Source: Chitinophaga pollutisoli (GTDB lineage: Bacteria > Bacteroidota > Bacteroidia > Chitinophagales > Chitinophagaceae). Taken from it: DNA of 64,000 nucleotides. The notes beneath the pieces were generated by a model. It worked only from the letters and a program-made list of their open reading frames with translations, was not told where the DNA came from and searched no databases. The DNA lies in assembly GCF_038396755.1 (NCBI RefSeq), contig NZ_CP149822.1, forward strand, positions 186,001-250,000, read 5' to 3'. A program made the translations under genes and the position numbers. This document shows, one piece after another, positions 1-64,000 of this stretch (the first letter of the stretch is position 1; each line of letters starts with the position of its first letter).

Positions 1-1
1 G

Positions 2-1624
2 TATAACAATGACCCATTGTACTTCCGGGTACGTGCCGAACTGCGCGACGGATCGTTTACGACTTCGCCCATCGCCCGTCTTGACCCGCCGTCCGACATC
101 CCCGGCGTCAACGATTTTACGTACCGCCTGCTGACCGATCTCGGCGGCGACGGGCAAACGACGCTAAATGGGTCGAATGCGGTGGATGGCCGTCCTACCC
201 CATCGCCCGATCTCTGGGGTAAATATTGGAACAACTGGTTTGGTGTTGGCGGCGTGGCGGGATTTGCGGAGAACGCGAAAATTGCCGACATGCGGACGAC
301 CACCAACGAAGCCACGCATATGAGTCTGCAGTTCCTCGGTACGCCAACGGGATCTTTCGGCACTTCTGCCACCAAGGCCATTAACTACAACGGGTTTACT
401 GTCCCCAGCGGCGACTACCCTTCGCAAGCGCTGTATGACAACGTATTCCTGCATTCTTCGCTTACTGCAGGCGACGGCATCGTGCTGCGGATCAAGGGGC
501 TTGTGCCGACGAACCGGTATTACATCAAGATCTGGGGCGCGCGGCTTGACGATGGTACCGCCTCCAGGACGCTCCAGGCTAAAATCGAAGGTGAGACATG
601 GGAGGTCGCAAAATCGGTTGAAACAAAATATGCCAACAGCGCTACGCCAGACTATGAGCGGGCGATCCGCTTTAATAATATTACAGGATACGATTCGCTC
701 GATATCCGGATGAAAGTTGGTGGTACGGGTACTTTCGCGCATATCAGCCTGATCGATATCGGCGTGATGGGGAATTTACCGGCCATCCCGCAAATCAAGC
801 TGCGGGACACTTCCACCACCCTGAGCACCATGCAGCTGACCGCGTTGCCGATCAATGGCGCAACGGTAACCGATTATGCATGGACCCAGGTTTCGGGCCC
901 CAGCACGGCAACCATCGCGAACCCGACCGCCGCTTCTCCCAGTATCACGGGCCTGACGAACGGATATTATGTTTTCCAGGTAACAGGTTCCTCCTCCGGC
1001 GGACCAACGTATACGTCGCGGGCCACGGTACAAGTGTTCCCGGATAACGGCGGTTTGAAGACCTGGCGGATGCACTTCAGTAAGACAGCATTGGCACCGA
1101 TCCCGGGCTGGACGAATATTTTCGGCAGTCCGCACGCCGAACCCATTACCGTAACTGATCCAGCCACCAACTGGACGATCGACAACCTAAGTCCGACGCC
1201 GGCATATTGGGCGCCTTATGCAAGCAACAGTGCTTCCAATATTGATGGTACGACCACAGGCAACAACAGCGGCATAATACCTGACATTGCGCTGCAGGGA
1301 CTTTGGTTCAACTATAGCCTGAAGTATAGCGCAGGGATGGATAACTTCGTGATATCCGGACTTAACCCTTCGAAGACCTACAGGTTGAAGTTCTATGCCA
1401 GCCGTAATAGTACCTCGGCAGCGGCGCCGCGCAGCGGAGCTTGGCGCGTCAATGGCGGAGCGGAATATTTGCAGAATGCTTATAACAATACTTCTCTGGA
1501 GACCGTGGTTGCTGCGATTTCTCCGGATTCGAACGGGAACATCCGGTTGTCGGTACATGCGCCGACGTCGAACACCAATGGGGCGTTCGGGTATCTGAAT
1601 GCGTTGGTGATACAGGAAGAGTAG
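2..1624 (+). CDS. Secreted multidomain protein, C-terminal part (5' partial)
   Basis: The reading frame is open through the left edge, so only the C-terminal ~540 residues are present and the apparent TTG start at 17 is not real. The first ~25 residues (pattern YFRVRAELRDGSF) look like the last strands of a fibronectin type III domain. Then come a ~220-residue beta-rich domain, a PKD/REJ-like domain (around residues 260-345, with WTQVSGPSTATIANP typical of this fold), and a second beta-rich module related to the first (NFVISGLNPSKTYRLKFYASR). The modules suggest an exported surface or carbohydrate-associated protein; no enzyme motif is visible. It ends with QEE and shows no obvious sorting tail. 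A strong terminator follows. The adjacent mobile array is on its right, so this gene marks the left host flank. Specific function is unknown. Confidence 0.75.
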   Translation, partial: YNNDPLYFRVRAELRDGSFTTSPIARLDPPSDIPGVNDFTYRLLTDLGGDGQTTLNGSNAVDGRPTPSPDLWGKYWNNWFGVGGVAGFAENAKIADMRTTTNEATHMSLQFLGTPTGSFGTSATKAINYNGFTVPSGDYPSQALYDNVFLHSSLTAGDGIVLRIKGLVPTNRYYIKIWGARLDDGTASRTLQAKIEGETWEVAKSVETKYANSATPDYERAIRFNNITGYDSLDIRMKVGGTGTFAHISLIDIGVMGNLPAIPQIKLRDTSTTLSTMQLTALPINGATVTDYAWTQVSGPSTATIANPTAASPSITGLTNGYYVFQVTGSSSGGPTYTSRATVQVFPDNGGLKTWRMHFSKTALAPIPGWTNIFGSPHAEPITVTDPATNWTIDNLSPTPAYWAPYASNSASNIDGTTTGNNSGIIPDIALQGLWFNYSLKYSAGMDNFVISGLNPSKTYRLKFYASRNSTSAAAPRSGAWRVNGGAEYLQNAYNNTSLETVVAAISPDSNGNIRLSVHAPTSNTNGAFGYLNALVIQEE

Positions 1625-1650
1625 TGAAATATTTTCGTATTAAATGAGAG

Positions 1651-1690
1651 ATCCCCCATTCCGGCGAGGGGCGTTGGAATGGGGGATTTT
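1651..1690 (+). terminator. Rho-independent terminator after the secreted protein gene
   Basis: A 12-bp perfect stem (atcccccattcc pairing with ggaatgggggat, 1651-1662 and 1675-1686) is followed by a T run. It sits 26 nt past the stop codon of the upstream gene. Confidence 0.85.
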
Positions 1691-1744
1691 CTATTACGAA
1701 GGTGGTTGAATTGGATTAAGGGAAGCTGGGGCATGGGGTATTCG

Positions 1745-1986
1745 GGTAAATAAGTGAACATTCTCTTCAGGATGGCCTAGAGGAGCGGAGCGGTCAGCGC
1801 CTTGCCGTATGTTTTGCAGTTCAAAGAAAAACAATAGCACGACTGTGCTTTGTAGTACACCTGCAGGCTTGGTGTCTTGTCGCCGTGGAACGGGCAGTGT
1901 AACCGGGCGTGCTTGTCCGGTTTGAGCCCGTAGTGCGATAGCGCCTGGGCGAGCGTAAGGCTTTGTTTGATCTCCGATATCTCCAT
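1745..1986 (-). pseudogene. Truncated element primase remnant (unit A)
   Basis: The N-terminal ~64 residues match the two longer primase copies at 8019-10763 and 17175-19890 almost residue for residue, including the CHC2 zinc-finger pattern CPFHGDKTPSLQVYY...CYCFSLNC. After CKTYGKALT the frame jumps to sequence equivalent to the downstream segment (APLTAQPRETILERMFTYF in the intact copy), so about 50 codons are missing. The recognisable homology ends near 1745 at MFTY. The Toprim and ATPase parts are gone. It diverges from the XRE gene at 2139 exactly as in the complete units. I read it as the surviving end of a third element whose remainder was deleted. Confidence 0.8.
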
Positions 1987-2004
1987 TGCAAAAATATTTT
2001 ACCC

Positions 2005-2091
2005 GTTCACATTTGAACTAAAAATGTAACATCTGACTTTTATAAACAAAAATATCTGACTTATTATATTCACATATGAACGGTATCTTTG
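2005..2091 (+). promoter_or_regulatory. Divergent control region of unit A with two TTCA-N4-TGAA palindromes
   Basis: Between the primase remnant and the XRE gene lie two similar palindromes: gttcacatttgaac (2005-2018) and ttcacatatgaac (2069-2081). Two direct copies of atctgactt lie between them (2031 and 2053). The second palindrome is directly followed by a Bacteroidota-type -7 box TATCTTTG (2084-2091) for the regulator gene. The arrangement fits auto-repression by the adjacent XRE protein; binding is inferred. Confidence 0.55.
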
Positions 2092-2138
2092 CCATACACG
2101 CCTGATAACGGGCTTTTTAAACCATAAATAACCCAAAA

Positions 2139-2480
2139 ATGAGCAGCTTCGGTAAAAAATTAAGAGAGTGCTGGGACGCAAAGGGGCTTTCGCAAAGCGA
2201 ACTGGCAAAGCTGCTCAATACAAACCACTCCATCATCGGTAAATACGAACGGGATGAGGTAAAACCCACCATTGACGTGGTAAAACGCCTCGCAGAAGAA
2301 CTGGAGACGACGGTGGGGTTCCTGCTCGGCGAGACCAAACAGGTGAACGTGCTCAAAGACCCCGCCATGCTCAAAAGGATCAATGATATTGACGCTCTGC
2401 CAGAAACAGACAAACAACATATATTATACGCCCTCGATGGCCTGCTCCGAGATGCAAAGACCAGTGCAGCTTATAAATAA
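2139..2480 (+). CDS. XRE-family HTH transcriptional regulator (unit A)
   Basis: A 113-aa protein with an N-terminal Cro/CI-type helix-turn-helix (about residues 5-60; LSQSELAKLLNTNHSIIGKYE) and a short alpha-helical tail ending TSAAYK. It is a paralogue of the regulators at 10922 and 20041: the scaffold and the tail pattern (ALPETDKQHILYALDGLLRD) are shared, while the recognition helix (NTNHSIIGKYE) differs. It is divergent from the primase gene and preceded by palindromic operator candidates, so it probably represses its own promoter and the element operon. The rest of this element is deleted, so here it may persist only as a regulator of the neighbouring immunity/tip region or as an immunity function against related elements. 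Confidence 0.85.
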   Translation: MSSFGKKLRECWDAKGLSQSELAKLLNTNHSIIGKYERDEVKPTIDVVKRLAEELETTVGFLLGETKQVNVLKDPAMLKRINDIDALPETDKQHILYALDGLLRDAKTSAAYK

Positions 2481-2518
2481 ATAATCCCTGACCTATAACG
2501 GCCTGGGATTATTTATTT
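2475..2518 (+). terminator. Terminator overlapping the regulator stop codon
   Basis: A perfect 14-bp AT-rich stem (aaataaataatccc, 2475-2488, with gggattatttattt, 2505-2518) starts inside the last codons of the XRE gene. It is symmetric and could act in both directions, separating the regulator from the leftward immunity gene. Confidence 0.7.
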
Positions 2519-2601
2519 GTAAGCACCAACCTGGAATCCGCTCGGAAAAGTTAGCTTCAGCACACACCAGCAAGCATATGCTTGTACTAGCTGAATACTC
2601 T

Positions 2602-2955
2602 TTATAAAAGTTTTCCCTTTCCCCAATCTCCTAAATGCTGTACAACTTCGAAGTCAGCAAACTTGTTCACGCCAGAACCTTCTATTGTACCTACATTTAA
2701 TACCATCCCCTTTACTATAGGATGTTTAAGTTGCAATTCATTTAAAATAAATAAGTCAACTTCTACGCTATCGCCCTCGCGTATTTGCATATCAGATACT
2801 AAACTACAAGATGTTGCTTCTCCTTCTACCTTCTTATACCATACAATAGGCCTTATTCCCTTTCGAAAAGGACCTATGAAACTGTACTTAGAATTTTTAA
2901 TAAAATGAAAAACACCTTTAACTAAGACACTCTTAATATTTCCTTCATTAATCAT
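2602..2955 (-). CDS. Putative immunity protein with EF-Tu domain 3-like barrel
   Basis: A 117-aa protein starting 4 nt after the orphan toxin tip stop, the usual position of an immunity gene. From about residue 25 it follows the order of EF-Tu domain 3: a GIRPIVWYKKVEGEATS segment resembling the EF-Tu YRPQFYFRTTDVTG strand, REGDSVEVDLFI resembling PGDNVKMTVTLI, and KGMVLNVGTIEGSGVNKF resembling LRFAIREGGRTVGAGVV. The GTP-binding domain is absent, so it is a free-standing barrel. No signal peptide is visible, so it is likely cytoplasmic. The immunity role is inferred from position. The EF-Tu resemblance is my own reading and needs a profile or structure comparison. It is AT-richer than the element genes, as are the toxin tips. 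Confidence 0.6.
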   Translation of the reverse strand: MINEGNIKSVLVKGVFHFIKNSKYSFIGPFRKGIRPIVWYKKVEGEATSCSLVSDMQIREGDSVEVDLFILNELQLKHPIVKGMVLNVGTIEGSGVNKFADFEVVQHLGDWGKGKLL

Positions 2956-2959
2956 CTTA

Positions 2960-3964
2960 CTATTGCTTTTTAACTGGAGTAATATTTACGGACTTCAAAT
3001 TCTGATTCACAACCCCAATTTGCGAACGATCTATCGTAGCATTAGGACCAACAAACTCATCAACCTGAACTGCAGTATTAAGCGGTTTCCCTTTACCCAA
3101 CAAGGATTTAGGAACTGTAATTTCTAGATTAAATTCGCCCGCAAGAGGTAAATTATTCCAAGCATCCAAACCTTCTTTGGTTTGCCAGAACTGCTTCACC
3201 TCCATTCCAGGACCTAGTGAAAGCTTTCCTGTTTTCGCAATACTTTCAGCCTCTTCTTTTGATATACTACGATAAAGAGTTACCATATCTTCCCCACTAC
3301 TCCTTGCTATTGGTCGAATAGAATTTCGTGCACTCCAAAGTGCAACCGATGCCCCCGCTAACATTAAAGCTCCATTAACCACATTCCTAGGTCTCCAACC
3401 TTGCTTGAATGTTTCCTTTAACGCCTCTTTAAAGCTTAAGTTATTCCCGTACTCGAAGATCCAGGTCGACAAATTGTGCCTCCCTTTCGTGTCCTTCGCA
3501 AACTCAGCAAAGGCGTCAACACCCACAACCCACTCATCCTGATGCAGGCCGGCCTTATCTCCTTCAGTATGATGATAACGTGCGATCCAATACGATGATC
3601 CATTTGATGAGATAAACCCTCGCATTTCGTAGTTCCCCAACCTCACAGACTTCGTCTCTTCTCCATCCGGAACTTTCGCTACTCTCATATGTGCAATCCC
3701 TGTTGGCTTAAAAGTAGGATCAAACTCCTCAGCCCCATCCAAGTCTATGAATTTAATCGGCTTATTCCCAGAAAATTGATAGGGAGTGTAATGCGCATAT
3801 TTTTTTGTCAACGGATCCACTGACAAGAAGCGTCCTAGTCTTGAATCATATATACGGAACCCATAATCCTGCTGCGAGCCTTCGATACCCTTGACCTCAT
3901 TATCATTCTCCTTCCCGTTAAACCCATACCTACAGCACCTCACGGCATTTTTCCTATAGCGCAC
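2960..3964 (-). CDS. Orphan Rhs C-terminal tip with ART-like toxin domain
   Basis: 334 residues starting with a GTG directly preceded by an in-frame stop 9-12 nt upstream. It begins in the Rhs core signature (CRYGFNGKENDNEVKG, IEGSQQDYGFRIYD, FLSVDPLTKKYAHYTPYQF, NKPIKFIDLDGAEE) shared with the full Rhs protein at 20668, and lacks all upstream Rhs repeats. The variable part ends in a ~110-residue domain beginning VTLYRSISKEEAESIAKTG, with KQFWQTKEGLDAW further on. This opening resembles ADP-ribosyltransferase-type toxins (Tyr-Arg on strand 1), but a catalytic glutamate cannot be assigned with confidence. It is displaced from the Rhs gene and probably silent unless recombined onto a full-length rhs. 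The small gene just downstream is its likely immunity partner. Confidence 0.7.
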   Translation of the reverse strand: MRYRKNAVRCCRYGFNGKENDNEVKGIEGSQQDYGFRIYDSRLGRFLSVDPLTKKYAHYTPYQFSGNKPIKFIDLDGAEEFDPTFKPTGIAHMRVAKVPDGEETKSVRLGNYEMRGFISSNGSSYWIARYHHTEGDKAGLHQDEWVVGVDAFAEFAKDTKGRHNLSTWIFEYGNNLSFKEALKETFKQGWRPRNVVNGALMLAGASVALWSARNSIRPIARSSGEDMVTLYRSISKEEAESIAKTGKLSLGPGMEVKQFWQTKEGLDAWNNLPLAGEFNLEITVPKSLLGKGKPLNTAVQVDEFVGPNATIDRSQIGVVNQNLKSVNITPVKKQ

Positions 3965-4221
3965 CCCGGCCTTTTATGATACTGTCCGTCTCAAAGAACT
4001 ACCCGCAAGATAATGGTTTATCCCTTACCACCTGATCGTATATTAACCCACCTCACCTCCGCATCAAGTCCACCTCATCTCCACCTTATCTCCACCAACC
4101 GTATAGCCATCCTCCTCTGATCATAGGGCTTTCCGATGCTTTTTACCCGACCTTTCTCCTTTCAGGCAAAATACCATCAACTGCAACCCTTCTTTTTTCA
4201 ATTGAAAGAAAAAAACAACAT
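3965..4221. repeat. Conserved spacer upstream of orphan tips (unit B copy)
   Basis: About 257 nt almost identical to 12989-13233. It contains short direct repeats of atctccacc and ends with a tcaattga-centred AT palindrome (about 4189-4214). No gene is visible. Together with the tip starts it marks the recurrent junction between element and Rhs tip. Confidence 0.7.
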
Positions 4222-4297
4222 CATCATGGATAAGGCAGGTGGCCGGTTGTGAAGTGCCTGGCGCTGGTTGCGATGGCCACCTGCTTTATCCATGATG
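4222..4297. repeat. Left terminal hairpin of the long inverted repeat (unit B)
   Basis: Arms 4222-4244 (catcatggataaggcaggtg...) and 4275-4297 pair at 22 of 23 positions around a 30-nt loop. Same position and form as 13234-13309 in unit C. Possible recombinase or replication site; function inferred only. Confidence 0.75.
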
Positions 4298-4705
4298 CGC
4301 CAAGATCGTCCCACCGCCAGGGCAGCGATCCGGTGCCGCCGTTCGCGGCAGGACGGATCCTTTCGTCCGTTCCTGAACTATCGCCATTCGCTGCATTCCC
4401 GCCACCCACCGCCATGCGGCGGCGAACACGGGAGCGGGAGTGCGAGCTTTAGCGAGCACGGAGCTACCGGCAGGGCGCCGCCGCCGGCAGGTGGCGGACT
4501 AAATGGGCAGTGGAGGGATGCGCAGCGATAGCGGAGCAGACCGGGAACTGCCCGAACGGAGGGTAAAAGGGAGGGCGCACAGAAGAACACTGCCACCAGG
4601 GCAACCCGACCTTTTTCCCGCAGTGAGACCGATTTTCCTTTTCAGTGTAGAGGGAACAGAGTGAGTAAACGGGGAGCGCGGGGATTTCACACAGGGAGGA
4701 AGGCG

Positions 4706-4960
4706 CGTCGGGATGACAGGATTCGAACCAAAAGGGGGATTTCGTGCCCTGCGCTGGATTCGAACCAGCACACTCAGAACCAGAACCTGAGTACCCTAAA
4801 ATGGTGGTTGCCCGACCTGGATTCGAACCAGGACAAACAGAACCAAAATCTGTCGTACTTGCCGGCCACCCGCAGCCTGGGAAGCTGATGCCTGGTATTT
4901 GGTGCCCAGAACTGGACTCGGCACCACGCAGAACAGGGAAGATACAACAATCCCCGCTGA
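4706..4960 (-). other. tRNA 3'-half-like array (Gly-CCC-, Gln-TTG- and Gln-CTG-like)
   Basis: Read on the minus strand, this stretch shows in order: a glycine-type anticodon arm (loop ttcccaa, from about 4895); a Gln-like piece with anticodon loop ttttggt, perfect T-arm and 3' end tcgggcaacca (about 4805-4871); a second Gln-like piece with loop ttctggt and a T-arm (about 4742-4800); and a further T-arm fragment ggttcgaatcctgtc (about 4708-4735). None has a 5' acceptor strand matching its 3' strand, so they are not complete tRNA genes. A related array is at 13741-13930. They resemble attachment-site remnants or a decayed tRNA cluster. Confidence 0.6.
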
Positions 4961-5334
4961 CACACTCCATTCCTCCATCACAACGAAGGTAAAGCGGTCT
5001 CGCTCCGGCAAAAGGCAAGGGCCAGCCCCTCCCTGCCAGTGTTCCCCGAACCGCCCTTCCCTTTTGCCTGCACTCGGGCAGCTCCCGGTCTGCTTCGCTA
5101 TCGCTGCGCAGCCCTACGCCGCCCACTTTGTCCGCCACCTGCCTGCCCTGCCCTCCTACGGTGGCTGCGCGCGTGCCGCGCTCCCGCCCCCGTGGCGGCC
5201 AGGGCATGGCGGTGGACAGGTGGCGGAAGCGGTTGTTAGAAGCGGAAGACGATGGAACAGGGACAGGCTGCAGTGCATGACCTGCCGCGAACGGCGGCAC
5301 CAGCTCATCACCCGGCGGCAGGATATTCTTGGCG

Positions 5335-5410
5335 CATCATCGGCCGGTAAACAGGCGGGGAACCCTCTTACTTCGGGCTCCCCTGCACGCCTGTCTACCG
5401 GCCGATGATG
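5335..5410. repeat. Right terminal hairpin of the long inverted repeat (unit B)
   Basis: Arms 5335-5357 and 5388-5410 pair at 22 of 23 positions around a 30-nt loop. Compared with the unit C hairpin (14334-14408) several stem bases differ on both sides so that pairing is kept (cggcc/ggccg here, caggc/gcctg there), which argues that the fold itself is selected. Confidence 0.75.
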
Positions 5411-5431
5411 TGGCTTTCCCTGCCTTTTGCA

Positions 5432-6073
5432 CTACTCTACTTTCAAACGCTGCACTGCCGCTTTGCTTAGACCCGTGAGCTTCATGATTTCAGCAACGGC
5501 GTAACCCGACGATTTCATCTGCCGCGCTATCTGCCGCGCCTGATCCCGGGCGCCCACCCTTTCCCCGGTAAGCTCCCCAGCCTTTCGTCCTTCCTCTCTG
5601 ACCTTCGCCTCCAGCTCATAATCCAGCATGTACTTTTCGCTCCGTTCCAGCTTCGCCAGCAGCCCACTCTCCGCAAAACTGTAATAACCCGTTTCACTGA
5701 TGATGTAATGATCCTCCACAGGAACATGCAGCAGCCGGCCGCACTGGATCATACGGTCCGTCATATCCTCATCCGCCGGCGAGGGCACCAGCCGGCCGCT
5801 CGGGTGATTATGCACCAGGATGATCTTGACACTCCGCTTCTGTAAAGCCAGGCTGTAGATTTCCATCGGCTCCGCTACCGTCCGCGTCACCGAACCCATA
5901 CTCACCAGCTCGATCAGCAGGATCGTGTTATCCGCCGCCAGCCCCAGCACCCACAGGTGTTCCCGGTTGCGATCGATCTTCTGTTCCCGCCGCAGCAGCA
6001 TCCGCATGATCTCGTGCACGTCACGGCGTGCCTCGATTTTAGTTTTCTTTAGTTTGCTCAATCGTATCTCCAT
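5432..6073 (-). CDS. RadC/JAB-domain protein with Rpn-like C-terminal tail (unit B)
   Basis: 213 aa. Residues ~15-145 form the RadC-type JAB metalloprotease-like fold with the motif HNHPSG at 88-93 followed by PSPADEDMT, so the usual metal-binding His-x-His and Asp are present. The N-terminal helix-hairpin-helix of classical RadC is absent. The last ~60 residues (GELTGERVGARDQARQIA, then MKSSGYAVAEIMKLTGLS) resemble the tail of Rpn-family transposon-associated nucleases, probably a DNA-contact helix-turn-helix; the Rpn nuclease core is not present. RadC-like genes are common passengers of integrative elements, but their reaction is not settled. It lies 64 nt downstream of the two recombinase genes and is probably cotranscribed with them. 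The start ATG at 6073 begins MEIRLSKLKK, aligning with its paralogue at 15236. Confidence 0.85.
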   Translation of the reverse strand: MEIRLSKLKKTKIEARRDVHEIMRMLLRREQKIDRNREHLWVLGLAADNTILLIELVSMGSVTRTVAEPMEIYSLALQKRSVKIILVHNHPSGRLVPSPADEDMTDRMIQCGRLLHVPVEDHYIISETGYYSFAESGLLAKLERSEKYMLDYELEAKVREEGRKAGELTGERVGARDQARQIARQMKSSGYAVAEIMKLTGLSKAAVQRLKVE

Positions 6074-6137
6074 TTGGTGTACGCTTTGAAGTTAACAATA
6101 TCAAGGATGAACAACCCCGTTCATTCCGTTCATTTTT

Positions 6138-6989
6138 CTATCCCATCGGGTGGTAAGCCGCTACCGCCGCCGCCAGTTCCCCGTCACCAGCCTGCCGGTA
6201 ACGCTCCGTGCTCGACGGGTACTTATGCCCGGCAAACGCCTGTACCGCTGCCAGCCCCTCGCCTGCTTTCAGTTTGAGGGCAATCACGCTTTGACGTATC
6301 CGCTGTGCGCTGGCCGGGTAATGCCGCAGCACATGCTTCACGATGTCATCCGCATGCATGGGATTTCCCCGCAACCCCAGTAGCAACCGGTCTGTTTGTC
6401 CTCCTTTCAGCAGCCGCGGGCGGATTTCACGGAGGTAGGCGTAAAGCAACAGCACCTGCGAAGCCTGTAGCCGAAGTACCCGCGCATTCGTCGAGGCCGT
6501 GCCGGCAGTGTGCACCGTCCCGCTATCCAGGTCGATATCCGCTACGCAAAGCGCGGCGATTTCAGCGGGTTTTAACGCCTGGTAGACCAAAAGACCTACA
6601 AGCACCCGGTCGCGGTAATCCAGCGCCGTATAACGTCCCTTTTCACCGTTTGCCGGCAGTAACGCTTCCAGCTCCGCAGGCGATAGCAGGTCCTGCAGCT
6701 GGATATCCCGGCTGCGCACATCCCGCAAACGGATCCTTTTTGCCGGGTTGTCCGTACGCGCACCACTGGCCACCAGCCAGCCGTAATAAGCCTTTACCGC
6801 ACTCAGTATCCCGTTCAGCGTCGAGGCGTTGCCGTAACGGCTGCGCACCACGCCCAGCCACTGCACCACATCCCCATAACCAGCACCGGCTGCACCGGGA
6901 TACCCCGACAGGTAAGCCACGATCTCGCGCTGGTAAGCCTCAGCCGTCGATGCCGCGTAACGCGATTGCAGGTAAGCCGCCAGTGTCAT
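6138..6989 (-). CDS. Degenerate tyrosine recombinase partner (unit B)
   Basis: 283 aa with the two-domain layout of XerC/D-type recombinases: a SAM-like N-terminal domain (1-95) and a C-terminal catalytic-fold domain. Key residues are altered. The position of the first catalytic arginine reads QALKPAE (Lys140), and the HxxR box reads QRIRQ (Gln229, Arg232). The late GH (254-255) and a candidate nucleophile Tyr264 (SSTERYRQ) remain. The same substitutions occur in the paralogue at 15298, so they are inherited rather than random decay. The gene overlaps the intact recombinase upstream by 4 nt (6986-6989), so the two are translationally coupled and probably act as a pair, with this one structural or regulatory. 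Confidence 0.85.
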   Translation of the reverse strand: MTLAAYLQSRYAASTAEAYQREIVAYLSGYPGAAGAGYGDVVQWLGVVRSRYGNASTLNGILSAVKAYYGWLVASGARTDNPAKRIRLRDVRSRDIQLQDLLSPAELEALLPANGEKGRYTALDYRDRVLVGLLVYQALKPAEIAALCVADIDLDSGTVHTAGTASTNARVLRLQASQVLLLYAYLREIRPRLLKGGQTDRLLLGLRGNPMHADDIVKHVLRHYPASAQRIRQSVIALKLKAGEGLAAVQAFAGHKYPSSTERYRQAGDGELAAAVAAYHPMG

Positions 6990-7840
6990 AAGCCGCCGTT
7001 TTGGAAGTGAGCATAGATCTGCGTCGTATCCGCATGGCGGTGCCCTAAAAAATCCCGCACCTGTTCCAGGGACATACCCCGTGCCAGCAGGTGCGTGGCG
7101 ATGGAGTGCCGCAGCCGGTGCGGCGTCACCACCGCATCCAGTCCCGCACGTTCGCCCAGCTCCCGTACCAGCCGACAGAGGCGATCACCGGTCAGCGCCT
7201 GGCCACGGCTGCCCACCAGCAGCCGCTGCGATCCGCCCGGCAACTGCACCGACAACCAGCGCAGGTAAGCCCCCAGGCTCGCCGCCGCACGGCTGGCCAG
7301 CGGCACTACCCGCCGACGGGCGCCCTTACCACGCCGCACATACAGCACGCCCCGGTCCGGCCACACGTCCACCGCTTCCAGCGCCACTGCCTCACTGCGC
7401 CGAAGGCCACAGCTATACAGCAGGTGCAACACCGCATGTTCCCGTTCATGATGGGCGGCTGCGAACAGGGCGCCCGTTTCTGTCACCGACAGCGGCAGCC
7501 GCCTGCCATCTCCCAGCCTGGGCAACTGTAGTCCGCTCAGGGGATGGTGATCACTGGTACCTACCGCCTGCCGCCAGTCAAAGAACACCCGCAGGCTGTA
7601 CAAGTAATGATCCACCATCTTGCCGCTGAGCACGCCTTCCCCGCGCTGCGAAGGGCGCACCTGCAGGTACGCGTAAAAAGACAGAATATTGGCAGGCTGC
7701 ACTTCCCCAGGTGGCAAAGCACAGAAGACAAAGAACTCCCGCGTGCAGCTTTCCAGCATCCGCACGCTCCCTGCGCCGTAGCCCACCGCACGCAGGTAGT
7801 CCCTGAAGCCCCCCAGGGCTCCGGTTTGTAGCTGTTCCAT
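6986..7840 (-). CDS. Tyrosine recombinase/integrase, catalytically complete (unit B)
   Basis: 284 aa, XerC/XerD-like length. N-terminal core-binding domain ~5-95, catalytic domain ~110-280. The full catalytic set is visible: Arg147 (CGLRRSE), Lys172 (RRGKGARRR), His241-x-x-Arg244 (PHRLRHS), His267 (LGHRHAD) and Tyr276 (TTQIYAH). It probably integrates, excises or resolves the element. It is first of the recombinase pair and overlaps the degenerate partner. Upstream, at 7917-7967, are three spaced 12-bp repeats which may be its binding sites or promoter control. It is closely similar to 16146-17000, with most differences in the N-terminal half, the part expected to contact specific DNA. Confidence 0.9.
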   Translation of the reverse strand: MEQLQTGALGGFRDYLRAVGYGAGSVRMLESCTREFFVFCALPPGEVQPANILSFYAYLQVRPSQRGEGVLSGKMVDHYLYSLRVFFDWRQAVGTSDHHPLSGLQLPRLGDGRRLPLSVTETGALFAAAHHEREHAVLHLLYSCGLRRSEAVALEAVDVWPDRGVLYVRRGKGARRRVVPLASRAAASLGAYLRWLSVQLPGGSQRLLVGSRGQALTGDRLCRLVRELGERAGLDAVVTPHRLRHSIATHLLARGMSLEQVRDFLGHRHADTTQIYAHFQNGGL

Positions 7841-7916
7841 AAATTGTTGGGTTTAAAATTCCAGTTGAAGAAGAAGAAGGCTTTTCACCTCCGGGTAACA
7901 AACTTATTTGATAGCA

Positions 7917-7967
7917 CTATGGCGGTTTGCCTATAGCTACGGCGTTTTTCTATATCTATGCCGTTTT
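7917..7967. promoter_or_regulatory. Three spaced 12-bp repeats upstream of the recombinase pair (unit B)
   Basis: Direct repeats ctatggcggttt (7917-7928), ctacggcgtttt (7937-7948) and ctatgccgtttt (7956-7967), spaced 20 and 19 nt start to start. The same three repeats with the same spacing occur at 17074-17124. Position between the primase 3' end and the recombinase start fits recombinase arm sites, an attachment site or an operator. Confidence 0.65.
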
Positions 7968-7992
7968 AAAAACAGGGCGCTTGAACATTTCC

Positions 7993-8085
7993 TGGAACGC
8001 TGGAACGCCACCATACCTTTAAGCCACCACAGCGGATTCCAGCGTTCCACTGGCGTTCCATTGGCGTTCCGGGGATGGAACGCCA
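7993..8085. repeat. Iteron-like repeats TGGAACGCC at the 3' end of the primase gene (unit B)
   Basis: Six copies of a ~10-bp motif in both orientations: tggaacgct (7993), tggaacgcca (8001), agcgttcca (8041), tggcgttcca (8051), tggcgttcc (8062) and tggaacgcca (8076). Four lie inside the last codons of the primase gene. Unit C has an equivalent cluster with a related but different core. Likely origin iterons or initiator binding sites; inferred. Confidence 0.65.
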
Positions 8086-10763
8086 GCACTGTTCCGAAGG
8101 GCATCCAACTGTTCGAGCAACTGTGTACGCACCTGCTCGCGCATACCCGTGTAATGATCCCACCAGCACACCTGGTAGGTAAAGCCACGGTTCACATGAC
8201 CACCCGTGATCCGCACGTATTCCAGCCGCACCAGGTCGTTCACATAACGGAACAGCTGCGTCTTGCTCACACCCAGCGAATGGCGGATTTCACGCAAAGT
8301 AAAAACCGACCGCTCGCTGTCTTTGCCGTGCTGCTTTTGCAGGTAGGCTTTCAACTGCTCGTAAAACTGCCGCAGGCTCCCGTCCAGCTCGTCCACCTTC
8401 AGCACGATGCTGTCAAACATGATATCCACCGCCGCCGCCAGATCACTCACCACCGCGATCACCCGCCCCTGCCCGTCGCGCTCCCGCTGGTGCTGATGCA
8501 ACAGCGCCACCATTTTTACAAAACTCAAAAACAGGTCGTTGAGCCGCCGCAGCTTGTGCGCCTGTTCAGGGAGACGCAGTTTACCCGCAAAGGGGTTAAC
8601 CACACCCAGCGGCTCCAGTGCCCGCACCAGGTTGCGCACCTGCAGCTTGGCGCGCTCCTCATCGCCCTGGCTGGCAGCGCCCGCCGCTACCCGGTTCTGA
8701 TAAGCCAGGATTTTTCCCGTCTGCGCTACGCTCTCATCCACTGCCACCAAAAACACCCGGCTCATGTTATCCTCATAAATCTCCCCGCGCGTCGTGCAGG
8801 CAAGGCTGCCGATAGGGCCACGCACTGTCTTCTGGCCGCTCGTGATCCGACCGTCGTCCAGCTTGATACTCGTCGCGCTGTTCAGTTCCCCGTTGCTCTG
8901 CAGTTCCCTTAATGCGAACTCCGCTTCTTCGGAGAGGCCGTCGATATCTTCCAGGCACAGCAACCGGTTCACGAAGTAAGTCTCCGGGTAATTGTACAGC
9001 ACCTTATCGCTGACACGGGTCAGCCGCGTCACAGACTCAGGCGGCATGCAATCGCTGATCTGCCGCAGCAGCCGCGTCTTGCCACTGCCGCTCGAGCCCT
9101 GGATCAGCGCGTGTAAAGGCTGCGCCATCTTATGGCTCAGTGCGATCAGCAGCAAAAACAATCGCGGATTTTCTTCACCGATAATGCCGGTGTTGCCCAG
9201 CAAGTCATTGAGCCGAGTCAGCAGGTCAGGCGCCTGCAAAAACGATAGCGCCGCGTTGCGTTCCGCAGCTGTCAGCGGGTAGCTCGCTACCTGCGGCGCC
9301 GCTGCCTTCACCTGCTCATCCCGGGAGCCATCCAGCGCATCGGCAAGGCTACGCAGCTCATCAGCGATAATAGTTGCATCCAAACCCAGCGCCACGCCCA
9401 CTTCCCGCGCCAGCCGCTCCACCTGCTTATCCTCGTACAGGTCCACCTTGTGCCGCCGCTTCTGGCCGCTACCCTTGTGCGCAATGGCCAGCGTCACCTT
9501 CAGGCTGTCGCCGGTCTTGGGGATACCACCCTGCACCGTGTACACCGCCGTGGCCGCCGTGTACCGCAGCCGCATCTGGTCGCGGCTGTCCAGTACACCG
9601 GCAGCCGGATACGACGGCACAGGTAAAGGGATCGGCGGAGCGTATACGGGGAGTAATTCTTTTTCAAATGTGTTTTCAGTTGAAGTCCCGGATGTAGTTC
9701 CGGTTGAAGTAAAAAAGGATTGCCGTTCGGCGATCAGGTGTTCCAAAACTGCCGGATCGTGGCCGGCCGCAAGGCTCGCCAGATCCTCGCCATCCGGCAG
9801 CGTCATCGCCGACAGCGCTACGCCCGGCACCTGGTCACGCAGTTGCAACGCGTACTTCTCTGTAGCCGCTTTGCCCGCTGCGTCGCCGTCGAAGGCGAAG
9901 ATAATCTCAGCGAGGTTGCCCAGGGAAGCCACTGCCTCCCGGTGCTCCGGTGTAAAGCCATTGGTGCCGTAACAGGCCAGCACGCTGTAATCCTTGCGGA
10001 TGGTTTCCGACTGCAGCAGCACCGCCGCGTCGATCACCGATTCCGTAAGGATCAGCCGGCGGGTGTCCGGCTGCGGGTAACATGGATAAAGGCCGGCGCG
10101 GTCTTTTAAATAAAAATGCCGCTGGTCGTGGTCATTGGTGATAGATCGGAAGTAGAGGCCTTTTATTTCACCGGCCTTGCCGCGCAGCGCGAACACCACG
10201 CAACCCCGCCCGAACACTTTATACGCCTGACCACCTTCCCGCACGTTTGTTCCCCAGGCGATCAGCAGGCCGGCGGACTCGCAAGCGGCCACCAGCTCGT
10301 CATCCTTGCGACGACCGTGATGGAACTGGCCGCTGTTATACCCTACTTCGATCTGCGTGGCGTCCAGCCCCCGGCTGCGGATATAATCCTGCGCAGGCTT
10401 GCTGTTATGCACCGCGTTGCGGAAGTAGGTGAACATTCTTTCCAGGATGGTTTCACGCGGCTGGGCGGTCAGCGGAGCGGCGACCGGTGCGCCGCCGATC
10501 AGCTCCCGGCAGTACCGGATCGCTCCGCCTTTAGATAAACCTTCCTTGTGCATCACAAAATCAATCACATCCAGCGCCTTACCGTGCGTCTTGCAGTTGG
10601 AAGAAAAGCAATAGCACGACTGCGTTTTGTAATACACCTGCAGGCTCGGCGTCTTGTCCGCGTGGAACGGGCAGTGCAGCCGGGCGTGTTTGTCCGGTTT
10701 AAGCCCGTAGTGCGCAAGCACCTGGGCAAGTGGAAGTGATTGTTTGATTGCTGTGATATCCAT
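8019..10763 (-). CDS. CHC2/Toprim DNA primase fused to AAA-like ATPase and winged-helix tail (unit B)
   Basis: 914 aa from ATG 10763, which aligns with MDIAEIKQSL/MEISEIKQSL of the other copies; the longer frame upstream crosses the regulatory palindrome and is rejected. A DnaG-type zinc finger is seen at 31-57 (CPFHADKTPS...CYCFSSNC). A Toprim-type region follows at ~225-330 (LILTESVIDAAV, IIFAFDGDAAGKAA). After a linker comes an AAA-like ATPase with Walker A GSSGSGKTR near 552-560 and an acidic LCLEDIDG box. The last ~110 residues form a winged-helix-like domain (FTLREIRHSLGVSKTQLFRY). It probably primes and initiates replication of the element. The winged-helix part differs strongly from the unit C copy, as do the iterons overlapping its 3' end. 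It diverges from the XRE regulator. Confidence 0.88.
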   Translation of the reverse strand: MDITAIKQSLPLAQVLAHYGLKPDKHARLHCPFHADKTPSLQVYYKTQSCYCFSSNCKTHGKALDVIDFVMHKEGLSKGGAIRYCRELIGGAPVAAPLTAQPRETILERMFTYFRNAVHNSKPAQDYIRSRGLDATQIEVGYNSGQFHHGRRKDDELVAACESAGLLIAWGTNVREGGQAYKVFGRGCVVFALRGKAGEIKGLYFRSITNDHDQRHFYLKDRAGLYPCYPQPDTRRLILTESVIDAAVLLQSETIRKDYSVLACYGTNGFTPEHREAVASLGNLAEIIFAFDGDAAGKAATEKYALQLRDQVPGVALSAMTLPDGEDLASLAAGHDPAVLEHLIAERQSFFTSTGTTSGTSTENTFEKELLPVYAPPIPLPVPSYPAAGVLDSRDQMRLRYTAATAVYTVQGGIPKTGDSLKVTLAIAHKGSGQKRRHKVDLYEDKQVERLAREVGVALGLDATIIADELRSLADALDGSRDEQVKAAAPQVASYPLTAAERNAALSFLQAPDLLTRLNDLLGNTGIIGEENPRLFLLLIALSHKMAQPLHALIQGSSGSGKTRLLRQISDCMPPESVTRLTRVSDKVLYNYPETYFVNRLLCLEDIDGLSEEAEFALRELQSNGELNSATSIKLDDGRITSGQKTVRGPIGSLACTTRGEIYEDNMSRVFLVAVDESVAQTGKILAYQNRVAAGAASQGDEERAKLQVRNLVRALEPLGVVNPFAGKLRLPEQAHKLRRLNDLFLSFVKMVALLHQHQRERDGQGRVIAVVSDLAAAVDIMFDSIVLKVDELDGSLRQFYEQLKAYLQKQHGKDSERSVFTLREIRHSLGVSKTQLFRYVNDLVRLEYVRITGGHVNRGFTYQVCWWDHYTGMREQVRTQLLEQLDALRNSAGVPSPERQWNASGTLESAVVA

Positions 10764-10781
10764 GATGTGGATAAATTTAGT

Positions 10782-10906
10782 TTTGCTACACTTATGTAGC
10801 AAAGTAAACATTTTTGCCGCAACCAAACAAATCAAATTTGCAAACACCACTCCTTTTATGCCGCATAAAAACACCGCCATTACAACATATCAGCTACTTT
10901 TGTAGC
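10782..10906. promoter_or_regulatory. Divergent control region of unit B with GCTAC-N4-GTAGC operators
   Basis: Two palindromes share GCTAC...GTAGC half-sites: tttgctacacttatgtagca plus aa at 10782-10803, next to the primase start, and gctacttttgtagc at 10893-10906. The second contains a -7 box TACTTTTG (10895-10902) for the XRE gene, so a bound repressor would cover the promoter. The half-site differs from unit A (TTCA/TGAA) and unit C. Confidence 0.65.
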
Positions 10907-10921
10907 CTTAACACAGCGCTC

Positions 10922-11284
10922 ATGTCGCAAAAAAACAAACTTGGAACCAGGATTTTGGAACTCCGCAAAGGAAAGGGATGGTCGCAGACCGAACTGGCCG
11001 ATGCCGTGGGGGTTTCCTACGCCCAGATCGGGCGTTATGAGACAAAAGATGCCCAGCCACCGGCGGAAGTCCTCAAGAACATTGCAGATGCCTTGGATAC
11101 TACCGTGGACTTTTTACTTAACGGCAACAACTCCGACAGGGCATCCGCTGCACTCCAGGACGCGGAGCTGATCCGTTATTTTAAAGAGATAGAAAACATG
11201 CCGCAGGAAGATAAACAAGCGCTCGTAAGAGTCATCGCGGCATTTATCAGGGATACTAAAACTAAGCAGGCGTACGCTAAATAA
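10922..11284 (+). CDS. XRE-family HTH transcriptional regulator (unit B)
   Basis: 120 aa from ATG 10922, 16 nt past the operator that overlaps its promoter. The frame is open further upstream but that part covers the control region. Cro/CI-type helix-turn-helix at ~8-65 (WSQTELADAVGVSYAQIGRYE), then a C-terminal helix pair ending TKTKQAYAK, which the unit C copy also has. The recognition helix (GVSYAQIGRYE) differs from those of units A and C, matching the different operator palindromes. It probably represses itself and the divergent primase gene. The next gene (DUF416) starts 17 nt downstream in the same direction, so the regulator and that immunity-like gene form an operon. Confidence 0.87.
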   Translation: MSQKNKLGTRILELRKGKGWSQTELADAVGVSYAQIGRYETKDAQPPAEVLKNIADALDTTVDFLLNGNNSDRASAALQDAELIRYFKEIENMPQEDKQALVRVIAAFIRDTKTKQAYAK

Positions 11285-11301
11285 TTACAATCTTATCTCC
11301 T

Positions 11302-11889
11302 ATGGCTATTGAAGCATTAAATAATATTCAAAATTGGGATATACAAAAAAAACTCACTTTCGCATACCTAACTTGCCAACGCCTTTTCCCAAACTATCGC
11401 GCTTTTCATTTACGATTTGGCTTTGGAGAACCGTCAGTCCTCTCTATTGCCATTAACTCCATCTATAATACTATTCTTAATGCTCCATTAGAAAAGAAGG
11501 AACTTATAAAGTTATTATCCGACATTGATTCCCAAGTACCACAGCCCGAAGATTTCGATACTGTCCTCGCCTCCTCTGCCCTAGACGCATGCACATCAAT
11601 AGAGTCCACATTAGAGTTCATTAAATCGCCGAATGATCAGCTTATAAAAGACATCTCAACTATGGCAACTGACAGTGTAGACATGTATATACAGGAAAGC
11701 GACGACATGGATTATTCCGATAAGGATTTCGAACAAAAAATCACCAATCACCCTCTAATGCAGAAAGAACTAAAAATTCAAAACGGCATTGCATCATACT
11801 TAAACAAAATTGAAAAAGTGACTCCCGAAGACATAGATACTCTTCTACAACTACAGGACAATAACGGCAAAGGAAATCTTGAACTATAA
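11302..11889 (+). CDS. DUF416/YjaG-like protein, probable immunity protein
   Basis: 195 aa, all alpha-helical in appearance. The N-terminus (KLTFAYLTCQRLFPNYRAFHLRFGFGEPSVL cut in two: LTFAYLTCQRLFPNY and FHLRFGFGEPSVL) is the DUF416/YjaG signature. An acidic central region (QESDDMDYSDKDFEQ) could mimic nucleic acid. No signal peptide. It is cotranscribed with the XRE regulator and convergent with the deaminase-type orphan tip, with only a shared terminator between them. No other gene near the tip could serve as its immunity protein, so I infer that role. This orientation (opposite strand from the toxin, under the element regulator) is unlike the immunity genes at 2602 and 20430. A housekeeping DUF416 role is the alternative. 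Confidence 0.7.
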   Translation: MAIEALNNIQNWDIQKKLTFAYLTCQRLFPNYRAFHLRFGFGEPSVLSIAINSIYNTILNAPLEKKELIKLLSDIDSQVPQPEDFDTVLASSALDACTSIESTLEFIKSPNDQLIKDISTMATDSVDMYIQESDDMDYSDKDFEQKITNHPLMQKELKIQNGIASYLNKIEKVTPEDIDTLLQLQDNNGKGNLEL

Positions 11890-11923
11890 GAAAACCGCAA
11901 TAAGTATTGCGGTTTTCTTATAG
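11884..11923. terminator. Bidirectional terminator between DUF416 gene and deaminase tip
   Basis: Perfect 18-bp stem (ctataagaaaaccgcaat, 11884-11901, with 11906-11923) and a 4-nt loop, with A and T tracts on both sides. It serves the two convergent genes. Confidence 0.85.
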
Positions 11924-11935
11924 TTAGAATACCAT

Positions 11936-12988
11936 CTAAGGACCAGAAGAAGGAGATGAACCAGGTATATAGCTACTGGCATCCCATTTCTTCATTGGAG
12001 TTGCCGCACTTTTCAACGGACTCGCCGGAGCTACATTCTGGCTCCTCAAGGCTGCTTCACAACCAGCACAGATTGGCCGGCTCGCTGCAATGCTATTAAC
12101 TTTCAAATTATTTTGACTTGCATAATCCAAAATAGTAGTCTCTGCATGCCCCTTCCCTTTCACTGCGATTTCATTAGAACGTAATACCCCTCGTTGAGCC
12201 GGACGTAACCGTTCCTCACTCGAACCGACCAAGTACTTTGTATTTCCAGCTCCATCAACAGCTTCGCCTACCGCCGTTGTTGTTCGCCTTTGAGTCGCCT
12301 CAGGTAATGCATTATGAATTGCTTGCGCACGTTGTTGCAAGTTCATTGCCGGCGCAGATTCTGCCGTTGACACGGAAAGTACTGGTAACTTACTCCCTGA
12401 TTTTGACGATCCGGGCACAATTTTACCTCCGATATATGCCGTTGCTATATCTTCTACAAATTGGGGGCTTAATACATAATTACCGACATCCTTAGCCTGC
12501 TGAGAAATGGGAGTCGTAGTGTGATAGTAGTAATCTCGCTTTATCTGATCAGCATATCCTCCAAATTCTGCGGCAATATCTTCCCTAAAAGTCCCCCTTC
12601 CTACAGAACGGGTAACCTCTACACCACTATTCCATATACCGATTACAGAGTTTACTGCATTGATAGCTCCATTATTCAAAGCGGCTATGTAAGGAAAAGC
12701 ATCTGTATGAGGATCGAACTTCTGAACATATGGCAACTCCTCCGCACCGTCCAAGTCTATCGCCATAATTGGTGTATTCCCTGCAAACTGATATGGCGTA
12801 TAATGAGGATATGATTTTGTAAGTGGATCGACACTCAAAAACTTCGCCACCCTAGGATCATAAATACGGAACCCATAGTCCTGCTGCGAGCCTTCGATAC
12901 CTTTAACCTCATTATCATTCTCCTTTCCGTTAAACCCATACCTACAGGCACGCACAACTTTTTTCCTATAGCGCAACCCGGCCTCCAT
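11936..12988 (-). CDS. Orphan Rhs C-terminal tip with nucleic-acid deaminase-type toxin
   Basis: 350 aa beginning in the Rhs core (ACRYGFNGKENDNEVKG, DYGFRIYDPRVAKFLSVD, NTPIMAIDLDGAEE). The stretch before it (SIMEAG) still resembles the SIMPGR of the full Rhs, and an in-frame stop lies a short distance upstream, so it is a severed tip. The last ~130 residues carry the zinc-dependent deaminase pattern: GHAETTILDY around 280 (His and catalytic Glu) and PICAGCEAAL around 305 (two zinc cysteines), with TTTAVGEAVDG as an early strand. It is therefore a polymorphic-toxin deaminase acting on nucleic acid or nucleotides; the exact family and substrate cannot be told. The candidate immunity gene is the convergent DUF416 gene. 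Probably silent in place. Confidence 0.82.
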   Translation of the reverse strand: MEAGLRYRKKVVRACRYGFNGKENDNEVKGIEGSQQDYGFRIYDPRVAKFLSVDPLTKSYPHYTPYQFAGNTPIMAIDLDGAEELPYVQKFDPHTDAFPYIAALNNGAINAVNSVIGIWNSGVEVTRSVGRGTFREDIAAEFGGYADQIKRDYYYHTTTPISQQAKDVGNYVLSPQFVEDIATAYIGGKIVPGSSKSGSKLPVLSVSTAESAPAMNLQQRAQAIHNALPEATQRRTTTAVGEAVDGAGNTKYLVGSSEERLRPAQRGVLRSNEIAVKGKGHAETTILDYASQNNLKVNSIAASRPICAGCEAALRSQNVAPASPLKSAATPMKKWDASSYIPGSSPSSGP

Positions 12989-13233
12989 GATACTGGCCGT
13001 CTCAAAGAACTACCCGCAAGATAATGGTTTATCCCTTACTACCTGATCGTATATTAACCCGCTTCACCTCCGCATCAAGTCCACCTCATCTCCACCTTAT
13101 CTCCACCAACCTTATAGCCATCCTCCTCTGACCATAGGGCTTTCCGATGCTTTTAACCTACCCTTCATCTCTTAGGTAAAATACCATCAACTGCAACCCT
13201 TCTTTTTTTCAATTGAAAGAAAAAAACACACAT
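12989..13233. repeat. Conserved spacer upstream of orphan tips (unit C copy)
   Basis: Nearly identical to 3965-4221, with the same atctccacc repeats and AT palindrome near its end. No gene is seen. Confidence 0.7.
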
Positions 13234-13309
13234 CATCATGGGTAAGGCAGGTGGCCGGTTGCGGAGTGCCTGGCGCTGGTTACGCTGGCCACCTGCTTTA
13301 TCCATGATG
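13234..13309. repeat. Left terminal hairpin of the long inverted repeat (unit C)
   Basis: Arms 13234-13256 and 13287-13309 pair with one or two mismatches around a 30-nt loop. Equivalent to 4222-4297. Confidence 0.72.
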
Positions 13310-13740
13310 CGCCAAGACCTTTCCGCCGCTGGGTGATGAACTGGCGCCGCCGTTCGCGGCAGGACGGATCCGCTCGTCCGTTCCTGAGCTATCGCCATTC
13401 GCTGCATTCCCGCCACCCACCGCCATGCGGCGGCGAACACGGGAGCGGGAGGGCGAGCGAAGCGAGCACGGAGCTACCAGCAGGGCGCCGCCGCCGGCAG
13501 GTGGCGGACAAAATGGGCAGTGGAGGGATGCGCAGCGATAGCGGAGCAGACCGGGAACTGCCCGAACGGAGGGTAAAAGGGAGGGCGCACAGAAGAACAC
13601 CGCCACCAGGGCAACCCGACCTTTTTCCCGCAGTGAGACCAATTTTCCTTTTCAGTGTGAAGGGAACAGAGTGAGTAAACAGGGCGCGGAGGGTTTTACC
13701 CAAGAAAGGAGCAGCTGCCTTCTAAGCAGCAGGCCATTGC

Positions 13741-13930
13741 ATAAGGTACCGAGCGGATTCGAACCAGGACACTCAGAACCAGAACCTGAGTACCCTAAAA
13801 TGGTTGTTGCCCGACCTGGATTTGAACCAAGACAAACAGAACCAAAATCTGTCGTACTTGCCGGCCACCCTCAGCTTGGGAAGCTGATGCTCCTGGTTGG
13901 GCGCCCAGAACGGGATCGGGCACCATGCAG
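13741..13930 (-). other. tRNA 3'-half-like array (unit C copy)
   Basis: Minus-strand order as in unit B: glycine-type anticodon arm with a perfect stem (tcagcttcccaagctga, about 13869-13885), a Gln-like segment with loop ttttggt, and a Gln-like segment with loop ttctggt followed by a T-arm. Acceptor 5' strands are missing and the T-stem of the second piece has drifted (tttgaacc on the plus strand). Not expected to give functional tRNAs. Confidence 0.55.
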
Positions 13931-14333
13931 AACAAGGAAGATACAACAATCCCTGCTGACGCAAGACATCCCCCAACACCCACGAAGGTAAAGCGGTCTC
14001 GCTCCGGCAAAAGGCAAGGGCCAGTTCCTCCCTGCCAGCGTTCCCCGAACTGCCCTTCCCTTTTGCCTGCGCTCGGGCTGCTCCCGGCCTGCTTCGCTAT
14101 CGCTGCGCAGCCCTCCGCCGCCCACTTTGTCCGCCACCTGCCCGCCTTGCCGCCCTACGGTGGCTACGCGCGTACCGCGCTCCCGCCCCCGTGGCCGTCA
14201 AGGCATGGCGGTGAAGGTGGCGGGAGCGGCTGGATCGAAGCGGAAGACAGCGGAACGCTGGACAAGCTGCCGTGCATGACCTGCCGCGAACAGCCGCGGC
14301 AGAACAAAGCCCGGCGGCAGGATCGTCTTGGCG

Positions 14334-14408
14334 CATCATCAGGCGGTAAACAGGCTGGCTCCTTCTTTGCCGGGAGCGCCATGCACGCCTGTTTACCGCC
14401 TGATGATG
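14334..14408. repeat. Right terminal hairpin of the long inverted repeat (unit C)
   Basis: Perfect 22-bp stem: 14334-14355 with 14387-14408. Stem bases differ from the unit B hairpin in a compensated manner. Confidence 0.78.
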
Positions 14409-14439
14409 AGGCTGCTTTCCGCTTACCGGAACTTGGGTC

Positions 14440-14613
14440 CCGATCCCTGACAGATTCGAACCTATGCCTAAAAGCCAATACGGATAAGGGTTTCATTTCC
14501 TAAAACCCAAAGACGCACGGATAACGCACAATCACGGTTCGACTCTCGCGCCCGATACGGCTCAGGGTTTTGTTCGAACCACCGGACGCGGGTTCGACTC
14601 CCGCCAGCTCCAC
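14440..14613. other. tmRNA 3'-end fragment and further T-arm-like fragments (possible attachment site)
   Basis: At 14583-14612 the plus strand carries cggacgcgggttcgactccc plus gccagctcca, the characteristic 3' end of ssrA (tmRNA), a well-known integration target of tyrosine-recombinase elements. The rest of ssrA is absent. Further GTTCGA-type fragments lie at about 14450-14480 (minus), 14537-14556 and 14568-14578 (plus). The tmRNA piece ends 6 nt from the RadC stop codon. Unit B has no counterpart in its much shorter interval 5411-5431. I interpret it as an att-site remnant. Confidence 0.6.
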
Positions 14614-14618
14614 ATCCT

Positions 14619-15236
14619 TCACGATACTTTCAGCCGCTGGATAGACGCTTTCTCTAACCCCGTCAGTTCCATGATTTCCTTTACTGCATAACCTTTCGCC
14701 TTCATCTGACGGGCGATTTCACGGGCATTGTTCTTTTCCCCGATCTGTTTGCCTTCTTTCACACCCAACGCCTTTACCTCGTATTCCAGCATGTACTTGG
14801 TGCTTTGCTCCAGCTCCGCCAGTAAACCATCCTCCGCAAAACTGTAATACCCTTTGTCGCTGATGATGTAATGGTCCAGCACCGGCACTTTCAGCAGCCG
14901 GCCGCACTGGATCATCCTATCCGTCATTTCCCGGTCGGCAGCAGAGGGTTTCAGCATCCCGCTCGGGTGGTTATGTACCAGGATGATCTTTACACTGCGC
15001 TTCTGTAAAGCCAGGCTGTAGATTTCCATCGGTTCCGCAATCGTCCTGGTAACCGAACCCATGCTCACCAACTCGATCAGCAGGATCGTGTTGTCCGCCG
15101 CCAGCCCCAGCACCCACAGGTGTTCCCGGTTGCGGTCGATCTTCTGTTCCCGCCGCAGCAGCATCCGCATGATCTCATGCACGTCCTGCCGCGCCTCGAT
15201 TTTTGTCTTCTTCAACTTACTCAACTTGATTTCCAT
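14619..15236 (-). CDS. RadC/JAB-domain protein with Rpn-like C-terminal tail (unit C)
   Basis: 205 aa from ATG 15236 (MEIKLSKLKK), chosen because it aligns with the unit B start; an upstream ATG at 15296 would add 20 residues overlapping the spacer after the recombinase stop. HNHPSG followed by PSAADREMT keeps the JAB metal ligands. The C-terminus (IGEKNNAREIARQMKAKG, then EIMELTGLEKASIQRLKV) is a shorter form of the Rpn-like tail. It is downstream of the recombinase pair by 61 nt and ends next to the tmRNA fragment. Confidence 0.83.
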   Translation of the reverse strand: MEIKLSKLKKTKIEARQDVHEIMRMLLRREQKIDRNREHLWVLGLAADNTILLIELVSMGSVTRTIAEPMEIYSLALQKRSVKIILVHNHPSGMLKPSAADREMTDRMIQCGRLLKVPVLDHYIISDKGYYSFAEDGLLAELEQSTKYMLEYEVKALGVKEGKQIGEKNNAREIARQMKAKGYAVKEIMELTGLEKASIQRLKVS

Positions 15237-15297
15237 TTTAGGGTTCGCTTTGAAGTTAACAATACAAAGGGTGAACTCCCCGTTCATTCTGTTCATT

Positions 15298-16149
15298 TTA
15301 ACCCATCGGGTGATAAGCCGCTACCGCCGCTGCCAGCTCCCCTTCGCCTGTCTGCCGGTAACGCTCCGTGCTCGAAGGGTACTTGTGCCCGGCGAACGCC
15401 TGCACTACCGCCAACCCCTCGCCGGATTTCAGCTTACCCGCAATCACGCTCTGGCGGATACGCTGCGCGCTGGCCGGATAGTGCCGCAGCACATGCTTCA
15501 CAATGTCATCCGCATGCATGGGATTTCCCCGCAAGCCCAGCAGCAGACGGTCGCAGGCCACGCCCTTCAGCAGCCGCGGGCGGATTTCACGGAGGTAGGC
15601 GTAAAGCAACAGCACCTGCGAAGCCTGCAAGGGAAGTACCCGCGCGTTGGTAGATACCGTGCCGGCAGTGGTCACCGTCCCGCTCTCCAGGTCGATATCC
15701 GTCACCCGCAGCGCGGCGATTTCCGCCGGTTTTAAGGCCTGGTACACCAAAAGGCCCACCAGCACCCGGTCGCGGTAATCCAGCGCCGCATAACGACCCT
15801 TTCGGCCGTTTGCCGGCAGTAACGCCTCCAGCTCCGCAGGCGATAGCAGATCCTGCAGCTGGATATCCCGACTGCGCACGTCCCGCAAACGGATCCTTTT
15901 TGCCGGGTTGTCCGTGCGCACACCACTGGCCACCAGCCAGCCGTAATAAGCCTTTACCGCACATAGCATCCCGTTCAGTGTCGAGGCGTTGCCGTAACGG
16001 CTGCGCAATACGCCCAGCCATTGCACCACATCGCCATAACCCGCACCGGCTGCACCAGGATACCCCGACAGGTAAGCCGCGATCTCCCGCCCGTAAGCTT
16101 CGGCAGTCGATGCCGCGTAACGGGATTGCAGGTAAGCAGTGAGCGTCAT
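15298..16149 (-). CDS. Degenerate tyrosine recombinase partner (unit C)
   Basis: 283 aa, close paralogue of 6138-6989. It has the same altered catalytic residues: QALKPAE where the first Arg should be and QRIRQ in place of HxxR, with GHKYPSSTERY retained. Conservation of the altered residues while the sequence drifts elsewhere (for example CVADIDLD versus RVTDIDLE) suggests it is still under selection as a non-classical partner. It overlaps the intact recombinase by 4 nt. Confidence 0.85.
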   Translation of the reverse strand: MTLTAYLQSRYAASTAEAYGREIAAYLSGYPGAAGAGYGDVVQWLGVLRSRYGNASTLNGMLCAVKAYYGWLVASGVRTDNPAKRIRLRDVRSRDIQLQDLLSPAELEALLPANGRKGRYAALDYRDRVLVGLLVYQALKPAEIAALRVTDIDLESGTVTTAGTVSTNARVLPLQASQVLLLYAYLREIRPRLLKGVACDRLLLGLRGNPMHADDIVKHVLRHYPASAQRIRQSVIAGKLKSGEGLAVVQAFAGHKYPSSTERYRQTGEGELAAAVAAYHPMG

Positions 16150-17000
16150 AAGCCTACGTTTTGCGGGTGTGCATAGATCTGTGTGGTGTCCGCATGACGG
16201 TGGCCTAAAAAGTCCCGCACCTGCTCCAGCGACATGCCCCGCGCCAACAGGTGGGTGGCGATGGAGTGGCGCAGCCGGTGCGGCGTTACTACCGTTTTCA
16301 GTTCCGCCCGCTTACCCAGCGCTTTGACCAGCCCGCAAAGACGATCTCCGGTCATCCCCTGAGAACGGCTACCGACCAGCAGCCGCGGTGATCCGCCCGG
16401 CACCCACACCGCCAGCCAGCGCAGGTAAGCCCCCAGGCTGGCCGATGCGCGGCTGGCCAGCGGCACCACTCTCCGGCGGGCGCCTTTGCCGCGCCGTACA
16501 TACAGCACACCCCGCTCCGGCCATACGTCACCAGGTTCCAGCAGCACCGCCTCGCTGCGCCGAAGGCCACAGCTATAGAGCAGGTGCAGCGCCGCATGCT
16601 CCCGCTCATGGCGGGCGGCACCAAACAAGGCCGTCACCTCCGCCACCGATAGCGGGAGCCGCTGGCCACTACCCAGCCGCCGCAGTTGCAGCCCGCTCAT
16701 CGGATGCGCCATCACCAGGCCAACCGCCTGCTGCCAGTCAAAGAACACCCGCAGGCTGTACAGGTAATGGTCCACCATCTTGCCGCTCAAGCCTCCCTCC
16801 CCACGCAGCGAAGGGCGCACCTGCAGATCCTCGTAAAAAGACAGGATGTCCGCCGGCATTACGTTTGCGGGCACCTGCTCCCGGTAGTCAAAAAATGCGC
16901 GCGTACAGCTCCACAGCATTTGCACACTCCCGCTGCTGTAGCCCACCGCGCACAGGTAGTCCTTAAAACCCGCGAGGGTTCCGGTTTGTAGCTGTTCCAT
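16146..17000 (-). CDS. Tyrosine recombinase/integrase, catalytically complete (unit C)
   Basis: 284 aa, paralogue of 6986-7840. Catalytic residues are complete: CGLRRSE, RRGKGARRR, PHRLRHS, LGHRHAD and TTQIYAH. Differences from unit B cluster around residues 20-60 of the DNA-binding N-terminal domain (AFFDYREQVPANVMPAD versus EFFVFCALPPGEVQPAN), so target preference could differ. It starts the recombinase-RadC gene run; the three 12-bp repeats lie just upstream. Confidence 0.9.
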   Translation of the reverse strand: MEQLQTGTLAGFKDYLCAVGYSSGSVQMLWSCTRAFFDYREQVPANVMPADILSFYEDLQVRPSLRGEGGLSGKMVDHYLYSLRVFFDWQQAVGLVMAHPMSGLQLRRLGSGQRLPLSVAEVTALFGAARHEREHAALHLLYSCGLRRSEAVLLEPGDVWPERGVLYVRRGKGARRRVVPLASRASASLGAYLRWLAVWVPGGSPRLLVGSRSQGMTGDRLCGLVKALGKRAELKTVVTPHRLRHSIATHLLARGMSLEQVRDFLGHRHADTTQIYAHPQNVGL

Positions 17001-17073
17001 AAATTTTCAGTTTAAAATCAGTTGAAGAGAAAAGAGGTTTTTCACCTCCGGGTAACAAACTTATCAGATAGCA

Positions 17074-17124
17074 CTATGGCGTTTTGCCTATAGCTACGGC
17101 GTTTTTCTATATCTATGCCGTTTT
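17074..17124. promoter_or_regulatory. Three spaced 12-bp repeats upstream of the recombinase pair (unit C)
   Basis: ctatggcgtttt (17074), ctacggcgtttt (17094) and ctatgccgtttt (17113), with 20/19-nt spacing as in unit B. The surrounding ~75 nt is nearly identical between units although the neighbouring iterons have diverged. Confidence 0.65.
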
Positions 17125-17150
17125 AAAAACAGGGCCTTGAGCATTTTTCG

Positions 17151-17244
17151 CCGGACACCGGACGCCAGCCTTTTTTAGACCTTTTCCCGCGCCAGTGGCA
17201 CATCCTGGCGTCCGGTCTGGCGTCCGGCCACTTCCGGACGCTGG
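17151..17244. repeat. Iteron-like repeats CCGGACGCC at the 3' end of the primase (unit C)
   Basis: Copies at 17151 (ccggacacc, partial), 17158-17168 (ccggacgccag), 17205-17215 and 17217-17227 (ctggcgtccgg, inverted, 12-nt period) and 17234-17244 (ccggacgctgg). Same location as the TGGAACGCC repeats of unit B but with a changed core. Confidence 0.65.
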
Positions 17245-19890
17245 CCATATTCAAGTGTTGCCAGTTGCGACTGCAGGTCGCTCTTTAACTGCTCCCGCAA
17301 CAGCGCATAAGCATCCCAATATGCGATCCGGTAACGGAAGCCCCGGTTGATATGCCCGTACTGCTGCAGGTAACCCAGCTCCACCAGCCGCGACAGGTAC
17401 AGGCATTGCTGCGATTTGCCCATCCGAAGGCGGTCACGGATATCGAAGCGCGTAAACTCACGCTCACGGCGATCCTCGCCAACAAAGGATTTCAGCTGCT
17501 CGTAGAACTGCCGCAGGCTCCCGTCCAGTTCGTCCACCTTCAGCACGATGCTGTCGAACATGATATCCACCGCCGCCGCCAGATCGCTCACCACTGCGAT
17601 CACGCGCCCCTGCCCGTCGCGCTCCCGCTGGTGTTGATGCACGAGCGCCACCATCTTCACAAAGTTCAAAAACAGGTCGTTGAGCCGCCGCAGCTTGTGT
17701 GCCTGTTCAGGGAGACGCAGTTTCCCCGCAAAGGGGTTAACCACCCCCAGCGGTTCCAATACCCGCACCAGGTTGCGCACCTGCAGCTTGGCGCGCTCTT
17801 CCTCTCCATGACCCGTAACGCCCGCCGCTACCCGGTTTTGGTAAGCCAGTATCTTCCCCGTCTGCGCCGCACTCTCATCCACCGCGACCAAAAACACCCG
17901 GCTCATGTTGTCCTCGTAGATCTCCCCCGCGTCGTGCAGGCAAGACTCCCGATAGGGCCGCGCACTGTTTTCTGGCCGCTGGTGATCCGACCGTCATCCA
18001 ACTTGATCGACGTCGCGCTGTTCAGCTCCCCGTTACTCTGCAGCTCGCGCAACGCGAACTCCGCTTCTTCGGAGAGGCCGTCGATATCTTCCAAACACAG
18101 CAACCGATTGACGAAGTAGGTCTCCGGGTAATTGTACAGCACCTTGTCGCTGACACGCGTCAGCCGGGTGACGGATTCCGGTGGCATGCAATCGCTGATC
18201 TGCCGCAGCAGCCGCGTCTTGCCGCTGCCACTCGATCCCTGTATCAGCGCATGCAACGGTTGGGCCATCTTATGGCTCAGCGCGATCAAGAGTAAAAACA
18301 GGCGCGGGTTTTCTTCTCCGATGATACCGGTATTGCCCAGCAAGTCATTGAGCCGGTTCAGCAGGTCAGGCGCCTGCAAAAACGATAGCGCCGCGTTGCG
18401 TTCCGCGGCTGTCAGCGGGTAGCTCGCTACCTGCGGCGCTGCTGCTTTTACCTGCTGGTCGCGGTAAGCGTCCAGCGCATCGGCCAGGCTCCGCAGCTCA
18501 TCGGCGATAATAGTTGCATCCAAACCCAGCGCCACACTCACTTCCCGCGCCAGCCGTTCCACCTGCTTATCCTCGTACAGGTCCACCTTGTGCCGCCGCT
18601 TTTGGCCGCTACCCTTGTGCGCGATGGCCAGCGTCACCTTCAGGCTATCGCCGGTCTTGGGGATACCGCCCTGCACCGTGTACACCGCCGTGGCTGCCGT
18701 GTACCGCAGCCGCATGTCATCACGGCTATCCAGTACGCCGGCAGCCGGATGCGACGGCACAGGTAAAGGGATCGGGGGAGCGTATACAGTGGGTATTTCA
18801 GTTGCAGCAGGGATTGCAGGAGGATTTCCAGTTGAAGAAAAAAGGATTGCCGTTCGGCGATCAGGTGTTCCAATACCGCAGGATCATGACCCGCCGCAAG
18901 GCTCGCCAGGTCTTCGCCATCCGGCAGTGTCATCACAGACAGTGCAACACCGGGCACCTGGTCGCGCAGTTGCAAAGCGTACTTTTCGGTAGCGGCTTTG
19001 CCCGCTGCGTCGCCGTCGAAGGCCAGGATGATCTCCGTGAGGTTACCCAGGGAAGCTACCGCTTCCTGGTGCTCTGCAGTAAAGCCATTGGTGCCGTAGC
19101 AGGCCAGCACGCTGTACTCCTTGCGGATGGTTTCCAGTTGCAGCAGCACCGCCGCATCGATGATGGATTCCGTTAGGATCAGCCGGCGGGTGTCCGGCCG
19201 CGGGTAACATGGATAAAGGCCGGCGCGGTCTTTTAAGTAAAAATGCCGCTGGTCGTGGTCATTGGTGATAGATCGGAAGTAGAGGCCTTTGATGTCACCG
19301 GCCTTGCCGCGCAGCGCGAACACCACGCAACCCCGCCCGAACACTTTATACGCCTGACCGCCTTCGCGCACGTTCGTTCCCCAGGCGATCAGCAGGCCGG
19401 CGGACTCGCAGGCGGCCACTAGCTCGTCATCCTTGCGGCGGCCGTGGTGGAACTGGCCGCTGTTATACCCGACCTCGATCTGAGTCGCGTCCACCCCACG
19501 GCTGCGGATGTAATCCTGCGCCGGCTTGCTGTTATGTACCGCGTTCTTGAAGTAGGTGAACATGCGATTAAGGGTAGTTTCGCGGGGCTGGGCGGTCAGC
19601 GGTGCCGCCGCAGGAGCGCCGCCGATCAACTCCCGGCAGTAACGGATCGCCTCGCCCTTGCTCACCCCTTCCTTGTGCATCACAAAGTCGATCACGTCCA
19701 GCGCCTTGCCGTGCGTTTTGCAGTTCGAAGAGAAGCAATAGCACGTCTGCGTTTTGTAGTACACCTGCAGGCTCGGCGTCTTATCCGCGTGGAACGGGCA
19801 GTGCAGCCGGGCATGCTTGTCTGGTTTTAAACCGTAGTGCGAGAGCACCTGGGCGAGAGGAAGGCTTTGTTTGATTTCTGCGATATCCAT
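17175..19890 (-). pseudogene. Element primase-ATPase broken by two frameshifts (unit C)
   Basis: Homologous over its full length to the 914-aa unit B protein. ATG 19890 (MDIAEIKQSL) opens the zinc-finger/Toprim part. At the A run 18838-18843 one base is missing relative to unit B (gaagaaaaaagg versus gaagtaaaaaagg), and the frame continues in the 17903-18760 segment with the Walker A motif GSSGSGKTR. At 17921-17932 another base is missing (tctcccccgc versus ctccccgcgc), and the frame continues in 17175-17906. The C-terminal winged-helix part (FTRFDIRDRLRMGKSQQCLY) differs strongly from unit B. Unless these are assembly errors, this unit cannot make its own full-length primase and may depend on unit B. 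Fragments could still be translated as separate proteins. Confidence 0.8.
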
Positions 19891-19967
19891 CTGTGGATAA
19901 ATTTTAGATTACTACCTATTGGTCGCAAATCTAACGCATCCATCTTTAATGAACAAGTTTTATTCGT

Positions 19968-20004
19968 TTTGATTAATACTTTTAGGTCAACTAAATTTGC
20001 AATA
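19968..20004 (+). promoter_or_regulatory. Promoter and operator candidate of the unit C regulator
   Basis: A -33 TTTG (19968-19971) and -7 TAAATTTG (19992-19999) with a 20-nt spacer fit the Bacteroidota promoter consensus. A tttag-gtcaa-ctaaa palindrome (19981-19995) overlaps the -7 box, placing a repressor site on the promoter. Confidence 0.65.
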
Positions 20005-20040
20005 CCCTACTAAAACAGGTCAGTTTAAATACGTTTCAGT

Positions 20041-20373
20041 ATGACAATCGGTGCTCACATCATGCTCCTGCGCAAGCAGCAAAACCTGTCCCAGGCCGAA
20101 CTCGGTAAACGCATCGGCACCTCCGGCGATATCATCGGAAGGTATGAACGCGACCTGATGATGCCCTCCATTGAGGTTATTATCAAAATTGCGGATGTGC
20201 TCGCCGTCTCTATCGACTACCTCGTAGGCAAAACAAATCTCGTCCTGGATCAGGCAACCCTTAAAAGACTGGAGGATATTAACGCCCTGCCCCCTGAGGC
20301 TAAAGAGTATGTACTCGGACATATTGATATGATGATCAGGGATTTTAAAAACAAAAAAGCATACGCTAAATAA
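20041..20373 (+). CDS. XRE-family HTH transcriptional regulator (unit C)
   Basis: 110 aa; Cro/CI-type helix-turn-helix at ~3-60 (LSQAELGKRIGTSGDIIGRYE) and the shared tail (ALPPEAKEYVLGHIDMMIRD, NKKAYAK). It is divergent from the primase pseudogene. The recognition helix (GTSGDIIGRYE) is distinct from units A and B, and its promoter region has its own palindrome. It is convergent with the immunity gene of the full Rhs and separated from it by a terminator. Confidence 0.87.
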   Translation: MTIGAHIMLLRKQQNLSQAELGKRIGTSGDIIGRYERDLMMPSIEVIIKIADVLAVSIDYLVGKTNLVLDQATLKRLEDINALPPEAKEYVLGHIDMMIRDFKNKKAYAK

Positions 20374-20379
20374 AGTAAA

Positions 20380-20401
20380 ACGCCGCCTCATTGGGCGGCG
20401 T
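20380..20401. terminator. Terminator between the unit C regulator and the Rhs immunity gene
   Basis: An 8-bp GC-rich stem (acgccgcc, 20380-20387, with ggcggcgt, 20394-20401), flanked by A-rich and T-rich sequence; usable in both directions. Confidence 0.75.
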
Positions 20402-20429
20402 CTATTACATTTATCTAAAAATTTTGATT

Positions 20430-20675
20430 TTACTTCTCGACATGATAAGCACGAAGAACTTCTAAAAGAGTGCCCTTAAAATTGTCCCCGTCAAACCTAA
20501 TCATCTCCCTTTCTCCTTCAGAAAAAGTTACAAATACTGTATACTGACTATCCGCTCTTGCCCCATCCATCTTGATGACAACAACATTACCATCTTTCCT
20601 GATTAACTCGAAGCAAGCCAATAATTCCTCAATCGTTGGATTAGATTTTCTTAACACTGAAATTATATCATTCAT
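20430..20675 (-). CDS. Putative immunity protein for the Rhs Fic/Doc toxin
   Basis: 81 aa; starts 8 nt inside the end of the rhs gene (overlap 20668-20675), the classic toxin-immunity coupling. An N-terminal helical part (DIISVLRKSNPTIEELLACF) is followed by beta strands (VVVIKMDG, YTVFVTFSEGEREMIRFDG). No signal peptide. I do not recognise the family. The Fic-inhibitory (S/T)xxxE(G/N) motif is not clearly present, so it may block the toxin by a different contact. The immunity role is inferred from the overlap and position. Confidence 0.65.
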   Translation of the reverse strand: MNDIISVLRKSNPTIEELLACFELIRKDGNVVVIKMDGARADSQYTVFVTFSEGEREMIRFDGDNFKGTLLEVLRAYHVEK

Positions 20676-23600
20676 TCTTAATTAATTTTTTAGCTATTTC
20701 TGAAACATCTGTCAATTTCCCCTTTGCCACTTCTGTGGCTACGTTCGACATCTCATCTTTCCCTACTGTAGACAAACCATGCTTTTTAGCAAAAGATTCG
20801 AATGCAGCGACCGCTGTACGCTTATTCCCATCGATAAACATATGCCCATGAGAAATCGAACGGAAAATTGCAGCACCTTGCTCTGCGGCAGTTTCATAGT
20901 ACATAGCAGAATTTATTGCTGACATAGGCGTGGTGTTCAATATTACTCCACCTCCCTCCGTAGTCTTATTAATTGCAATAATTTCATTTGCGAAAGAAAC
21001 ATCATCAAACGGCTCTGCTAATCGCAATGCAGGACTCGACCCTTCTAACGCTTTTGAACCATACATTGCAAGCCTTGCCTCTTTACTCGCACCAGAAAGA
21101 GCCATTCTTGCCGCGCTCATTTCTGTCCGGGCTACATTATACGCTTGCTTCCCATATTTTGCGGCAATCTTCCAAGCTGCATTTAATGCTAAATCTCCAA
21201 CAGCTGCTGTAACGGCCTCTCCTGCGCCATGAAGTATTCTAAACGAAGCTCCTCCTTGCGTTTCATAAAGTTGACGATACAATTGAGTCTCTTCCGCCTT
21301 CTGCTTCTGAATCTGCCTCTCCAAAGATGACCGCGTATCAGCCCGCACACTTGGCTGACGATGCACAGCTGATGCAACATGCGCATTGCCATGTATCATA
21401 ACCATATTTACACGGCTAAGAACAGGAGGTCTATACGTATAAGTACCTGTTGTATTTTCCTCAGCACCATCAAGATCTGTTGCCCAAACAGGAGTATTCC
21501 CCGCAAATTGATAGGGCGTATAATAAGCATAATCTGAAGTTAGCGGATCCACACTTAGGAACTTCCCCACCCTCGGATCATAAATCCTCATCCCATAATC
21601 CTGCTGGCTTCCCTCGATGCCCTTAACTTCGTTATCATTCTCCTTTCCATTAAACCCATAACGATATCGCTTCCCAAGATAAGAATTTTCCCAATTTCTT
21701 CCCGGCATTATACTACCGAATGAATAATAATCCTGCATGCTCATCACAGTAGCCTTTCCTTCACTGGTTTTTGCTCCGGTCACCACGACCATCGTATTCC
21801 CTAGGTGGTTCGTTAATTCATACAAAGTATTGCCAGGCGCCTCATTCCAGGCAGTAGTGAGCGTTTGGGAGCTATTGACCCCCAACCGCCAGTAGCCCAG
21901 ACGCGAACTACCGTACAAATGCTGCTCTTCCCATGTTACAACAGCCGTACCGTTGTCTGAATATAATGCCAGCAAATTACCCTGCGCATCCCTTACATAC
22001 CAGGTCCGAACAGCAGGCCCGCCTAAGCTCACCTCCTTATAGACCCGATTCCCCGAAGGGTCATACTTATAACGGATATACCCATTATTTTTTTGAATTT
22101 CCTCGATTTTTCCGGTCACCGTCCAGGTAATATGCCTGATTCCCTCGCTGGAATCCTTCGTTAAATTTCCTATATCATCATATTCATAATTATCTACAGG
22201 CTGTGTCTTGAGATCCGTTGTATAATTGGCGTTAGCCGGCGCGGCATCTGTAATATGCCTCAATCGGTTTTGTGTCAGCTTTCCCCCAATTACCGGATAT
22301 GCGTAAGTCAGATCATCCATCAATATACCGCCTGCATCATGTCCGTTTCGCTGAAAAGTCTTGATATTACCATTCGCATCATATGCAATATTCTCCCCAT
22401 ACTTTATGTCGGCAGCAAAATTCCCATTACCAATTCCTGCATGATGCCGCATCTGCGTCAGTCTGTTCAGTTGATCATAGCGATAAGTATAACCCACTGT
22501 TTCGGTGACCGTGCTTCCATTCGTACGCCCCATAGTAACACGGGCTATGTTGCCGTTAAAGAGCGACCTGCCGGTTCCTGGCGTTTCATTGTACGGCCAG
22601 GCTAGCGGAAAATCAGGCGCAGGGCCTGTTGGCGGACTGGAAACAGGAGCATAGTCACCGTTGAAGTAATCCAGTGAGTAATTAAAGACATCCGTAGCGA
22701 AGGTGGCGTTAATCCCCGCATGACCATCCTTGCCGATATCCACACCCTGTTTTTGGCCATTGATTGCTTTCAGCCATCCCTGCAAGGTATAGACAAAATC
22801 CAGTCCCTGGATGTTTCCACCCAATTGCGTCCGAGCCAACGGCCCGTGTTTATAATACTTGTAGTACGCATTCTGCCGGGAACTCGCAATCCCCCAATCA
22901 TCAGCCGATGTTGTCTGAATACCTGTAATCGCTTCCGTTAACCGATTTTCAGCATCATACCGATATTGATATATGAACTTGTTCGCTGCATTATGCTTAT
23001 ATCGCACAAATAATACTTTTCCACTGGCCAGATCATAATTGTAATCTATCCGCTTGAAATGAAAATCTGGCAGTTTCATCAGCATGGATTTTACATTCCC
23101 TAATATATCATAACTGTAAATTGTAGCGACCGGACTAGCTGCCGGATGCTCATACAACAAACTCGCTGACACCCGCTTCCGGAGGTTCTCCTGTACCAGA
23201 TTGGCTTGTACATCCTCCTGGTAAGCCCCTTGCCCTAACATCCCTGTCAGGCTTTCGTCGTACACATTGATAACATAATGTTTACGGGTAGCTTTATTGT
23301 TGTCGATGAATGCCCTCGCGAGGCTGTCACTCATGAAAGTAGTAGGCCATTCGGTGGGTGCGGCCTTCTCTCCTGCTTCGAGTACGCGCCCCTGGTTATC
23401 AAATTCCGTATAACTCATCCGCCCATCTTTCAGCTGCTGAGCATTACGCGAAGCAACCACCCTGCCGAGCAAATCGTACCACATATCACTTACGCCGGCA
23501 TCCGGTGACTCCTGACGAAATACACCATTCAGCGATTGATAGGCATAGGTCGTATTCAAATGATGTACCGGAAAAATGCGGCTGTGCTTTGTTTCAGTAG

Positions 23601-26600
23601 TCGTATTGCCGACGGTGGTAGCTGTCCCAGTTCCGGGTACATTGAAACGACCCCAATGCTCCTGGGACGCCACACGCAAGCTGCTATCAACGCCCATGCA
23701 AGCCAGGCTAAACTGATAACTGATCTCCTGCGCCGACAACAACTTGTTATAACCGCGGATTTGTTTCAACAGGGAAATATCGTTCGGGAGCGTCAGCACA
23801 TTATTCACATAGCCAATCTCCCATCCGCAGGACCCCGGCATAGTTCCAGTAGTTACGGCCGGACACAGCACTCCGTTTACATAGACCGCCAAGCTCCCAC
23901 CGTCAAGCCCCATATTAGATCCCTGTAACACCAGGTGTAACCATGGCCTCAATACTTCACTTGTGAGTTTCACTTTAAAATGCCGCGACCTTTCGATTTC
24001 CACAGAATTGCTGCCAGCATTCCCAGATTTTAGCTTGTAGATATCCAGCTCCATATTATCGGTTCCAATGCAAGCGCTCAGAAAATATCCGTCGGTCCCG
24101 GTAGAAATTGCCAGTTGCCCGTGTGGCAACAGCGGACTATATAGCCACATTTCCAATGTCTTGGTACCTGCACTCAAGGCATTGCCCAAATAGGTTTTAG
24201 ACAGGCTCAGGTCGGTAGCAGCAGGAGGACCGTTAAAAGTACAAGATTCAATATTCATTCCTGCAGCTTCCTCAGCCTGTGCGGCCTCCACGTCGGACAA
24301 CGGAATAACCCCCTCCGGCGGAACCGTTCTGACAAGATTGCCCGCCTGATCATAATAATATAATGTGTAATGATATTCATTCTCGGTGTGTGTGATTGAC
24401 AGCTTCCCGCCAGCCCCAGAACAGTCCCGGATATATTCTGCCCGGAATGCGCGTTTGACTTCCTCCATGTAAAGATCGTATGAGCTCATGCCATTGTAAG
24501 CGGCATGTTGCACCATAGAAAAAAGGCATTCATATGGATCTACCTGCGTAACGCCGAATGCCGGGATATTCACCAATTTACTGGTAACCGGGATGACATT
24601 GGAATCAAGGGATCGTTTCATCCTTGCATAATCCCAATATCCCAATGTAAAACCAAACCGATGGTTGAGGAAATTGGTAATGATTGTTTCGTAGTTTGGG
24701 TGCGTGGCAGCGAGATTGGTCAAGTTTTCGGCTGCCAGCGCAGTAAATCCTTGCTGCAATTCATCGCCAGTAATAAAACCTTTTCCTTGCCCGTTCAGGA
24801 ACACAGGCAGGCTCACTTCTCTCGGGAGAAGGTAAGCGCATGCTCCACAACTGTTTACCAGTGCCGTCAATTCCGCTTCGTTTAAGGTCATGGCTGGCCC
24901 AAATTCATTGACCAGGTATTGGTAGAATGAAGGCCTGGGTGTCGGGAGGCCATTGTGCGCTTGTTGCAATTCCCTTACCCGGGAGCAGATTTCAGGGTTG
25001 GAATTTAGTATAACGGGCGGCGCCAATGGCATAGGCTTAGCATGCGGATAGGGCATGTCAATCAACCAGGGATTACAATCTGCTGACAGGTTTGTAATGG
25101 CAAGAACAGTCTTGATTACCTCCTTAAAGTCTTTTGGGGTTCCCGCCACCTGATCCGGATGCGTACTTGCCCCATTGGGATGTCGGATATCCACTCCCTT
25201 TTTACATAATTCTATCAGTTTGGTACGTAGCGTCACTTTCTTTACAGCCCAATCCGGTAAACCCGTGCCGCACTGCTCCAGCCGACTTATCCAAAGATCT
25301 GCCTGATCATCACAAACGGTGTTCATCTGCAATTGCATCTGAGCTACGCCTTCCTTTCTGATTTCATTCATCGTTTCAAGGCTAGGCACGGCGTAATCAA
25401 CATTATTTAGCCTGGACTGCTTCGTTTTAAGCGCATCAGGGCAGCCGGTGGTAGTTGAGAAAGATTGTACAGCAGTCAATCCGTTATTAAATGCGTGGCA
25501 TTCAACTACCCAAACCCCAGAAAAAGGCACTCGCTCCCCAGTAGACTCAAAAACAAATTCCACGCATGTATTTGAAAAATCTTTTACCTCAAATAGTGTT
25601 GCATTAGGATCACTACAAACCAAGCCTTCATATGGCGGAAATGAATAAACAGTGTACAAACTCGAAGTTCCCGTAGTATTGTATCTAAACTCTGTACCAG
25701 ATCCTTCACTTACCTGGATAGTCGAGCAATTCATCGAGCATTTAAAAACCGTCGCATTTCTAAAGGTATACTGCACGCCTTGCAGTTCAACAGTGAAGCA
25801 ATCATGCCATTCTTTCGTTTTTGTAATGCAAGTCGGCCCCGAAATATTATTTATTTGTGGCGTATAGGGATAGATTGCAATATCAAACGCGTTATTCTTG
25901 AAATTATACTCGCCAACTTTCTGTGTAGCGTAGAAACTCCCCGGATACAAGCAGTTGTTTGGCGGACACTGAATGAGCCAAACATTCTCCAAATATTCCT
26001 CAGGTGCATCGGCCTGAGACGATTTGATAAAAAGGCAATTATAGAAATTTATGGACGCAGGGTTTTGGCAATAATTTGCCGCTACTGGAGGAACGTCCTT
26101 ACTACCTTCTACTGCAATATAACTCACTGATTGCCCATTCTCAACATTATCCCACATTCTATAACCCTTCCTTCGGCCGCTTGTACCTAGGTCCAGCGTA
26201 AATGAAACGCCGGAACAGGGAATTACGGTAGTGCCCCCGGAGCAAATCACATCTTTTACACCTAGCGTCGAAACATCAATATCCTTATGGATAATGATCA
26301 TTTTCTCTGTATCATTCACAAGGAAAGTTGAAGCGGCAACCTGCTGTAGGGTTCCATATTCCTGTGGATAATAAAACTGAACGGTCATTGAGCGCGCAGC
26401 CCTGCCACCTTCATACCTTACCCTCACCGTTTGATTATTGCCGGTAACAGATACGGGAGTAAAAGTAAACGCCCCAGCCGGAGGACACCCTTCACCCACA
26501 CCAACAGGTGTGCCTACAGTGCAAGCATCCCGGCAATAGGATGCGTTCCCATTACGCGCTGTTTGGTAATACTTCTGCTTCAACTCCATATAAGCCGCGA

Positions 26601-29199
26601 CATACATCTTCCATTCACGATCGGGAATCCGGCAGGATGGTGAAGGGCTGCAATAATTCCAGTTGTTATCCTCCTCATTTACATTCGTAATCTCACCATT
26701 CTTGGAAACACAATACAACATGAAGTCGACGTACTTATTGATATTCTTAACCGTGTCGGTTACAAGACCTATAACACGGGATGAGTATTTATTCAAATCT
26801 TCCCGAAATGCGGTAAGGGAACTGTACCCAGGCGCCTGAGGAGCAAAGAACGGATCTCTGGCAGAGAGCCAAAGCGGATTGTCTTTATCCCACTGCGCAC
26901 CGGCGCCCAGGACCACCGGAATATCGGTAGTGGAATTAATCATCGACTTTACGCGATCGTCCCATTTCAGGTAGGCAATATTATCCTCGCAGTACATAAG
27001 ACCACATGCTTCCGGATGATATCCCTGAAACCGCTCTGCCCACTCCTGCCGCCAGCTATACACCAGATTCTTCAGTGTAAAGCTGGAGTCGTTTACAGAC
27101 AACTTACCGCCATCCTGAAGTTGTACAATATTCTTTATGTAAGTTGTATCTGTTCGTGGAAGTGGGGGGAAAACTGTTCGCCAATACAAGTGCAACACGT
27201 TAACACTTTGTTCCAGCGCCAACGTATCCTTGTTGAACAACGCATATTGCCCATATGGGCTAACATCCCGCTGAAGCAATTCTTTCAGTTGTTTACAGGG
27301 GTCAACCGCGCATGTCGCCTGCGCCAGTTCACATGCGGCACTTAGTCTATTATATAGCGAATCAGTCCAGGCACTTACAACAGTTGTATCTGTAATATTA
27401 ATAGCATTGAGTGCAAGTAACTTTTCCTTAACTTTAGATCTGAAATCCGCTTTTGTACCTAGTGTCCATTTGCAGGTTTTGCAATCGTCGAAGCAGCCTC
27501 CAAAATCTACCGCCCTTAATTCTTCAATGACAAAATCGAACTTCTTCCGCAATTTATTGGACGCAACCGTTACATATTGATCAACACGCTGCCGGATTTC
27601 GTCAGGTTTAAGCCGCGCTTGCATTTGAACATAATAGTTCCCCTTTCGTGTAAAATCGAAGGTTACATCTTTCTTTAAAGCAGCATTACTCCCCGAACAT
27701 GCAGAATCCGGTGGTGCGCCAGCCATAACAACCGTGTCAGGTGTAAAATCCGAACAATCGCTGCTAACGGTCAATACGATCTCAAATCCGCAGGCGGTGC
27801 AAAACTGCTTATTACCTGTGTTAATCTGGCTGTATAGTCGTTCCATTTCCACAGAGAACTTTATTGGACCTGTTTCATTGGCAATATAGGTTTGCGCCGC
27901 GCTCAAAGTAAGTTTGCCCGGATCGTAGGTAAAATCCGCATTTTTAAACAGGGCTACAGTCACTGGTTTGGGCACAGGTCTTCCTGGCAATGGATCCAGG
28001 TTGGCGGGTTCACTGCCGCTCAAGGCCGTAGCAACTGTTTTTCCGGACAAATTCACATAGCTGACGGAAACCTGACCATTGGGATCAATCACCGTATTCT
28101 TTGTGTAATGTGAAGCGTCACCGGCATCGTTGCCAAACAACCGATATATTTCCTTTCTGGTTGGTTTGCTATAGAAATAACGGGTAGCGCGGGATGAATC
28201 ATTCGTCGGGTCTTTTTTCGGCTGAAACATGGCCCCTACACCTCCCTGCGAAGCAATACGGCCGGTGTTGTCGTTTGTATAATAACGTAAACTGAAGGGG
28301 TATTTTCCTGCATCAGGAACCGCGCTATGATTATCAATTGCTTTGAAATCGTTTTGCATTGAATAGTATCTTGACGCACCGGCAGCATCCGACATCGGAG
28401 GAATAAGGTAATCACAACTTCTGTCTTCGGGCGCCACGTCCATCCAGCTATATGCCGTATTGTCCAGTTTTCGGTTTAACCGTGGATAAAAATTAAGCGT
28501 AGTCATCCCTGCCAATGGTGCGGGCAGCACCTCAACAGCCGGACGGCCGTACTGGTCATAGATTGTTGATTGTACAACCGCCTCCAGGCCATCCACACCG
28601 GCTACTGATGTGGAATTCTTCATGAGTGTAACTGACTGGCGATTTTTCAATGATTTATCGAAATAACTGACTACTTCTTTTCGCTTTCCTTCTTCCGCAT
28701 ATGCAGCAGAATATTGCCAGTTAAGTTCGGGATAGTGCCAAGTGTTCGACAACACAATCACGCCGCTGGTTGCGGCAGAAGCGCCTCCTGCCGGCGCATA
28801 TGTCATATTGTATTCCCAGGATTCCTCCTCCCGAATTCCTGTCGATGTATTATACGAGAACGTGCGATACCTGACGAGCAAAAATTTAGAATGATGGACC
28901 AGGTTAATGGTATATCCTTGTTCTGAAAGACTTACGCGGGTTGCATTATTTCTGAAATATTTCGCGACTGTATCCCTGGGCGGGGTAGGGTTGATCAGGA
29001 GCCGGCTGCCTGCTGCTGACTCCTCGTCAATAAATGTCCATTCCAGATCGTATTGCTTCCCTGCTACGGCCGTCCAATTCAACACAATCCTGTGCGGCCC
29101 CGTTTCTGACGTCAGTCCTGCGCCAGATTGACATCGGTACCTGCGAAAAGGCAGGCAGCGTACTCGCTGCATTTTCGTCCTCGTTTGCGAACATTGCAA
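20668..29199 (-). CDS. Giant Rhs/YD-repeat protein with C-terminal Fic/Doc toxin tip
   Basis: The main frame of 2843 codons. Its 5' ~30 codons as drawn are out-of-frame read-through: the real N-terminus with the signal peptide is the frame at 29027-29737, and the join lies around 29110-29135 (see that entry). The first ~1600 residues are Cys-containing and unassigned. A LamG/concanavalin-like domain lies at ~1665-1835 (TLEMWLYSPLLPHGQLAIS). YD repeats follow to ~2440 (RYDAENRLTEAITG, YRYDQLNRLTQMRHH, YKYDPSGNRVYKE). The core-closing signature is at ~2510-2590 (YRYGFNGKENDNEVKG, FLSVDPLTSDYAYYTPYQF, TPVWATDLDGAEE). The variable tip ends in a Fic/Doc domain with GHMFIDGNKRTAV near 2785, the nucleotide-transferase motif. 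It is exported to the surface and probably forms a toxin shell. Last large gene of the 42.4-20.4 kb operon. Confidence 0.85.
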   Translation of the reverse strand: MQCSQTRTKMQRVRCLPFRRYRCQSGAGLTSETGPHRIVLNWTAVAGKQYDLEWTFIDEESAAGSRLLINPTPPRDTVAKYFRNNATRVSLSEQGYTINLVHHSKFLLVRYRTFSYNTSTGIREEESWEYNMTYAPAGGASAATSGVIVLSNTWHYPELNWQYSAAYAEEGKRKEVVSYFDKSLKNRQSVTLMKNSTSVAGVDGLEAVVQSTIYDQYGRPAVEVLPAPLAGMTTLNFYPRLNRKLDNTAYSWMDVAPEDRSCDYLIPPMSDAAGASRYYSMQNDFKAIDNHSAVPDAGKYPFSLRYYTNDNTGRIASQGGVGAMFQPKKDPTNDSSRATRYFYSKPTRKEIYRLFGNDAGDASHYTKNTVIDPNGQVSVSYVNLSGKTVATALSGSEPANLDPLPGRPVPKPVTVALFKNADFTYDPGKLTLSAAQTYIANETGPIKFSVEMERLYSQINTGNKQFCTACGFEIVLTVSSDCSDFTPDTVVMAGAPPDSACSGSNAALKKDVTFDFTRKGNYYVQMQARLKPDEIRQRVDQYVTVASNKLRKKFDFVIEELRAVDFGGCFDDCKTCKWTLGTKADFRSKVKEKLLALNAINITDTTVVSAWTDSLYNRLSAACELAQATCAVDPCKQLKELLQRDVSPYGQYALFNKDTLALEQSVNVLHLYWRTVFPPLPRTDTTYIKNIVQLQDGGKLSVNDSSFTLKNLVYSWRQEWAERFQGYHPEACGLMYCEDNIAYLKWDDRVKSMINSTTDIPVVLGAGAQWDKDNPLWLSARDPFFAPQAPGYSSLTAFREDLNKYSSRVIGLVTDTVKNINKYVDFMLYCVSKNGEITNVNEEDNNWNYCSPSPSCRIPDREWKMYVAAYMELKQKYYQTARNGNASYCRDACTVGTPVGVGEGCPPAGAFTFTPVSVTGNNQTVRVRYEGGRAARSMTVQFYYPQEYGTLQQVAASTFLVNDTEKMIIIHKDIDVSTLGVKDVICSGGTTVIPCSGVSFTLDLGTSGRRKGYRMWDNVENGQSVSYIAVEGSKDVPPVAANYCQNPASINFYNCLFIKSSQADAPEEYLENVWLIQCPPNNCLYPGSFYATQKVGEYNFKNNAFDIAIYPYTPQINNISGPTCITKTKEWHDCFTVELQGVQYTFRNATVFKCSMNCSTIQVSEGSGTEFRYNTTGTSSLYTVYSFPPYEGLVCSDPNATLFEVKDFSNTCVEFVFESTGERVPFSGVWVVECHAFNNGLTAVQSFSTTTGCPDALKTKQSRLNNVDYAVPSLETMNEIRKEGVAQMQLQMNTVCDDQADLWISRLEQCGTGLPDWAVKKVTLRTKLIELCKKGVDIRHPNGASTHPDQVAGTPKDFKEVIKTVLAITNLSADCNPWLIDMPYPHAKPMPLAPPVILNSNPEICSRVRELQQAHNGLPTPRPSFYQYLVNEFGPAMTLNEAELTALVNSCGACAYLLPREVSLPVFLNGQGKGFITGDELQQGFTALAAENLTNLAATHPNYETIITNFLNHRFGFTLGYWDYARMKRSLDSNVIPVTSKLVNIPAFGVTQVDPYECLFSMVQHAAYNGMSSYDLYMEEVKRAFRAEYIRDCSGAGGKLSITHTENEYHYTLYYYDQAGNLVRTVPPEGVIPLSDVEAAQAEEAAGMNIESCTFNGPPAATDLSLSKTYLGNALSAGTKTLEMWLYSPLLPHGQLAISTGTDGYFLSACIGTDNMELDIYKLKSGNAGSNSVEIERSRHFKVKLTSEVLRPWLHLVLQGSNMGLDGGSLAVYVNGVLCPAVTTGTMPGSCGWEIGYVNNVLTLPNDISLLKQIRGYNKLLSAQEISYQFSLACMGVDSSLRVASQEHWGRFNVPGTGTATTVGNTTTETKHSRIFPVHHLNTTYAYQSLNGVFRQESPDAGVSDMWYDLLGRVVASRNAQQLKDGRMSYTEFDNQGRVLEAGEKAAPTEWPTTFMSDSLARAFIDNNKATRKHYVINVYDESLTGMLGQGAYQEDVQANLVQENLRKRVSASLLYEHPAASPVATIYSYDILGNVKSMLMKLPDFHFKRIDYNYDLASGKVLFVRYKHNAANKFIYQYRYDAENRLTEAITGIQTTSADDWGIASSRQNAYYKYYKHGPLARTQLGGNIQGLDFVYTLQGWLKAINGQKQGVDIGKDGHAGINATFATDVFNYSLDYFNGDYAPVSSPPTGPAPDFPLAWPYNETPGTGRSLFNGNIARVTMGRTNGSTVTETVGYTYRYDQLNRLTQMRHHAGIGNGNFAADIKYGENIAYDANGNIKTFQRNGHDAGGILMDDLTYAYPVIGGKLTQNRLRHITDAAPANANYTTDLKTQPVDNYEYDDIGNLTKDSSEGIRHITWTVTGKIEEIQKNNGYIRYKYDPSGNRVYKEVSLGGPAVRTWYVRDAQGNLLALYSDNGTAVVTWEEQHLYGSSRLGYWRLGVNSSQTLTTAWNEAPGNTLYELTNHLGNTMVVVTGAKTSEGKATVMSMQDYYSFGSIMPGRNWENSYLGKRYRYGFNGKENDNEVKGIEGSQQDYGMRIYDPRVGKFLSVDPLTSDYAYYTPYQFAGNTPVWATDLDGAEENTTGTYTYRPPVLSRVNMVMIHGNAHVASAVHRQPSVRADTRSSLERQIQKQKAEETQLYRQLYETQGGASFRILHGAGEAVTAAVGDLALNAAWKIAAKYGKQAYNVARTEMSAARMALSGASKEARLAMYGSKALEGSSPALRLAEPFDDVSFANEIIAINKTTEGGGVILNTTPMSAINSAMYYETAAEQGAAIFRSISHGHMFIDGNKRTAVAAFESFAKKHGLSTVGKDEMSNVATEVAKGKLTDVSEIAKKLIKNE

Positions 29200-29737
29200 C
29201 TGGTGGCGCTGTAGGGTCGGTCATATACGACCTGTCCACAATTACCATGCTCGTCAATGTAAAAACGCCAGGAATGCTTTCTCCAAGTTCCGCAGATTCA
29301 ATTGAATTGATCGTAATTTTCACTTTATGCCCGTTCAGAAAACGAAAGACGTCCTGTTCCTTATAAGCCAGACCTGTAGCTGTGTCATACTTTACTTCAA
29401 GTGAAACCTCATCCTCTACTAGTGGCTCAATTTGGCCAGGCTGACTCCAATACTCCACTTTCAGCCGGATTTTGCCAGTAAATGGCTTTTTTATATCTAT
29501 TACAGAATCGGCGTTCAACGCAAACACAATAAGGTTTGAAACCTTATGATTGTTTATCAGCTCCCAGTTATACCCAGGGTTTTGAAATTTCTCATCTCTT
29601 AACAAAAGCGTATCTCCCGCTTTGATGCGGCCAGTCAGACGGATTTGGTAAGGTTCTTCGCTGGCTATCACGGGCTGGCCCAGCAAAATGGTTAAAAGGG
29701 CTATCAGGAATATTCTAATCATGCGAAACTGCAGCAT
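29027..29737 (-). CDS. N-terminal portion of the Rhs protein, separated by a frameshift
   Basis: Starts with a signal peptide (MIRIFLIALLTILLGQPVIA) and a beta-rich region with an FN3-like feel (GYNWELINNH, KIRLKVEYWSQPG). Around 29110-29135 the homologous continuation switches to the frame of the 8.5-kb ORF: past QVPMSI this frame becomes low-quality sequence (RTDVRNGAAQD), whereas the other frame supplies GLTSETGPHRIVLNWTAVAG, then DLEWTF. One extra base (or two missing) in that interval accounts for it. No homopolymer is present there, unlike the two frameshifts in the SpvB-like gene. It could be a real mutation that would disable export of the Rhs body, or a sequencing error. As a stand-alone product it would be a 236-aa secreted stub. 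Confidence 0.7.
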   Translation of the reverse strand: MLQFRMIRIFLIALLTILLGQPVIASEEPYQIRLTGRIKAGDTLLLRDEKFQNPGYNWELINNHKVSNLIVFALNADSVIDIKKPFTGKIRLKVEYWSQPGQIEPLVEDEVSLEVKYDTATGLAYKEQDVFRFLNGHKVKITINSIESAELGESIPGVFTLTSMVIVDRSYMTDPTAPPVAMFANEDENAASTLPAFSQVPMSIWRRTDVRNGAAQDCVELDGRSREAIRSGMDIY

Positions 29738-29749
29738 AAAATGGAAATA

Positions 29750-30526
29750 TTATTGGATCACAATGAGATCATAGTCTTTGTACTCCGATACGGGTTTATA
29801 ACCTTCCGCAGTACGCACTACAAAACGGGACGAGGAAAAAATCGAGAGAGCCGGCTCTCCTAGCATCCATTGATCCGCAGAAGCCTCCAGAATCCGGTCT
29901 TTTTCATTATTCAGCGGATCTGACTGGTCGGTCAACCGGCAGTAGGATTGCCTGATAAATCCTTCATGGTCAATACCAATACGATATTCTTTACAGGTAA
30001 TATGATTCGGACGCTCCAGGGAAATCCAACGCAGACCATTCAATTTCTTCTGCTTAATCGAATACCCCTCTCCTGTCAGGAAAGCAGAGATAGCACTCGG
30101 AGACGGGAATGGATTGGGAATTGCCTGCTGGGATCGGGAGACAAAGATCTTCTCTGCTTTGTGGTCCACAATCAGCTGCATTTCCGTATTTGACAAAATT
30201 TCCTGGTCGCCCAGCTTATAATAAACAAGGGAGTCCAGTTTTGCATAGCGGTATATTTGCCGGATTGTGCCGATACTTTCAGCGGGGTCTAAAACGGAAA
30301 CACTTCCTGATACTTCGAAGGCTTTGATACTATCCATCCGATGAAATACGCTTCCCAGGTCCTCTAGTATCACTAATTCAGCGGCAGAAACCGTTTCACT
30401 GGCGGCCGGCGCATCCGTTTCCACTTTCCCGGCAGACTCCGTGTTTCGGAAAACGGGCATCGCTGCAATAATACCCGCTGATAACACAATTACCGCGGTT
30501 AAAAACATCAGCAAGCGCTTATTCAT
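29750..30526 (-). CDS. Hypothetical membrane-anchored/exported protein in the rhs operon
   Basis: 258 aa with an N-terminal hydrophobic segment (MFLTAVIVLSAGIIAAMPVF), an acidic linker and a ~190-residue beta-rich periplasmic domain (IRQIYRYAKLDSLVYYKLGD, MQLIVDHKAEKIFV, YRIGIDHEGFIRQSYCRL). The strand pattern, with paired reports on bound or pivoting chains, is faintly like LolA-type lipoprotein carriers, but I cannot assign it. It overlaps the preceding SpvB-like gene by 8 nt and is 12 nt before the rhs gene, so it is translated between the two giant proteins and may help their export or assembly. Confidence 0.65.
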   Translation of the reverse strand: MNKRLLMFLTAVIVLSAGIIAAMPVFRNTESAGKVETDAPAASETVSAAELVILEDLGSVFHRMDSIKAFEVSGSVSVLDPAESIGTIRQIYRYAKLDSLVYYKLGDQEILSNTEMQLIVDHKAEKIFVSRSQQAIPNPFPSPSAISAFLTGEGYSIKQKKLNGLRWISLERPNHITCKEYRIGIDHEGFIRQSYCRLTDQSDPLNNEKDRILEASADQWMLGEPALSIFSSSRFVVRTAEGYKPVSEYKDYDLIVIQ

Positions 30527-32651
30527 TTGGATTCTTTTTTATGTAAGAAGATCGGGTTTCCTTTATGGTGATGATTCCTTTTTCAGTTTCTTTTTTAAGC
30601 CGGATCAGACCGCCCTGCTCATCATATTCGTAAAGCGTCGCAAAATTATTGGCATCCAGCTCTGCCATTAACCGCATCGTACTTTCGTCATAAGCGTAAG
30701 TGACCGCCTGCCCACGCTCAGGGAAGATCCGGATATCATCAATGAAGATATCAGCGGTAGCGGATAGGGTCAGCGGGAACTGCGTCGGGCTTTGGGCGGT
30801 CACCTTTTTCATGTCCAGCCGGAATTCGAGCAATTTCCATTGTTCAACCTTTGCTTTGAAAACACCGGTAACATTTTTTCCATCCAGCGAAATCCGCAGC
30901 GGATAGCTGGTATCGTTTGGTGCATTATCTCTCACCCAAACCGATAGCAGATAAGTGCTATCAGACTGTGGGTTAAATCCGTAAAGATTGAGCCACGGTT
31001 GCGGCTTACGTGTATACTCCCCTTCGGAATTTGTTTCGATATAACTGCCGGGCGCATGTGTAAAATTGTAAGCTTGTGCCTTAAGGTTTACCGGCGAACT
31101 TGGCGTTATCCTTAAGCTGTATTTGCCAGTGTGGGCAGTAGAATCCGCCAGCCAGGTACTGGTTGCCGCGCCGACTATTTTACGGACGTCAAAATCATCG
31201 CCAAGGCAAGCTACAAAAGGCGCGCAGCGGTTCGTGAATTTATAATCCTCGAAACCGTCGTAATATAACTCCCTGCTTTGGGAGTTGCTACCGACGATGA
31301 CGGGCAATACTCCTTTAAAACCGTATTGGACGCCACTAAACTGACCGAGCGCATTCCGGTTTTCCAGTTCGTGTGAGTAACGATCGTACGATGTAATAGT
31401 TCTTGCCGCAACCCAGTTGTAAAGTGTGCCCCATTGCCATTTATAATTCGGATCATACGGGAACCAAAATACAGAAGTGACAGGAACCCACCTTTGCATA
31501 GCGTTATTGTATTGCCAGAAAGGCATGAAAGCTTCATACTGCCCGGCTTTCCGGAGACCGTCTTTCGGAAAATCCTCTCTGGACTTGCGCTCTGTCAGAT
31601 AAGCGAATTCCACATATGGCAGCCAGTTCCCCAAATGACCGGTGAGATATGGGTTAATGACCCTCGACATGGGGATAGTGCTGCATTCGTTACTTAAAGC
31701 ACACATATCAGGTGACGTTCCCCCACAGTTGTACCGCCGCCTTATCGGCGAACCGCCTGCTGTGGAAACAATCATATCATAAGGCTTGTCACTTCCTACC
31801 AAATTTCTGATGGTCCAGTATGGTGAGATATCTTGCGTTGCATTCAATATCTCTTCAAACGTTTGCCCAAAAATTTCAACAACCATTGCTGATGGTACAG
31901 TCGGTGTATTCGCTGCCTCGGTACTTACTTCCAATAAATGCTTTCCAACTGTTAGCCTTCTGGCTTTCATGTGATAATACTCACTTGAATTCCTGTAACC
32001 TCCACCGCTGGTCGGAACATTATCCAACAATATACCATCAATTTTCACCTCAATATTTCGGGACGCAGTATAACCTACGTAATAGACCTTATTGCTATCA
32101 ATCTCCACACAAGCCCTAAAGGTCAACCGCTGACCTGCTATTAGGGTATCATCAATCCACACACCCCTATTTCTTAAGCGACCCGGGCAACCTTGTTTAT
32201 AATCCCCAGCATATGGATATCCAAGCCACCAATTGCTTGCAGTTTCAGCTCGAACAACTCCTGTAGAGTCTATCAGAAGTGCGGCTTTGTTCCAGTTTTC
32301 TGCGACGGTTAAATTTATGTAGTTTGTTCGATCAGTAATTAGCCTCATCGAATCTCCTGCATTAAAATTCAAAGGCTTATAGCACGTCAATCCATCCGGC
32401 GTTTGCAAATACCCGGGCGGGCAATCACCAACGGGGACAGCAGAACAATGTGGGAAAGGATCGGAAACAATTGCGGAATTGTTAGTTGACCCGCAATAGT
32501 ACCGAACGGCAGTATTTGCACTTGCTCCTGCATTCATATTAAATGCATAATATGGCACTTCGTTATAAATAGCCTGATGCGAAGAAAAAGCGACCCTGAT
32601 CTTATCTTTTTCCCCTGCTATCAGATCTGCTTCACTACTCACATCATACAC
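30519..32651 (-). CDS. SpvB/Rhs-like giant protein, C-terminal segment (after frameshift)
   Basis: 710 codons. Its frame resumes the protein interrupted at the C5/G5 run 32659-32663. With six G on the minus strand the reading would be ITEG-GFEVYDVSSEADL and continue unbroken. Contents: an attached PA14-like module (TFRACVEIDSNKVYYVGYT, RLTVGKHLLEVS), a large unassigned region, a jelly-roll CBM-like domain (YLLSVWVRDN, FIDDIRIFPERGQAV), and a closing YD-type tail (YEYDEQGGLIRLKKE, GIITIKETRSSYIKK) that looks like a natural C-terminus for this family. Probably not translated independently. It overlaps the downstream 258-aa gene by 8 nt. Confidence 0.7.
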   Translation of the reverse strand: MYDVSSEADLIAGEKDKIRVAFSSHQAIYNEVPYYAFNMNAGASANTAVRYYCGSTNNSAIVSDPFPHCSAVPVGDCPPGYLQTPDGLTCYKPLNFNAGDSMRLITDRTNYINLTVAENWNKAALLIDSTGVVRAETASNWWLGYPYAGDYKQGCPGRLRNRGVWIDDTLIAGQRLTFRACVEIDSNKVYYVGYTASRNIEVKIDGILLDNVPTSGGGYRNSSEYYHMKARRLTVGKHLLEVSTEAANTPTVPSAMVVEIFGQTFEEILNATQDISPYWTIRNLVGSDKPYDMIVSTAGGSPIRRRYNCGGTSPDMCALSNECSTIPMSRVINPYLTGHLGNWLPYVEFAYLTERKSREDFPKDGLRKAGQYEAFMPFWQYNNAMQRWVPVTSVFWFPYDPNYKWQWGTLYNWVAARTITSYDRYSHELENRNALGQFSGVQYGFKGVLPVIVGSNSQSRELYYDGFEDYKFTNRCAPFVACLGDDFDVRKIVGAATSTWLADSTAHTGKYSLRITPSSPVNLKAQAYNFTHAPGSYIETNSEGEYTRKPQPWLNLYGFNPQSDSTYLLSVWVRDNAPNDTSYPLRISLDGKNVTGVFKAKVEQWKLLEFRLDMKKVTAQSPTQFPLTLSATADIFIDDIRIFPERGQAVTYAYDESTMRLMAELDANNFATLYEYDEQGGLIRLKKETEKGIITIKETRSSYIKKNPNE

Positions 32652-35600
32652 TTCAAAGCCCCCTCCGTGATCCCCCCATAGTTCTTAACCAGAAAATCGA
32701 TGCGGTTCCAGCCTTCCGTCAAAGTCACCCGACGTACTTTCCATATTTCCCAATTTCGAGCATCCATTGGAGGCGTATTGTCATTGATATGCTGATTATT
32801 GATAATTACCTGGTATTCATCATCCCCACAAGCTCCAATAAAGTATTCCTTAGTTTCCGGTACCTGGAAGTAGGCCGTCATCTTATAAAACACACCATCA
32901 GGTGCATTATATGGCCACACAGCACATTTATCATATCTGCCACCGATACCTGTCCAGAACGCGGACGTAAGATCCATTTCAGGTGTACTGGACGCCCCAT
33001 TATACAACTTTGTTTGCTTTGCAAAACGTCCCGGAATATACCCATGCTCCACCTTTGTCCTGTCATAAAATCCAACGTCCGGATTCAGCTTTGCCGGCTC
33101 CAGGCATTTCAGGCCGTCTGCACTTAACCGCCAACCTTCCGGACAGGCTTCGTTCTTACATGATGCAGGGCGGCCCCACGCTTCCTCATACAATATGCCC
33201 TTTGTATCAAGTACCTGCAATGAAGTCAGGTCTGTTTTGGTCGGAAGGTTGAGGCGCAGGTTGTCATAAGGTTTGGTAAGACAAACAATTGTTCCGGCAG
33301 AAGCCGCCAATTGGTTCCGATATCCGGAACGTGTCACTTTGAGGCGCCCTTTACCTATTTTCTTTACCAACAAACCCTGCGCATCAATAAGCCGAATCTT
33401 ATTTGTAGTCCATGATGGCGCCGGGGTGTTCACAACCCAATAACGGCGGTTGAGCATATCGAGATTAATAAGTTCGTCGCCAGGGGTAAGATAATTATTC
33501 CAGGGCCATAACACGATGCCGTTATCATCAGTCTGCAGATTCTCCAATAGCAGGTTCGCGCTTTTATAAGCATGCCCCATCCGCGCATACATCCAATAGG
33601 CAGGCATCGATAGCGAATAAACGGGATCCCCGAATTCGTTGGTAGTAGAAGTCACCACGGGCAGCCCGGTTTTACTGTCGAATAACAGATTATCTGCCGA
33701 CACGATAGATCCATCCTGTTTTTTTACCACTTTATTCAATATTCCTGTATACTGGATCGTTTTCAATACAGCGGCCGACCGGAACAGCCTATATTCGAAG
33801 TTCGCAGTATTGGGAAAGTGCGGCAGCGGTAACACCCAAGTCAGTACAGGAATCAGATCGATTCCCACATTGAGGGAAATACCCAGGTTGGATGTTTCTC
33901 CTTCCCGCAAGTCCACGAACATATCCATTTCTCTGCCCAAAATCTGGTCTTTGGTAATATTACCGTTTTCGTCTACGACATCCACTTTATTCACCAACCG
34001 TTGGTGGCCGCCTCTTTCCTCCGAATGATAGAAATATTCCGACGAGGAAATTTCCTTTCCAGCCTGGTTGAATACCCTTTCCGCCTTGACCTGGCCATGC
34101 ATATTATTCAATCTCACGAGATATCCCTGCGACATGGTAAGTTCATAGATCAACCTAGCGCCAAAAAAGGACGAAAGACCAGATGGGCTCTTTTCATGTT
34201 TATCCAGGTTTGTGGCAGCTACTTCCGTTGGAAAATCTTTGGCAGTGTAAAATTCATGCTGGAGATATCCTGTCTGGCTGGTTTTTCCTGCATCGTCCCT
34301 CGACGAGCGCTGCTCCACCCTCACTTCACTATAACCGACACCTGGCGACGGAAATACGCTTTCTCCAAAAGGTTCTTCCAGGTAAAACTCGTTATTAAGC
34401 GCGCTCCTGTTCACCTGGGTGTAAGGATCCGGCTGCCTCCAGGGGTTTTCATCCCCACCCAGCCCCGGTTCATAACTGGCCACACCGGAACTGATTAATT
34501 GTCCGTCGCTTGCAGTAGTCGTATAACTATACTGCTGGATGGAAACTTCCTCTGGATCATCATCCCAGGTTTCCCGCATCAAAAGGTTTTTTACGCGCGA
34601 ACCTCCGCCGGTTTTATCAAAGCAGGAGAGCTTTACAAAACTTTTCTTGAGATTTACTTTCGACGCGAAACCCTTCCTGAGACCTCTTTCATTAAAATCC
34701 GCCTTCAGCTCCTTAAAATTACCGATGGCATCGCTCAATGCCTTCAATGCTGCACTCACTGATTGATCATCGGGAATCTTATTCTTAAAACCGGGATAAG
34801 CATATCTGGGATAATCCAATCGCATTCTTTGCCAGGCCGCCATTGTAAAAGGATTAATGAACTTTCCGTCTACCGTGGATCCTGCCAGTTCAACAATAAT
34901 ATTGGACCCGTTCACTGTGGCAGACGTCACCTCGGCATAGCATGGCACCCAGTCGTATCGCGCCCTATCAGCCGTATCCGCAGACGGCACATCCGAGACG
35001 TTTACATAAATCTTACCATACAAATACTTACTCCCACTGAGATACCTTTCTTTGAATTCCTCCAGGTTATTTGCTTTGAATGCATTGTTAATACTGAACT
35101 TCCGCATTTGCATTATGTCAGTAGTTACCGCATTACTCTGCGTCAACATCACTGGCCAGTCCTTCATCTGCATCGCCTGCCGGTGCTGGACATAACTGTA
35201 GGTATCATTTTCATAGTTTACTTCAATTGATCCCCCTGTTGGCAGGTCGATCTTACGCAATGCCCACATGCCCGGAATTGTTGAAAGGGCATCCGAATAC
35301 GGATACTCATCATTGAGCATTCCACCCGGACTTCCGTCCTTCCTTTTAAAAGAACCCCATCTGTCCGTTGATAAAGTATTATAATTCCCGGGAATAGAAT
35401 CCAGGGAAGTCCCCGGAACAGTTGCTTTCGTATTGTAATGAAATTTGTAGTAATGGTAGCTTCCGCGGGAAGAGTTCCCATAAGTGAAGTGTACTTTATC
35501 AAGAGTCAACTTCCCTTTCTCCACTGCATCTGAGGAGTTGGGAACACCTTGGCAAAGCTTGTAATTGTATTTGAAATGCGCGGTCTTGATTGGGTTAATC

Positions 35601-36448
35601 GTGTCGGTTTTACTATACAACCTGATTTCCCTGAGGCATCTCTGCCTTATGGTGCTGTCTACCCCGCCATGTAACCCTTTCACACCATAGGCGTCGCGGC
35701 GCTCATCTGTAATAAAGTATGCGATATGGGTCTTCGTTTCGATAGAATGCAAATAATAAAGCTCTTTCTCGCCATAAACTATATTGCCTTTATCATCGTC
35801 CGGGTCGGCAAGATTCCCTCTGTTCAAGGTGGCTTTATCTTTCGTGAAAGGAGTCCGCCATTTAAAAGTACTGTCGGTCCGGGAATAATTGAATTTCACA
35901 GCGGAACCGGGATCATCGTCCGAAATCCCATCACCGGTCAGATCCACATAATCAGCAGACAAAACCGCAGTCAGCAGATGCGCGGCGGCATAGGCTGGTT
36001 GATGCTGCTCCATATAGTATTCGTCGGTCCCAGCATGCTTATGTACAATCTGTCCACCTGATACGGTATAACCCACCTCGTTATTGGTGCGATTGTTAAA
36101 ACCTGGTACTAAAGATTGAGCGACAGCAAATGTCACTTCTTTTTGACTGAAATTGTAGACGGGTAGTCCATACACCATTCTTCTGCCATCTTGTCCCACC
36201 ATCGAAATCTCGGAAATATGATGATTCTTTCTGTTCGTTGTATGGCGAGATTCTTGACTATAATTTGGCTTATGGCAGGAAGGAACGGAGAAATTCCCAA
36301 ACCTGTTGGGAGAATATATCCTGATCTTCTTATCCAATCCACCAGCTGTTGCTTCGGCGGTGGTCAGATAGTGAATCGCTGTATTTCTGACCTGCCTCCC
36401 GGATTTCTTATATTTTCGGGGTTGGTGGGTTCCGCTGGCCGACTTCAA
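32639..36448 (-). CDS. SpvB/Rhs-like giant protein, middle segment (between two frameshifts)
   Basis: 1269 codons, TTG at its apparent start overlapping the TGA of the upstream frame; the natural protein is continuous (KKTLNGG then LKSASGTHQPRKYKK if one G is added at 36449-36453). The segment has many beta strands of the insecticidal-TcB/SpvB kind (YTVSGGQIVHKHAG, YVDLTGDGISDDD, a calcium-like DxTGDGxxDD site, and SVEVNYEND-type strands), an internal hydrophobic-rich stretch, and near its end a PA14-type carbohydrate-binding domain (YFIGACGDDEYQVIINNQ, GWNRIDFLVKNYGG). It ends artificially at KCMM by the second frameshift. Confidence 0.75.
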   Translation of the reverse strand: MKSASGTHQPRKYKKSGRQVRNTAIHYLTTAEATAGGLDKKIRIYSPNRFGNFSVPSCHKPNYSQESRHTTNRKNHHISEISMVGQDGRRMVYGLPVYNFSQKEVTFAVAQSLVPGFNNRTNNEVGYTVSGGQIVHKHAGTDEYYMEQHQPAYAAAHLLTAVLSADYVDLTGDGISDDDPGSAVKFNYSRTDSTFKWRTPFTKDKATLNRGNLADPDDDKGNIVYGEKELYYLHSIETKTHIAYFITDERRDAYGVKGLHGGVDSTIRQRCLREIRLYSKTDTINPIKTAHFKYNYKLCQGVPNSSDAVEKGKLTLDKVHFTYGNSSRGSYHYYKFHYNTKATVPGTSLDSIPGNYNTLSTDRWGSFKRKDGSPGGMLNDEYPYSDALSTIPGMWALRKIDLPTGGSIEVNYENDTYSYVQHRQAMQMKDWPVMLTQSNAVTTDIMQMRKFSINNAFKANNLEEFKERYLSGSKYLYGKIYVNVSDVPSADTADRARYDWVPCYAEVTSATVNGSNIIVELAGSTVDGKFINPFTMAAWQRMRLDYPRYAYPGFKNKIPDDQSVSAALKALSDAIGNFKELKADFNERGLRKGFASKVNLKKSFVKLSCFDKTGGGSRVKNLLMRETWDDDPEEVSIQQYSYTTTASDGQLISSGVASYEPGLGGDENPWRQPDPYTQVNRSALNNEFYLEEPFGESVFPSPGVGYSEVRVEQRSSRDDAGKTSQTGYLQHEFYTAKDFPTEVAATNLDKHEKSPSGLSSFFGARLIYELTMSQGYLVRLNNMHGQVKAERVFNQAGKEISSSEYFYHSEERGGHQRLVNKVDVVDENGNITKDQILGREMDMFVDLREGETSNLGISLNVGIDLIPVLTWVLPLPHFPNTANFEYRLFRSAAVLKTIQYTGILNKVVKKQDGSIVSADNLLFDSKTGLPVVTSTTNEFGDPVYSLSMPAYWMYARMGHAYKSANLLLENLQTDDNGIVLWPWNNYLTPGDELINLDMLNRRYWVVNTPAPSWTTNKIRLIDAQGLLVKKIGKGRLKVTRSGYRNQLAASAGTIVCLTKPYDNLRLNLPTKTDLTSLQVLDTKGILYEEAWGRPASCKNEACPEGWRLSADGLKCLEPAKLNPDVGFYDRTKVEHGYIPGRFAKQTKLYNGASSTPEMDLTSAFWTGIGGRYDKCAVWPYNAPDGVFYKMTAYFQVPETKEYFIGACGDDEYQVIINNQHINDNTPPMDARNWEIWKVRRVTLTEGWNRIDFLVKNYGGITEGALKCMM

Positions 36449-37950
36449 CCCCCGTTGAGCGTTTTCTTGCTAATCGGTATGCTGACGGCATCCTCGTTCA
36501 CGATGCTGGTTGAAAATAGCGGATCTTCCGAAGTCGCCTCTCCCATTACTTTGAAATATGCATGTTCCTCGTCCCGCTTTGCCGAATCAGGATCAGGATA
36601 ATCACCATACTCTAGAAAATTATTATCCTTTGTCCATTTCGTGGTTATATCCTTTATGTCCTGGTCATAAAATGAGGTACCTCCATGGAAATATGCCCCT
36701 GCACCATAATCCGTACCGAAAGTGGAGTTATCAGATACATCGACCTTTTGATTATTAAAGAAAACGCCGGTGCCGCCTCCCGACACCTTAAACTGTCCGC
36801 TGCCAGCCTGACTGGTAAAGGAGAAAATGTCCGGTGTAGCGATCGGCAGCCCGATATGTCGAATGTCCGGGATCATTATGTTATCTTTCTCCCGCATAAA
36901 ATCCATCAAAGCATTGGGGTTACTTCTTCCGTTATGAGCATGCAAAGATCCATAAGCATTATGCTGAACCAGGTTTTCCTTTACCTCCCTGACAGTCTTG
37001 TATCCGCTTGATCCTGCAGCAGTTTGGATGCCAAAAGCCATAAAACCCACATCTATTGAGAACGTATGGCTTTTGCTTTTGTAAGCAATTTCGCCATCAG
37101 GGTAAAATACCGGCGTATTAAAATTCCAGGTAGCCGATCCAATTTCTCGATTCATACCGCCATTATAGACCGCTTTATTGGAGAGTCCATAACTGGCACC
37201 CAATGTTAAAGACTTAATGCCTTCCCGGGTATTGTACCCTTGGGTTAAGCTGAGCGATGCTGAGCTGGTCAGATTTTTGGATGTTTGATTGTTAAGCGAA
37301 AGAGATGCTCCTCTTGTAGTACTCACTCCTCCTGAAGTATTAGAATTGGCGCCATAATTCAACCCTGCCGTTAATCCACTTGCATTTCTGCCAGTCAGCG
37401 ACACACCTGCATTTCCGCCATATCCAGCTTCAGCACCGTATCCCGTGTAATTATCATAAAAGATTCCAGCAGTCAACGAGCCGCCTACTTTCAATACCTC
37501 ATTTCCTATTGCTTCCACACGGCCCATAACACGCCCACCAATGGTCACCTTTGGCTTCATATGGTGCCTTGAAACAACTCTATCCCCATCGTGATCATCA
37601 GGTATACCGCGCAACTGCCGGTTAATGGCCCCAACATTAAGATTCCATCCCAAGCCGACCCATGATGCCTCATCTTCCATCCCTATGCCCTGGGCATATG
37701 TAAGATTCAGTGGATAGCCACCTACATCTATCAATGGTATGTTATACTTGAAATCTCCCGTAAACAAATCCACCATATCACTCATGCCCGCGGGCTGGAA
37801 TTGTGTCATTTCAGGTTGCGCAGGACCGCTGGTAAGTGCCAGGCCTTTTAACGGAATCAATGTTTCTAACGTCATCAGGCCGAGAAAAAAATAGCGATTG
37901 CCCTCTTCGATGCATTTCGTCTGATCATATCCTGGAATAAATTGAGTCAA
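36445..37950 (-). CDS. SpvB/Rhs-like giant protein, N-terminal segment
   Basis: 501 codons. The N-terminus carries a hydrophobic stretch (YFFLGLMTLETLIPLKGLAL) that may serve for export, then the family's opening motif (GMSDMVDLFTGDFKYNIPL, IDVGGYPLNLTYAQGIG, SWVGLGWNLNVGAINRQL), followed by a Gly/Ser/Asn-rich beta-repeat region (LTAGLNYGANSNTSGGVST, SLSLNNQTSKNLTSSAS). It stops at KKTLNGG because a G5 run (plus-strand C5, 36449-36453) is one base short for reading into the next frame. The complete protein would be about 2480 residues. Paired with an Rhs toxin gene it recalls TcB/TcC shells, a functional analogy only. It overlaps the upstream lipoprotein gene by 26 nt. Confidence 0.75.
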   Translation of the reverse strand: MTQFIPGYDQTKCIEEGNRYFFLGLMTLETLIPLKGLALTSGPAQPEMTQFQPAGMSDMVDLFTGDFKYNIPLIDVGGYPLNLTYAQGIGMEDEASWVGLGWNLNVGAINRQLRGIPDDHDGDRVVSRHHMKPKVTIGGRVMGRVEAIGNEVLKVGGSLTAGIFYDNYTGYGAEAGYGGNAGVSLTGRNASGLTAGLNYGANSNTSGGVSTTRGASLSLNNQTSKNLTSSASLSLTQGYNTREGIKSLTLGASYGLSNKAVYNGGMNREIGSATWNFNTPVFYPDGEIAYKSKSHTFSIDVGFMAFGIQTAAGSSGYKTVREVKENLVQHNAYGSLHAHNGRSNPNALMDFMREKDNIMIPDIRHIGLPIATPDIFSFTSQAGSGQFKVSGGGTGVFFNNQKVDVSDNSTFGTDYGAGAYFHGGTSFYDQDIKDITTKWTKDNNFLEYGDYPDPDSAKRDEEHAYFKVMGEATSEDPLFSTSIVNEDAVSIPISKKTLNGG

Positions 37951-38416
37951 GTTGATGAATAGATATCATGTTAACAGGGAAATACAATTCCCGTTGGGAA
38001 AACAACCAGTCCTTAAAACGAAGCTGGATATCCCCATTCTTCAGTACTGATTGCCGATTGAATGTCAACATATATTCTGCTCCATTGGTCATGCCATTCG
38101 CAATGCGTATTGCCATGTACGGCGCCAGCGTGTCCATAGAAGTGATAACCTCAAACAATGAGTCTATACCGAAACTGAATCGGGGCTCATTAATAATCTG
38201 TTGCGGAAGCCCACTTTCATGTTCAACCCTTAACACGAGGCTCCAATCTGTAGTATCGCGGGGATTTGAAGGCAGATAATTCAGCCGCATCCTCCAACCG
38301 GAAGCTTCTTTTTCATCTAACAAAGACAATTCCTTCATTTTCTCCGCCGACTGACGATTTGCGCTACACGAGAGGAATAGTAAGGCAGCACAGGTATATA
38401 TCAATATCACACGCAT
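37925..38416 (-). CDS. Putative lipoprotein of the rhs operon
   Basis: 163 aa with a type II signal peptide: hydrophobic core then LFLSC, so lipidation at the Cys near residue 17 is likely. The mature part is beta-rich (WRMRLNYLPS, WSLVLRVEHESG, GDIQLRFKDWLF) and I do not recognise a family. Tight spacing (3 nt from the upstream gene, 26-nt overlap with the downstream giant gene) puts it in the operon. A surface or periplasmic accessory to export of the giant proteins is the natural guess. Confidence 0.68.
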   Translation of the reverse strand: MRVILIYTCAALLFLSCSANRQSAEKMKELSLLDEKEASGWRMRLNYLPSNPRDTTDWSLVLRVEHESGLPQQIINEPRFSFGIDSLFEVITSMDTLAPYMAIRIANGMTNGAEYMLTFNRQSVLKNGDIQLRFKDWLFSQRELYFPVNMISIHQLDSIYSRI

Positions 38417-38419
38417 GGT

Positions 38420-39514
38420 CTATTCTTTTTCTGATTTATTAAGAAAACGGAGTTGTTTTGTCTCACCGCTGGGCAACCGCACCAATAGCAGGTAATAATG
38501 TCCATCAGTCATCCCCTTGACTGATCTCAGATCGATCTCGATATGATTGTGGCCGGTCGCAAGTTTTAGCTTCGGTAGTTTTCTGATCTTTTCATTTGGC
38601 ATGCTGATGCTAGTAATTTTGTAATCCAACGTGGCGGCATTATGATAATTATCCACCGCAAACAGAATTCTTCCATCTGCGATATAAAAATTCCCTTTCG
38701 CCAGGTCATCAATACTCCTATAACTGTCCACCGGCTTCTGCGCCACACTATCCTCACACTTCACCGTAAAATCCCATATCTCGCTCCGCGCCAGTACCGT
38801 CTCCCCTTTCACGGCCGTCACCTGCCAGGCGTAGCGCCTCCCTTCCGTCAGTTCGCGGCTCAGGGGCGGATAGAGGAGCATCGGGGATGGGATGCCGCTC
38901 TGGCGGATCACCGGCATGTTGAAATGCAGTGCCTCGGCGCGGGGTTGCCCCTCTTTCAGCTCTACCAGCAACAGCCGGTAGGTCATGCCGGGCATAGCGG
39001 GTAGTAAGGGCTGCCAAAGCAAAGTGGGGCGTTTGTCACAGATGCGGTCGCCATCGTAGGGCTCTGTCAGCTCAAGCGGACTGAAAGGCGTGAGCATATG
39101 GTTAAAGCATTGCTCCGCAAGCACGGCGCCCGCGTGACTGCCGGCTACTTCCAGGAGGGTGAAGCAATATTCATATTCGCCTTCCGGGAATTGGTGCGAC
39201 TGCTTCACAACGGTCGCCTGCTGGCTGTTCCCGAACTTCCACGATGCACGGTATGCGGCGGACTGCGGGATCATGTTTGTACCGGGAGGCAATTCGAAGG
39301 CCGGCGTCGCCGCTTCCGCGATCAGGCCGCCCCCGGCGGACGTGATCCTGATTTGCAGGATGCACGGCACTTTTTGACCGGCGTTCGTCAATCTCGCTCC
39401 CATCAGGGTTTCCAGCGTCCGGCCCTGCACTTCCGGCAGGAAGGTCACCGCTATCTGCCCGAGTACCATAGCCGGGGCGCACATGATCAGCAAGACCGTC
39501 AGAATTTTTTTCAT
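38420..39514 (-). CDS. Secreted beta-sandwich protein of the rhs operon
   Basis: 364 aa with a signal peptide (MKKILTVLLIMCAPAMVLG). The middle region (~145-245) reads like a fibronectin type III-type module used for surface proteins (LLWQPLLPAMPGMTYRLLLV, RRYAWQVTAVKGETVLARSE, WDFTV). The N-terminal part has a second beta domain, and the C-terminal ~100 residues another (DYKITSISMP, HYYLLLVRLPSGETKQLRF). No catalytic motif. It lies 2 nt from the outer-membrane-type gene upstream and 3 nt from the lipoprotein gene downstream. Probably an extracytoplasmic component of the same export or display machinery; unassigned family. Confidence 0.68.
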   Translation of the reverse strand: MKKILTVLLIMCAPAMVLGQIAVTFLPEVQGRTLETLMGARLTNAGQKVPCILQIRITSAGGGLIAEAATPAFELPPGTNMIPQSAAYRASWKFGNSQQATVVKQSHQFPEGEYEYCFTLLEVAGSHAGAVLAEQCFNHMLTPFSPLELTEPYDGDRICDKRPTLLWQPLLPAMPGMTYRLLLVELKEGQPRAEALHFNMPVIRQSGIPSPMLLYPPLSRELTEGRRYAWQVTAVKGETVLARSEIWDFTVKCEDSVAQKPVDSYRSIDDLAKGNFYIADGRILFAVDNYHNAATLDYKITSISMPNEKIRKLPKLKLATGHNHIEIDLRSVKGMTDGHYYLLLVRLPSGETKQLRFLNKSEKE

Positions 39515-39516
39515 AT

Positions 39517-42444
39517 CTATTGATTCAACATGTAGAAAATGGATAATTCACTGCGGAAGTTCCCATAGAGGTAGTTCTGCGGTGTGTTCACCAGGTCTTT
39601 CCGCGCATCCACGCTCAGGTTCACCTGGCAGCGCCCCAGCACACTGGCGCTCACCTGCTGGCGGATGCCTGCCTGGCGCACCACCCCTTTGTTATCGAGG
39701 AAAGTGAGGCTGCTACTGCATTGCAGGAACTTCGCGAGGCGATATTGATAGCCCGCGTCGGCCGTAAGCAGATTAGCGTACACTGCCGCATCCTTGATAT
39801 CGCGGTTATAGAAAACATTGGCCGTAACCAACTTCTCTCCCACCGGGATCGAATGGCTTACAAAAGCAGTAAGGAACAAACTTTTTACAGGATCCCCCGC
39901 AGTCAGGTAATGCATCTGCTGCAAACCGAGCGACGACTGGTTGATGAACCGTAGCCCTCCCATCCTGCCGTTCCATTGCGAGCTAAAGCTTGCTTTCCGG
40001 TTGAGGTATTGTTCCTGCCGGCCGTAGTCGCCATCGGCGAACATGCTGCTCTGGTGCAAGCGCCCGGATAATGTAACCTGCCGCGAAACGCGCAGGCGCC
40101 CGTCCAGCGCAAGCGTGCGGTTCTTCCACTGGCTGCCGGCCAGCGACGACCGGCTGGTATTCCGGAAATCCGTACGCACCTGCACGCTGGCCTTGTTCTT
40201 CATCCACGAACGTCTGACCTGCAGGCCGTATGCCGTGGAACCACGCCGGGAATAAGGGTTACCCGGGTTGTTATAACCCATGCCGGAATAATTGAAGTAA
40301 ACCGACTGGGTAAGACCGTATTCCGGCAGCGCGGAATTGTATTCCAGACTGGTGGATAACGTAGTGGCGAAATCGTTGAAGAAATGCGCGATCGCCGCTT
40401 TGGATTGTGCGGCATGATCGCCGACTGTACCGCCACCACCCGTACTGGTATTCGATTTGGACAATTCGAAGTCCACATCTCCCCAGTCGCCGAGCGACAA
40501 TCGGTTAGACAATGCGCCCACGAATACATTCTGCATCAGCGCGCGCGCGTTGGGCATTCGCTTATCATTGCGGGTGCTGGCATTAATCATGGAAACGTGA
40601 TGATGGGGCTTATCCAGGTCGCCTTTCCCCATCCGGAGGAACTGGATGCTTTGGGAGGGCGCCTGCTGCATATCGTCGAGACCAATATCATACGGCAGCG
40701 CCTGGCGGGTTTTACCGGCCCCAATCATCAGGAGTTTATTTTTATTCATCAGGCTACCTGCCGCCCCGGTCATGAACAGATCGGACACGGTGCCTTTACT
40801 GGCATTGGCAGCAATGTTACCCGCGTTCAATTCCTTTAGTTTCATGAATAGCCGTTGCAGGCCAGACATGGGCAAGAGGTCAGGTGCCATTTCCGCGGCG
40901 GAAGCAGGGTCTTGCATGTATTTTTCCATGCGGGACTTCAGCTGATGCTGACTTTTGAGCATGGCGTCCCTGTCCAGCCCGCCGCCTAGTTCGCGTTGCA
41001 GGGCAATGAGTTTGGACAGATGGTGCTCCAGCGTGGAATCCTTGTACTGGTTCAGGTTTTGTTGTCCGGCGTTGGCGAAAAGCTGGTTCCGCAGTTGGAT
41101 GCTATCCAGATACATCAATTCCTCCGGCCGGATAAGCTTCGAGATGCTGTCGCTCTTTGTGTCGAGGGCTTTGAGGCGTTCGCCGGTAAACTGTTTCAGT
41201 TGCGCTTTAAAATCGATGTCGTCGAGGAAATATTTCTTTAGGTCGTAGTGCTTGCGGATGTGGGCGGAAACTTTCTGCAGGTATACCTCGCGATCGAATT
41301 TGAAGTTGCCCAGGTTTTCGCCGGACAGGGCGTGGCCGAAACGGCTGTGCCCGGAAACGTTGGCGTATTGCAGGTTAACGGGAATTGCTCCCAGGGAGAA
41401 GCGGTCCTGCACTTCCACATTGCTCCACCATCCGGATGCGTTCCCGGTGGTATCGCCGAAAGAAGTTTGAGCACCGGCTTTTTGTAGTTTATTTTCTGGT
41501 TTTCCGGGGAGTTTAAGTTGGCCGGCAGCGGGATGGTCTTTAAGCAGGGCGTAGAATCCACGGAGTTTGTCGTCGAGGAAGCGCTCCATGCGTGCGGAGT
41601 CTTTCAGGGCGCCGAATCCCGTTTTCAATTGATTGAATTTCGCAGGGGTGGATGTGGCCTGGATGTAGGACATGAACTGCTGGCGGACGGGCTCCTGCAA
41701 CCCATTGAAGCTCCCCTGCGGCAACTGGAAATTTTGCGAAGCGAGATTATTGACGACGCCAGGCACCAGTGCTTTACCGGTCTTCCGGATATCGGGCGCA
41801 AGCGCTTCGAAAATCGAGTCCTGGCGTAAACCATTGGCGAGTTGACGGGGTGCGGTGGCGCTGGGGAGTTTCGCTACACGTTGGAATTCCTGCGAAAGTA
41901 CATCTGGGAATGAATCCTGGCGTAAACCATTGGCAAGTTGCAGGGATTTTTTGACGCCGGGGGGGTGCGCTACATGTTGGGATTTCTGCGTAAGTACATC
42001 GGGCAGTGAATCCTGGTGTAAACCTTTGGCGAATTGCCAGGGTGTGGTGGCAGTGGGGAATTGCGAAAACTGCCGGACATTGGACGCAATCGAATCCCGC
42101 AAGACACTGGCAGCTTGCGTATCTGTCTTATCTGGCGCCTGCCTGGCGCCGAAATCATTTGTGGAATCTTTTAATACCCGGGAGTTGGAATGCCGGGAGT
42201 TCATCGCCGGATCCGCGATGGAATCACCAGTGGCTCCAGATAAATGGAAACGAGAATTAAATTGCAGTTGCCTGGCCTGGTGGTTCAATGAGTCCACAAG
42301 GGTTTGCCGGATATTTGCCGCAAGTCGATTATTTTTCACCATGGAATCCATGGTATAGGGTACGCGGTCAGGTATTGTTTGCGCGCGCGCAAAAGTAACC
42401 ACGCCGAGGCAGCAAATCGCTGCGAACAGTCGGTGTAAAGGCAT
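39517..42444 (-). CDS. Large exported, probably outer-membrane beta-barrel protein; first gene of the rhs operon
   Basis: 975 aa with signal peptide (MPLHRLFAAICCLGVVTFARA). Residues ~125-235 contain imperfect ~35-residue repeats (AKGLHQDSLPDVLTQ, LANGLRQDSFPDVLSQ, LANGLRQDSIFEALAP). The middle is helical. The last ~350 residues alternate aromatic/hydrophobic strands typical of an outer-membrane barrel (LSTSLEYNSALPEYGLTQS, VYFNYSGMGY, RSWMKNKASVQVRTDFRN, SVLGRCQVNLSVDARKD), ending FRSELSIFYMLNQ. I do not recognise the family. As first gene of the operon leading to two giant surface proteins it is a candidate transporter or surface anchor; this is inferred. Confidence 0.7.
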   Translation of the reverse strand: MPLHRLFAAICCLGVVTFARAQTIPDRVPYTMDSMVKNNRLAANIRQTLVDSLNHQARQLQFNSRFHLSGATGDSIADPAMNSRHSNSRVLKDSTNDFGARQAPDKTDTQAASVLRDSIASNVRQFSQFPTATTPWQFAKGLHQDSLPDVLTQKSQHVAHPPGVKKSLQLANGLRQDSFPDVLSQEFQRVAKLPSATAPRQLANGLRQDSIFEALAPDIRKTGKALVPGVVNNLASQNFQLPQGSFNGLQEPVRQQFMSYIQATSTPAKFNQLKTGFGALKDSARMERFLDDKLRGFYALLKDHPAAGQLKLPGKPENKLQKAGAQTSFGDTTGNASGWWSNVEVQDRFSLGAIPVNLQYANVSGHSRFGHALSGENLGNFKFDREVYLQKVSAHIRKHYDLKKYFLDDIDFKAQLKQFTGERLKALDTKSDSISKLIRPEELMYLDSIQLRNQLFANAGQQNLNQYKDSTLEHHLSKLIALQRELGGGLDRDAMLKSQHQLKSRMEKYMQDPASAAEMAPDLLPMSGLQRLFMKLKELNAGNIAANASKGTVSDLFMTGAAGSLMNKNKLLMIGAGKTRQALPYDIGLDDMQQAPSQSIQFLRMGKGDLDKPHHHVSMINASTRNDKRMPNARALMQNVFVGALSNRLSLGDWGDVDFELSKSNTSTGGGGTVGDHAAQSKAAIAHFFNDFATTLSTSLEYNSALPEYGLTQSVYFNYSGMGYNNPGNPYSRRGSTAYGLQVRRSWMKNKASVQVRTDFRNTSRSSLAGSQWKNRTLALDGRLRVSRQVTLSGRLHQSSMFADGDYGRQEQYLNRKASFSSQWNGRMGGLRFINQSSLGLQQMHYLTAGDPVKSLFLTAFVSHSIPVGEKLVTANVFYNRDIKDAAVYANLLTADAGYQYRLAKFLQCSSSLTFLDNKGVVRQAGIRQQVSASVLGRCQVNLSVDARKDLVNTPQNYLYGNFRSELSIFYMLNQ

Positions 42445-42592
42445 AAGGATCTTCCTTAATCGTCTAAATGGATGCGGGAATAACTGTCTAATGAAAATTC
42501 AATCTCACCGGGTCAACAAGGGCAGGGATTCCTCTATTTTAACTCTCTCTGAAGCATTCTCAATTTCATAGGTAAATGCATTCAGTTACAGC

Positions 42593-42622
42593 CAAAAATA
42601 CACGAAATAATTAATAATCAAA
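42593..42622 (-). promoter_or_regulatory. Candidate promoter of the ~22 kb rhs operon
   Basis: On the minus strand, TATTTTTG (plus 42593-42600) fits the Bacteroidota -7 consensus, and a TTTT/TTTG-like -33 element lies at 42619-42622 with an 18-nt spacer. It is ~150 nt before the first start codon, leaving a long 5' leader. The surrounding 42445-42706 holds no gene. Confidence 0.4.
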
Positions 42623-42706
42623 ATTATTTTCACTAATTATTTTAGCATTTAAACCATGCCGCATATATCTTGCGTGTCACATAGACGTATTATCCGTCAA
42701 CCTCTA

Positions 42707-43081
42707 CTATTTCATGCCTTCTTCCATAATCATTTCCTTCAAGAAAATAATCGTCGCAGCTGTATCAAAATCATGTTTCAATGCCCCCTCCAATCTCACG
42801 GCAAATGCTGCCGCCGCCAAACCATTTTGGACAATACGAATATCCTGACAATAAGATTCCAATACTCTCCATTCTTCTACAGCTATTTTCCGCCGTTCTC
42901 TTCTCGAACCCCATCTGGACCAATCATCCAGGTCACCATGATACTTCTTATATACCAGAATCTTCTCTTTTGTAATCATCAGAATATTGTCTGAAATTAT
43001 ATCCAGCGACACCACCCGCCAGGTGGCCTCAAATACGGAGCCATCAAACGGGCGCACTAATTGAACAACATCATTAAGCAC
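42707..43081 (-). CDS. Hypothetical protein
   Basis: 124 aa. Begins with hydrophobic/charged strands (VVQLVRPFDGSVFEATWRVV, SDNILMITKEKILVYKKYHG) and continues with helices. No signal peptide, no known motif. Its start overlaps the stop of the upstream 96-aa gene by 8 nt, so the two are expressed as a pair. The pair lies just upstream of the rhs operon promoter and could be unrelated or an immunity-like pair. No assignment. Confidence 0.55.
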   Translation of the reverse strand: MLNDVVQLVRPFDGSVFEATWRVVSLDIISDNILMITKEKILVYKKYHGDLDDWSRWGSRRERRKIAVEEWRVLESYCQDIRIVQNGLAAAAFAVRLEGALKHDFDTAATIIFLKEMIMEEGMK

Positions 43082-43364
43082 GAAAAAAATTCTTACCCTT
43101 TACTGCACTCACAATTCTGTCATAATAAATGGAGATATCCTTCCAATCTGAAGTGTCGAACTCACGGGCTACGGCATAACCGCCCTCAAACCATTGCTCC
43201 TCCTCCCGCGATATAGCACGATTTTGCAGTTCTCCCAGTTCATATAAACTAATCGCCAGAAGAATCGCAGCTACTGATACCTTACTGCCTTCATTAATTT
43301 CATACGTTTGTGTCTTGGTGTAAGAAATTAATAACGCGCGAAGTTTGTTGGTTGCCTCCATCAA
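43074..43364 (-). CDS. Hypothetical protein, pair partner
   Basis: 96 aa, mostly helical (KVSVAAILLAISLYELGELQ, EEEQWFEGGYAVAREFDTSD). It has no clear transmembrane signal and no recognised domain. Overlaps the next gene (42707-43081) by 8 nt, which is why both are taken as real. Function unknown. Confidence 0.5.
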   Translation of the reverse strand: MMEATNKLRALLISYTKTQTYEINEGSKVSVAAILLAISLYELGELQNRAISREEEQWFEGGYAVAREFDTSDWKDISIYYDRIVSAVKGKNFFRA

Positions 43365-43510
43365 TCTTATTATATATTGTGAATCTATAATGAGTTTTTA
43401 CAGTGGAATATCACCACCCCAGAAGCCAATTCCAACTCCGATACGAATCATTATTATGAAATCATTTTCCCAACGCGTATCCTCTGCAATTAAGATAAAA
43501 CGGTTTTCCT

Positions 43511-43723
43511 TCATAGCACCGGATTCTTCACATTAAAAAAAGCCGCCCCGCAGCCATCCAGCATCAACGTAAACCCGACAATTTCCAGTACAAACGCCAG
43601 TCCTATGATCCAGGGGCTCCGTTTCGCTTCCGGGTTCCGGCGACGGTGAATGATATTTCCGAAGCCAAGGACAATTCCGCATACAAAAAATAAGACGCCT
43701 AATAGCCTGATACCGGTAAACAT
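43511..43723 (-). CDS. Small membrane protein, two transmembrane helices
   Basis: 70 aa: helix 1 at ~3-24 (IRLLGVLFFVCGIVLGFGNI), a basic cytoplasmic loop (HRRRNPEAKRS) and helix 2 at ~38-60 (WIIGLAFVLEIVGFTLMLDG). The positive-inside loop and spacing are convincing for a membrane protein. No family assigned. It is divergent from the alpha-CTD-like gene. Confidence 0.55.
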   Translation of the reverse strand: MFTGIRLLGVLFFVCGIVLGFGNIIHRRRNPEAKRSPWIIGLAFVLEIVGFTLMLDGCGAAFFNVKNPVL

Positions 43724-43774
43724 GGTGTTACTATTTTATGTCGTAATTTACAATAATATTAAAACAGCAATCCC

Positions 43775-44065
43775 ATGTCCGCCAGGCAAAGATTACGTAC
43801 CTGCCCGAAAGGGCACCAATACTACAAGTCATCCGACTGCCCGACCTGTCCGCAATGCGAAGCGGATACGCGCCCGGCCGAAGGAGTCCTCGCGCAGCTC
43901 TCCGCGCCCGCAAGACGCGCGCTAGAACACCAGGGCATTAAAACCCTCGCTCAATTGGCTCGGCACTCAGAAAAGGAATTATTGGCGCTGCACGGAATGG
44001 GACCATCTTCCATCCCCAAATTGAAATCCGCGCTCTCTGAAAAGGGGCTTGCATTCAGGCAATAA
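43775..44065 (+). CDS. Zinc-ribbon plus RNA polymerase alpha C-terminal-like domain protein
   Basis: 96 aa. N-terminal four-cysteine knuckle (CPKGHQYYKSSDCPTCPQC, ~10-28) probably binds zinc. Residues ~40-95 are a helix-hairpin-helix domain of the RpoA-CTD type (LSAPARRALEHQGIKTLAQL, LLALHGMGPSSIPKLKSAL). Such stand-alone alpha-CTD-like proteins are known in Bacteroidota; the fold contacts DNA or transcription factors, but their role is not defined. Short intergenic gaps on both sides suggest a single-gene unit. Confidence 0.75.
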   Translation: MSARQRLRTCPKGHQYYKSSDCPTCPQCEADTRPAEGVLAQLSAPARRALEHQGIKTLAQLARHSEKELLALHGMGPSSIPKLKSALSEKGLAFRQ

Positions 44066-44257
44066 CCCACCCCTGCACAGCAGTAGCACCCGGTATTGGA
44101 ATTCTTATAATTTGTTGGCCGAAAACCGGCTTCACCGGAAATGCAAGCTCACTGCATCGTGCACATTAGCGCGACACCCGCGGTATGCGCGGGTATCCCG
44201 CTCGGCGGGGCTTCGTTCGCTACGCAAGGTGAAGCGCCTACTACTCTGCACGATACA

Positions 44258-45319
44258 CTACGCCCGCAGCACGCCCAGCTCCATCTCGCTCACGGTGATT
44301 TTCTTCGTCCGCTGCTTCAGGAAAGCGATTACTTCCTCGTCGCTGGCGAAACGGTCGCCGATGTTCACGAAATGGCGGGCCAGCTTATCGTACCGCCTGG
44401 TTACCAGCCAGAGCCATACATGCAGGAAGTGGATCCCGTCGAATACGATCGCCTCGTTGTCGATATACTCCTGGAGTGTTTTCCGGAAGAATATGGGGTG
44501 CTCCGTCCAGTGCATATTCGGTTTTACGTGATGGCTGATGTGGTAGCCGTCGTTCCAGCATTTGTGGTTATACTTCGTATTGATGCAGGTGATGGAATTT
44601 TTGTAATGGTTTGATGGATCGCTGCCGTCGATAAAGGCATGCTGCGCCCAGTTACCCACCATCATGATGATCCTCGAAATAACAAAAGGTAAAATAAAAA
44701 CAACGAGGGTAGCCGGCCAGTTCACAAACGACAATCCCACGCACATCGCAATGAACAGGAACTCGCCGCGCACGGAACGGTACAGCAGTTTTTTGCGGTT
44801 CTTCCGGTGGAAGTAAGTGCACAGGTGGTATACGCCCGCGAAAAAGAAAGATAACAGGTACATGCCGAACCCGCGCATCGAATCGCGCTGATACTTCATC
44901 GTGCTGCTCTCATCTTCCGGCATATTATTTTCCGCATGGTGCATCCCGATGTGGTGGCTGTAATACGTCTCCGGCGTTTGCCCAAATAACGGTCCCAGTA
45001 CCCAGGGCAGGTAATGGTTCATAAACCCATATTCCTTCCTGAAAAACACCCGGTGCGACGTGCAATGCAGCATCAACCCAAACGGCCCCTTGAAGATAAA
45101 GTTATTGAAAACCAGGTACACCGCCGCAACTACGCCCCAAACCCAGCCCGTCACGAATGGCATATACAGCAGTATTGCCGTAACGCCCAGTACTAACGTA
45201 ATCTGGATCGTCAGGTGAACAAAGGGCACGTCCCTCGGATCGCGGATAAACCGCTCGAAATAACTGGCTTTTTCCTGCTGGATGTACACTGGATCGGTAA
45301 TGTTCTGGAGCGTCAGCAT
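44258..45319 (-). CDS. Fatty acid desaturase family protein
   Basis: 353 aa integral membrane protein with the three histidine clusters of membrane di-iron desaturases: HCTSHRVF (~84-91), HHIGMHH (~121-127) and HISHH followed by HWTEHP (~255-270). About four to five hydrophobic helices are visible (VHLTIQITLVLGVTAILLYM, VWGVVAAVYLVFNNFIF, TLVVFILPFVISRIIMMVG). It probably introduces a double bond in, or hydroxylates, an acyl chain or lipid; substrate not determinable. It stands alone. Confidence 0.88.
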   Translation of the reverse strand: MLTLQNITDPVYIQQEKASYFERFIRDPRDVPFVHLTIQITLVLGVTAILLYMPFVTGWVWGVVAAVYLVFNNFIFKGPFGLMLHCTSHRVFFRKEYGFMNHYLPWVLGPLFGQTPETYYSHHIGMHHAENNMPEDESSTMKYQRDSMRGFGMYLLSFFFAGVYHLCTYFHRKNRKKLLYRSVRGEFLFIAMCVGLSFVNWPATLVVFILPFVISRIIMMVGNWAQHAFIDGSDPSNHYKNSITCINTKYNHKCWNDGYHISHHVKPNMHWTEHPIFFRKTLQEYIDNEAIVFDGIHFLHVWLWLVTRRYDKLARHFVNIGDRFASDEEVIAFLKQRTKKITVSEMELGVLRA

Positions 45320-45416
45320 AGTAATTTGATGGGTTTTGATTAAAAAGTTAACCCTTTTTCACGACTTCCCGTCATTATCAACCGATTAAATCATAAATAA
45401 GACGCAATCACCGCAT

Positions 45417-45854
45417 TCACGCTACCACAAACAACTGCTGCGCCTTCATGCTATACCACGATGCTTCCCCTACCAACAAGTAATCGAGCAAAGGGCATTC
45501 CTTCTTCAGCCCCGCTCCCGCCATCCTATCCATAAACCGCACATCCCCTTCCTGCGGCCCCGGAATCCCCGGCAACCCGCTCTTCGCCAAAATCACCCCC
45601 GCACTCCGCTTCTGCACCGCCTGCCAAAACACCGGCGTGGCCGGCGGAAACGGACGGTCCCTATCCGACACATGAATCAACTCCGTAAACAACACTTCCT
45701 CTCCCCGGCTCATCCCGATCACCCAAATCTTACTCCGGTCGCACGCAAACTTGTTAGAAAATAGCTGGAGCTGCAATATTAATGCTCCCATCTGCCCATT
45801 CCCGGGCCGCTCAGCGCATTGCGCCGCCGTAAATACTCCTGGCATAACAAACAA
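45417..45854 (-). CDS. RadC/JAB-like protein lacking the metal-binding motif
   Basis: 145 aa. The course of the fold follows RadC: SRGEEVLFTELIHVSDRDR, VFWQAVQKRSAGVILAKSG, GDVRFMDRMAGAGLKKECPL, LDYLLVGEASWYSM. At the place of HNHPSG the sequence reads KSGLPGIPGP, so both histidines are missing, and the Asp may be retained in EGDVRFMD. Residue order therefore suggests a catalytically dead RadC relative, unlike the two active-motif RadC proteins of the array. It is not next to mobile genes. The start is the first ATG of the frame and could be later. Function unknown. Confidence 0.65.
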   Translation of the reverse strand: MFVMPGVFTAAQCAERPGNGQMGALILQLQLFSNKFACDRSKIWVIGMSRGEEVLFTELIHVSDRDRPFPPATPVFWQAVQKRSAGVILAKSGLPGIPGPQEGDVRFMDRMAGAGLKKECPLLDYLLVGEASWYSMKAQQLFVVA

Positions 45855-45900
45855 TTAATTGGTTTTTCAAACAATGGCCGTAAAACTAAAACAAAAAAAA

Positions 45901-45926
45901 TCCCGGCCCTCGAAAAAAGGCCGGGA
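45901..45926 (-). terminator. Terminator of the outer-membrane receptor gene
   Basis: 8-bp stem (tcccggcc / ggccggga) with, on the minus strand, a run of T after the stem. 44 nt past the receptor stop codon. Confidence 0.8.
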
Positions 45927-45969
45927 ATATCTCAGTATTAGAAGAGAATATCTCGCAAAATCGGAGAAA

Positions 45970-48426
45970 TCAGAAATCGCCGCCGCCCATATCGCCGCCA
46001 CTGCCTTCTTCACCACGCTTTTTCTTGAATATCTTCGCTTCCATTTTACCGAAACGCCAACTCACATTCACCCGCAACTCCCGCGAAACACGCTTCCGGT
46101 AACGTTCCGATTCAGAAAACGACGTCTTCGTCCAGCTCAAATCCCTGTCCGTATTGAAAATATCATTCAATCCCACCATCACCGACAAATTCTTCTTCTT
46201 TAAAAAATCTTTCTTCAAACCCAGGTCTATCTGGTACTCAGGCGCTTCCTCACCCTGCGGCAATATCTGCTTCGACTCATACTCGCCCGTTACCTGCAAC
46301 GTGAGGTTCCAGGGCAGTTTCGTATTGCTGTTCACCTTTCCAAACCAAATAAACCCGCTGTTGTCCAGGTTCTGCGCGCTTACACTTGTTTGCGCCAGGT
46401 TTACGTTGGTGGTAATATCCCATCCCTTCGTCACCTGCGTGCGTACGGTCAGCTCTGCGCCATAGGAATTCCTGCGGTCCGCATTGATCGGGTAGTTCAG
46501 CAACACTTTGCGCTCCTGCCCGTCCAGCACCAGCGTCGTATCCACATAAAAATTCGTGATCGCATTGTTCGTATTCCGGAAATACACAGAAGCCAATACA
46601 TTCACCTTCCGGTCGAAATCTTTCAGATACGACAATTCAAAAGAATTCGTGAATTCCGGCGTCAGCGTTGGGTTACCCCTCCGCGCAGAATTCGCGTTGT
46701 ATTCAATATTGGGCAACAGGTCCCGGAACCACGGCCGCTGGATTCGCCGGCTGTAATTCAATTGCAATTCATGGTCGCCTCTCAGTTTCTGCGACAGGAA
46801 AATACTGGGAAACAGGCTGATAGGGTAGTCAATTTCATAAGACGCTCCCTTTATATTCCGCATCTCGCCGCTGTAAAATGATTGCTCCGCGCGCAATCCC
46901 GTCTGGAAACCGAAGTTCCCGTACCCGCCCGTGTAGCTCACATATGCTGCGTTGATCTGCTCGGTATACCGGTAATCGTTCGACAGGCTGGAATCATACG
47001 CAAACTCCCCGGTCGAAAAATCCTTCCCGAAAGTATTGAGCACATTGTTAAACTTGCGGTTGTTACTCCGCAAACCCGCTTCCAGCTTCGATTTCTCCGA
47101 AAGCGGCGTTACAAAATCCACCTGCGCCGTGAGGTATGTGGTGGTGCCGCTCCCCTTTCCATAACGAAGCTCCGACGCACTTGTGTTGCTCGGCTGCCCC
47201 GCCATATCAAAGTATTCCAAACTGTAATCGTTATTATTCCGGCTGTTGGCGCGGTTATACGTTACATCGGCTGTCAATTCCTGTCCTTCTTTCGCAAACG
47301 TCCGTTTATACCCCATTTGCGTGGCGTAATTGCGGAAATTATGCTTGTTATCGTTACGGCCTACCCCGCGCTGGATGCGCTCCTGGTTGCCGTTCAGGTC
47401 AAAAATCTCCTGTGTATTCAGGTTGTTGAAATCGCCGGCGGTAATGCCCTGTGATAAAGTAATCGTATTGCGGTTGTCGATGAACCAATCGAAGCCCAGG
47501 CGACCGTTCTGGAAACGGCGGCCAAACTCGCCATCCTGGTATTGGTCCAGATATGAAATATTATTGCCGTCGATGTTTTTGCGGAACATATGCTGCTTCA
47601 TGGGCGAGCGGCGGTCGCGCAGGCTGTAATTCAGGAATACATTGACCTTCCCCTGCCGCGCATTCAGATCCACACCGGCATTGGCGCTTTTCGTGCTGGT
47701 ATATCCACCCTGGATTAGCCCGTTGATACCAGCTTTGCGGTTTTTCTTCAAAACGATATTTAAAATACCGCTCATCCCTTCCGCATCATACTTCGCGGAA
47801 GGGTTCGTCACCACTTCTACGCTCTGGATCGCATCCGCGGGTATCTGATCCAGCGTCAGCGTACTGGGGCGGCCATCGATAAATATGGTAGGACTGCCGT
47901 TACGCACGCTCACATTCCCGTCGATGTCCACATTCACCGAAGGCACCTGGCGCAACACATCGGTAGCCGTGCCGCCCACGCTTGCCAAGTTCTTATCGAC
48001 GTTAAACACCCGCTTGTCGATTTCCATGGTGAAAGCCGGCTTCTCACCCACGACCTCTACCCCTTTCAGCGCCGTAGCTGTGGTTTTCAGACGGATATTG
48101 CCGACGTCGCTGCTCTGGCGGACAGTTACGGGTTTGAAGAAAGTCTCATATCCGATAAAATAAATCTTCAGAATGTATTTCCCCGGTGCGATATTCCGGA
48201 AATCGAAATCGCCGTTCCCTTTCGACAACATGCCCGTTACCACGGAAGAATCCGTAGATTTCAGGAGCGCCACCGATGCATATTCAACCGGTTTGCCTGT
48301 CTGATTGTCGAGCAATTTTCCGAGAATCTCCGCCTGTTGTTGTTGACCGCCCGGTTGCTGCTGTGCCCTGGCGACTGTTCCTGCGAGCAAGAAGATGCTC
48401 CATATCAAAAAACCTGGTTTCCTCAT
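45970..48426 (-). CDS. Outer-membrane beta-barrel/TonB-dependent receptor-type protein
   Basis: 818 aa with signal peptide (FLIWSIFLLAGTVARAQ). Carboxypeptidase-regulatory-like domain at ~30-115 (EILGKLLDNQTGKPVEYASV, LKSTDSSVVTGMLSKGNGDF), plug-like domain at ~120-230 (FNVDKNLASVGGTATDVL, VPSVNVDIDGNVSVRNGSP, DAIQSVEVVTNPSAKYDAEG), then a ~22-strand barrel ending in RELRVNVSWRFGKM and a Gly-rich tail (GGDMGGGDF). This is the OMP_b-brl_3/TonB-dependent family. The substrate is unknown: no SusD partner, sigma factor or siderophore gene is adjacent. Confidence 0.88.
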   Translation of the reverse strand: MRKPGFLIWSIFLLAGTVARAQQQPGGQQQQAEILGKLLDNQTGKPVEYASVALLKSTDSSVVTGMLSKGNGDFDFRNIAPGKYILKIYFIGYETFFKPVTVRQSSDVGNIRLKTTATALKGVEVVGEKPAFTMEIDKRVFNVDKNLASVGGTATDVLRQVPSVNVDIDGNVSVRNGSPTIFIDGRPSTLTLDQIPADAIQSVEVVTNPSAKYDAEGMSGILNIVLKKNRKAGINGLIQGGYTSTKSANAGVDLNARQGKVNVFLNYSLRDRRSPMKQHMFRKNIDGNNISYLDQYQDGEFGRRFQNGRLGFDWFIDNRNTITLSQGITAGDFNNLNTQEIFDLNGNQERIQRGVGRNDNKHNFRNYATQMGYKRTFAKEGQELTADVTYNRANSRNNNDYSLEYFDMAGQPSNTSASELRYGKGSGTTTYLTAQVDFVTPLSEKSKLEAGLRSNNRKFNNVLNTFGKDFSTGEFAYDSSLSNDYRYTEQINAAYVSYTGGYGNFGFQTGLRAEQSFYSGEMRNIKGASYEIDYPISLFPSIFLSQKLRGDHELQLNYSRRIQRPWFRDLLPNIEYNANSARRGNPTLTPEFTNSFELSYLKDFDRKVNVLASVYFRNTNNAITNFYVDTTLVLDGQERKVLLNYPINADRRNSYGAELTVRTQVTKGWDITTNVNLAQTSVSAQNLDNSGFIWFGKVNSNTKLPWNLTLQVTGEYESKQILPQGEEAPEYQIDLGLKKDFLKKKNLSVMVGLNDIFNTDRDLSWTKTSFSESERYRKRVSRELRVNVSWRFGKMEAKIFKKKRGEEGSGGDMGGGDF

Positions 48427-48518
48427 CCTAGTTTCGTCTCTGATTTACAAAGTTATCGTGACAAAATAGGATAATTGTCATTCAGACATCGAATTAATGG
48501 ATGAATGGCAATGGGATA

Positions 48519-49205
48519 TTACTCCCCGGAATAGAAATCCCTGAAGGCTTCCGCCCTGAATTTCACATCGGTTATGTGCAGGTCCATCCCCTCGCCCTTA
48601 GGCGACTGGGCGTAGAATCCTATCCTCAGTCCCTGTGGCCGGCGGTAACGGAATGTGCGCAGGATTTGCCATTTCTTACCGTCTTCGGAGAAGTAAAAGC
48701 CAAAAATATTGCCGGATCTGGCCACTTTCACATAGACAGCCGGCGCATTTACGGCGCGGTGATAGCTGTCGTCGGTCACGCGATCGGTAATGAGGGAGGA
48801 GCCGAGCATGATGCGGCCGTCGTCCATCCTTTCCACCAGCAGTTTGGCCCAGTTGGAGGAATCGGTATACAGCAGCAGGGCGCCGCCGTCGAACAGGGCT
48901 TTGGCTTCCGGCCGCAGGCGGGCGGATAAAATGAACTGTTCGCCTGCCGGGAAGGTGGCCATGGGCACCTGGTGCACGTAGAAACTGCTGTCTACGAAGG
49001 AATAGAGGTCGGTATTCTTGTTGGCGTGAAGAATGAACCCATCGTCGGACGTGGCTTTCAGGTTCCCTTTGGAGGGGTCGAAAGTGAGGGCGCGGGGCAG
49101 CGCTTTCAGGCGGAGGGAATCCTCCGATGCAAACGTTTCCGGATGAGCGGCAAACGCCGGCAGCGCGATGGCTGCCAAAAGGATGGAAATGATGGGTTGC
49201 AGCAT
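48519..49205 (-). CDS. Secreted DUF1349 (concanavalin-like) protein
   Basis: 228 aa; signal peptide (MLQPIISILLAAIALPAFAA) and a single concanavalin A-like beta sandwich of the DUF1349 type: DGFILHANKNTDLYS, FILSARLRPEAKALFDGGAL, AKLLVERMDDGRIMLGSS, FYFSEDGKKWQILRTF, LRIGFYAQSPKGEGMDL. This family is thought to bind carbohydrate or act as an accessory to glycosidases; no catalytic residue pattern is visible. It is a single gene near the receptor with a separate stop and start context. Confidence 0.8.
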   Translation of the reverse strand: MLQPIISILLAAIALPAFAAHPETFASEDSLRLKALPRALTFDPSKGNLKATSDDGFILHANKNTDLYSFVDSSFYVHQVPMATFPAGEQFILSARLRPEAKALFDGGALLLYTDSSNWAKLLVERMDDGRIMLGSSLITDRVTDDSYHRAVNAPAVYVKVARSGNIFGFYFSEDGKKWQILRTFRYRRPQGLRIGFYAQSPKGEGMDLHITDVKFRAEAFRDFYSGE

Positions 49206-49253
49206 GAGAAATAGTCAGGTGAGCAGGGAAGACGCAAGGTTCCCCAAAAGGTA

Positions 49254-49817
49254 CTATGCCGTTTGCAATTTTTTAACGAGGTGATGATAACGCCCGCCGG
49301 CGAAGGGGATCGTATATTCCACCTGGAAGCCCATCCGCTCGTACAATCTTTGCGCGGCGGGATTGTCTGTGCTCACGAGGAGCCCGGCTTTGGGAATCCC
49401 CTCGCCTGCCGCTCTTTCCACAGCGGCATTGATGAGCTGTCCGCCGATCCCTTTGCCCTGGTTCCCCGGTGCCACGGCGATGCTGTCGAGGTAAAATTCA
49501 CCCGGCTGCGTTTCGTCTTCCGGGCATACGCCCGCGCCGGTTTGCCAGCGGATGTAGTCGAGCACAGGCTTGCGCAGCTGGTGGAGCTTGCCGCCATCGT
49601 ACCCGATGATCATGCCGGACACGCCATTGTCGCTTTCGTAAATCAATGTGTTTTCGAAACTATACTGGTTGCCGGGCTCGCGGAAAAGATGCTCGAAAAT
49701 ATGGGTCACCACCTGCATATCGTTGGTGCCGGAAATCTTGCGGGCGATTTCCTCCATGGCGAGGAACAGCAGCGGCACCGCTACGGGTGCGTCATTGGGG
49801 GTAGCCGGGCGTATCAT
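49254..49817 (-). CDS. GNAT-family N-acetyltransferase
   Basis: 187 aa. The acetyl-CoA-binding signature is LDSIAVAPGNQGKGIGGQLI (~110-130; Q/RxxGxG/A), followed by the C-terminal motif AGLLVSTDNPAAQRLYERMG, then FQVEYTIPFAGGRYHHLVK. N-terminal strands IRPATPNDAPVAVPLLFLAM and GVSGMIIGYDGG agree with the fold. It transfers an acetyl group to an unidentified amine (small molecule, peptide or protein). It stands alone between a DUF1349 gene and the acyl-CoA synthetase. Confidence 0.85.
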   Translation of the reverse strand: MIRPATPNDAPVAVPLLFLAMEEIARKISGTNDMQVVTHIFEHLFREPGNQYSFENTLIYESDNGVSGMIIGYDGGKLHQLRKPVLDYIRWQTGAGVCPEDETQPGEFYLDSIAVAPGNQGKGIGGQLINAAVERAAGEGIPKAGLLVSTDNPAAQRLYERMGFQVEYTIPFAGGRYHHLVKKLQTA

Positions 49818-49862
49818 GTCACTAAGTTAACGGGTTTACCGGTAGGGGGACAATAGGGAAAA

Positions 49863-49888
49863 AGGGCCGGCGGAGTTCCGCCGGCCCT
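49863..49888 (-). terminator. Terminator of the acyl-CoA synthetase gene
   Basis: 11-bp stem (agggccggcgg / ccgccggccct) with a 4-nt loop; on the minus strand it is followed by a T run. It lies 13 nt past the stop codon of the synthetase. Confidence 0.85.
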
Positions 49889-49900
49889 GACAAATGCTTG

Positions 49901-51694
49901 TCAGACGTTGTAAATATTTTCGATGATGTCTTTATACTTGTCGAGGATAATTTTGCGGCGAAGGCTGAGCTTCGGCGTCATCTCCCCTGTATCCACGCCC
50001 CATTCGGCGGACATCAGGGCGAATTTCTTCACCTGTTCCACGTGATTGAAATTGGCGTTGTAACGGTCGATCACTTTCTGGTACATCTCCAGCACCTGCG
50101 GATTTTTCACGGCGTCTTCGTTGGATTTGAACGGTAGGTTATTCTGTCCCATCCATTGTTTGAGCAGCGAGAACGAAGGCACGATGAGCGCGCTCACGAA
50201 CTTGCGTTCATTGCCCACCACCATGATCTGTTCGATGAAAGGGCTTTCCTTCATCTTGTTCTCGATCGGCTGCGGCGCTACGTATTTGCCGCCGCTGGTT
50301 TTGAACAGTTCTTTCTTGCGGTCTGTGATCTTGAGGAATTTGCCGTCGACCAGCGTGCCGATGTCTCCTGTATGCAGCCATCCGTCAATAACGGTTTCTG
50401 CGGTAAGATCGGGGCGTTTGTAATAACCTTTCATGACGGAATCGCCGCTCACGCAGATTTCTCCTTCTTCTGTGAATTTGAGGTGGACGCCATCGAGCAG
50501 CGGGCCAGTGGTGCCGAATTTCGTCAGGCCTCCAGGGTGGCGGCGGTTTACGCTGATCACGGGGCTGTTTTCGGTGGGGCCATACCCTTCGTACACCGGA
50601 ATTTTAGCCGCGTTAAAAATCCGGAGAAGGTTCTCCGAGGCAGCGGCGCCGCCCGTGACGATGAAGGAGATTTTACCACCGAGGGCTTCGCGCCATTTGC
50701 TGAAAATGAGTTTATTGGCGATGGCCAGCTGGAGATTGTACCAGGCGCCGCCACTGATGTTGTTGTCGTATTGTTTGCCGAGGGCAACCGCCCAGAAGAA
50801 CAGCCCGCGCTTGATACCGGTGAGCTCGTTGCCCTTGCTCATGATCTTCTCGTACACTTTCTCCAGGAGGCGGGGCACGGTGGTGAAGCCATCGGGCTTT
50901 ACTTCGCGGAGGTTATCAGCGATCTTGTCCATGCTTTCGGCGTAATAAATGCTGATGCCGCTGAACAGGTAGATATAAGTAACGGTTTTTTCGAAGATGT
51001 GATTGAGGGGCAGGAAGCTCAGCACCCGAGTTTCCGGCGCGTCCGGGAAGGGGAAGCTCGCTTTGGAGAACTTCACGTTGCTTACGATGTTTTTGTGCGT
51101 GAGCATCACGCCTTTGGGCGTGCCGGTGGTGCCGCTGGTGTAGATGATGGTGGCAAGATGCTCTTCCGGAATGCCGGCGGCGCGTTCTTTCACCTTCGCT
51201 TCCAGCTCGGGAGTGGCTTTGGCGGTAAGGTCCGACCAATGCGGTACGCCGGGCAGTTTGTCAAAAGAGTAGATGCCTTTGAGCGAGGGCACTTCCGGCA
51301 TCAGTTCATGAATCTTGTCGTACATCTCCTGGCTGCTGACGAAGATGTATTTCACCGCGGCGTCGTTCAGGATGAACTTCACTTCAAGCGGGTTGGTAGT
51401 GGGATAAAGCGGGACGAGCACCGCGCCGGTCTGTTGAACGGCGAGATCTGTAAAAATCCATTCCGGCCTGTTGTTGGAAATGATGCCGATCTTGTCCGCC
51501 CCTTCGGGCGTGAAATCGTTGCCGCTGACGCCGAGATCCGCGAGACCTGCGGCGAGGCGAAGGGCGTTTTCCGCTACAGCTGTTGTGCTGAACGGTTTCC
51601 AATTTCCATCAATCTTGCAGGCAAGCATGTCCGGTTTCGGAAATTTTTCCTGCTGGTAAGCTACCGCGTCAAATAATCGTTTTGGCTGTATCAT
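49901..51694 (-). CDS. AMP-forming long-chain acyl-CoA synthetase
   Basis: 597 aa from ATG 51694 (MIQPKRLFDA); the longer frame to 51790 runs into the divergent gene's promoter and is less likely. ANL-superfamily motifs are in order: TIIYTSGTTGTPKGVMLTH (P-loop, ~180), YEGYGPTENSPVIS (~385), GWLHTGDIGTLVDGKFLKIT (~450), and DRKKELFKTSGGKYVAPQ with a late K. The long linker and DRKKELFKTS favour long-chain fatty acids over acetate, making acyl-CoA for beta-oxidation or lipid synthesis in the cytoplasm or at the membrane. Divergent from the HAD-GT20 gene. Confidence 0.9.
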   Translation of the reverse strand: MIQPKRLFDAVAYQQEKFPKPDMLACKIDGNWKPFSTTAVAENALRLAAGLADLGVSGNDFTPEGADKIGIISNNRPEWIFTDLAVQQTGAVLVPLYPTTNPLEVKFILNDAAVKYIFVSSQEMYDKIHELMPEVPSLKGIYSFDKLPGVPHWSDLTAKATPELEAKVKERAAGIPEEHLATIIYTSGTTGTPKGVMLTHKNIVSNVKFSKASFPFPDAPETRVLSFLPLNHIFEKTVTYIYLFSGISIYYAESMDKIADNLREVKPDGFTTVPRLLEKVYEKIMSKGNELTGIKRGLFFWAVALGKQYDNNISGGAWYNLQLAIANKLIFSKWREALGGKISFIVTGGAAASENLLRIFNAAKIPVYEGYGPTENSPVISVNRRHPGGLTKFGTTGPLLDGVHLKFTEEGEICVSGDSVMKGYYKRPDLTAETVIDGWLHTGDIGTLVDGKFLKITDRKKELFKTSGGKYVAPQPIENKMKESPFIEQIMVVGNERKFVSALIVPSFSLLKQWMGQNNLPFKSNEDAVKNPQVLEMYQKVIDRYNANFNHVEQVKKFALMSAEWGVDTGEMTPKLSLRRKIILDKYKDIIENIYNV

Positions 51695-51797
51695 TAAGGC
51701 CAATATAATAAAAAACAATGGATGAAACAAGCGTTTCGGGTGACTAATCGTCACCATTTTCGCCAAGTTGTCACCCCGCCCCTTGGGCATAATTCCG

Positions 51798-51805
51798 TAC
51801 CTTTG
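51798..51805 (+). promoter_or_regulatory. Candidate -7 box of the HAD-GT20 gene
   Basis: TACCTTTG fits the Bacteroidota TAnnTTTG consensus and is 83 nt before the start codon; a convincing -33 element is not seen. Confidence 0.4.
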
Positions 51806-51887
51806 TGATCGCTATCCAACCCGTAACCCCGCTCACATTCAGCCAGTTAATGGCTTTCACACATATTCTATCACCAAAAACACTAGT

Positions 51888-54146
51888 ATGATCCTTGCGA
51901 CCGATTTAGACGGAACATTTCTGGGAGGAAGTCAAACCCACAAAGAACAACTGTATGCCCTGATCCGGCAAAACGCTGACTTCCGTCTCATCTTTGTAAC
52001 AGGCCGCGGTGTAGAAACCGTTCTCCCGCTCCTGGCAGACCCTGTTATACCTACGCCCGATTACATCATCTGCGATGTGGGCGCTACGATTCTCGACGGC
52101 CATACCCTTCTACCCGTGCAACCTATTCAGAACAATATCGAACTGAAATGGCCGGGCAAGCAGGCCGTGATGGACCAGATGAACGAAGTAAAAGGCATCC
52201 GCCTTCAGCCGGTGCCCCAGCAACGCCGTTGCTCCTTTTTCTTTGACGACCCTTCCGTGAAAGCGGAAGTTTCCCGCCTCGAAGCGGCCCTTGGCTGCGA
52301 TATTATCCTATCGGCCAACAAGTTCCTCGACGTGCTGCCCCCCTCCGTCAACAAGGGCGCCACATTGCGGCAGCTTGCCGATCTCCTGCAGGTCCCCGAT
52401 AGCGACATCCTCGTAGCAGGCGATACCTTAAACGATCTCTCCCTCTACGGCCGCGGCTTCCGCGGTGTGGTAGTAGGCGCCGCCGAACCCGCACTGGTAC
52501 GCGCAGCGCAAGGCCGAGAAGACACTTACACCGCCAACGCCCCCGGGGCGGGCGGTATCCTGGAAGCACTGCGGCATTTCGATGATTTCAGGCCGTTTTA
52601 CGGTCATGCCGAACCCGCCGCACCGCCTGCGGAATCCACGCAGCTGGTGATGCTTTACCACCGCTTCCCGTTTGAAACAGTAGTGGAAGACGGCGAGCTG
52701 GTGCGCAGGAAACCCAAATCACCCAACGGCATCCTCCCTACCCTCACCAACTTCTTCAAAAGCGGGCGTCCCGGATTGTGGATCGCCTGGCAGGAAGCGG
52801 ACGAAGAGAATCCGGCTCCGGAAGATAACTTTTACATCGACAGGGAAGAATATCCGAATCTCGAAGCCAGCCCGGTGATGCTGCAGAAAGATGACATCGA
52901 CATTTTCTATAAAGTTTTTTCCAAAGAAGCCTTCTGGCCTGCGATCTTCGCATTCGTGGAGAAAGCCCAGTTCAATCACGAACATTGGGAACACTACCTG
53001 AAAGTGAACCGCATTTTCGCGGAAAAAGCCGCGAAGGAAGCCGCGCCCAATGCCATGATCTGGATCCACGATTACAATTTGTGGATGGTGCCGGGTTTTC
53101 TCCGCCAGCTGCGCCCCGACCTGAAAATCGGCTTCTTCCATCATACCGCCTTCCCCGCGGCCAACACCTTCAACGTGATCCCGTGGCGCTCTGAAATCAT
53201 CCACAGCCTGCTGCAGTGCGATTACGTCAGCTTCCACATTCCCCGTTACGTGGAGAATTTCGTGGACGTGGTGAAAAGCCTTATGCCGGTGAAGATCACC
53301 GAAACCGTGAACTGCGCCCCGCGCTTCCTCACCTACAGCTCCGCGATGGGAACGGGCACCATGACCCGCGAGATCGATACCGGCCGCCGGAAAGTGAGGC
53401 TAGGCGCCAATCCCGTGGGCGTGCATGTCGACTACATCGGCGAATTGCTGCAGCAAGACAGCACCAAAGAACTGATCACACAGCTGAAGAAAAACACGCA
53501 CGGTAAAAAGACGATCCTCAGCATCGAAAGGCTCGATTATGTAAAAGGCCCGCTGGAAAAGATCAAAGCCTACGCGCAGTTCCTGGAAGAACATCCCAAC
53601 CTGCATGGCAAGGTGGAACTGATCAATATCTGTACACCGCCGGCGAAAGGAATGAAGATCTACGAGCAGGTGCAGCAGGAACTGGAACAGCTCATCGGCA
53701 AGATCAACGGGCAATATTCAACGATCGACTGGGTACCCATCCACTTCTTCTTCCGTTCGTTTACTTTCGAGGAAGTGGTGGCCTACTACGCCATCGCCGA
53801 CATCGCCTGGATCACGCCGCTGCGCGACGGGCTGAACCTCGTAGCCAAGGAATACGTGGCCGCACAGGGCCAGCTGCCGAATTCAGACGGCGTGCTGGTG
53901 CTGTCCGAATTTGCCGGCGCCTCCGTGGAACTGGGGGATGCGATCATGACGAACCCCTACGACAACGTTTCCATGACCGATTCCCTCCTGCGCGCGATCG
54001 CCATGAACAAACAGGAGCGACAGATCCGCATGCAACGTTTATTCGAAAACGTGAGCCATTACAATATCGAATACTGGGCCGACGAATTCATGCAGGAACT
54101 CAGTGGCGTACATGCCTACAACCTGCAACTGGCGCAGACATCATAA
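51888..54146 (+). CDS. HAD phosphatase-GT20 glycosyltransferase fusion (probable glucosylglycerol-phosphate synthase/phosphatase)
   Basis: 752 aa from ATG 51888 (MILATDLDGTFLG); the upstream 40 codons of the frame are not conserved-looking and include the promoter. Residues 1-245 are a HAD-IIB phosphatase: DLDGT with Asp6/Asp8, LIFVTGRGVE, and DILVAGDTLNDLSLYGRGF. Residues ~265-740 are a GT20 synthase: WIHDYNLWMVPGF, IGFFHHTAFPAANTFNVIP, SIERLDYVKGPLEKI and ITPLRDGLNLVAKEYVA. Phosphatase-first order matches reported glucosylglycerol-phosphate synthase/phosphatase fusions; trehalose fusions usually have the synthase first. Product is therefore probably the compatible solute glucosylglycerol, with trehalose as an alternative. 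Confidence 0.8.
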   Translation: MILATDLDGTFLGGSQTHKEQLYALIRQNADFRLIFVTGRGVETVLPLLADPVIPTPDYIICDVGATILDGHTLLPVQPIQNNIELKWPGKQAVMDQMNEVKGIRLQPVPQQRRCSFFFDDPSVKAEVSRLEAALGCDIILSANKFLDVLPPSVNKGATLRQLADLLQVPDSDILVAGDTLNDLSLYGRGFRGVVVGAAEPALVRAAQGREDTYTANAPGAGGILEALRHFDDFRPFYGHAEPAAPPAESTQLVMLYHRFPFETVVEDGELVRRKPKSPNGILPTLTNFFKSGRPGLWIAWQEADEENPAPEDNFYIDREEYPNLEASPVMLQKDDIDIFYKVFSKEAFWPAIFAFVEKAQFNHEHWEHYLKVNRIFAEKAAKEAAPNAMIWIHDYNLWMVPGFLRQLRPDLKIGFFHHTAFPAANTFNVIPWRSEIIHSLLQCDYVSFHIPRYVENFVDVVKSLMPVKITETVNCAPRFLTYSSAMGTGTMTREIDTGRRKVRLGANPVGVHVDYIGELLQQDSTKELITQLKKNTHGKKTILSIERLDYVKGPLEKIKAYAQFLEEHPNLHGKVELINICTPPAKGMKIYEQVQQELEQLIGKINGQYSTIDWVPIHFFFRSFTFEEVVAYYAIADIAWITPLRDGLNLVAKEYVAAQGQLPNSDGVLVLSEFAGASVELGDAIMTNPYDNVSMTDSLLRAIAMNKQERQIRMQRLFENVSHYNIEYWADEFMQELSGVHAYNLQLAQTS

Positions 54147-54172
54147 ATTTGTATTGAAGAATGAAAAATAGC

Positions 54173-54203
54173 AAAAGGCCGCCCGGTAGTGGGGCGGCCT
54201 TTT
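54173..54203 (+). terminator. Terminator after the HAD-GT20 gene
   Basis: 12-bp perfect stem (aaaaggccgccc / gggcggcctttt) with T-rich tail, usable from both sides. Confidence 0.88.
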
Positions 54204-54227
54204 ATTTTCATTCGGCAATCATCACTT

Positions 54228-54698
54228 TTAGTAAGTCCTTTTTAACTGGGTTGTAACGGCTTCCCGCAATGCGCCGTAATTGCGGAATACAGGCTGCACA
54301 ATCCTCAATACCGTTCTTCCGTCCTTCTTCACCAACAGATCTTCCACCATCCCGTACCCCTTAACATGCCGTTCCCTGATGACATACCCTTCAAGCTCCT
54401 TCAACGGCCATTCCCGGCTTTTTCCTAAACCATAAAAAGTTGTTTTCCTGATGCTGTAATCACTGATCTCCACGCGCACGGTCCATTTGCGCCCGCCGAA
54501 ATACCACATCACCAAACAGAAAACAGTCGTCACATAGAAAAGCATTGTAGTATCCGGTACATAGCCATCAAACAAAGGGAACAATATGCTGCGGTGCGAC
54601 ATAAAAAAGACAAAAGCCACTCCCAGAGCGGGAAGGAACACCGGCGTCAACATTACAGTATAGGCGTAGGAATTGAACTTTGAGGTAACGTGCGTCAT
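54228..54698 (-). CDS. Membrane protein with PH-like domain
   Basis: 156 aa from ATG 54698 (MTHVTSKFNS); the ATG at 54776 would add 26 residues lacking family-like content. Two transmembrane helices (YTVMLTPVFLPALGVAFVFF, TTMLFYVTTVFCLVMWYF), then a ~100-residue beta/alpha domain (WTVRVEISDYSIRKTTFYGL, WPLKELEGYVIRERHVKGYG, GRTVLRIVQPVFRNYGALRE) resembling bacterial PH domains. Cytoplasmic face presumed. No further function. Confidence 0.68.
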   Translation of the reverse strand: MTHVTSKFNSYAYTVMLTPVFLPALGVAFVFFMSHRSILFPLFDGYVPDTTMLFYVTTVFCLVMWYFGGRKWTVRVEISDYSIRKTTFYGLGKSREWPLKELEGYVIRERHVKGYGMVEDLLVKKDGRTVLRIVQPVFRNYGALREAVTTQLKRTY

Positions 54699-54777
54699 GC
54701 AGTAAAAGTACAGCGAAACCGGAAGCCTGAGAAAGGTTGTATGTCGAAATGCAAAACGGGACTTGTGAAAAAACAAA

Positions 54778-54801
54778 GGGAGCCTCCGGCCGGAAGCTCC
54801 C
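54778..54801 (-). terminator. Terminator of the DUF5362-like gene
   Basis: Imperfect 12-bp stem (gggagcctccgg / ccggaagctccc); on the minus strand a T-rich stretch follows. Confidence 0.75.
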
Positions 54802-54820
54802 TGTAAAGCTCATTGTGTAA

Positions 54821-55285
54821 TTATCCGATATTGGCGCCCAGAACGAACATCATGAGGATGAAACCCAGTACTACCAGGCTCAAAACCACGATGGTGAAGA
54901 TGCCCCAGAACTTGAACATCGATTTCAGGTTGCCGAGCGCATTGGTCAGCGTGATCTGGTCGTTACCCGCCAGCGCCGTCTTCATGCGGGTGGAAAAGCG
55001 GTACATGTACATCAGCGGGATGAACAGCAGGCCCATGTAAGCCAACATGACTACCATCCCGATACCTGAGGAGTAAAACGACATCATAGGATTGGCGCCA
55101 TAAACCGCTTCCATTTCCCGGGTGGAACTGCTGGTAACCAACGCCAGGAAAAGGGTTAACAGTACGTAGAATCCAAGGCAGATGAATCCGAAGATGGAAA
55201 GAAAACGGCCCCATTTGGCGGTTTCTCTCAGGTAACTGGCACTTTCATCATCGATGTGCAGTTCGAACAGGTTTTGGTTTTGCAT
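54821..55285 (-). CDS. DUF5362-like membrane protein
   Basis: 154 aa. A short N-terminal cytoplasmic segment precedes four hydrophobic helices (FLSIFGFICLGFYVLLTLFL, IGMVVMLAYMGLLFIPLMYM, FKFWGIFTIVVLSLVVLGFI). LHIDDESASYLRETAKWGRF and NALGNLKSMFKFWG are family-typical surroundings for this Bacteroidota family of unknown function. The gene shares its direction with 55304 (18 nt apart), so the two are probably cotranscribed. Confidence 0.78.
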   Translation of the reverse strand: MQNQNLFELHIDDESASYLRETAKWGRFLSIFGFICLGFYVLLTLFLALVTSSSTREMEAVYGANPMMSFYSSGIGMVVMLAYMGLLFIPLMYMYRFSTRMKTALAGNDQITLTNALGNLKSMFKFWGIFTIVVLSLVVLGFILMMFVLGANIG

Positions 55286-55303
55286 TTTTGTAGGTTTTAT
55301 AGA

Positions 55304-55933
55304 TCAGTTTCCGGTTAAGCGGGTAAGGCCTGCTTCGAAGTGGGCTTTCATTTCCCGGAAAACGCCCAGCAAAGCGCTGTGGTCGGTCTCCAGCGCGGGG
55401 CGTTCCGCGTCTTTAAAACGCTCACCCTGTTGCAGGCGCGGCCAGAAAATGAAACGGTAATAGTGGGAAATATACGATTCGATCACGGGGTTCTCTCTGA
55501 ATGCCTGCAGGTGCGCGACATTCTCCAGGCTGTTGGCGTAGTCGCCGAAAAGATCGATGAAGTTGGACAGGGCATCCATTGCCTTGAGGCTCAGCTTTCG
55601 CTTGCTGCTCAGCGCCTGCTCGATGTAATCGGTATCATACACGTTACTGATCGTCGGGGTTAATTCCACTACCCGCTCCAGCCACTGCGGAAAGCGCGGA
55701 TGATAGACGAGCGCCGTCAACTGCGCATCCGCGGCTGCGGCCACTCCCGCCGCATCTTCCGCCGTAAAAACAGTACCGCTCCTGTGCATAAGCAGCCGGT
55801 CTCCACTCGCCCTGTCCGTATACCAAACTAGGTATACCGGATGCGGGAGCGCAGAAGACTGGTAGGCGACGATCCAGGTGTCGCAGGCTACGCAGCAGGA
55901 TTCGAACCGCTTCTTTGTTGACTGCTGAGGCAT
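55304..55933 (-). CDS. Hypothetical protein
   Basis: 209 aa, soluble, alpha/beta at the start (FESCCVACDTWIVAYQSSA, YLVWYTDRASGDRLLM) and helical thereafter (ALSSKRKLSLKAMDALSNFI, YRFIFWPRLQQGERFKDAER). No signal peptide; the N-terminal CCVAC might bind metal but is not a known motif. 18 nt before the DUF5362-like gene. Function unknown. Confidence 0.6.
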   Translation of the reverse strand: MPQQSTKKRFESCCVACDTWIVAYQSSALPHPVYLVWYTDRASGDRLLMHRSGTVFTAEDAAGVAAAADAQLTALVYHPRFPQWLERVVELTPTISNVYDTDYIEQALSSKRKLSLKAMDALSNFIDLFGDYANSLENVAHLQAFRENPVIESYISHYYRFIFWPRLQQGERFKDAERPALETDHSALLGVFREMKAHFEAGLTRLTGN

Positions 55934-55991
55934 ATGATTCCGGGCCGAATATATATATTATTATTGTTATTTCGTAACATTAAGATAATTA

Positions 55992-57722
55992 TTATTTTAC
56001 CCGCTGCAAATTTAAGAAACTCCACTCAAACCCGCCCGTATTGGCCAAAATGCGGATCACATGCTTTCCTTTGCCGGGCTTCAGGGTGCCGAGGGGCACG
56101 TCGGTCCATTCTTTCCCGGGCGGGACTGGCACGCTTTGCGCCACCGGCTTGCCATCCAGCAGCATCGTCACCTTGCCGCCATTTTCCCCGCCGCGGGCGG
56201 TCATAGACACGGTAAACGCCCGGTCCGGGAAGGTGATGGTATATTGCTGCCATTCCCCGTCCGCAATTTGGGTGATGTATACGCCATCCGCTCCCGCGGA
56301 GATGTCTACCCCGTCGTTCCGTGAAGCGCCGCCCCGGTTACCGCCCGTATGCTTAGGGTCAGACACCCGGTAGTTCGCCGTATCGGTGTCGTAATAAGCA
56401 TACCCGTTGGCGCCCAGGTCGTACACGTCCGCCCCGATCCGCGTATGCAAGCCCAGGCGGATTTCCTTCAAAGGCTTTGCAGACGGATCGGAAGGCTGGC
56501 GCATCATCGCGTCCACCACATCCATATGCACATGATCCCAACTGAACTTCGTGGCTTCCGCCAGCTTTTGCAGCGTTACCCAGGCTTCTTCAGCATCCGG
56601 TCGTGGCGCGGCACTGTCTGACCAGTACCGCAGGATTTTATCATACCCCTTCGGAGCAACGATCTCCACCGGATTATTGATCCCGATCTTCTTCAACGGC
56701 CACCAGGCCCAGCCGATATTATGCTTTTCCAGCAGGCGGATGGCTTCGGTGAACCAGACATTCGAATTTTCGCCGGTTTCGCCCAGCCAGATCGGAATGT
56801 TGTATTTGTCGCGGGCTTCCAGCATGTGGCGGATGCTCCCTTCGTTGTTGTAATTCCAGTATTTGTGATAACTGAGCACCATATTGCTGTCCCACGGCGG
56901 GAAAACGCCGCTGTAATTATTTCCCCAGCCATTGCCTTCGATGATGACGATGTGATTGTTGTCCACCTCGCGGATGGCACGGGTGATATCCACCATGAGC
57001 TTGCGCAACGGGGCATTGTTTTTCTCTTTTGTGCCATTGCGGTCGTTTTGCGGATCGGTGAAACCCCAGTTGGGTTCGTTGATGATGTCGTAAGCGCCGA
57101 TCCAGGGCTCGTTATTATATCGTTCCGCCAGTTTGCGCCACAGCGCTACGGTTTTACGTTGGTTTTCGGGGTCTTCCCAAAGCGAGGGTTTGGACGGGTC
57201 GCGGTCGGAGATGTTGAGATCGTTTCCCTGGCCGCCTGGCGCAGCGTGGAGATCCAGAATGAGGTAGAGGCCGTTGGCTTTGCACCAGGCCAGCAATTCG
57301 TCGGTCATCGCGAAGCCTTTTTCCAACCATGTGTCCTGTCCTTTAACTGGTTCTTTATCTACCGGCAAAGTATAGAGGTTAAAATGCATGGGCAGGCGGA
57401 CGGAATTGAAGCCCCATTTCTTCAGCGCGTCGATATCCGCGCGGGTGGTGTGATTGGCAAGCCAAAGGTCATAAAACGCAGCTGTGCGTTCCTCCCCCAC
57501 CAATTCCTGGATGCGCTCGCGGATGCGGTACTGCTGCCCTTCCCGGTAAACTTTCAGCATATACCCTTCCTGCAACATCCAGCCCCCCAGGCCAAAACCC
57601 CGCAGCAGCACGTTTTCCCCTTTCTCATTGACGATTATTCCGCCCGATCTTTTAAGAAAACCCTGGGCCAGGGCGCAATAGCCCGTCAGCACGAGCCAGC
57701 ATGATAAGACAAACGTTTTCAT
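55992..57722 (-). CDS. Secreted glycoside hydrolase family 5 protein with C-terminal CBM6-type domain
   Basis: 576 aa from ATG 57722, where a signal peptide starts (MKTFVLSCWLVLTGYCALAQ); the open frame to 58244 overlaps the divergent export operon and is rejected. GH5 TIM barrel to ~430: FNSVRLPMHFNLYT, LILDLHAAPGGQG, YDIINEPNWGF with the acid/base Glu near 215, and IWLGETGENSNVW with the nucleophile Glu near 311. The C-terminal ~130 residues are a CBM6-like domain (IRLGLHTRIGADVYDLGANG, ITFPDRAFTVSMTARGGEN, HVIRILANTGGFEWSFLNLQ). It probably hydrolyses a beta-glucan or mannan outside the cytoplasm. Confidence 0.88.
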   Translation of the reverse strand: MKTFVLSCWLVLTGYCALAQGFLKRSGGIIVNEKGENVLLRGFGLGGWMLQEGYMLKVYREGQQYRIRERIQELVGEERTAAFYDLWLANHTTRADIDALKKWGFNSVRLPMHFNLYTLPVDKEPVKGQDTWLEKGFAMTDELLAWCKANGLYLILDLHAAPGGQGNDLNISDRDPSKPSLWEDPENQRKTVALWRKLAERYNNEPWIGAYDIINEPNWGFTDPQNDRNGTKEKNNAPLRKLMVDITRAIREVDNNHIVIIEGNGWGNNYSGVFPPWDSNMVLSYHKYWNYNNEGSIRHMLEARDKYNIPIWLGETGENSNVWFTEAIRLLEKHNIGWAWWPLKKIGINNPVEIVAPKGYDKILRYWSDSAAPRPDAEEAWVTLQKLAEATKFSWDHVHMDVVDAMMRQPSDPSAKPLKEIRLGLHTRIGADVYDLGANGYAYYDTDTANYRVSDPKHTGGNRGGASRNDGVDISAGADGVYITQIADGEWQQYTITFPDRAFTVSMTARGGENGGKVTMLLDGKPVAQSVPVPPGKEWTDVPLGTLKPGKGKHVIRILANTGGFEWSFLNLQRVK

Positions 57723-57927
57723 ACGATAACATGGAATGATTTGATCCGTCAAATTAGCCAATTGTTTTCCCTCCCGCAACATCCCCGCTTCCTTTTGTTC
57801 CGATTCCGGAAATTCTGTCCGATATCGAACGCTTTTTGCGAAATGAAATTTCACATGTGGTTGATAATGAGATAATTCCGTTTGGCATCCGGATTGGAAA
57901 GAGAAAGTCAAATTTTTCAAACTCCCT

Positions 57928-59172
57928 ATGGACAGATCACTGCCTCCATCCGTCAAACAAATCCGCCGGCGCAAGCACTGGCTTATCGCTGCAGGCATCC
58001 TTTCCGCCCTCGTCATTCTCCTACTGCTGGTGCGCATGTTCTTCCACGCTTCCATATCCCGCGCCGCCGTCCTTACGGGGCAAACCGGCACAGGAGATAT
58101 CGAAAACACCCTGACCGCCTCCGGCGAAGTATTGCCGGAGTTCGAAGCGGTGATCGCCAGCCCCGTGAGCGCTTCTATCCTAGAAGTGTCGATAGCTGCA
58201 GGCGCCACGGTGCAGGCCGGCCAGCCGCTGCTGAAGCTCGACAAAGCCGCCGTTGAATCCGAATACGAAAGAGGGAAATTTCAGCTGGAGCAGAGCCGCA
58301 ATAATATCCGCAAATTGCGCCTACAGCTCGACAAAAGTTACTTTGACCTGCAAACCGGCAATAACATCAAGCAGCTGCGCATCCAGGCGCTGCAGGCCGA
58401 CGTGGAGAACGCACGGCGGCTTTTCAAGGCTGGAGGCGGCACCCGCGAAAGTGTGGAGCAGGCGGAAACCAATCTCCGCGTGGCGAAACATGAAAAAGCA
58501 CAATTGGAATACGAGATAAAAAACAAACAGGAAGCCATGCAGGTGGAAATGCGGGAATCGGAGCTGGAATCCGCCATCCAGGCGCAGGCGCTGGGCGAGC
58601 TGCAACGGAAGCTCGACCGCGCCGGCATTGTAGCGCCCCGCGGCGGGGTGGTTACCTGGGTGAACCGTAACATCGGCGCTACCGTGCGAGAGGGAGAGCC
58701 GCTGGTACGGATTGCGGATCTGCAAAGTTTCAAGGTGACGGGCACCATCGCCGACAACTATTCCGACAAGCTGCAGGCCGGGATGCCCGTCATCATCCGC
58801 ATCCAGGATTCCACTATCCGCGGCAGCGTGCAAACCATCCACCCCGCTGTGCAGAACAATACCGTTACGTTCGATATCCGCCTCAACGAACAACATCACG
58901 CCTCCCTCCGCCCCCATCTGAAAGTAGACGTGTATCCTGTAACCGCCTCCGGACACCGCGTGGTGCGCGCACCAAACGGGCCCGCCTTCAACGGCGTGTC
59001 GCCCGTAGCGGTGTTCGTAGTGCAGGGTGATAAGGCGGTCCGCCGGATGGTACACACCGGTATGGCCAATTTCGATTTCGTGGAAATCAGGGAAGGGCTG
59101 CGGCCCGGGGAAACCATCATCCTGACCGACATGTCCGCCTTCAAACACGCCAAAGAAATCACGCTCCAATGA
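57928..59172 (+). CDS. Periplasmic adaptor (HlyD/MacA-type membrane fusion protein)
   Basis: 414 aa; one N-terminal transmembrane helix (HWLIAAGILSALVILLLLVRMF, given here in pieces HWLIAAGILSALV / ILLLLVRMF), then lipoyl-like domain halves around a coiled coil (~115-225; VEQAETNLRVAKHEKAQLEY), and a beta-barrel domain (GTIADNYSDKLQAGMPVIIR). It starts the export operon. It should bridge the inner-membrane ABC permeases and the TolC protein encoded downstream. It overlaps the next gene by 4 nt (ATGA). Confidence 0.88.
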   Translation: MDRSLPPSVKQIRRRKHWLIAAGILSALVILLLLVRMFFHASISRAAVLTGQTGTGDIENTLTASGEVLPEFEAVIASPVSASILEVSIAAGATVQAGQPLLKLDKAAVESEYERGKFQLEQSRNNIRKLRLQLDKSYFDLQTGNNIKQLRIQALQADVENARRLFKAGGGTRESVEQAETNLRVAKHEKAQLEYEIKNKQEAMQVEMRESELESAIQAQALGELQRKLDRAGIVAPRGGVVTWVNRNIGATVREGEPLVRIADLQSFKVTGTIADNYSDKLQAGMPVIIRIQDSTIRGSVQTIHPAVQNNTVTFDIRLNEQHHASLRPHLKVDVYPVTASGHRVVRAPNGPAFNGVSPVAVFVVQGDKAVRRMVHTGMANFDFVEIREGLRPGETIILTDMSAFKHAKEITLQ

Positions 59173-60644
59173 AATCGCGTCCTTCCGCCATCATCATGTT
59201 CCTGTTTATCCTTTTACCTGCTTTCGCGGACGGGCAGGACACCCTGCGCCTTACGCTCGCTGAAGTGGTGGACATGGCCCGCAGGGGCTCCATCGCCGCG
59301 AAGCAGGCTATAACCGTCCGCAAAACGAAATACTGGGAATGGCGCACGCATCGTTCGAATTACCAGCCGCAGCTGGCGCTGGAAGGCACTTTGCCGGGGT
59401 TCCAGAAAACCTTCAACCCCGTGACGCAGCCAAACGGAACAATAAAATTCGAGCCGGTGCATTATAACAACTCGGCGCTGAACCTGTCGTTCAGCCAGGG
59501 GATCACGGCTACAGGAGGGCGTATTTACGGCGCCACGCAGCTCCAGCGCTTCGACGATTTCGATGCCAAAACCAAACTGTACAACGCCATCCCTTACACC
59601 ATCGGCTTTTCGCAGCCGCTGTTCCAGTTTAACCAGATGAAGTGGGACAACCGGATTGCGCCCGTAAAGTACGCCGAAAGCAAGCAACAGTATATATCCG
59701 ACATGGAATTCGTTGGCGTGCAGGCGAGCGCTTATTTTTTCGACTTGCTGCTGGCGCAGGTGAACCACCAGATCGCCACCACCAACCTGGAAAATACACG
59801 GCAGATCCAGCGGATCGCGGATGAAAAATTCCAGTTGGGGAAAATATCCCGCAACGAAATATTACAATTGCAACTGGAATACCTGAAAGCGGAGAAGTCC
59901 GCCGGCACGGCGCGCCGCGACATGGAAATCGCCGCCATGAACCTGCGGGCCTACGCCGGCATGCAAGACGCCGGGCGCATACAGCTCGAATTGCCGCCCG
60001 CGGTGATAAACATGATCGTGCAGGCCGACCGTGTGCTGGAAGAAGCGTACGCCAACAATGCGCAATCGCTGGCTTATGAGCGCCGCATCCGTGAAGCACG
60101 CCGCGATGTAGCGAAGGCGAAAGGCGAAAACGGACTGAATGCGTCGCTCAACGCGAACCTCGGCTATTCCAATAGCGCCGCCGACCTGGGAAAAGTATAC
60201 CGCGACCCGCAGAACCAACAGCTGGTGGAGCTGAAATTCACCATTCCCGTGCTCGACTGGGGCCGGCAGCGGTCGCGCACCAAAACGGCGGAAGCCAACC
60301 TGGAATTCACGCAATACGCGGTGGAACAGGACCGGCAGAACTTCGCGCAGGCGGTAGCCACGCAGGTAACACTGTATGATATGATGAAGGAACAGGTAAA
60401 ACTGAGCGCATCGGCCGACAGCATTGCTTCGGAGAAATACGAAATTGCAAGGCAGCGGTACGTGCTCGGCAACCTGAGTATCACCGACCTCAGCATCGCC
60501 TTCTCGGAGAAGGACCAGGCCAAACGAGATTACATCCTGGCGCTGCGGGATTTCTGGGGCGCCTATTATGAATTGCGCTATTTATCCCTATATGATTTCG
60601 AACAAAATAAAAAGATAACTTATGATACACTTGCAACAAATTGA
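59169..60644 (+). CDS. TolC-family outer-membrane efflux protein
   Basis: 491 aa; signal peptide (SAIIMFLFILLPAFADG) and two OEP repeats with long amphipathic helices (EYLKAEKSAGTARRDMEIAA, VEQDRQNFAQAVATQVTLYD, ERRIREARRDVAKAKGENGL). The pattern ITDLSIAFSEKDQAKRDYI before the C-terminal strand is TolC-like. It forms the outer-membrane duct for the MacA/ABC system here. The stop overlaps the ATP-binding gene by 23 nt, so the operon is tightly coupled. Substrate unknown. Confidence 0.88.
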   Translation: MKSRPSAIIMFLFILLPAFADGQDTLRLTLAEVVDMARRGSIAAKQAITVRKTKYWEWRTHRSNYQPQLALEGTLPGFQKTFNPVTQPNGTIKFEPVHYNNSALNLSFSQGITATGGRIYGATQLQRFDDFDAKTKLYNAIPYTIGFSQPLFQFNQMKWDNRIAPVKYAESKQQYISDMEFVGVQASAYFFDLLLAQVNHQIATTNLENTRQIQRIADEKFQLGKISRNEILQLQLEYLKAEKSAGTARRDMEIAAMNLRAYAGMQDAGRIQLELPPAVINMIVQADRVLEEAYANNAQSLAYERRIREARRDVAKAKGENGLNASLNANLGYSNSAADLGKVYRDPQNQQLVELKFTIPVLDWGRQRSRTKTAEANLEFTQYAVEQDRQNFAQAVATQVTLYDMMKEQVKLSASADSIASEKYEIARQRYVLGNLSITDLSIAFSEKDQAKRDYILALRDFWGAYYELRYLSLYDFEQNKKITYDTLATN

Positions 60645-61287
60645 GAAAGTCTATCGGACCGACACGGTAGAAACGCAAGCTCTCAGCGGCATTAACCTCA
60701 CCGTGCCGAAAGGGGAATTCCTCAGCATCATGGGCCCTTCCGGCTGCGGGAAGAGCACGCTGCTCAATATCATGGGCCTGCTCGACGCGCCCAGCGGCGG
60801 AGCGCTTTCCATCGCCGGCAGCGACACCCGCCAGCTGCGTGACAAACAGCTGGCGCAGTTCCGCAACCAACGCATCGGCTTCATATTCCAAAGCTACCAC
60901 CTGATCAACGACCTCCGTGTGCTCGACAACGTGGAACTGCCGCTGTTGTACCGAAAATCATCCGCTAAAGAAAGGCGTAGCCTGGCGGCGGAGGCCCTCG
61001 GCAAGGTGGGCCTCGGCAACCGTATGAAGCACTTCCCCTCCCAGCTGTCCGGCGGCCAGAAGCAACGCGTGGCCATCGCCAGAGCCATTGTAGGGAAACC
61101 TTCCATCATTCTCGCCGACGAGCCCACCGGCAACCTCGATAGCGCCATGGGCAACGAGGTGATGGAGATCCTGTTGCGCCTGAACAAGGAAGACGGCACC
61201 ACCATCGTGATGGTGACGCACGACGAACAAATGGCCCGCAAGACGCACCGGCTCGTCCGCCTCTTCGACGGCGCGCAGGTTCAATAA
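60622..61287 (+). CDS. ABC transporter ATP-binding protein, MacB/LolD type
   Basis: 221 aa, the usual length for this class. Walker A GPSGCGKST (~36-44), Q-loop FIFQSYH, signature LSGGQKQRVAIARAI, Walker B IILADEPTGNLDS and the switch His in VMVTHDEQMA. The LDS after NEPTGN-type Walker B is typical of MacB/LolD/FtsE ATPases that drive extracytoplasmic conformational work. It pairs with two FtsX-type permeases encoded next. Confidence 0.92.
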   Translation: MIHLQQIEKVYRTDTVETQALSGINLTVPKGEFLSIMGPSGCGKSTLLNIMGLLDAPSGGALSIAGSDTRQLRDKQLAQFRNQRIGFIFQSYHLINDLRVLDNVELPLLYRKSSAKERRSLAAEALGKVGLGNRMKHFPSQLSGGQKQRVAIARAIVGKPSIILADEPTGNLDSAMGNEVMEILLRLNKEDGTTIVMVTHDEQMARKTHRLVRLFDGAQVQ

Positions 61288-61307
61288 AACCCTTCAATCC
61301 TTTACCC

Positions 61308-62546
61308 ATGCTCAGGAACTATTTAAAAATCGCCATAGCCGTGCTGAAACGCCGCAAATTCTTCACTTTCATCTCGCTGTTCGGCATCAGCTTTTCCCTT
61401 ACCATCCTTATGGTGCTCACTTCCGTGATGGACCACCTGGTGAGCCCCTCCTACCCCGACGTCCACCGCGACCGGAGCCTTTACTCTATGACCCTCAAGC
61501 TAACCGACCCCAAGGAGCAGGGCCAGCGGACAGGCCCTTTCAGCTACCACTTTCTCCATACGTATGTGGAAAGCATGAAAACGCCGGAGGCCGTAGCTAT
61601 TTCTTCCATCTTCTCCCCTTCCAACACTTACGTAAACAATCAGAAACTGGTCATTGATATTAAATATACCAATGCCGGGTTCTGGAAAGTGCTGCAGTTC
61701 GAATTCCTGGAAGGCAAACCCTATACACAGGCGCAAATCGACGCAGGCGAACGGGTGGCCGTGATCACGGAAAGCACCCGCGATAAGTACTTCGGGAAAG
61801 GCATACCTGCGGTTGGAAAAATGCTGGAAACAGATAATGTGCAATACCGCGTGGCGGGCGTCGTGAAAAGCGTTCCCATCACCCAGATCTTCGCTTACGG
61901 CGATATGTTCCTGCCCTGGACGGTTTCCGCGCAGCATGCCGCCAACAAAGGATACAATGGCCTGTTTATCCCCATATTACTGGCCCCTTCCAGGGCCGAT
62001 GTCCCGGCCATGCAGACGGAATATCAGCACCAAATGTCGAAGGTGCCGATGCCGCTAGAGAACTTCACCGAGATGGAAAGTTTTGCCAAGCCCTACCTGA
62101 CGTCGTTTACCCGCATGATGCTGGGCAACCACGATACTGACGGCACGTCCACGCTCATGATCTATATAGGCGCCTTCCTGCTGTTCTTTTTGCTGCTGCC
62201 CACGCTCAACCTCGTCAACCTCAACCTGAGCCGCATCCTGGAAAGGGCTTCGGAGATCGGGGTGCGCAAGGCTTTTGGCGCTTCATCCGGCACGCTGGTG
62301 GTACAATTCGTCGTGGAAAACGTGATCCTGACACTGATCGGCGGGCTCATCGGCGTGTTGTTGTCATTTATCGTGATCGCGATTTTGAACAAGGCGGAAT
62401 TGCTCAACCATGTCCAGCTCACACTCAATTACAAAGTATTGGGCGTCAGCCTGCTCATTTGCCTGTTTTTCGGCTGCATGTCCGGCGTGTACCCCGCCTG
62501 GCGGATGAGCCGCATGCAAATCGCCACCGCATTGAAAAACGCTTAA
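61308..62546 (+). CDS. FtsX/MacB-type ABC permease (first)
   Basis: 412 aa: N-terminal helix (FFTFISLFGISFSLTILMVL), a ~230-residue periplasmic MacB_PCD domain, then three helices (LMIYIGAFLLFFLLLPTLNL, NVILTLIGGLIGVLLSFIVI, KVLGVSLLICLFFGCMSGVY) and the conserved EIGVRKAFGASSGTLVVQF loop that docks on the ATPase. It is 20 nt from the ATP-binding gene. It probably forms a heterodimer with the next permease. Confidence 0.9.
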   Translation: MLRNYLKIAIAVLKRRKFFTFISLFGISFSLTILMVLTSVMDHLVSPSYPDVHRDRSLYSMTLKLTDPKEQGQRTGPFSYHFLHTYVESMKTPEAVAISSIFSPSNTYVNNQKLVIDIKYTNAGFWKVLQFEFLEGKPYTQAQIDAGERVAVITESTRDKYFGKGIPAVGKMLETDNVQYRVAGVVKSVPITQIFAYGDMFLPWTVSAQHAANKGYNGLFIPILLAPSRADVPAMQTEYQHQMSKVPMPLENFTEMESFAKPYLTSFTRMMLGNHDTDGTSTLMIYIGAFLLFFLLLPTLNLVNLNLSRILERASEIGVRKAFGASSGTLVVQFVVENVILTLIGGLIGVLLSFIVIAILNKAELLNHVQLTLNYKVLGVSLLICLFFGCMSGVYPAWRMSRMQIATALKNA

Positions 62547-62555
62547 AACAACCGT

Positions 62556-63716
62556 ATGCTGCAACATTTGCTCACCCTCATCTGGAATAAAAAAAGACAG
62601 CATTTCCTGCTGTTCCTGGAGCTGTTCGTCTCCTTCATCGTGCTATTCGCCGTATTCACCATGCTGGTGTATAATTACGGCAATCTCCGCACGCCGCGTG
62701 GCTTCGAATACAAACAGGTGCTGTCGGTGACGGCATCCGCTACCTTCCCCGAGGGCACCTCCCGCGATTCGCTGACCATGATTTCGGAACAGCTCAAACG
62801 ATCACTGAAAGATATGCCCGGTGTAGCGGCCGTATCGTACGTCAGCTCCAACAGTCCATATACCATGAGCTCCATGAGCGACAACCTCACCTACAACAAT
62901 ATTTCCCTCATGCCCCAGTCGTACTGGGCCGACGATGATTTTGCCGCCGCAGTGGAGGCAAAAATGGTGCGGGGCAAGTGGTTTTCCCGGCAAGACGCCG
63001 TCTCCGGGCGCCGGCCGGTGGTCATCAACGAAGCGCTTGCCGAAAAATTCTTTGGAATGGCAGATCCGCTCGGCAAAATACTCCCCGGCGACAAGCTGAT
63101 CGTTGGCGTTGTGCATAACCTGAAAGACAAAGGCGACTATGCGGAAATTACACCCGGCATATACCAGCGCATCGACAGCGGGTTCCAGGACATGTTCCTG
63201 GTAAAACTAACGGCCGGCGCCGCCCCTTCCACCGAAAGCCAGATCTACAAAACCATCATGCACCACCTTCCCGGTTCCAGTACGGAGATCGAAAAGCTGG
63301 AAGACAAGCGGATCGCGCGCAACCGTCTGTCGCTGATTCCCGTGATCCTCATGCTGGTGATCAGCGGATTCCTTGTACTCAACGTTGCACTGGGGATTTA
63401 CGGTGTGGTATGGTACAGTATTAATAAGCGGCGGGCGGAAATAGGCCTGCGCAAAGCCGTGGGAGCCACTGCCGGGGGTATCACGCGGCAGATACTGGGT
63501 GAAGTTTTCGTACTTACTACGCTTCCGCTCCTGCTAGGGATCATCCTGGCGGTTCAGTTCCCCCTGCTCCGGCTCTTCGACCTTCCGGCGGTAACGTATA
63601 TCATCGCGATACTGCTGGCTTCAGCATTTCTATACCTGCTCGTTACCCTTTGCGCCCTGTACCCCGGCAGGCAGGCTGCGAAAATCTATCCTGCCGTTGC
63701 TTTGCATGAAGATTAA
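62556..63716 (+). CDS. FtsX/MacB-type ABC permease (second)
   Basis: 386 aa with the same plan: helix 1 (LFLELFVSFIVLFAVFTMLV), periplasmic domain, three C-terminal helices, and the loop EIGLRKAVGATAGGITRQIL. It starts 9 nt after the first permease and ends the operon in front of a strong terminator. Paired permease genes with MacA and TolC genes are frequent in Bacteroidota; cargo is not predictable. Confidence 0.9.
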   Translation: MLQHLLTLIWNKKRQHFLLFLELFVSFIVLFAVFTMLVYNYGNLRTPRGFEYKQVLSVTASATFPEGTSRDSLTMISEQLKRSLKDMPGVAAVSYVSSNSPYTMSSMSDNLTYNNISLMPQSYWADDDFAAAVEAKMVRGKWFSRQDAVSGRRPVVINEALAEKFFGMADPLGKILPGDKLIVGVVHNLKDKGDYAEITPGIYQRIDSGFQDMFLVKLTAGAAPSTESQIYKTIMHHLPGSSTEIEKLEDKRIARNRLSLIPVILMLVISGFLVLNVALGIYGVVWYSINKRRAEIGLRKAVGATAGGITRQILGEVFVLTTLPLLLGIILAVQFPLLRLFDLPAVTYIIAILLASAFLYLLVTLCALYPGRQAAKIYPAVALHED

Positions 63717-63723
63717 ATAAAAA

Positions 63724-63752
63724 ACGTGTTGTGCTTATCCCGCACAACACGT
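63724..63752. terminator. Bidirectional terminator between the export operon and the DoxX-like gene
   Basis: 11-bp perfect stem (acgtgttgtgc / gcacaacacgt) with a 7-nt loop and A tract on the left, which gives a T run for the leftward gene. Confidence 0.85.
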
Positions 63753-63779
63753 TACAATTTTGGATGGATAGGTGACCGG

Positions 63780-64000
63780 TTAAGCCATGCTTCGCATAAA
63801 AACACCATCTTCCTTCCGCCTGTCTTTGGCCACCTGCAATTTGTGCCAGCAGATGTAAGATGTGGCCAACACCGCCAGCACCACCAACGGCGTGAGGATG
63901 TAAGCGATGTTCCCGTCTACTACGATGTGGCTGAAAGCGGCGAATACGAGATTGAAGGTAAGCCCCGCGTAGGCCCATTCTTTCAGCCGCCCGGTTACCT
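63780..64000 (-). CDS. DoxX-like membrane protein, C-terminal part (5' partial)
   Basis: The frame ends at TAA (63780-63782) and runs off the right edge. The visible ~73 residues (VTGRLKEWAYAGLTFNLVFA, AFSHIVVDGN, LTPLVVLAVLATSYICWHKL) are the last helices of a DoxX/DoxX-like small membrane protein, ending VFMRSMA. It is convergent with the export operon. Start, length and operon context lie outside the window. Confidence 0.72.
   Translation of the reverse strand, partial: VTGRLKEWAYAGLTFNLVFAAFSHIVVDGNIAYILTPLVVLAVLATSYICWHKLQVAKDRRKEDGVFMRSMA

Follow-up and report, generated by a model that had tools for sequence, protein, structure and literature searches.

It has long been asked how the tips of polymorphic toxins are changed and where spare ones are kept between cells. 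The question is raised anew by an array behind an rhs gene of the soil-type bacterium Chitinophaga pollutisoli, which holds two 8.7–9.0 kb elements and one remnant (the window, that is, the whole stretch of DNA analysed, covers 64,000 nucleotides). The initial annotation read it as a tandem array of three units and proposed that the element carries alternative tips, swapped onto the rhs gene by core homology. We suggest instead, with good confidence, that the array belongs to a family of Bacteroidota integrative elements, which use the conserved rhs core as attachment site, fuse their own tip to it and shunt the old tip downstream.

From core to core, the repeating unit runs through a toxin tip, putative immunity gene, reversed XRE gene, primase, two tyrosine recombinases, RadC and a non-coding right end (Table 1). 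The functional unit is better delimited in this way than from XRE to tip. Units B and C have their gene order in common, are 84–89% identical by blastn and bear different tips, which confirms the tandem array. Per 300 bp, identity is 69–94% across the right end, RadC, recombinases and primase, only 49–55% in the XRE gene, its neighbour gene and the tip, and 70% where the block includes the Rhs core. Since B and C differ by 11–16% and the window lies within a single 6.08 Mb contig, a duplicated assembly is excluded for the array. Unit A is indeed a remnant, consisting of a tip, a small ORF, the XRE gene and about 190–210 bp of the primase start; it has no recombinases, so the full gene order holds for two units.

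Table 1. Features of the rhs array in the window.
Feature	Position	Strand	Basis or remark
Attached full rhs gene, 2843 aa, with tip C	20668..29199	-	Tip: weak Fic/Doc match PF02661, 24.1 bits (cut-off 24); TIGR03696 39.8 bits (cut-off 32.5)
Crossover window TATGGGTT in attached rhs core	21653..21660	-	Window defined in relatives
Element C, Rhs core to core, 8,720 bp	12941..21660	-	B/C comparison
Small ORF after tip C, putative immunity gene	20430..20675	-	Position only; no Pfam match
XRE-type regulator C	20041..20373	+	
Primase C, split in three ORFs (18640-19890, 17903-18760, 17175-17906)	17175..19890	-	
Tyrosine recombinase TyrI, unit C	16146..17000	-	79% to unit B
Tyrosine recombinase TyrII, unit C	15298..16149	-	92% to unit B
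RadC-like protein, unit C	14619..15296	-	
Element C non-coding right end: hairpins, long inverted repeat, GTTCTTTGAG at 13001-13010	12941..14618	-	
Crossover window in orphan core B	12933..12940	-	
Element B, Rhs core to core, 9,012 bp	3929..12940	-	B/C comparison
Orphan tip B: Rhs core and toxin end	11936..12988	-	TIGR03696 43.7 bits (cut-off 32.5); weak deaminase match PF14441, 21.3 bits, below cut-off 27
DUF416 protein, putative immunity gene of tip B	11302..11889	+	45% identical relative beside 50% identical tip in G004
XRE-type regulator B	10922..11284	+	Start read from sequence
Primase-helicase B, intact	8019..10763	-	Likely start is residue 40 of 953-aa ORF; M40 invariant
Tyrosine recombinase TyrI, unit B	6986..7840	-	
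Tyrosine recombinase TyrII, unit B	6138..6989	-	
RadC-like protein, unit B	5432..6073	-	
Element B non-coding right end: inverted repeat 4483-4595/5034-5146, hairpin about 4221-4297, GTTCTTTGAG at 3990-3999	3929..5431	-	
Crossover window in orphan core A	3921..3928	-	
Orphan tip A: Rhs core and toxin end without Pfam match	2960..3964	-	TIGR03696 46.1 bits
Small ORF after tip A, putative immunity gene	2602..2955	-	Position only; no family found
XRE-type regulator A	2139..2480	+	
Primase-start remnant, end of truncated unit A	1777..1986	-	

TyrI keeps the catalytic set R147, K172, H241, R244, H267 and Y276 in 58–59 of 59 sequences, and TyrII keeps R126, R232, H255 and Y264 in 59–61 of 62; a catalytic Lys or first His is not well conserved in TyrII (not conserved at 90%, n = 62). 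TyrI is unlike the integron integrases, scoring 90.4 bits with TIGR02249, far below the cut-off of 265. By modelling, the primase is a fusion of DnaG with an MCM-like helicase, which suggests a replicating circle. Among the scanned proteins of unit B, which include part of its small ORFs, no relaxase, secretion, phage structural or phage packaging gene was recognised. With no relaxase seen, transfer between cells is unexplained. TyrII has zero matches in 50,697 phage records, and a pattern scan of viral contigs gave no primase.

The right ends are less uniform. The long inverted repeat, placed by the initial annotation in the shared unit order, is present in the window, but among 30 right ends examined arms of at least 90 nt occur only there, which rules it out as a family signature. 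A shorter hairpin is common: the best one beats all 20 shuffles (two-base blocks) in 30 of 36 right ends, and 23 of these 30 lie within 450 bp of the core. The GTTCTTTGAG motif may resemble boxA. Likewise, RadC is part of the elements in the window and outside it was found in close Chitinophaga relatives only. A tRNA-Gln is called by ARAGORN at 4805-4883; this tRNA, a further one (13807-13867) and the 3′ fragment of a tmRNA (14565-14615) all score below the Rfam gathering cut-offs. As 53 of 54 related loci scanned are without a tRNA call, the sole one being a tRNA-Pro about 7 kb beyond TyrII of the element in L048, tRNA was rejected as target or cargo, and the calls are taken as local to the lineage of the window.

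Is the block tied to rhs beyond this genome? Relatives were collected by the primase alone and their flanks were then checked for the Rhs core. It was found upstream of 63 of 67 element starts having at least 1.5 kb upstream and downstream of 26 of 27 TyrII ends having 3 kb downstream, and in 8 further regions in 8/8 and 7/7 cases, respectively. This is the opposite of a block consistently unlinked to rhs tips, the outcome which the initial annotation had named as speaking against it; the linkage across Bacteroidota thus lets its reading pass this test and supports the proposal that the block carries alternative tips. In the window itself, the Rhs-associated core TIGR03696 scores above its cut-off in the full rhs gene and in tips A and B, and the putative DUF416 immunity gene is kept with a related tip in another genome (Table 1). 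Occurrence is patchy (31 of 79 and 11 of 247 genomes); in the set of 79, the 31 genomes with the primase compare with 69 that have an rhs-operon gene. Tandem elements are present in 9 of 79 Chitinophaga genomes. An orthologous rhs locus (88.5% identical) carries an element in G011 and none in G036, with the break after the core; a shared flank is not visible, nor is the displaced tip of G011, whose contig ends. A newcomer tip in G039 also counts for insertion. Exact terminal overlaps of 141, 299 and 75 bases in contigs L017, L022 and L039 are expected of circles and tandem arrays alike. Recent transfer is not supported by excess similarity, the elements being 77–86% identical between species with 93.5–93.8% identical rpoB.

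The junctions indicate how the tips are joined. In the main Chitinophaga lineage the tip joins the rhs backbone or the element within TATGGGTT (codons YGF), and the tandem units of G006, G016 and G001 narrow the exchange to this sequence. A distant lineage (G002) has another fixed site, with the crossover inside TTTGG. The same short sequence is present at both element ends at a fixed position, as is characteristic of a tyrosine-recombinase integrative element. The attached rhs gene is usually in frame; in the G006 assembly a stop immediately precedes its core, which counts against insertion. Among 38 distinct orphans after an element (one row was moved by hand), 29 lack any readable backbone to the left of the Y-x-F/Y-N-G codons, 8 begin at YYPFG and one is longer. 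Decayed rhs sequence left of the crossover in G001, G035 and G037 implies that the element end once held more core, which is also expected from homologous displacement, and G034 retains a longer readable core fragment. Of the codons at the site, GGG is conserved in 39/39 and TAT, AAG and GAG in 38/39 each; this is weak support, because two CAG codons further on are equally conserved (28/29 and 33/33). The core HMM was built from these loci and missed divergent cores, e.g., in L065. A further 24 cores, counted neither as attached nor as immediately following an element, are heterogeneous: some are attached cores truncated at a contig end, others are degraded genes or displaced tips, and some are G006 orphans beyond the distance limit. 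They did not serve as a control. A palindromic attachment site, a 9-base match by eye, was unconvincing and was dropped. The fixed, lineage-specific junctions, narrowed to 5–8 bp, do not bear out swapping by core homology; they point to tip junctions made by the element's own tyrosine recombinases.

Jackson et al. 2009 (PMC2935791) describe how a new Rhs tip takes the place of the old one, which remains downstream together with a core fragment. They propose that this happens through homologous recombination, the core fragments varying in length, and they propose a circular intermediate; their model needs a stable circle, and they noted that no integrase was known to accompany Rhs. The arrays share with this account the displacement, the downstream storage and a proposed circle; unlike there, a recombinase pair and a primase-helicase come with each tip and the junction is fixed. 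That recombination between rhs cores, as in enterobacteria, moves the tips here, with the recombinase-primase block as a passenger, is nevertheless conceivable from the core copy able to recombine in each orphan, the decayed core in some element ends and the longer core fragments kept by two tips without preceding element in C. varians (L054). We regard it as very unlikely, since variable core length is not found behind the elements (29 of 38 share one start point, 8 a second, with one exception), the crossover is so narrow and the block is linked to tips phylum-wide.

Somewhat more plausible, yet still unlikely, is a resident, vertically inherited switching device of rhs loci, which excises and re-attaches stored tips with a shufflon-like effect and is no longer mobile between cells. 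It agrees with element similarity not above the rpoB expectation and with the lack of recognised relaxase or phage genes in unit B and of phage or viral-contig matches; against it stand the patchy occurrence, a plasmid copy, the stacking of divergent elements and a primase-helicase superfluous for pure switching. Finally, several tandem units are nearly identical (99.6–99.98% in G006, G016 and G001), as if arrays had arisen by plain duplication in tandem or by misassembly of a single locus. This is extremely improbable given the distance and different tips of B and C, the mere 57% TyrII identity of stacked units in G007, the arrays inside single-contig assemblies (G000, G001, G006) and a plasmid, recorded as complete, that bears tandem units with repeated protein accessions.

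Hence, we return to insertion at the rhs core, for which the sequence-level support comprises fixed junctions, lineage-specific sites, mostly in-frame fusion, identical as well as divergent tandem elements, phylum-wide Rhs linkage, catalytic residues and patchiness. In a circle, core sequence would precede the element's own tip; a putative immunity gene, the XRE gene, the DnaG-MCM primase-helicase and the two simple tyrosine recombinases would come next. The recombinases would integrate the circle, by site-specific recombination, at the corresponding core of an rhs gene on the chromosome. This would join the new tip in frame to the rhs backbone, and the old one, with a core copy of its own, would come to lie beyond the element as an orphan. 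Insertions repeated at one core would build the arrays; if adjacent cores recombined, an element would be lost and a stored tip re-attached. We infer activity, circles, excision, autonomous replication and cell-to-cell transfer, as well as the roles of XRE, RadC and the hairpins; the initial annotation likewise offered mobility as inference, and a circle, excision or new insertion was not observed.

Some tyrosine-recombinase integrative elements bring along a substitute for the 3′ end of the gene they target. Like these, the rhs elements insert at a fixed short site in a gene that is restored by the element's copy; unlike in these, the restored end is a different toxin domain, so the product is changed, two recombinases are involved and no conjugation or phage genes were recognised. 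Integron cassettes are circular and stacked at one site, and shufflons change a protein C-terminus site-specifically. The elements resemble them in stacking or in C-terminus change, but each unit encodes its own recombinases and primase-helicase, and no segment inversion was seen. In the part of Zhang et al. 2012 (PMC3482391) considered, XerC/D recombinases beside polyimmunity loci are suggested to aid immunity gene accumulation; recombinases thus lie near polymorphic-toxin genes there too, but the remark concerns immunity-only loci, and the words integrase and primase are absent from 300,000 of the 357,715 characters of that text. The literature searched gave no description of such an arrangement, in line with the view of the initial annotation.

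There is about an even chance that these elements are the autonomous episomal tip pool predicted by Jackson et al.: self-replicating DnaG-MCM circles, dedicated recombination at lineage-specific cores, phylum-wide warhead exchange and a reversible last-in-first-out stack. The element would supply the integrase that was not known to accompany Rhs at the time of that paper (PMC2935791) and would explain the 2009 puzzle of warhead exchange. As a recombinase pair and a replication protein accompany each tip at a defined site, the old question can now be put to the test using two proteins and a pair of short DNA sites. If the mechanism is true, such arrays can be read by a simple rule: the backbone-attached tip is the latest arrival, and the crossover lay at the junction.

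The tandem array reported in the initial annotation stands: units B and C have a common gene order, the core-to-core spacings of the repeats are 9,012 and 8,720 bp, and A is a remnant. Following the rhs gene on the minus strand, the first unit consists of a small ORF, a reversed XRE gene, a DnaG-MCM-like primase in three ORFs, two tyrosine recombinases (TyrI and TyrII), RadC and a GC-rich non-coding region. The second unit starts with an orphan Rhs tip, a DUF416 gene and an XRE gene, followed by an intact primase, two recombinases, RadC and a second non-coding region. The identity between B and C is 69-94% across the primase, recombinases, RadC and right end (the non-coding element end before the next core) and 70% at the core, but only 49-55% across XRE, the neighbour gene and the tip. 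Hence, we regard the tip, neighbour gene and XRE as variable cargo and the recombination-replication block as the constant part. In both window orphans the Rhs homology begins at R·YGFNGKENDNEVKG; most Chitinophaga relatives have YR·YGFNGKE there.

Parts of the array in the window (Rhs core to Rhs core for the elements)
Feature	Coordinates	Strand	Remark
Attached rhs gene	20668-29199	minus	2843 aa
Element C	12941-21660		
Element B	3929-12940		
Remnant A			second orphan tip, small ORF, XRE, primase stump

The three primase ORFs of unit C (17175-19890) are broken at places similar to those in the three-ORF primase of another Chitinophaga genome, G042 (locus L114, 10707-13415), and the last two share a 4-base overlap. 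The non-coding right ends contain tRNA-Gln-like sequences and a tmRNA 3' fragment (4805-4883, 13807-13867, 14565-14615), all under Rfam cut-offs. Upstream of rhs, 29027-37950 holds large ORFs without Pfam or NCBIfam match where scanned, and 41816-42042 a short tandem repeat, the two copies being about 96 bp apart and 80% identical across 131 bases.

The primase scan of genome contigs gave 70 loci, 67 of them with Bacteroidota group labels. Other labels are found at L074, which is without any of the element's genes, and at L013 and L037, where the elements lie in MAGs that carry the labels Bacillota and Micrarchaeota, possibly through binning errors. Among loci found by primase alone, 63 of the 67 element starts that have at least 1.5 kb upstream (72 starts in all) show an Rhs core within the preceding 4.5 kb. 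Of the 27 TyrII ends followed by at least 3 kb of sequence, 26 have such a core within 3.5 kb downstream. Upstream misses include L065, where the ORF does carry TIGR03696, L064 of the same species, with no match by the core model (an HMM built from the compared loci), and L055, with nothing recognised upstream; at L052 no core follows the TyrII end. At L025 (35-9430) a SprB-repeat T9SS protein and a 521-aa ORF precede the element in place of an Rhs gene, possibly another type of target gene. Eight further regions, chosen by us from the primase scan of 79 genomes, all come from distant lineages (TyrII 27-32%); a core lies upstream in 8/8 and downstream in 7/7, the eighth contig ending before that point. 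In the elements of L151 and L152 the match to the primase-helicase was confined to its MCM half.

The junctions narrow the place of exchange. Two units of G006 are 99.98% identical, with the identity starting at TATGGG plus two bases leftward; immediately left of the core, the rhs gene of G016 has the codon AGG and the element end has CGT; and sites 4 and 5 of G001 have the common element end on the left, then TATGGGTTC and TATGGGTTT, respectively. Taken together, these junctions place the exchange within TATGGGTT. The distant lineage of G002 reads TATTATCCGTTTGGG in the rhs gene, TATTATCCATTTGGG at the next site and TATTATCCATTTGGA at the last orphan, which places its exchange within TTTGG, 66-81 bp left of that lineage's core start. 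Both exchange windows are contained in T(A/T)TGGGTT or its GGA form. This motif is absent from cores reading YLYNGKE or YKYNGKE, and we therefore state it as an observation, without raising it to a rule. Of 52 orphan rows (duplicates counted), 33 show GTTCTTT(G/A)A in the 160 bp to the left of the core, mostly at a distance of 60-90 bp. Hairpins are common in the right ends as well: in 30 of 36 the best one outscores every one of 20 sequences shuffled in two-base blocks, and 23 of these lie within 450 bp of the core.

Behind the element, 29 of 38 distinct orphans lack any readable backbone to the left of the Y-x-F/Y-N-G codons (after removal of 13 cores too near the contig start and 5 duplicates). 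Eight of the other nine begin at YYPFG, with L150 assigned to this group by hand, and one, in G034 with a primase remnant, retains more. In G001, G035 and G037 decayed rhs sequence with stops lies left of the crossover, on the element side only. This confinement places the crossover to its right, but the stretch itself also shows that an element end formerly held more core.

On the side of the attached tip, an open frame of 150 codons or more precedes 36 cores; 33 of these have the backbone motif, and the frame continues through the core into a tip. G039 carries a divergent core (YGFNGMEKSDEIKGE) on the attached tip and the usual core on the orphan behind the element, the pattern expected of a newcomer. 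The rhs loci of G036 and G011 are 88.5% identical across 11.3 kb. Around the core 48 bases match without exception, and the alignment of this non-isogenic pair stops about 100 bp past the core start. G011 carries the element, but its contig ends before any displaced tip could appear; in G036 neither the primase nor TyrII finds a match, and an XRE gene follows the tip. The window flank gene has only a 52% relative in G036, in opposite orientation.

Among the 79 Chitinophaga genomes, TyrII at the strict limit is found in 18, the primase including fragments in 31, and relatives of one ORF upstream of the window rhs in 69; across the phylum, 11 of 247 genomes drawn (source genome included) have the primase. 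Nine of the 79 (G000, G001, G002, G004, G006, G007, G016, G023 and G037) hold at least two elements spaced about 7-10 kb from each other, and G001 has four consecutive ones on a single 7.97 Mb contig. At 1e-10, 850 of the 7,995 candidates scored in the protein search are relatives of TyrII. TyrII matched one of 72,556 plasmid records, an Aureibacter tunicatorum plasmid recorded as complete with the element set present twice under the same protein accessions, and it matched none of the phage records searched. We give about even chances to the element being an autonomous circle. In Apibacter muscae G8 (L064, L065) the element contig is titled with coverage 678 and another contig of the assembly with 221; several copies or circles are a possible reading.

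The initial annotation had proposed that core homology might drive the swapping of tips. Passages of PMC8125069 discuss orphan domains in terms of homologous recombination, and passages of PMC13183296 describe Rhs tip arrays formed by displacement in Ornithobacterium; neither set of passages shows such an element. No description of it stands among the matches listed from open-licence full texts, and the comparison also covered passages of PMC2935791, PMC3482391 and PMC8138268. In place of homology-driven swapping, our reading now favours a dedicated site-specific element, which probably inserts by site-specific recombination with replacement of the tip.

Cargo also passes between such elements. 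At L144 of G004 (C11:188001-206000) a domain sharing 50% identity with the one in tip B adjoins a gene related at 45% to the DUF416 neighbour of tip B; the element belongs to a very divergent lineage (TyrII 28% identical to that of the window), and its tandem copies are identical across the 4,759 bp compared in both. The toxin and its neighbour gene thus travel together between element lineages.
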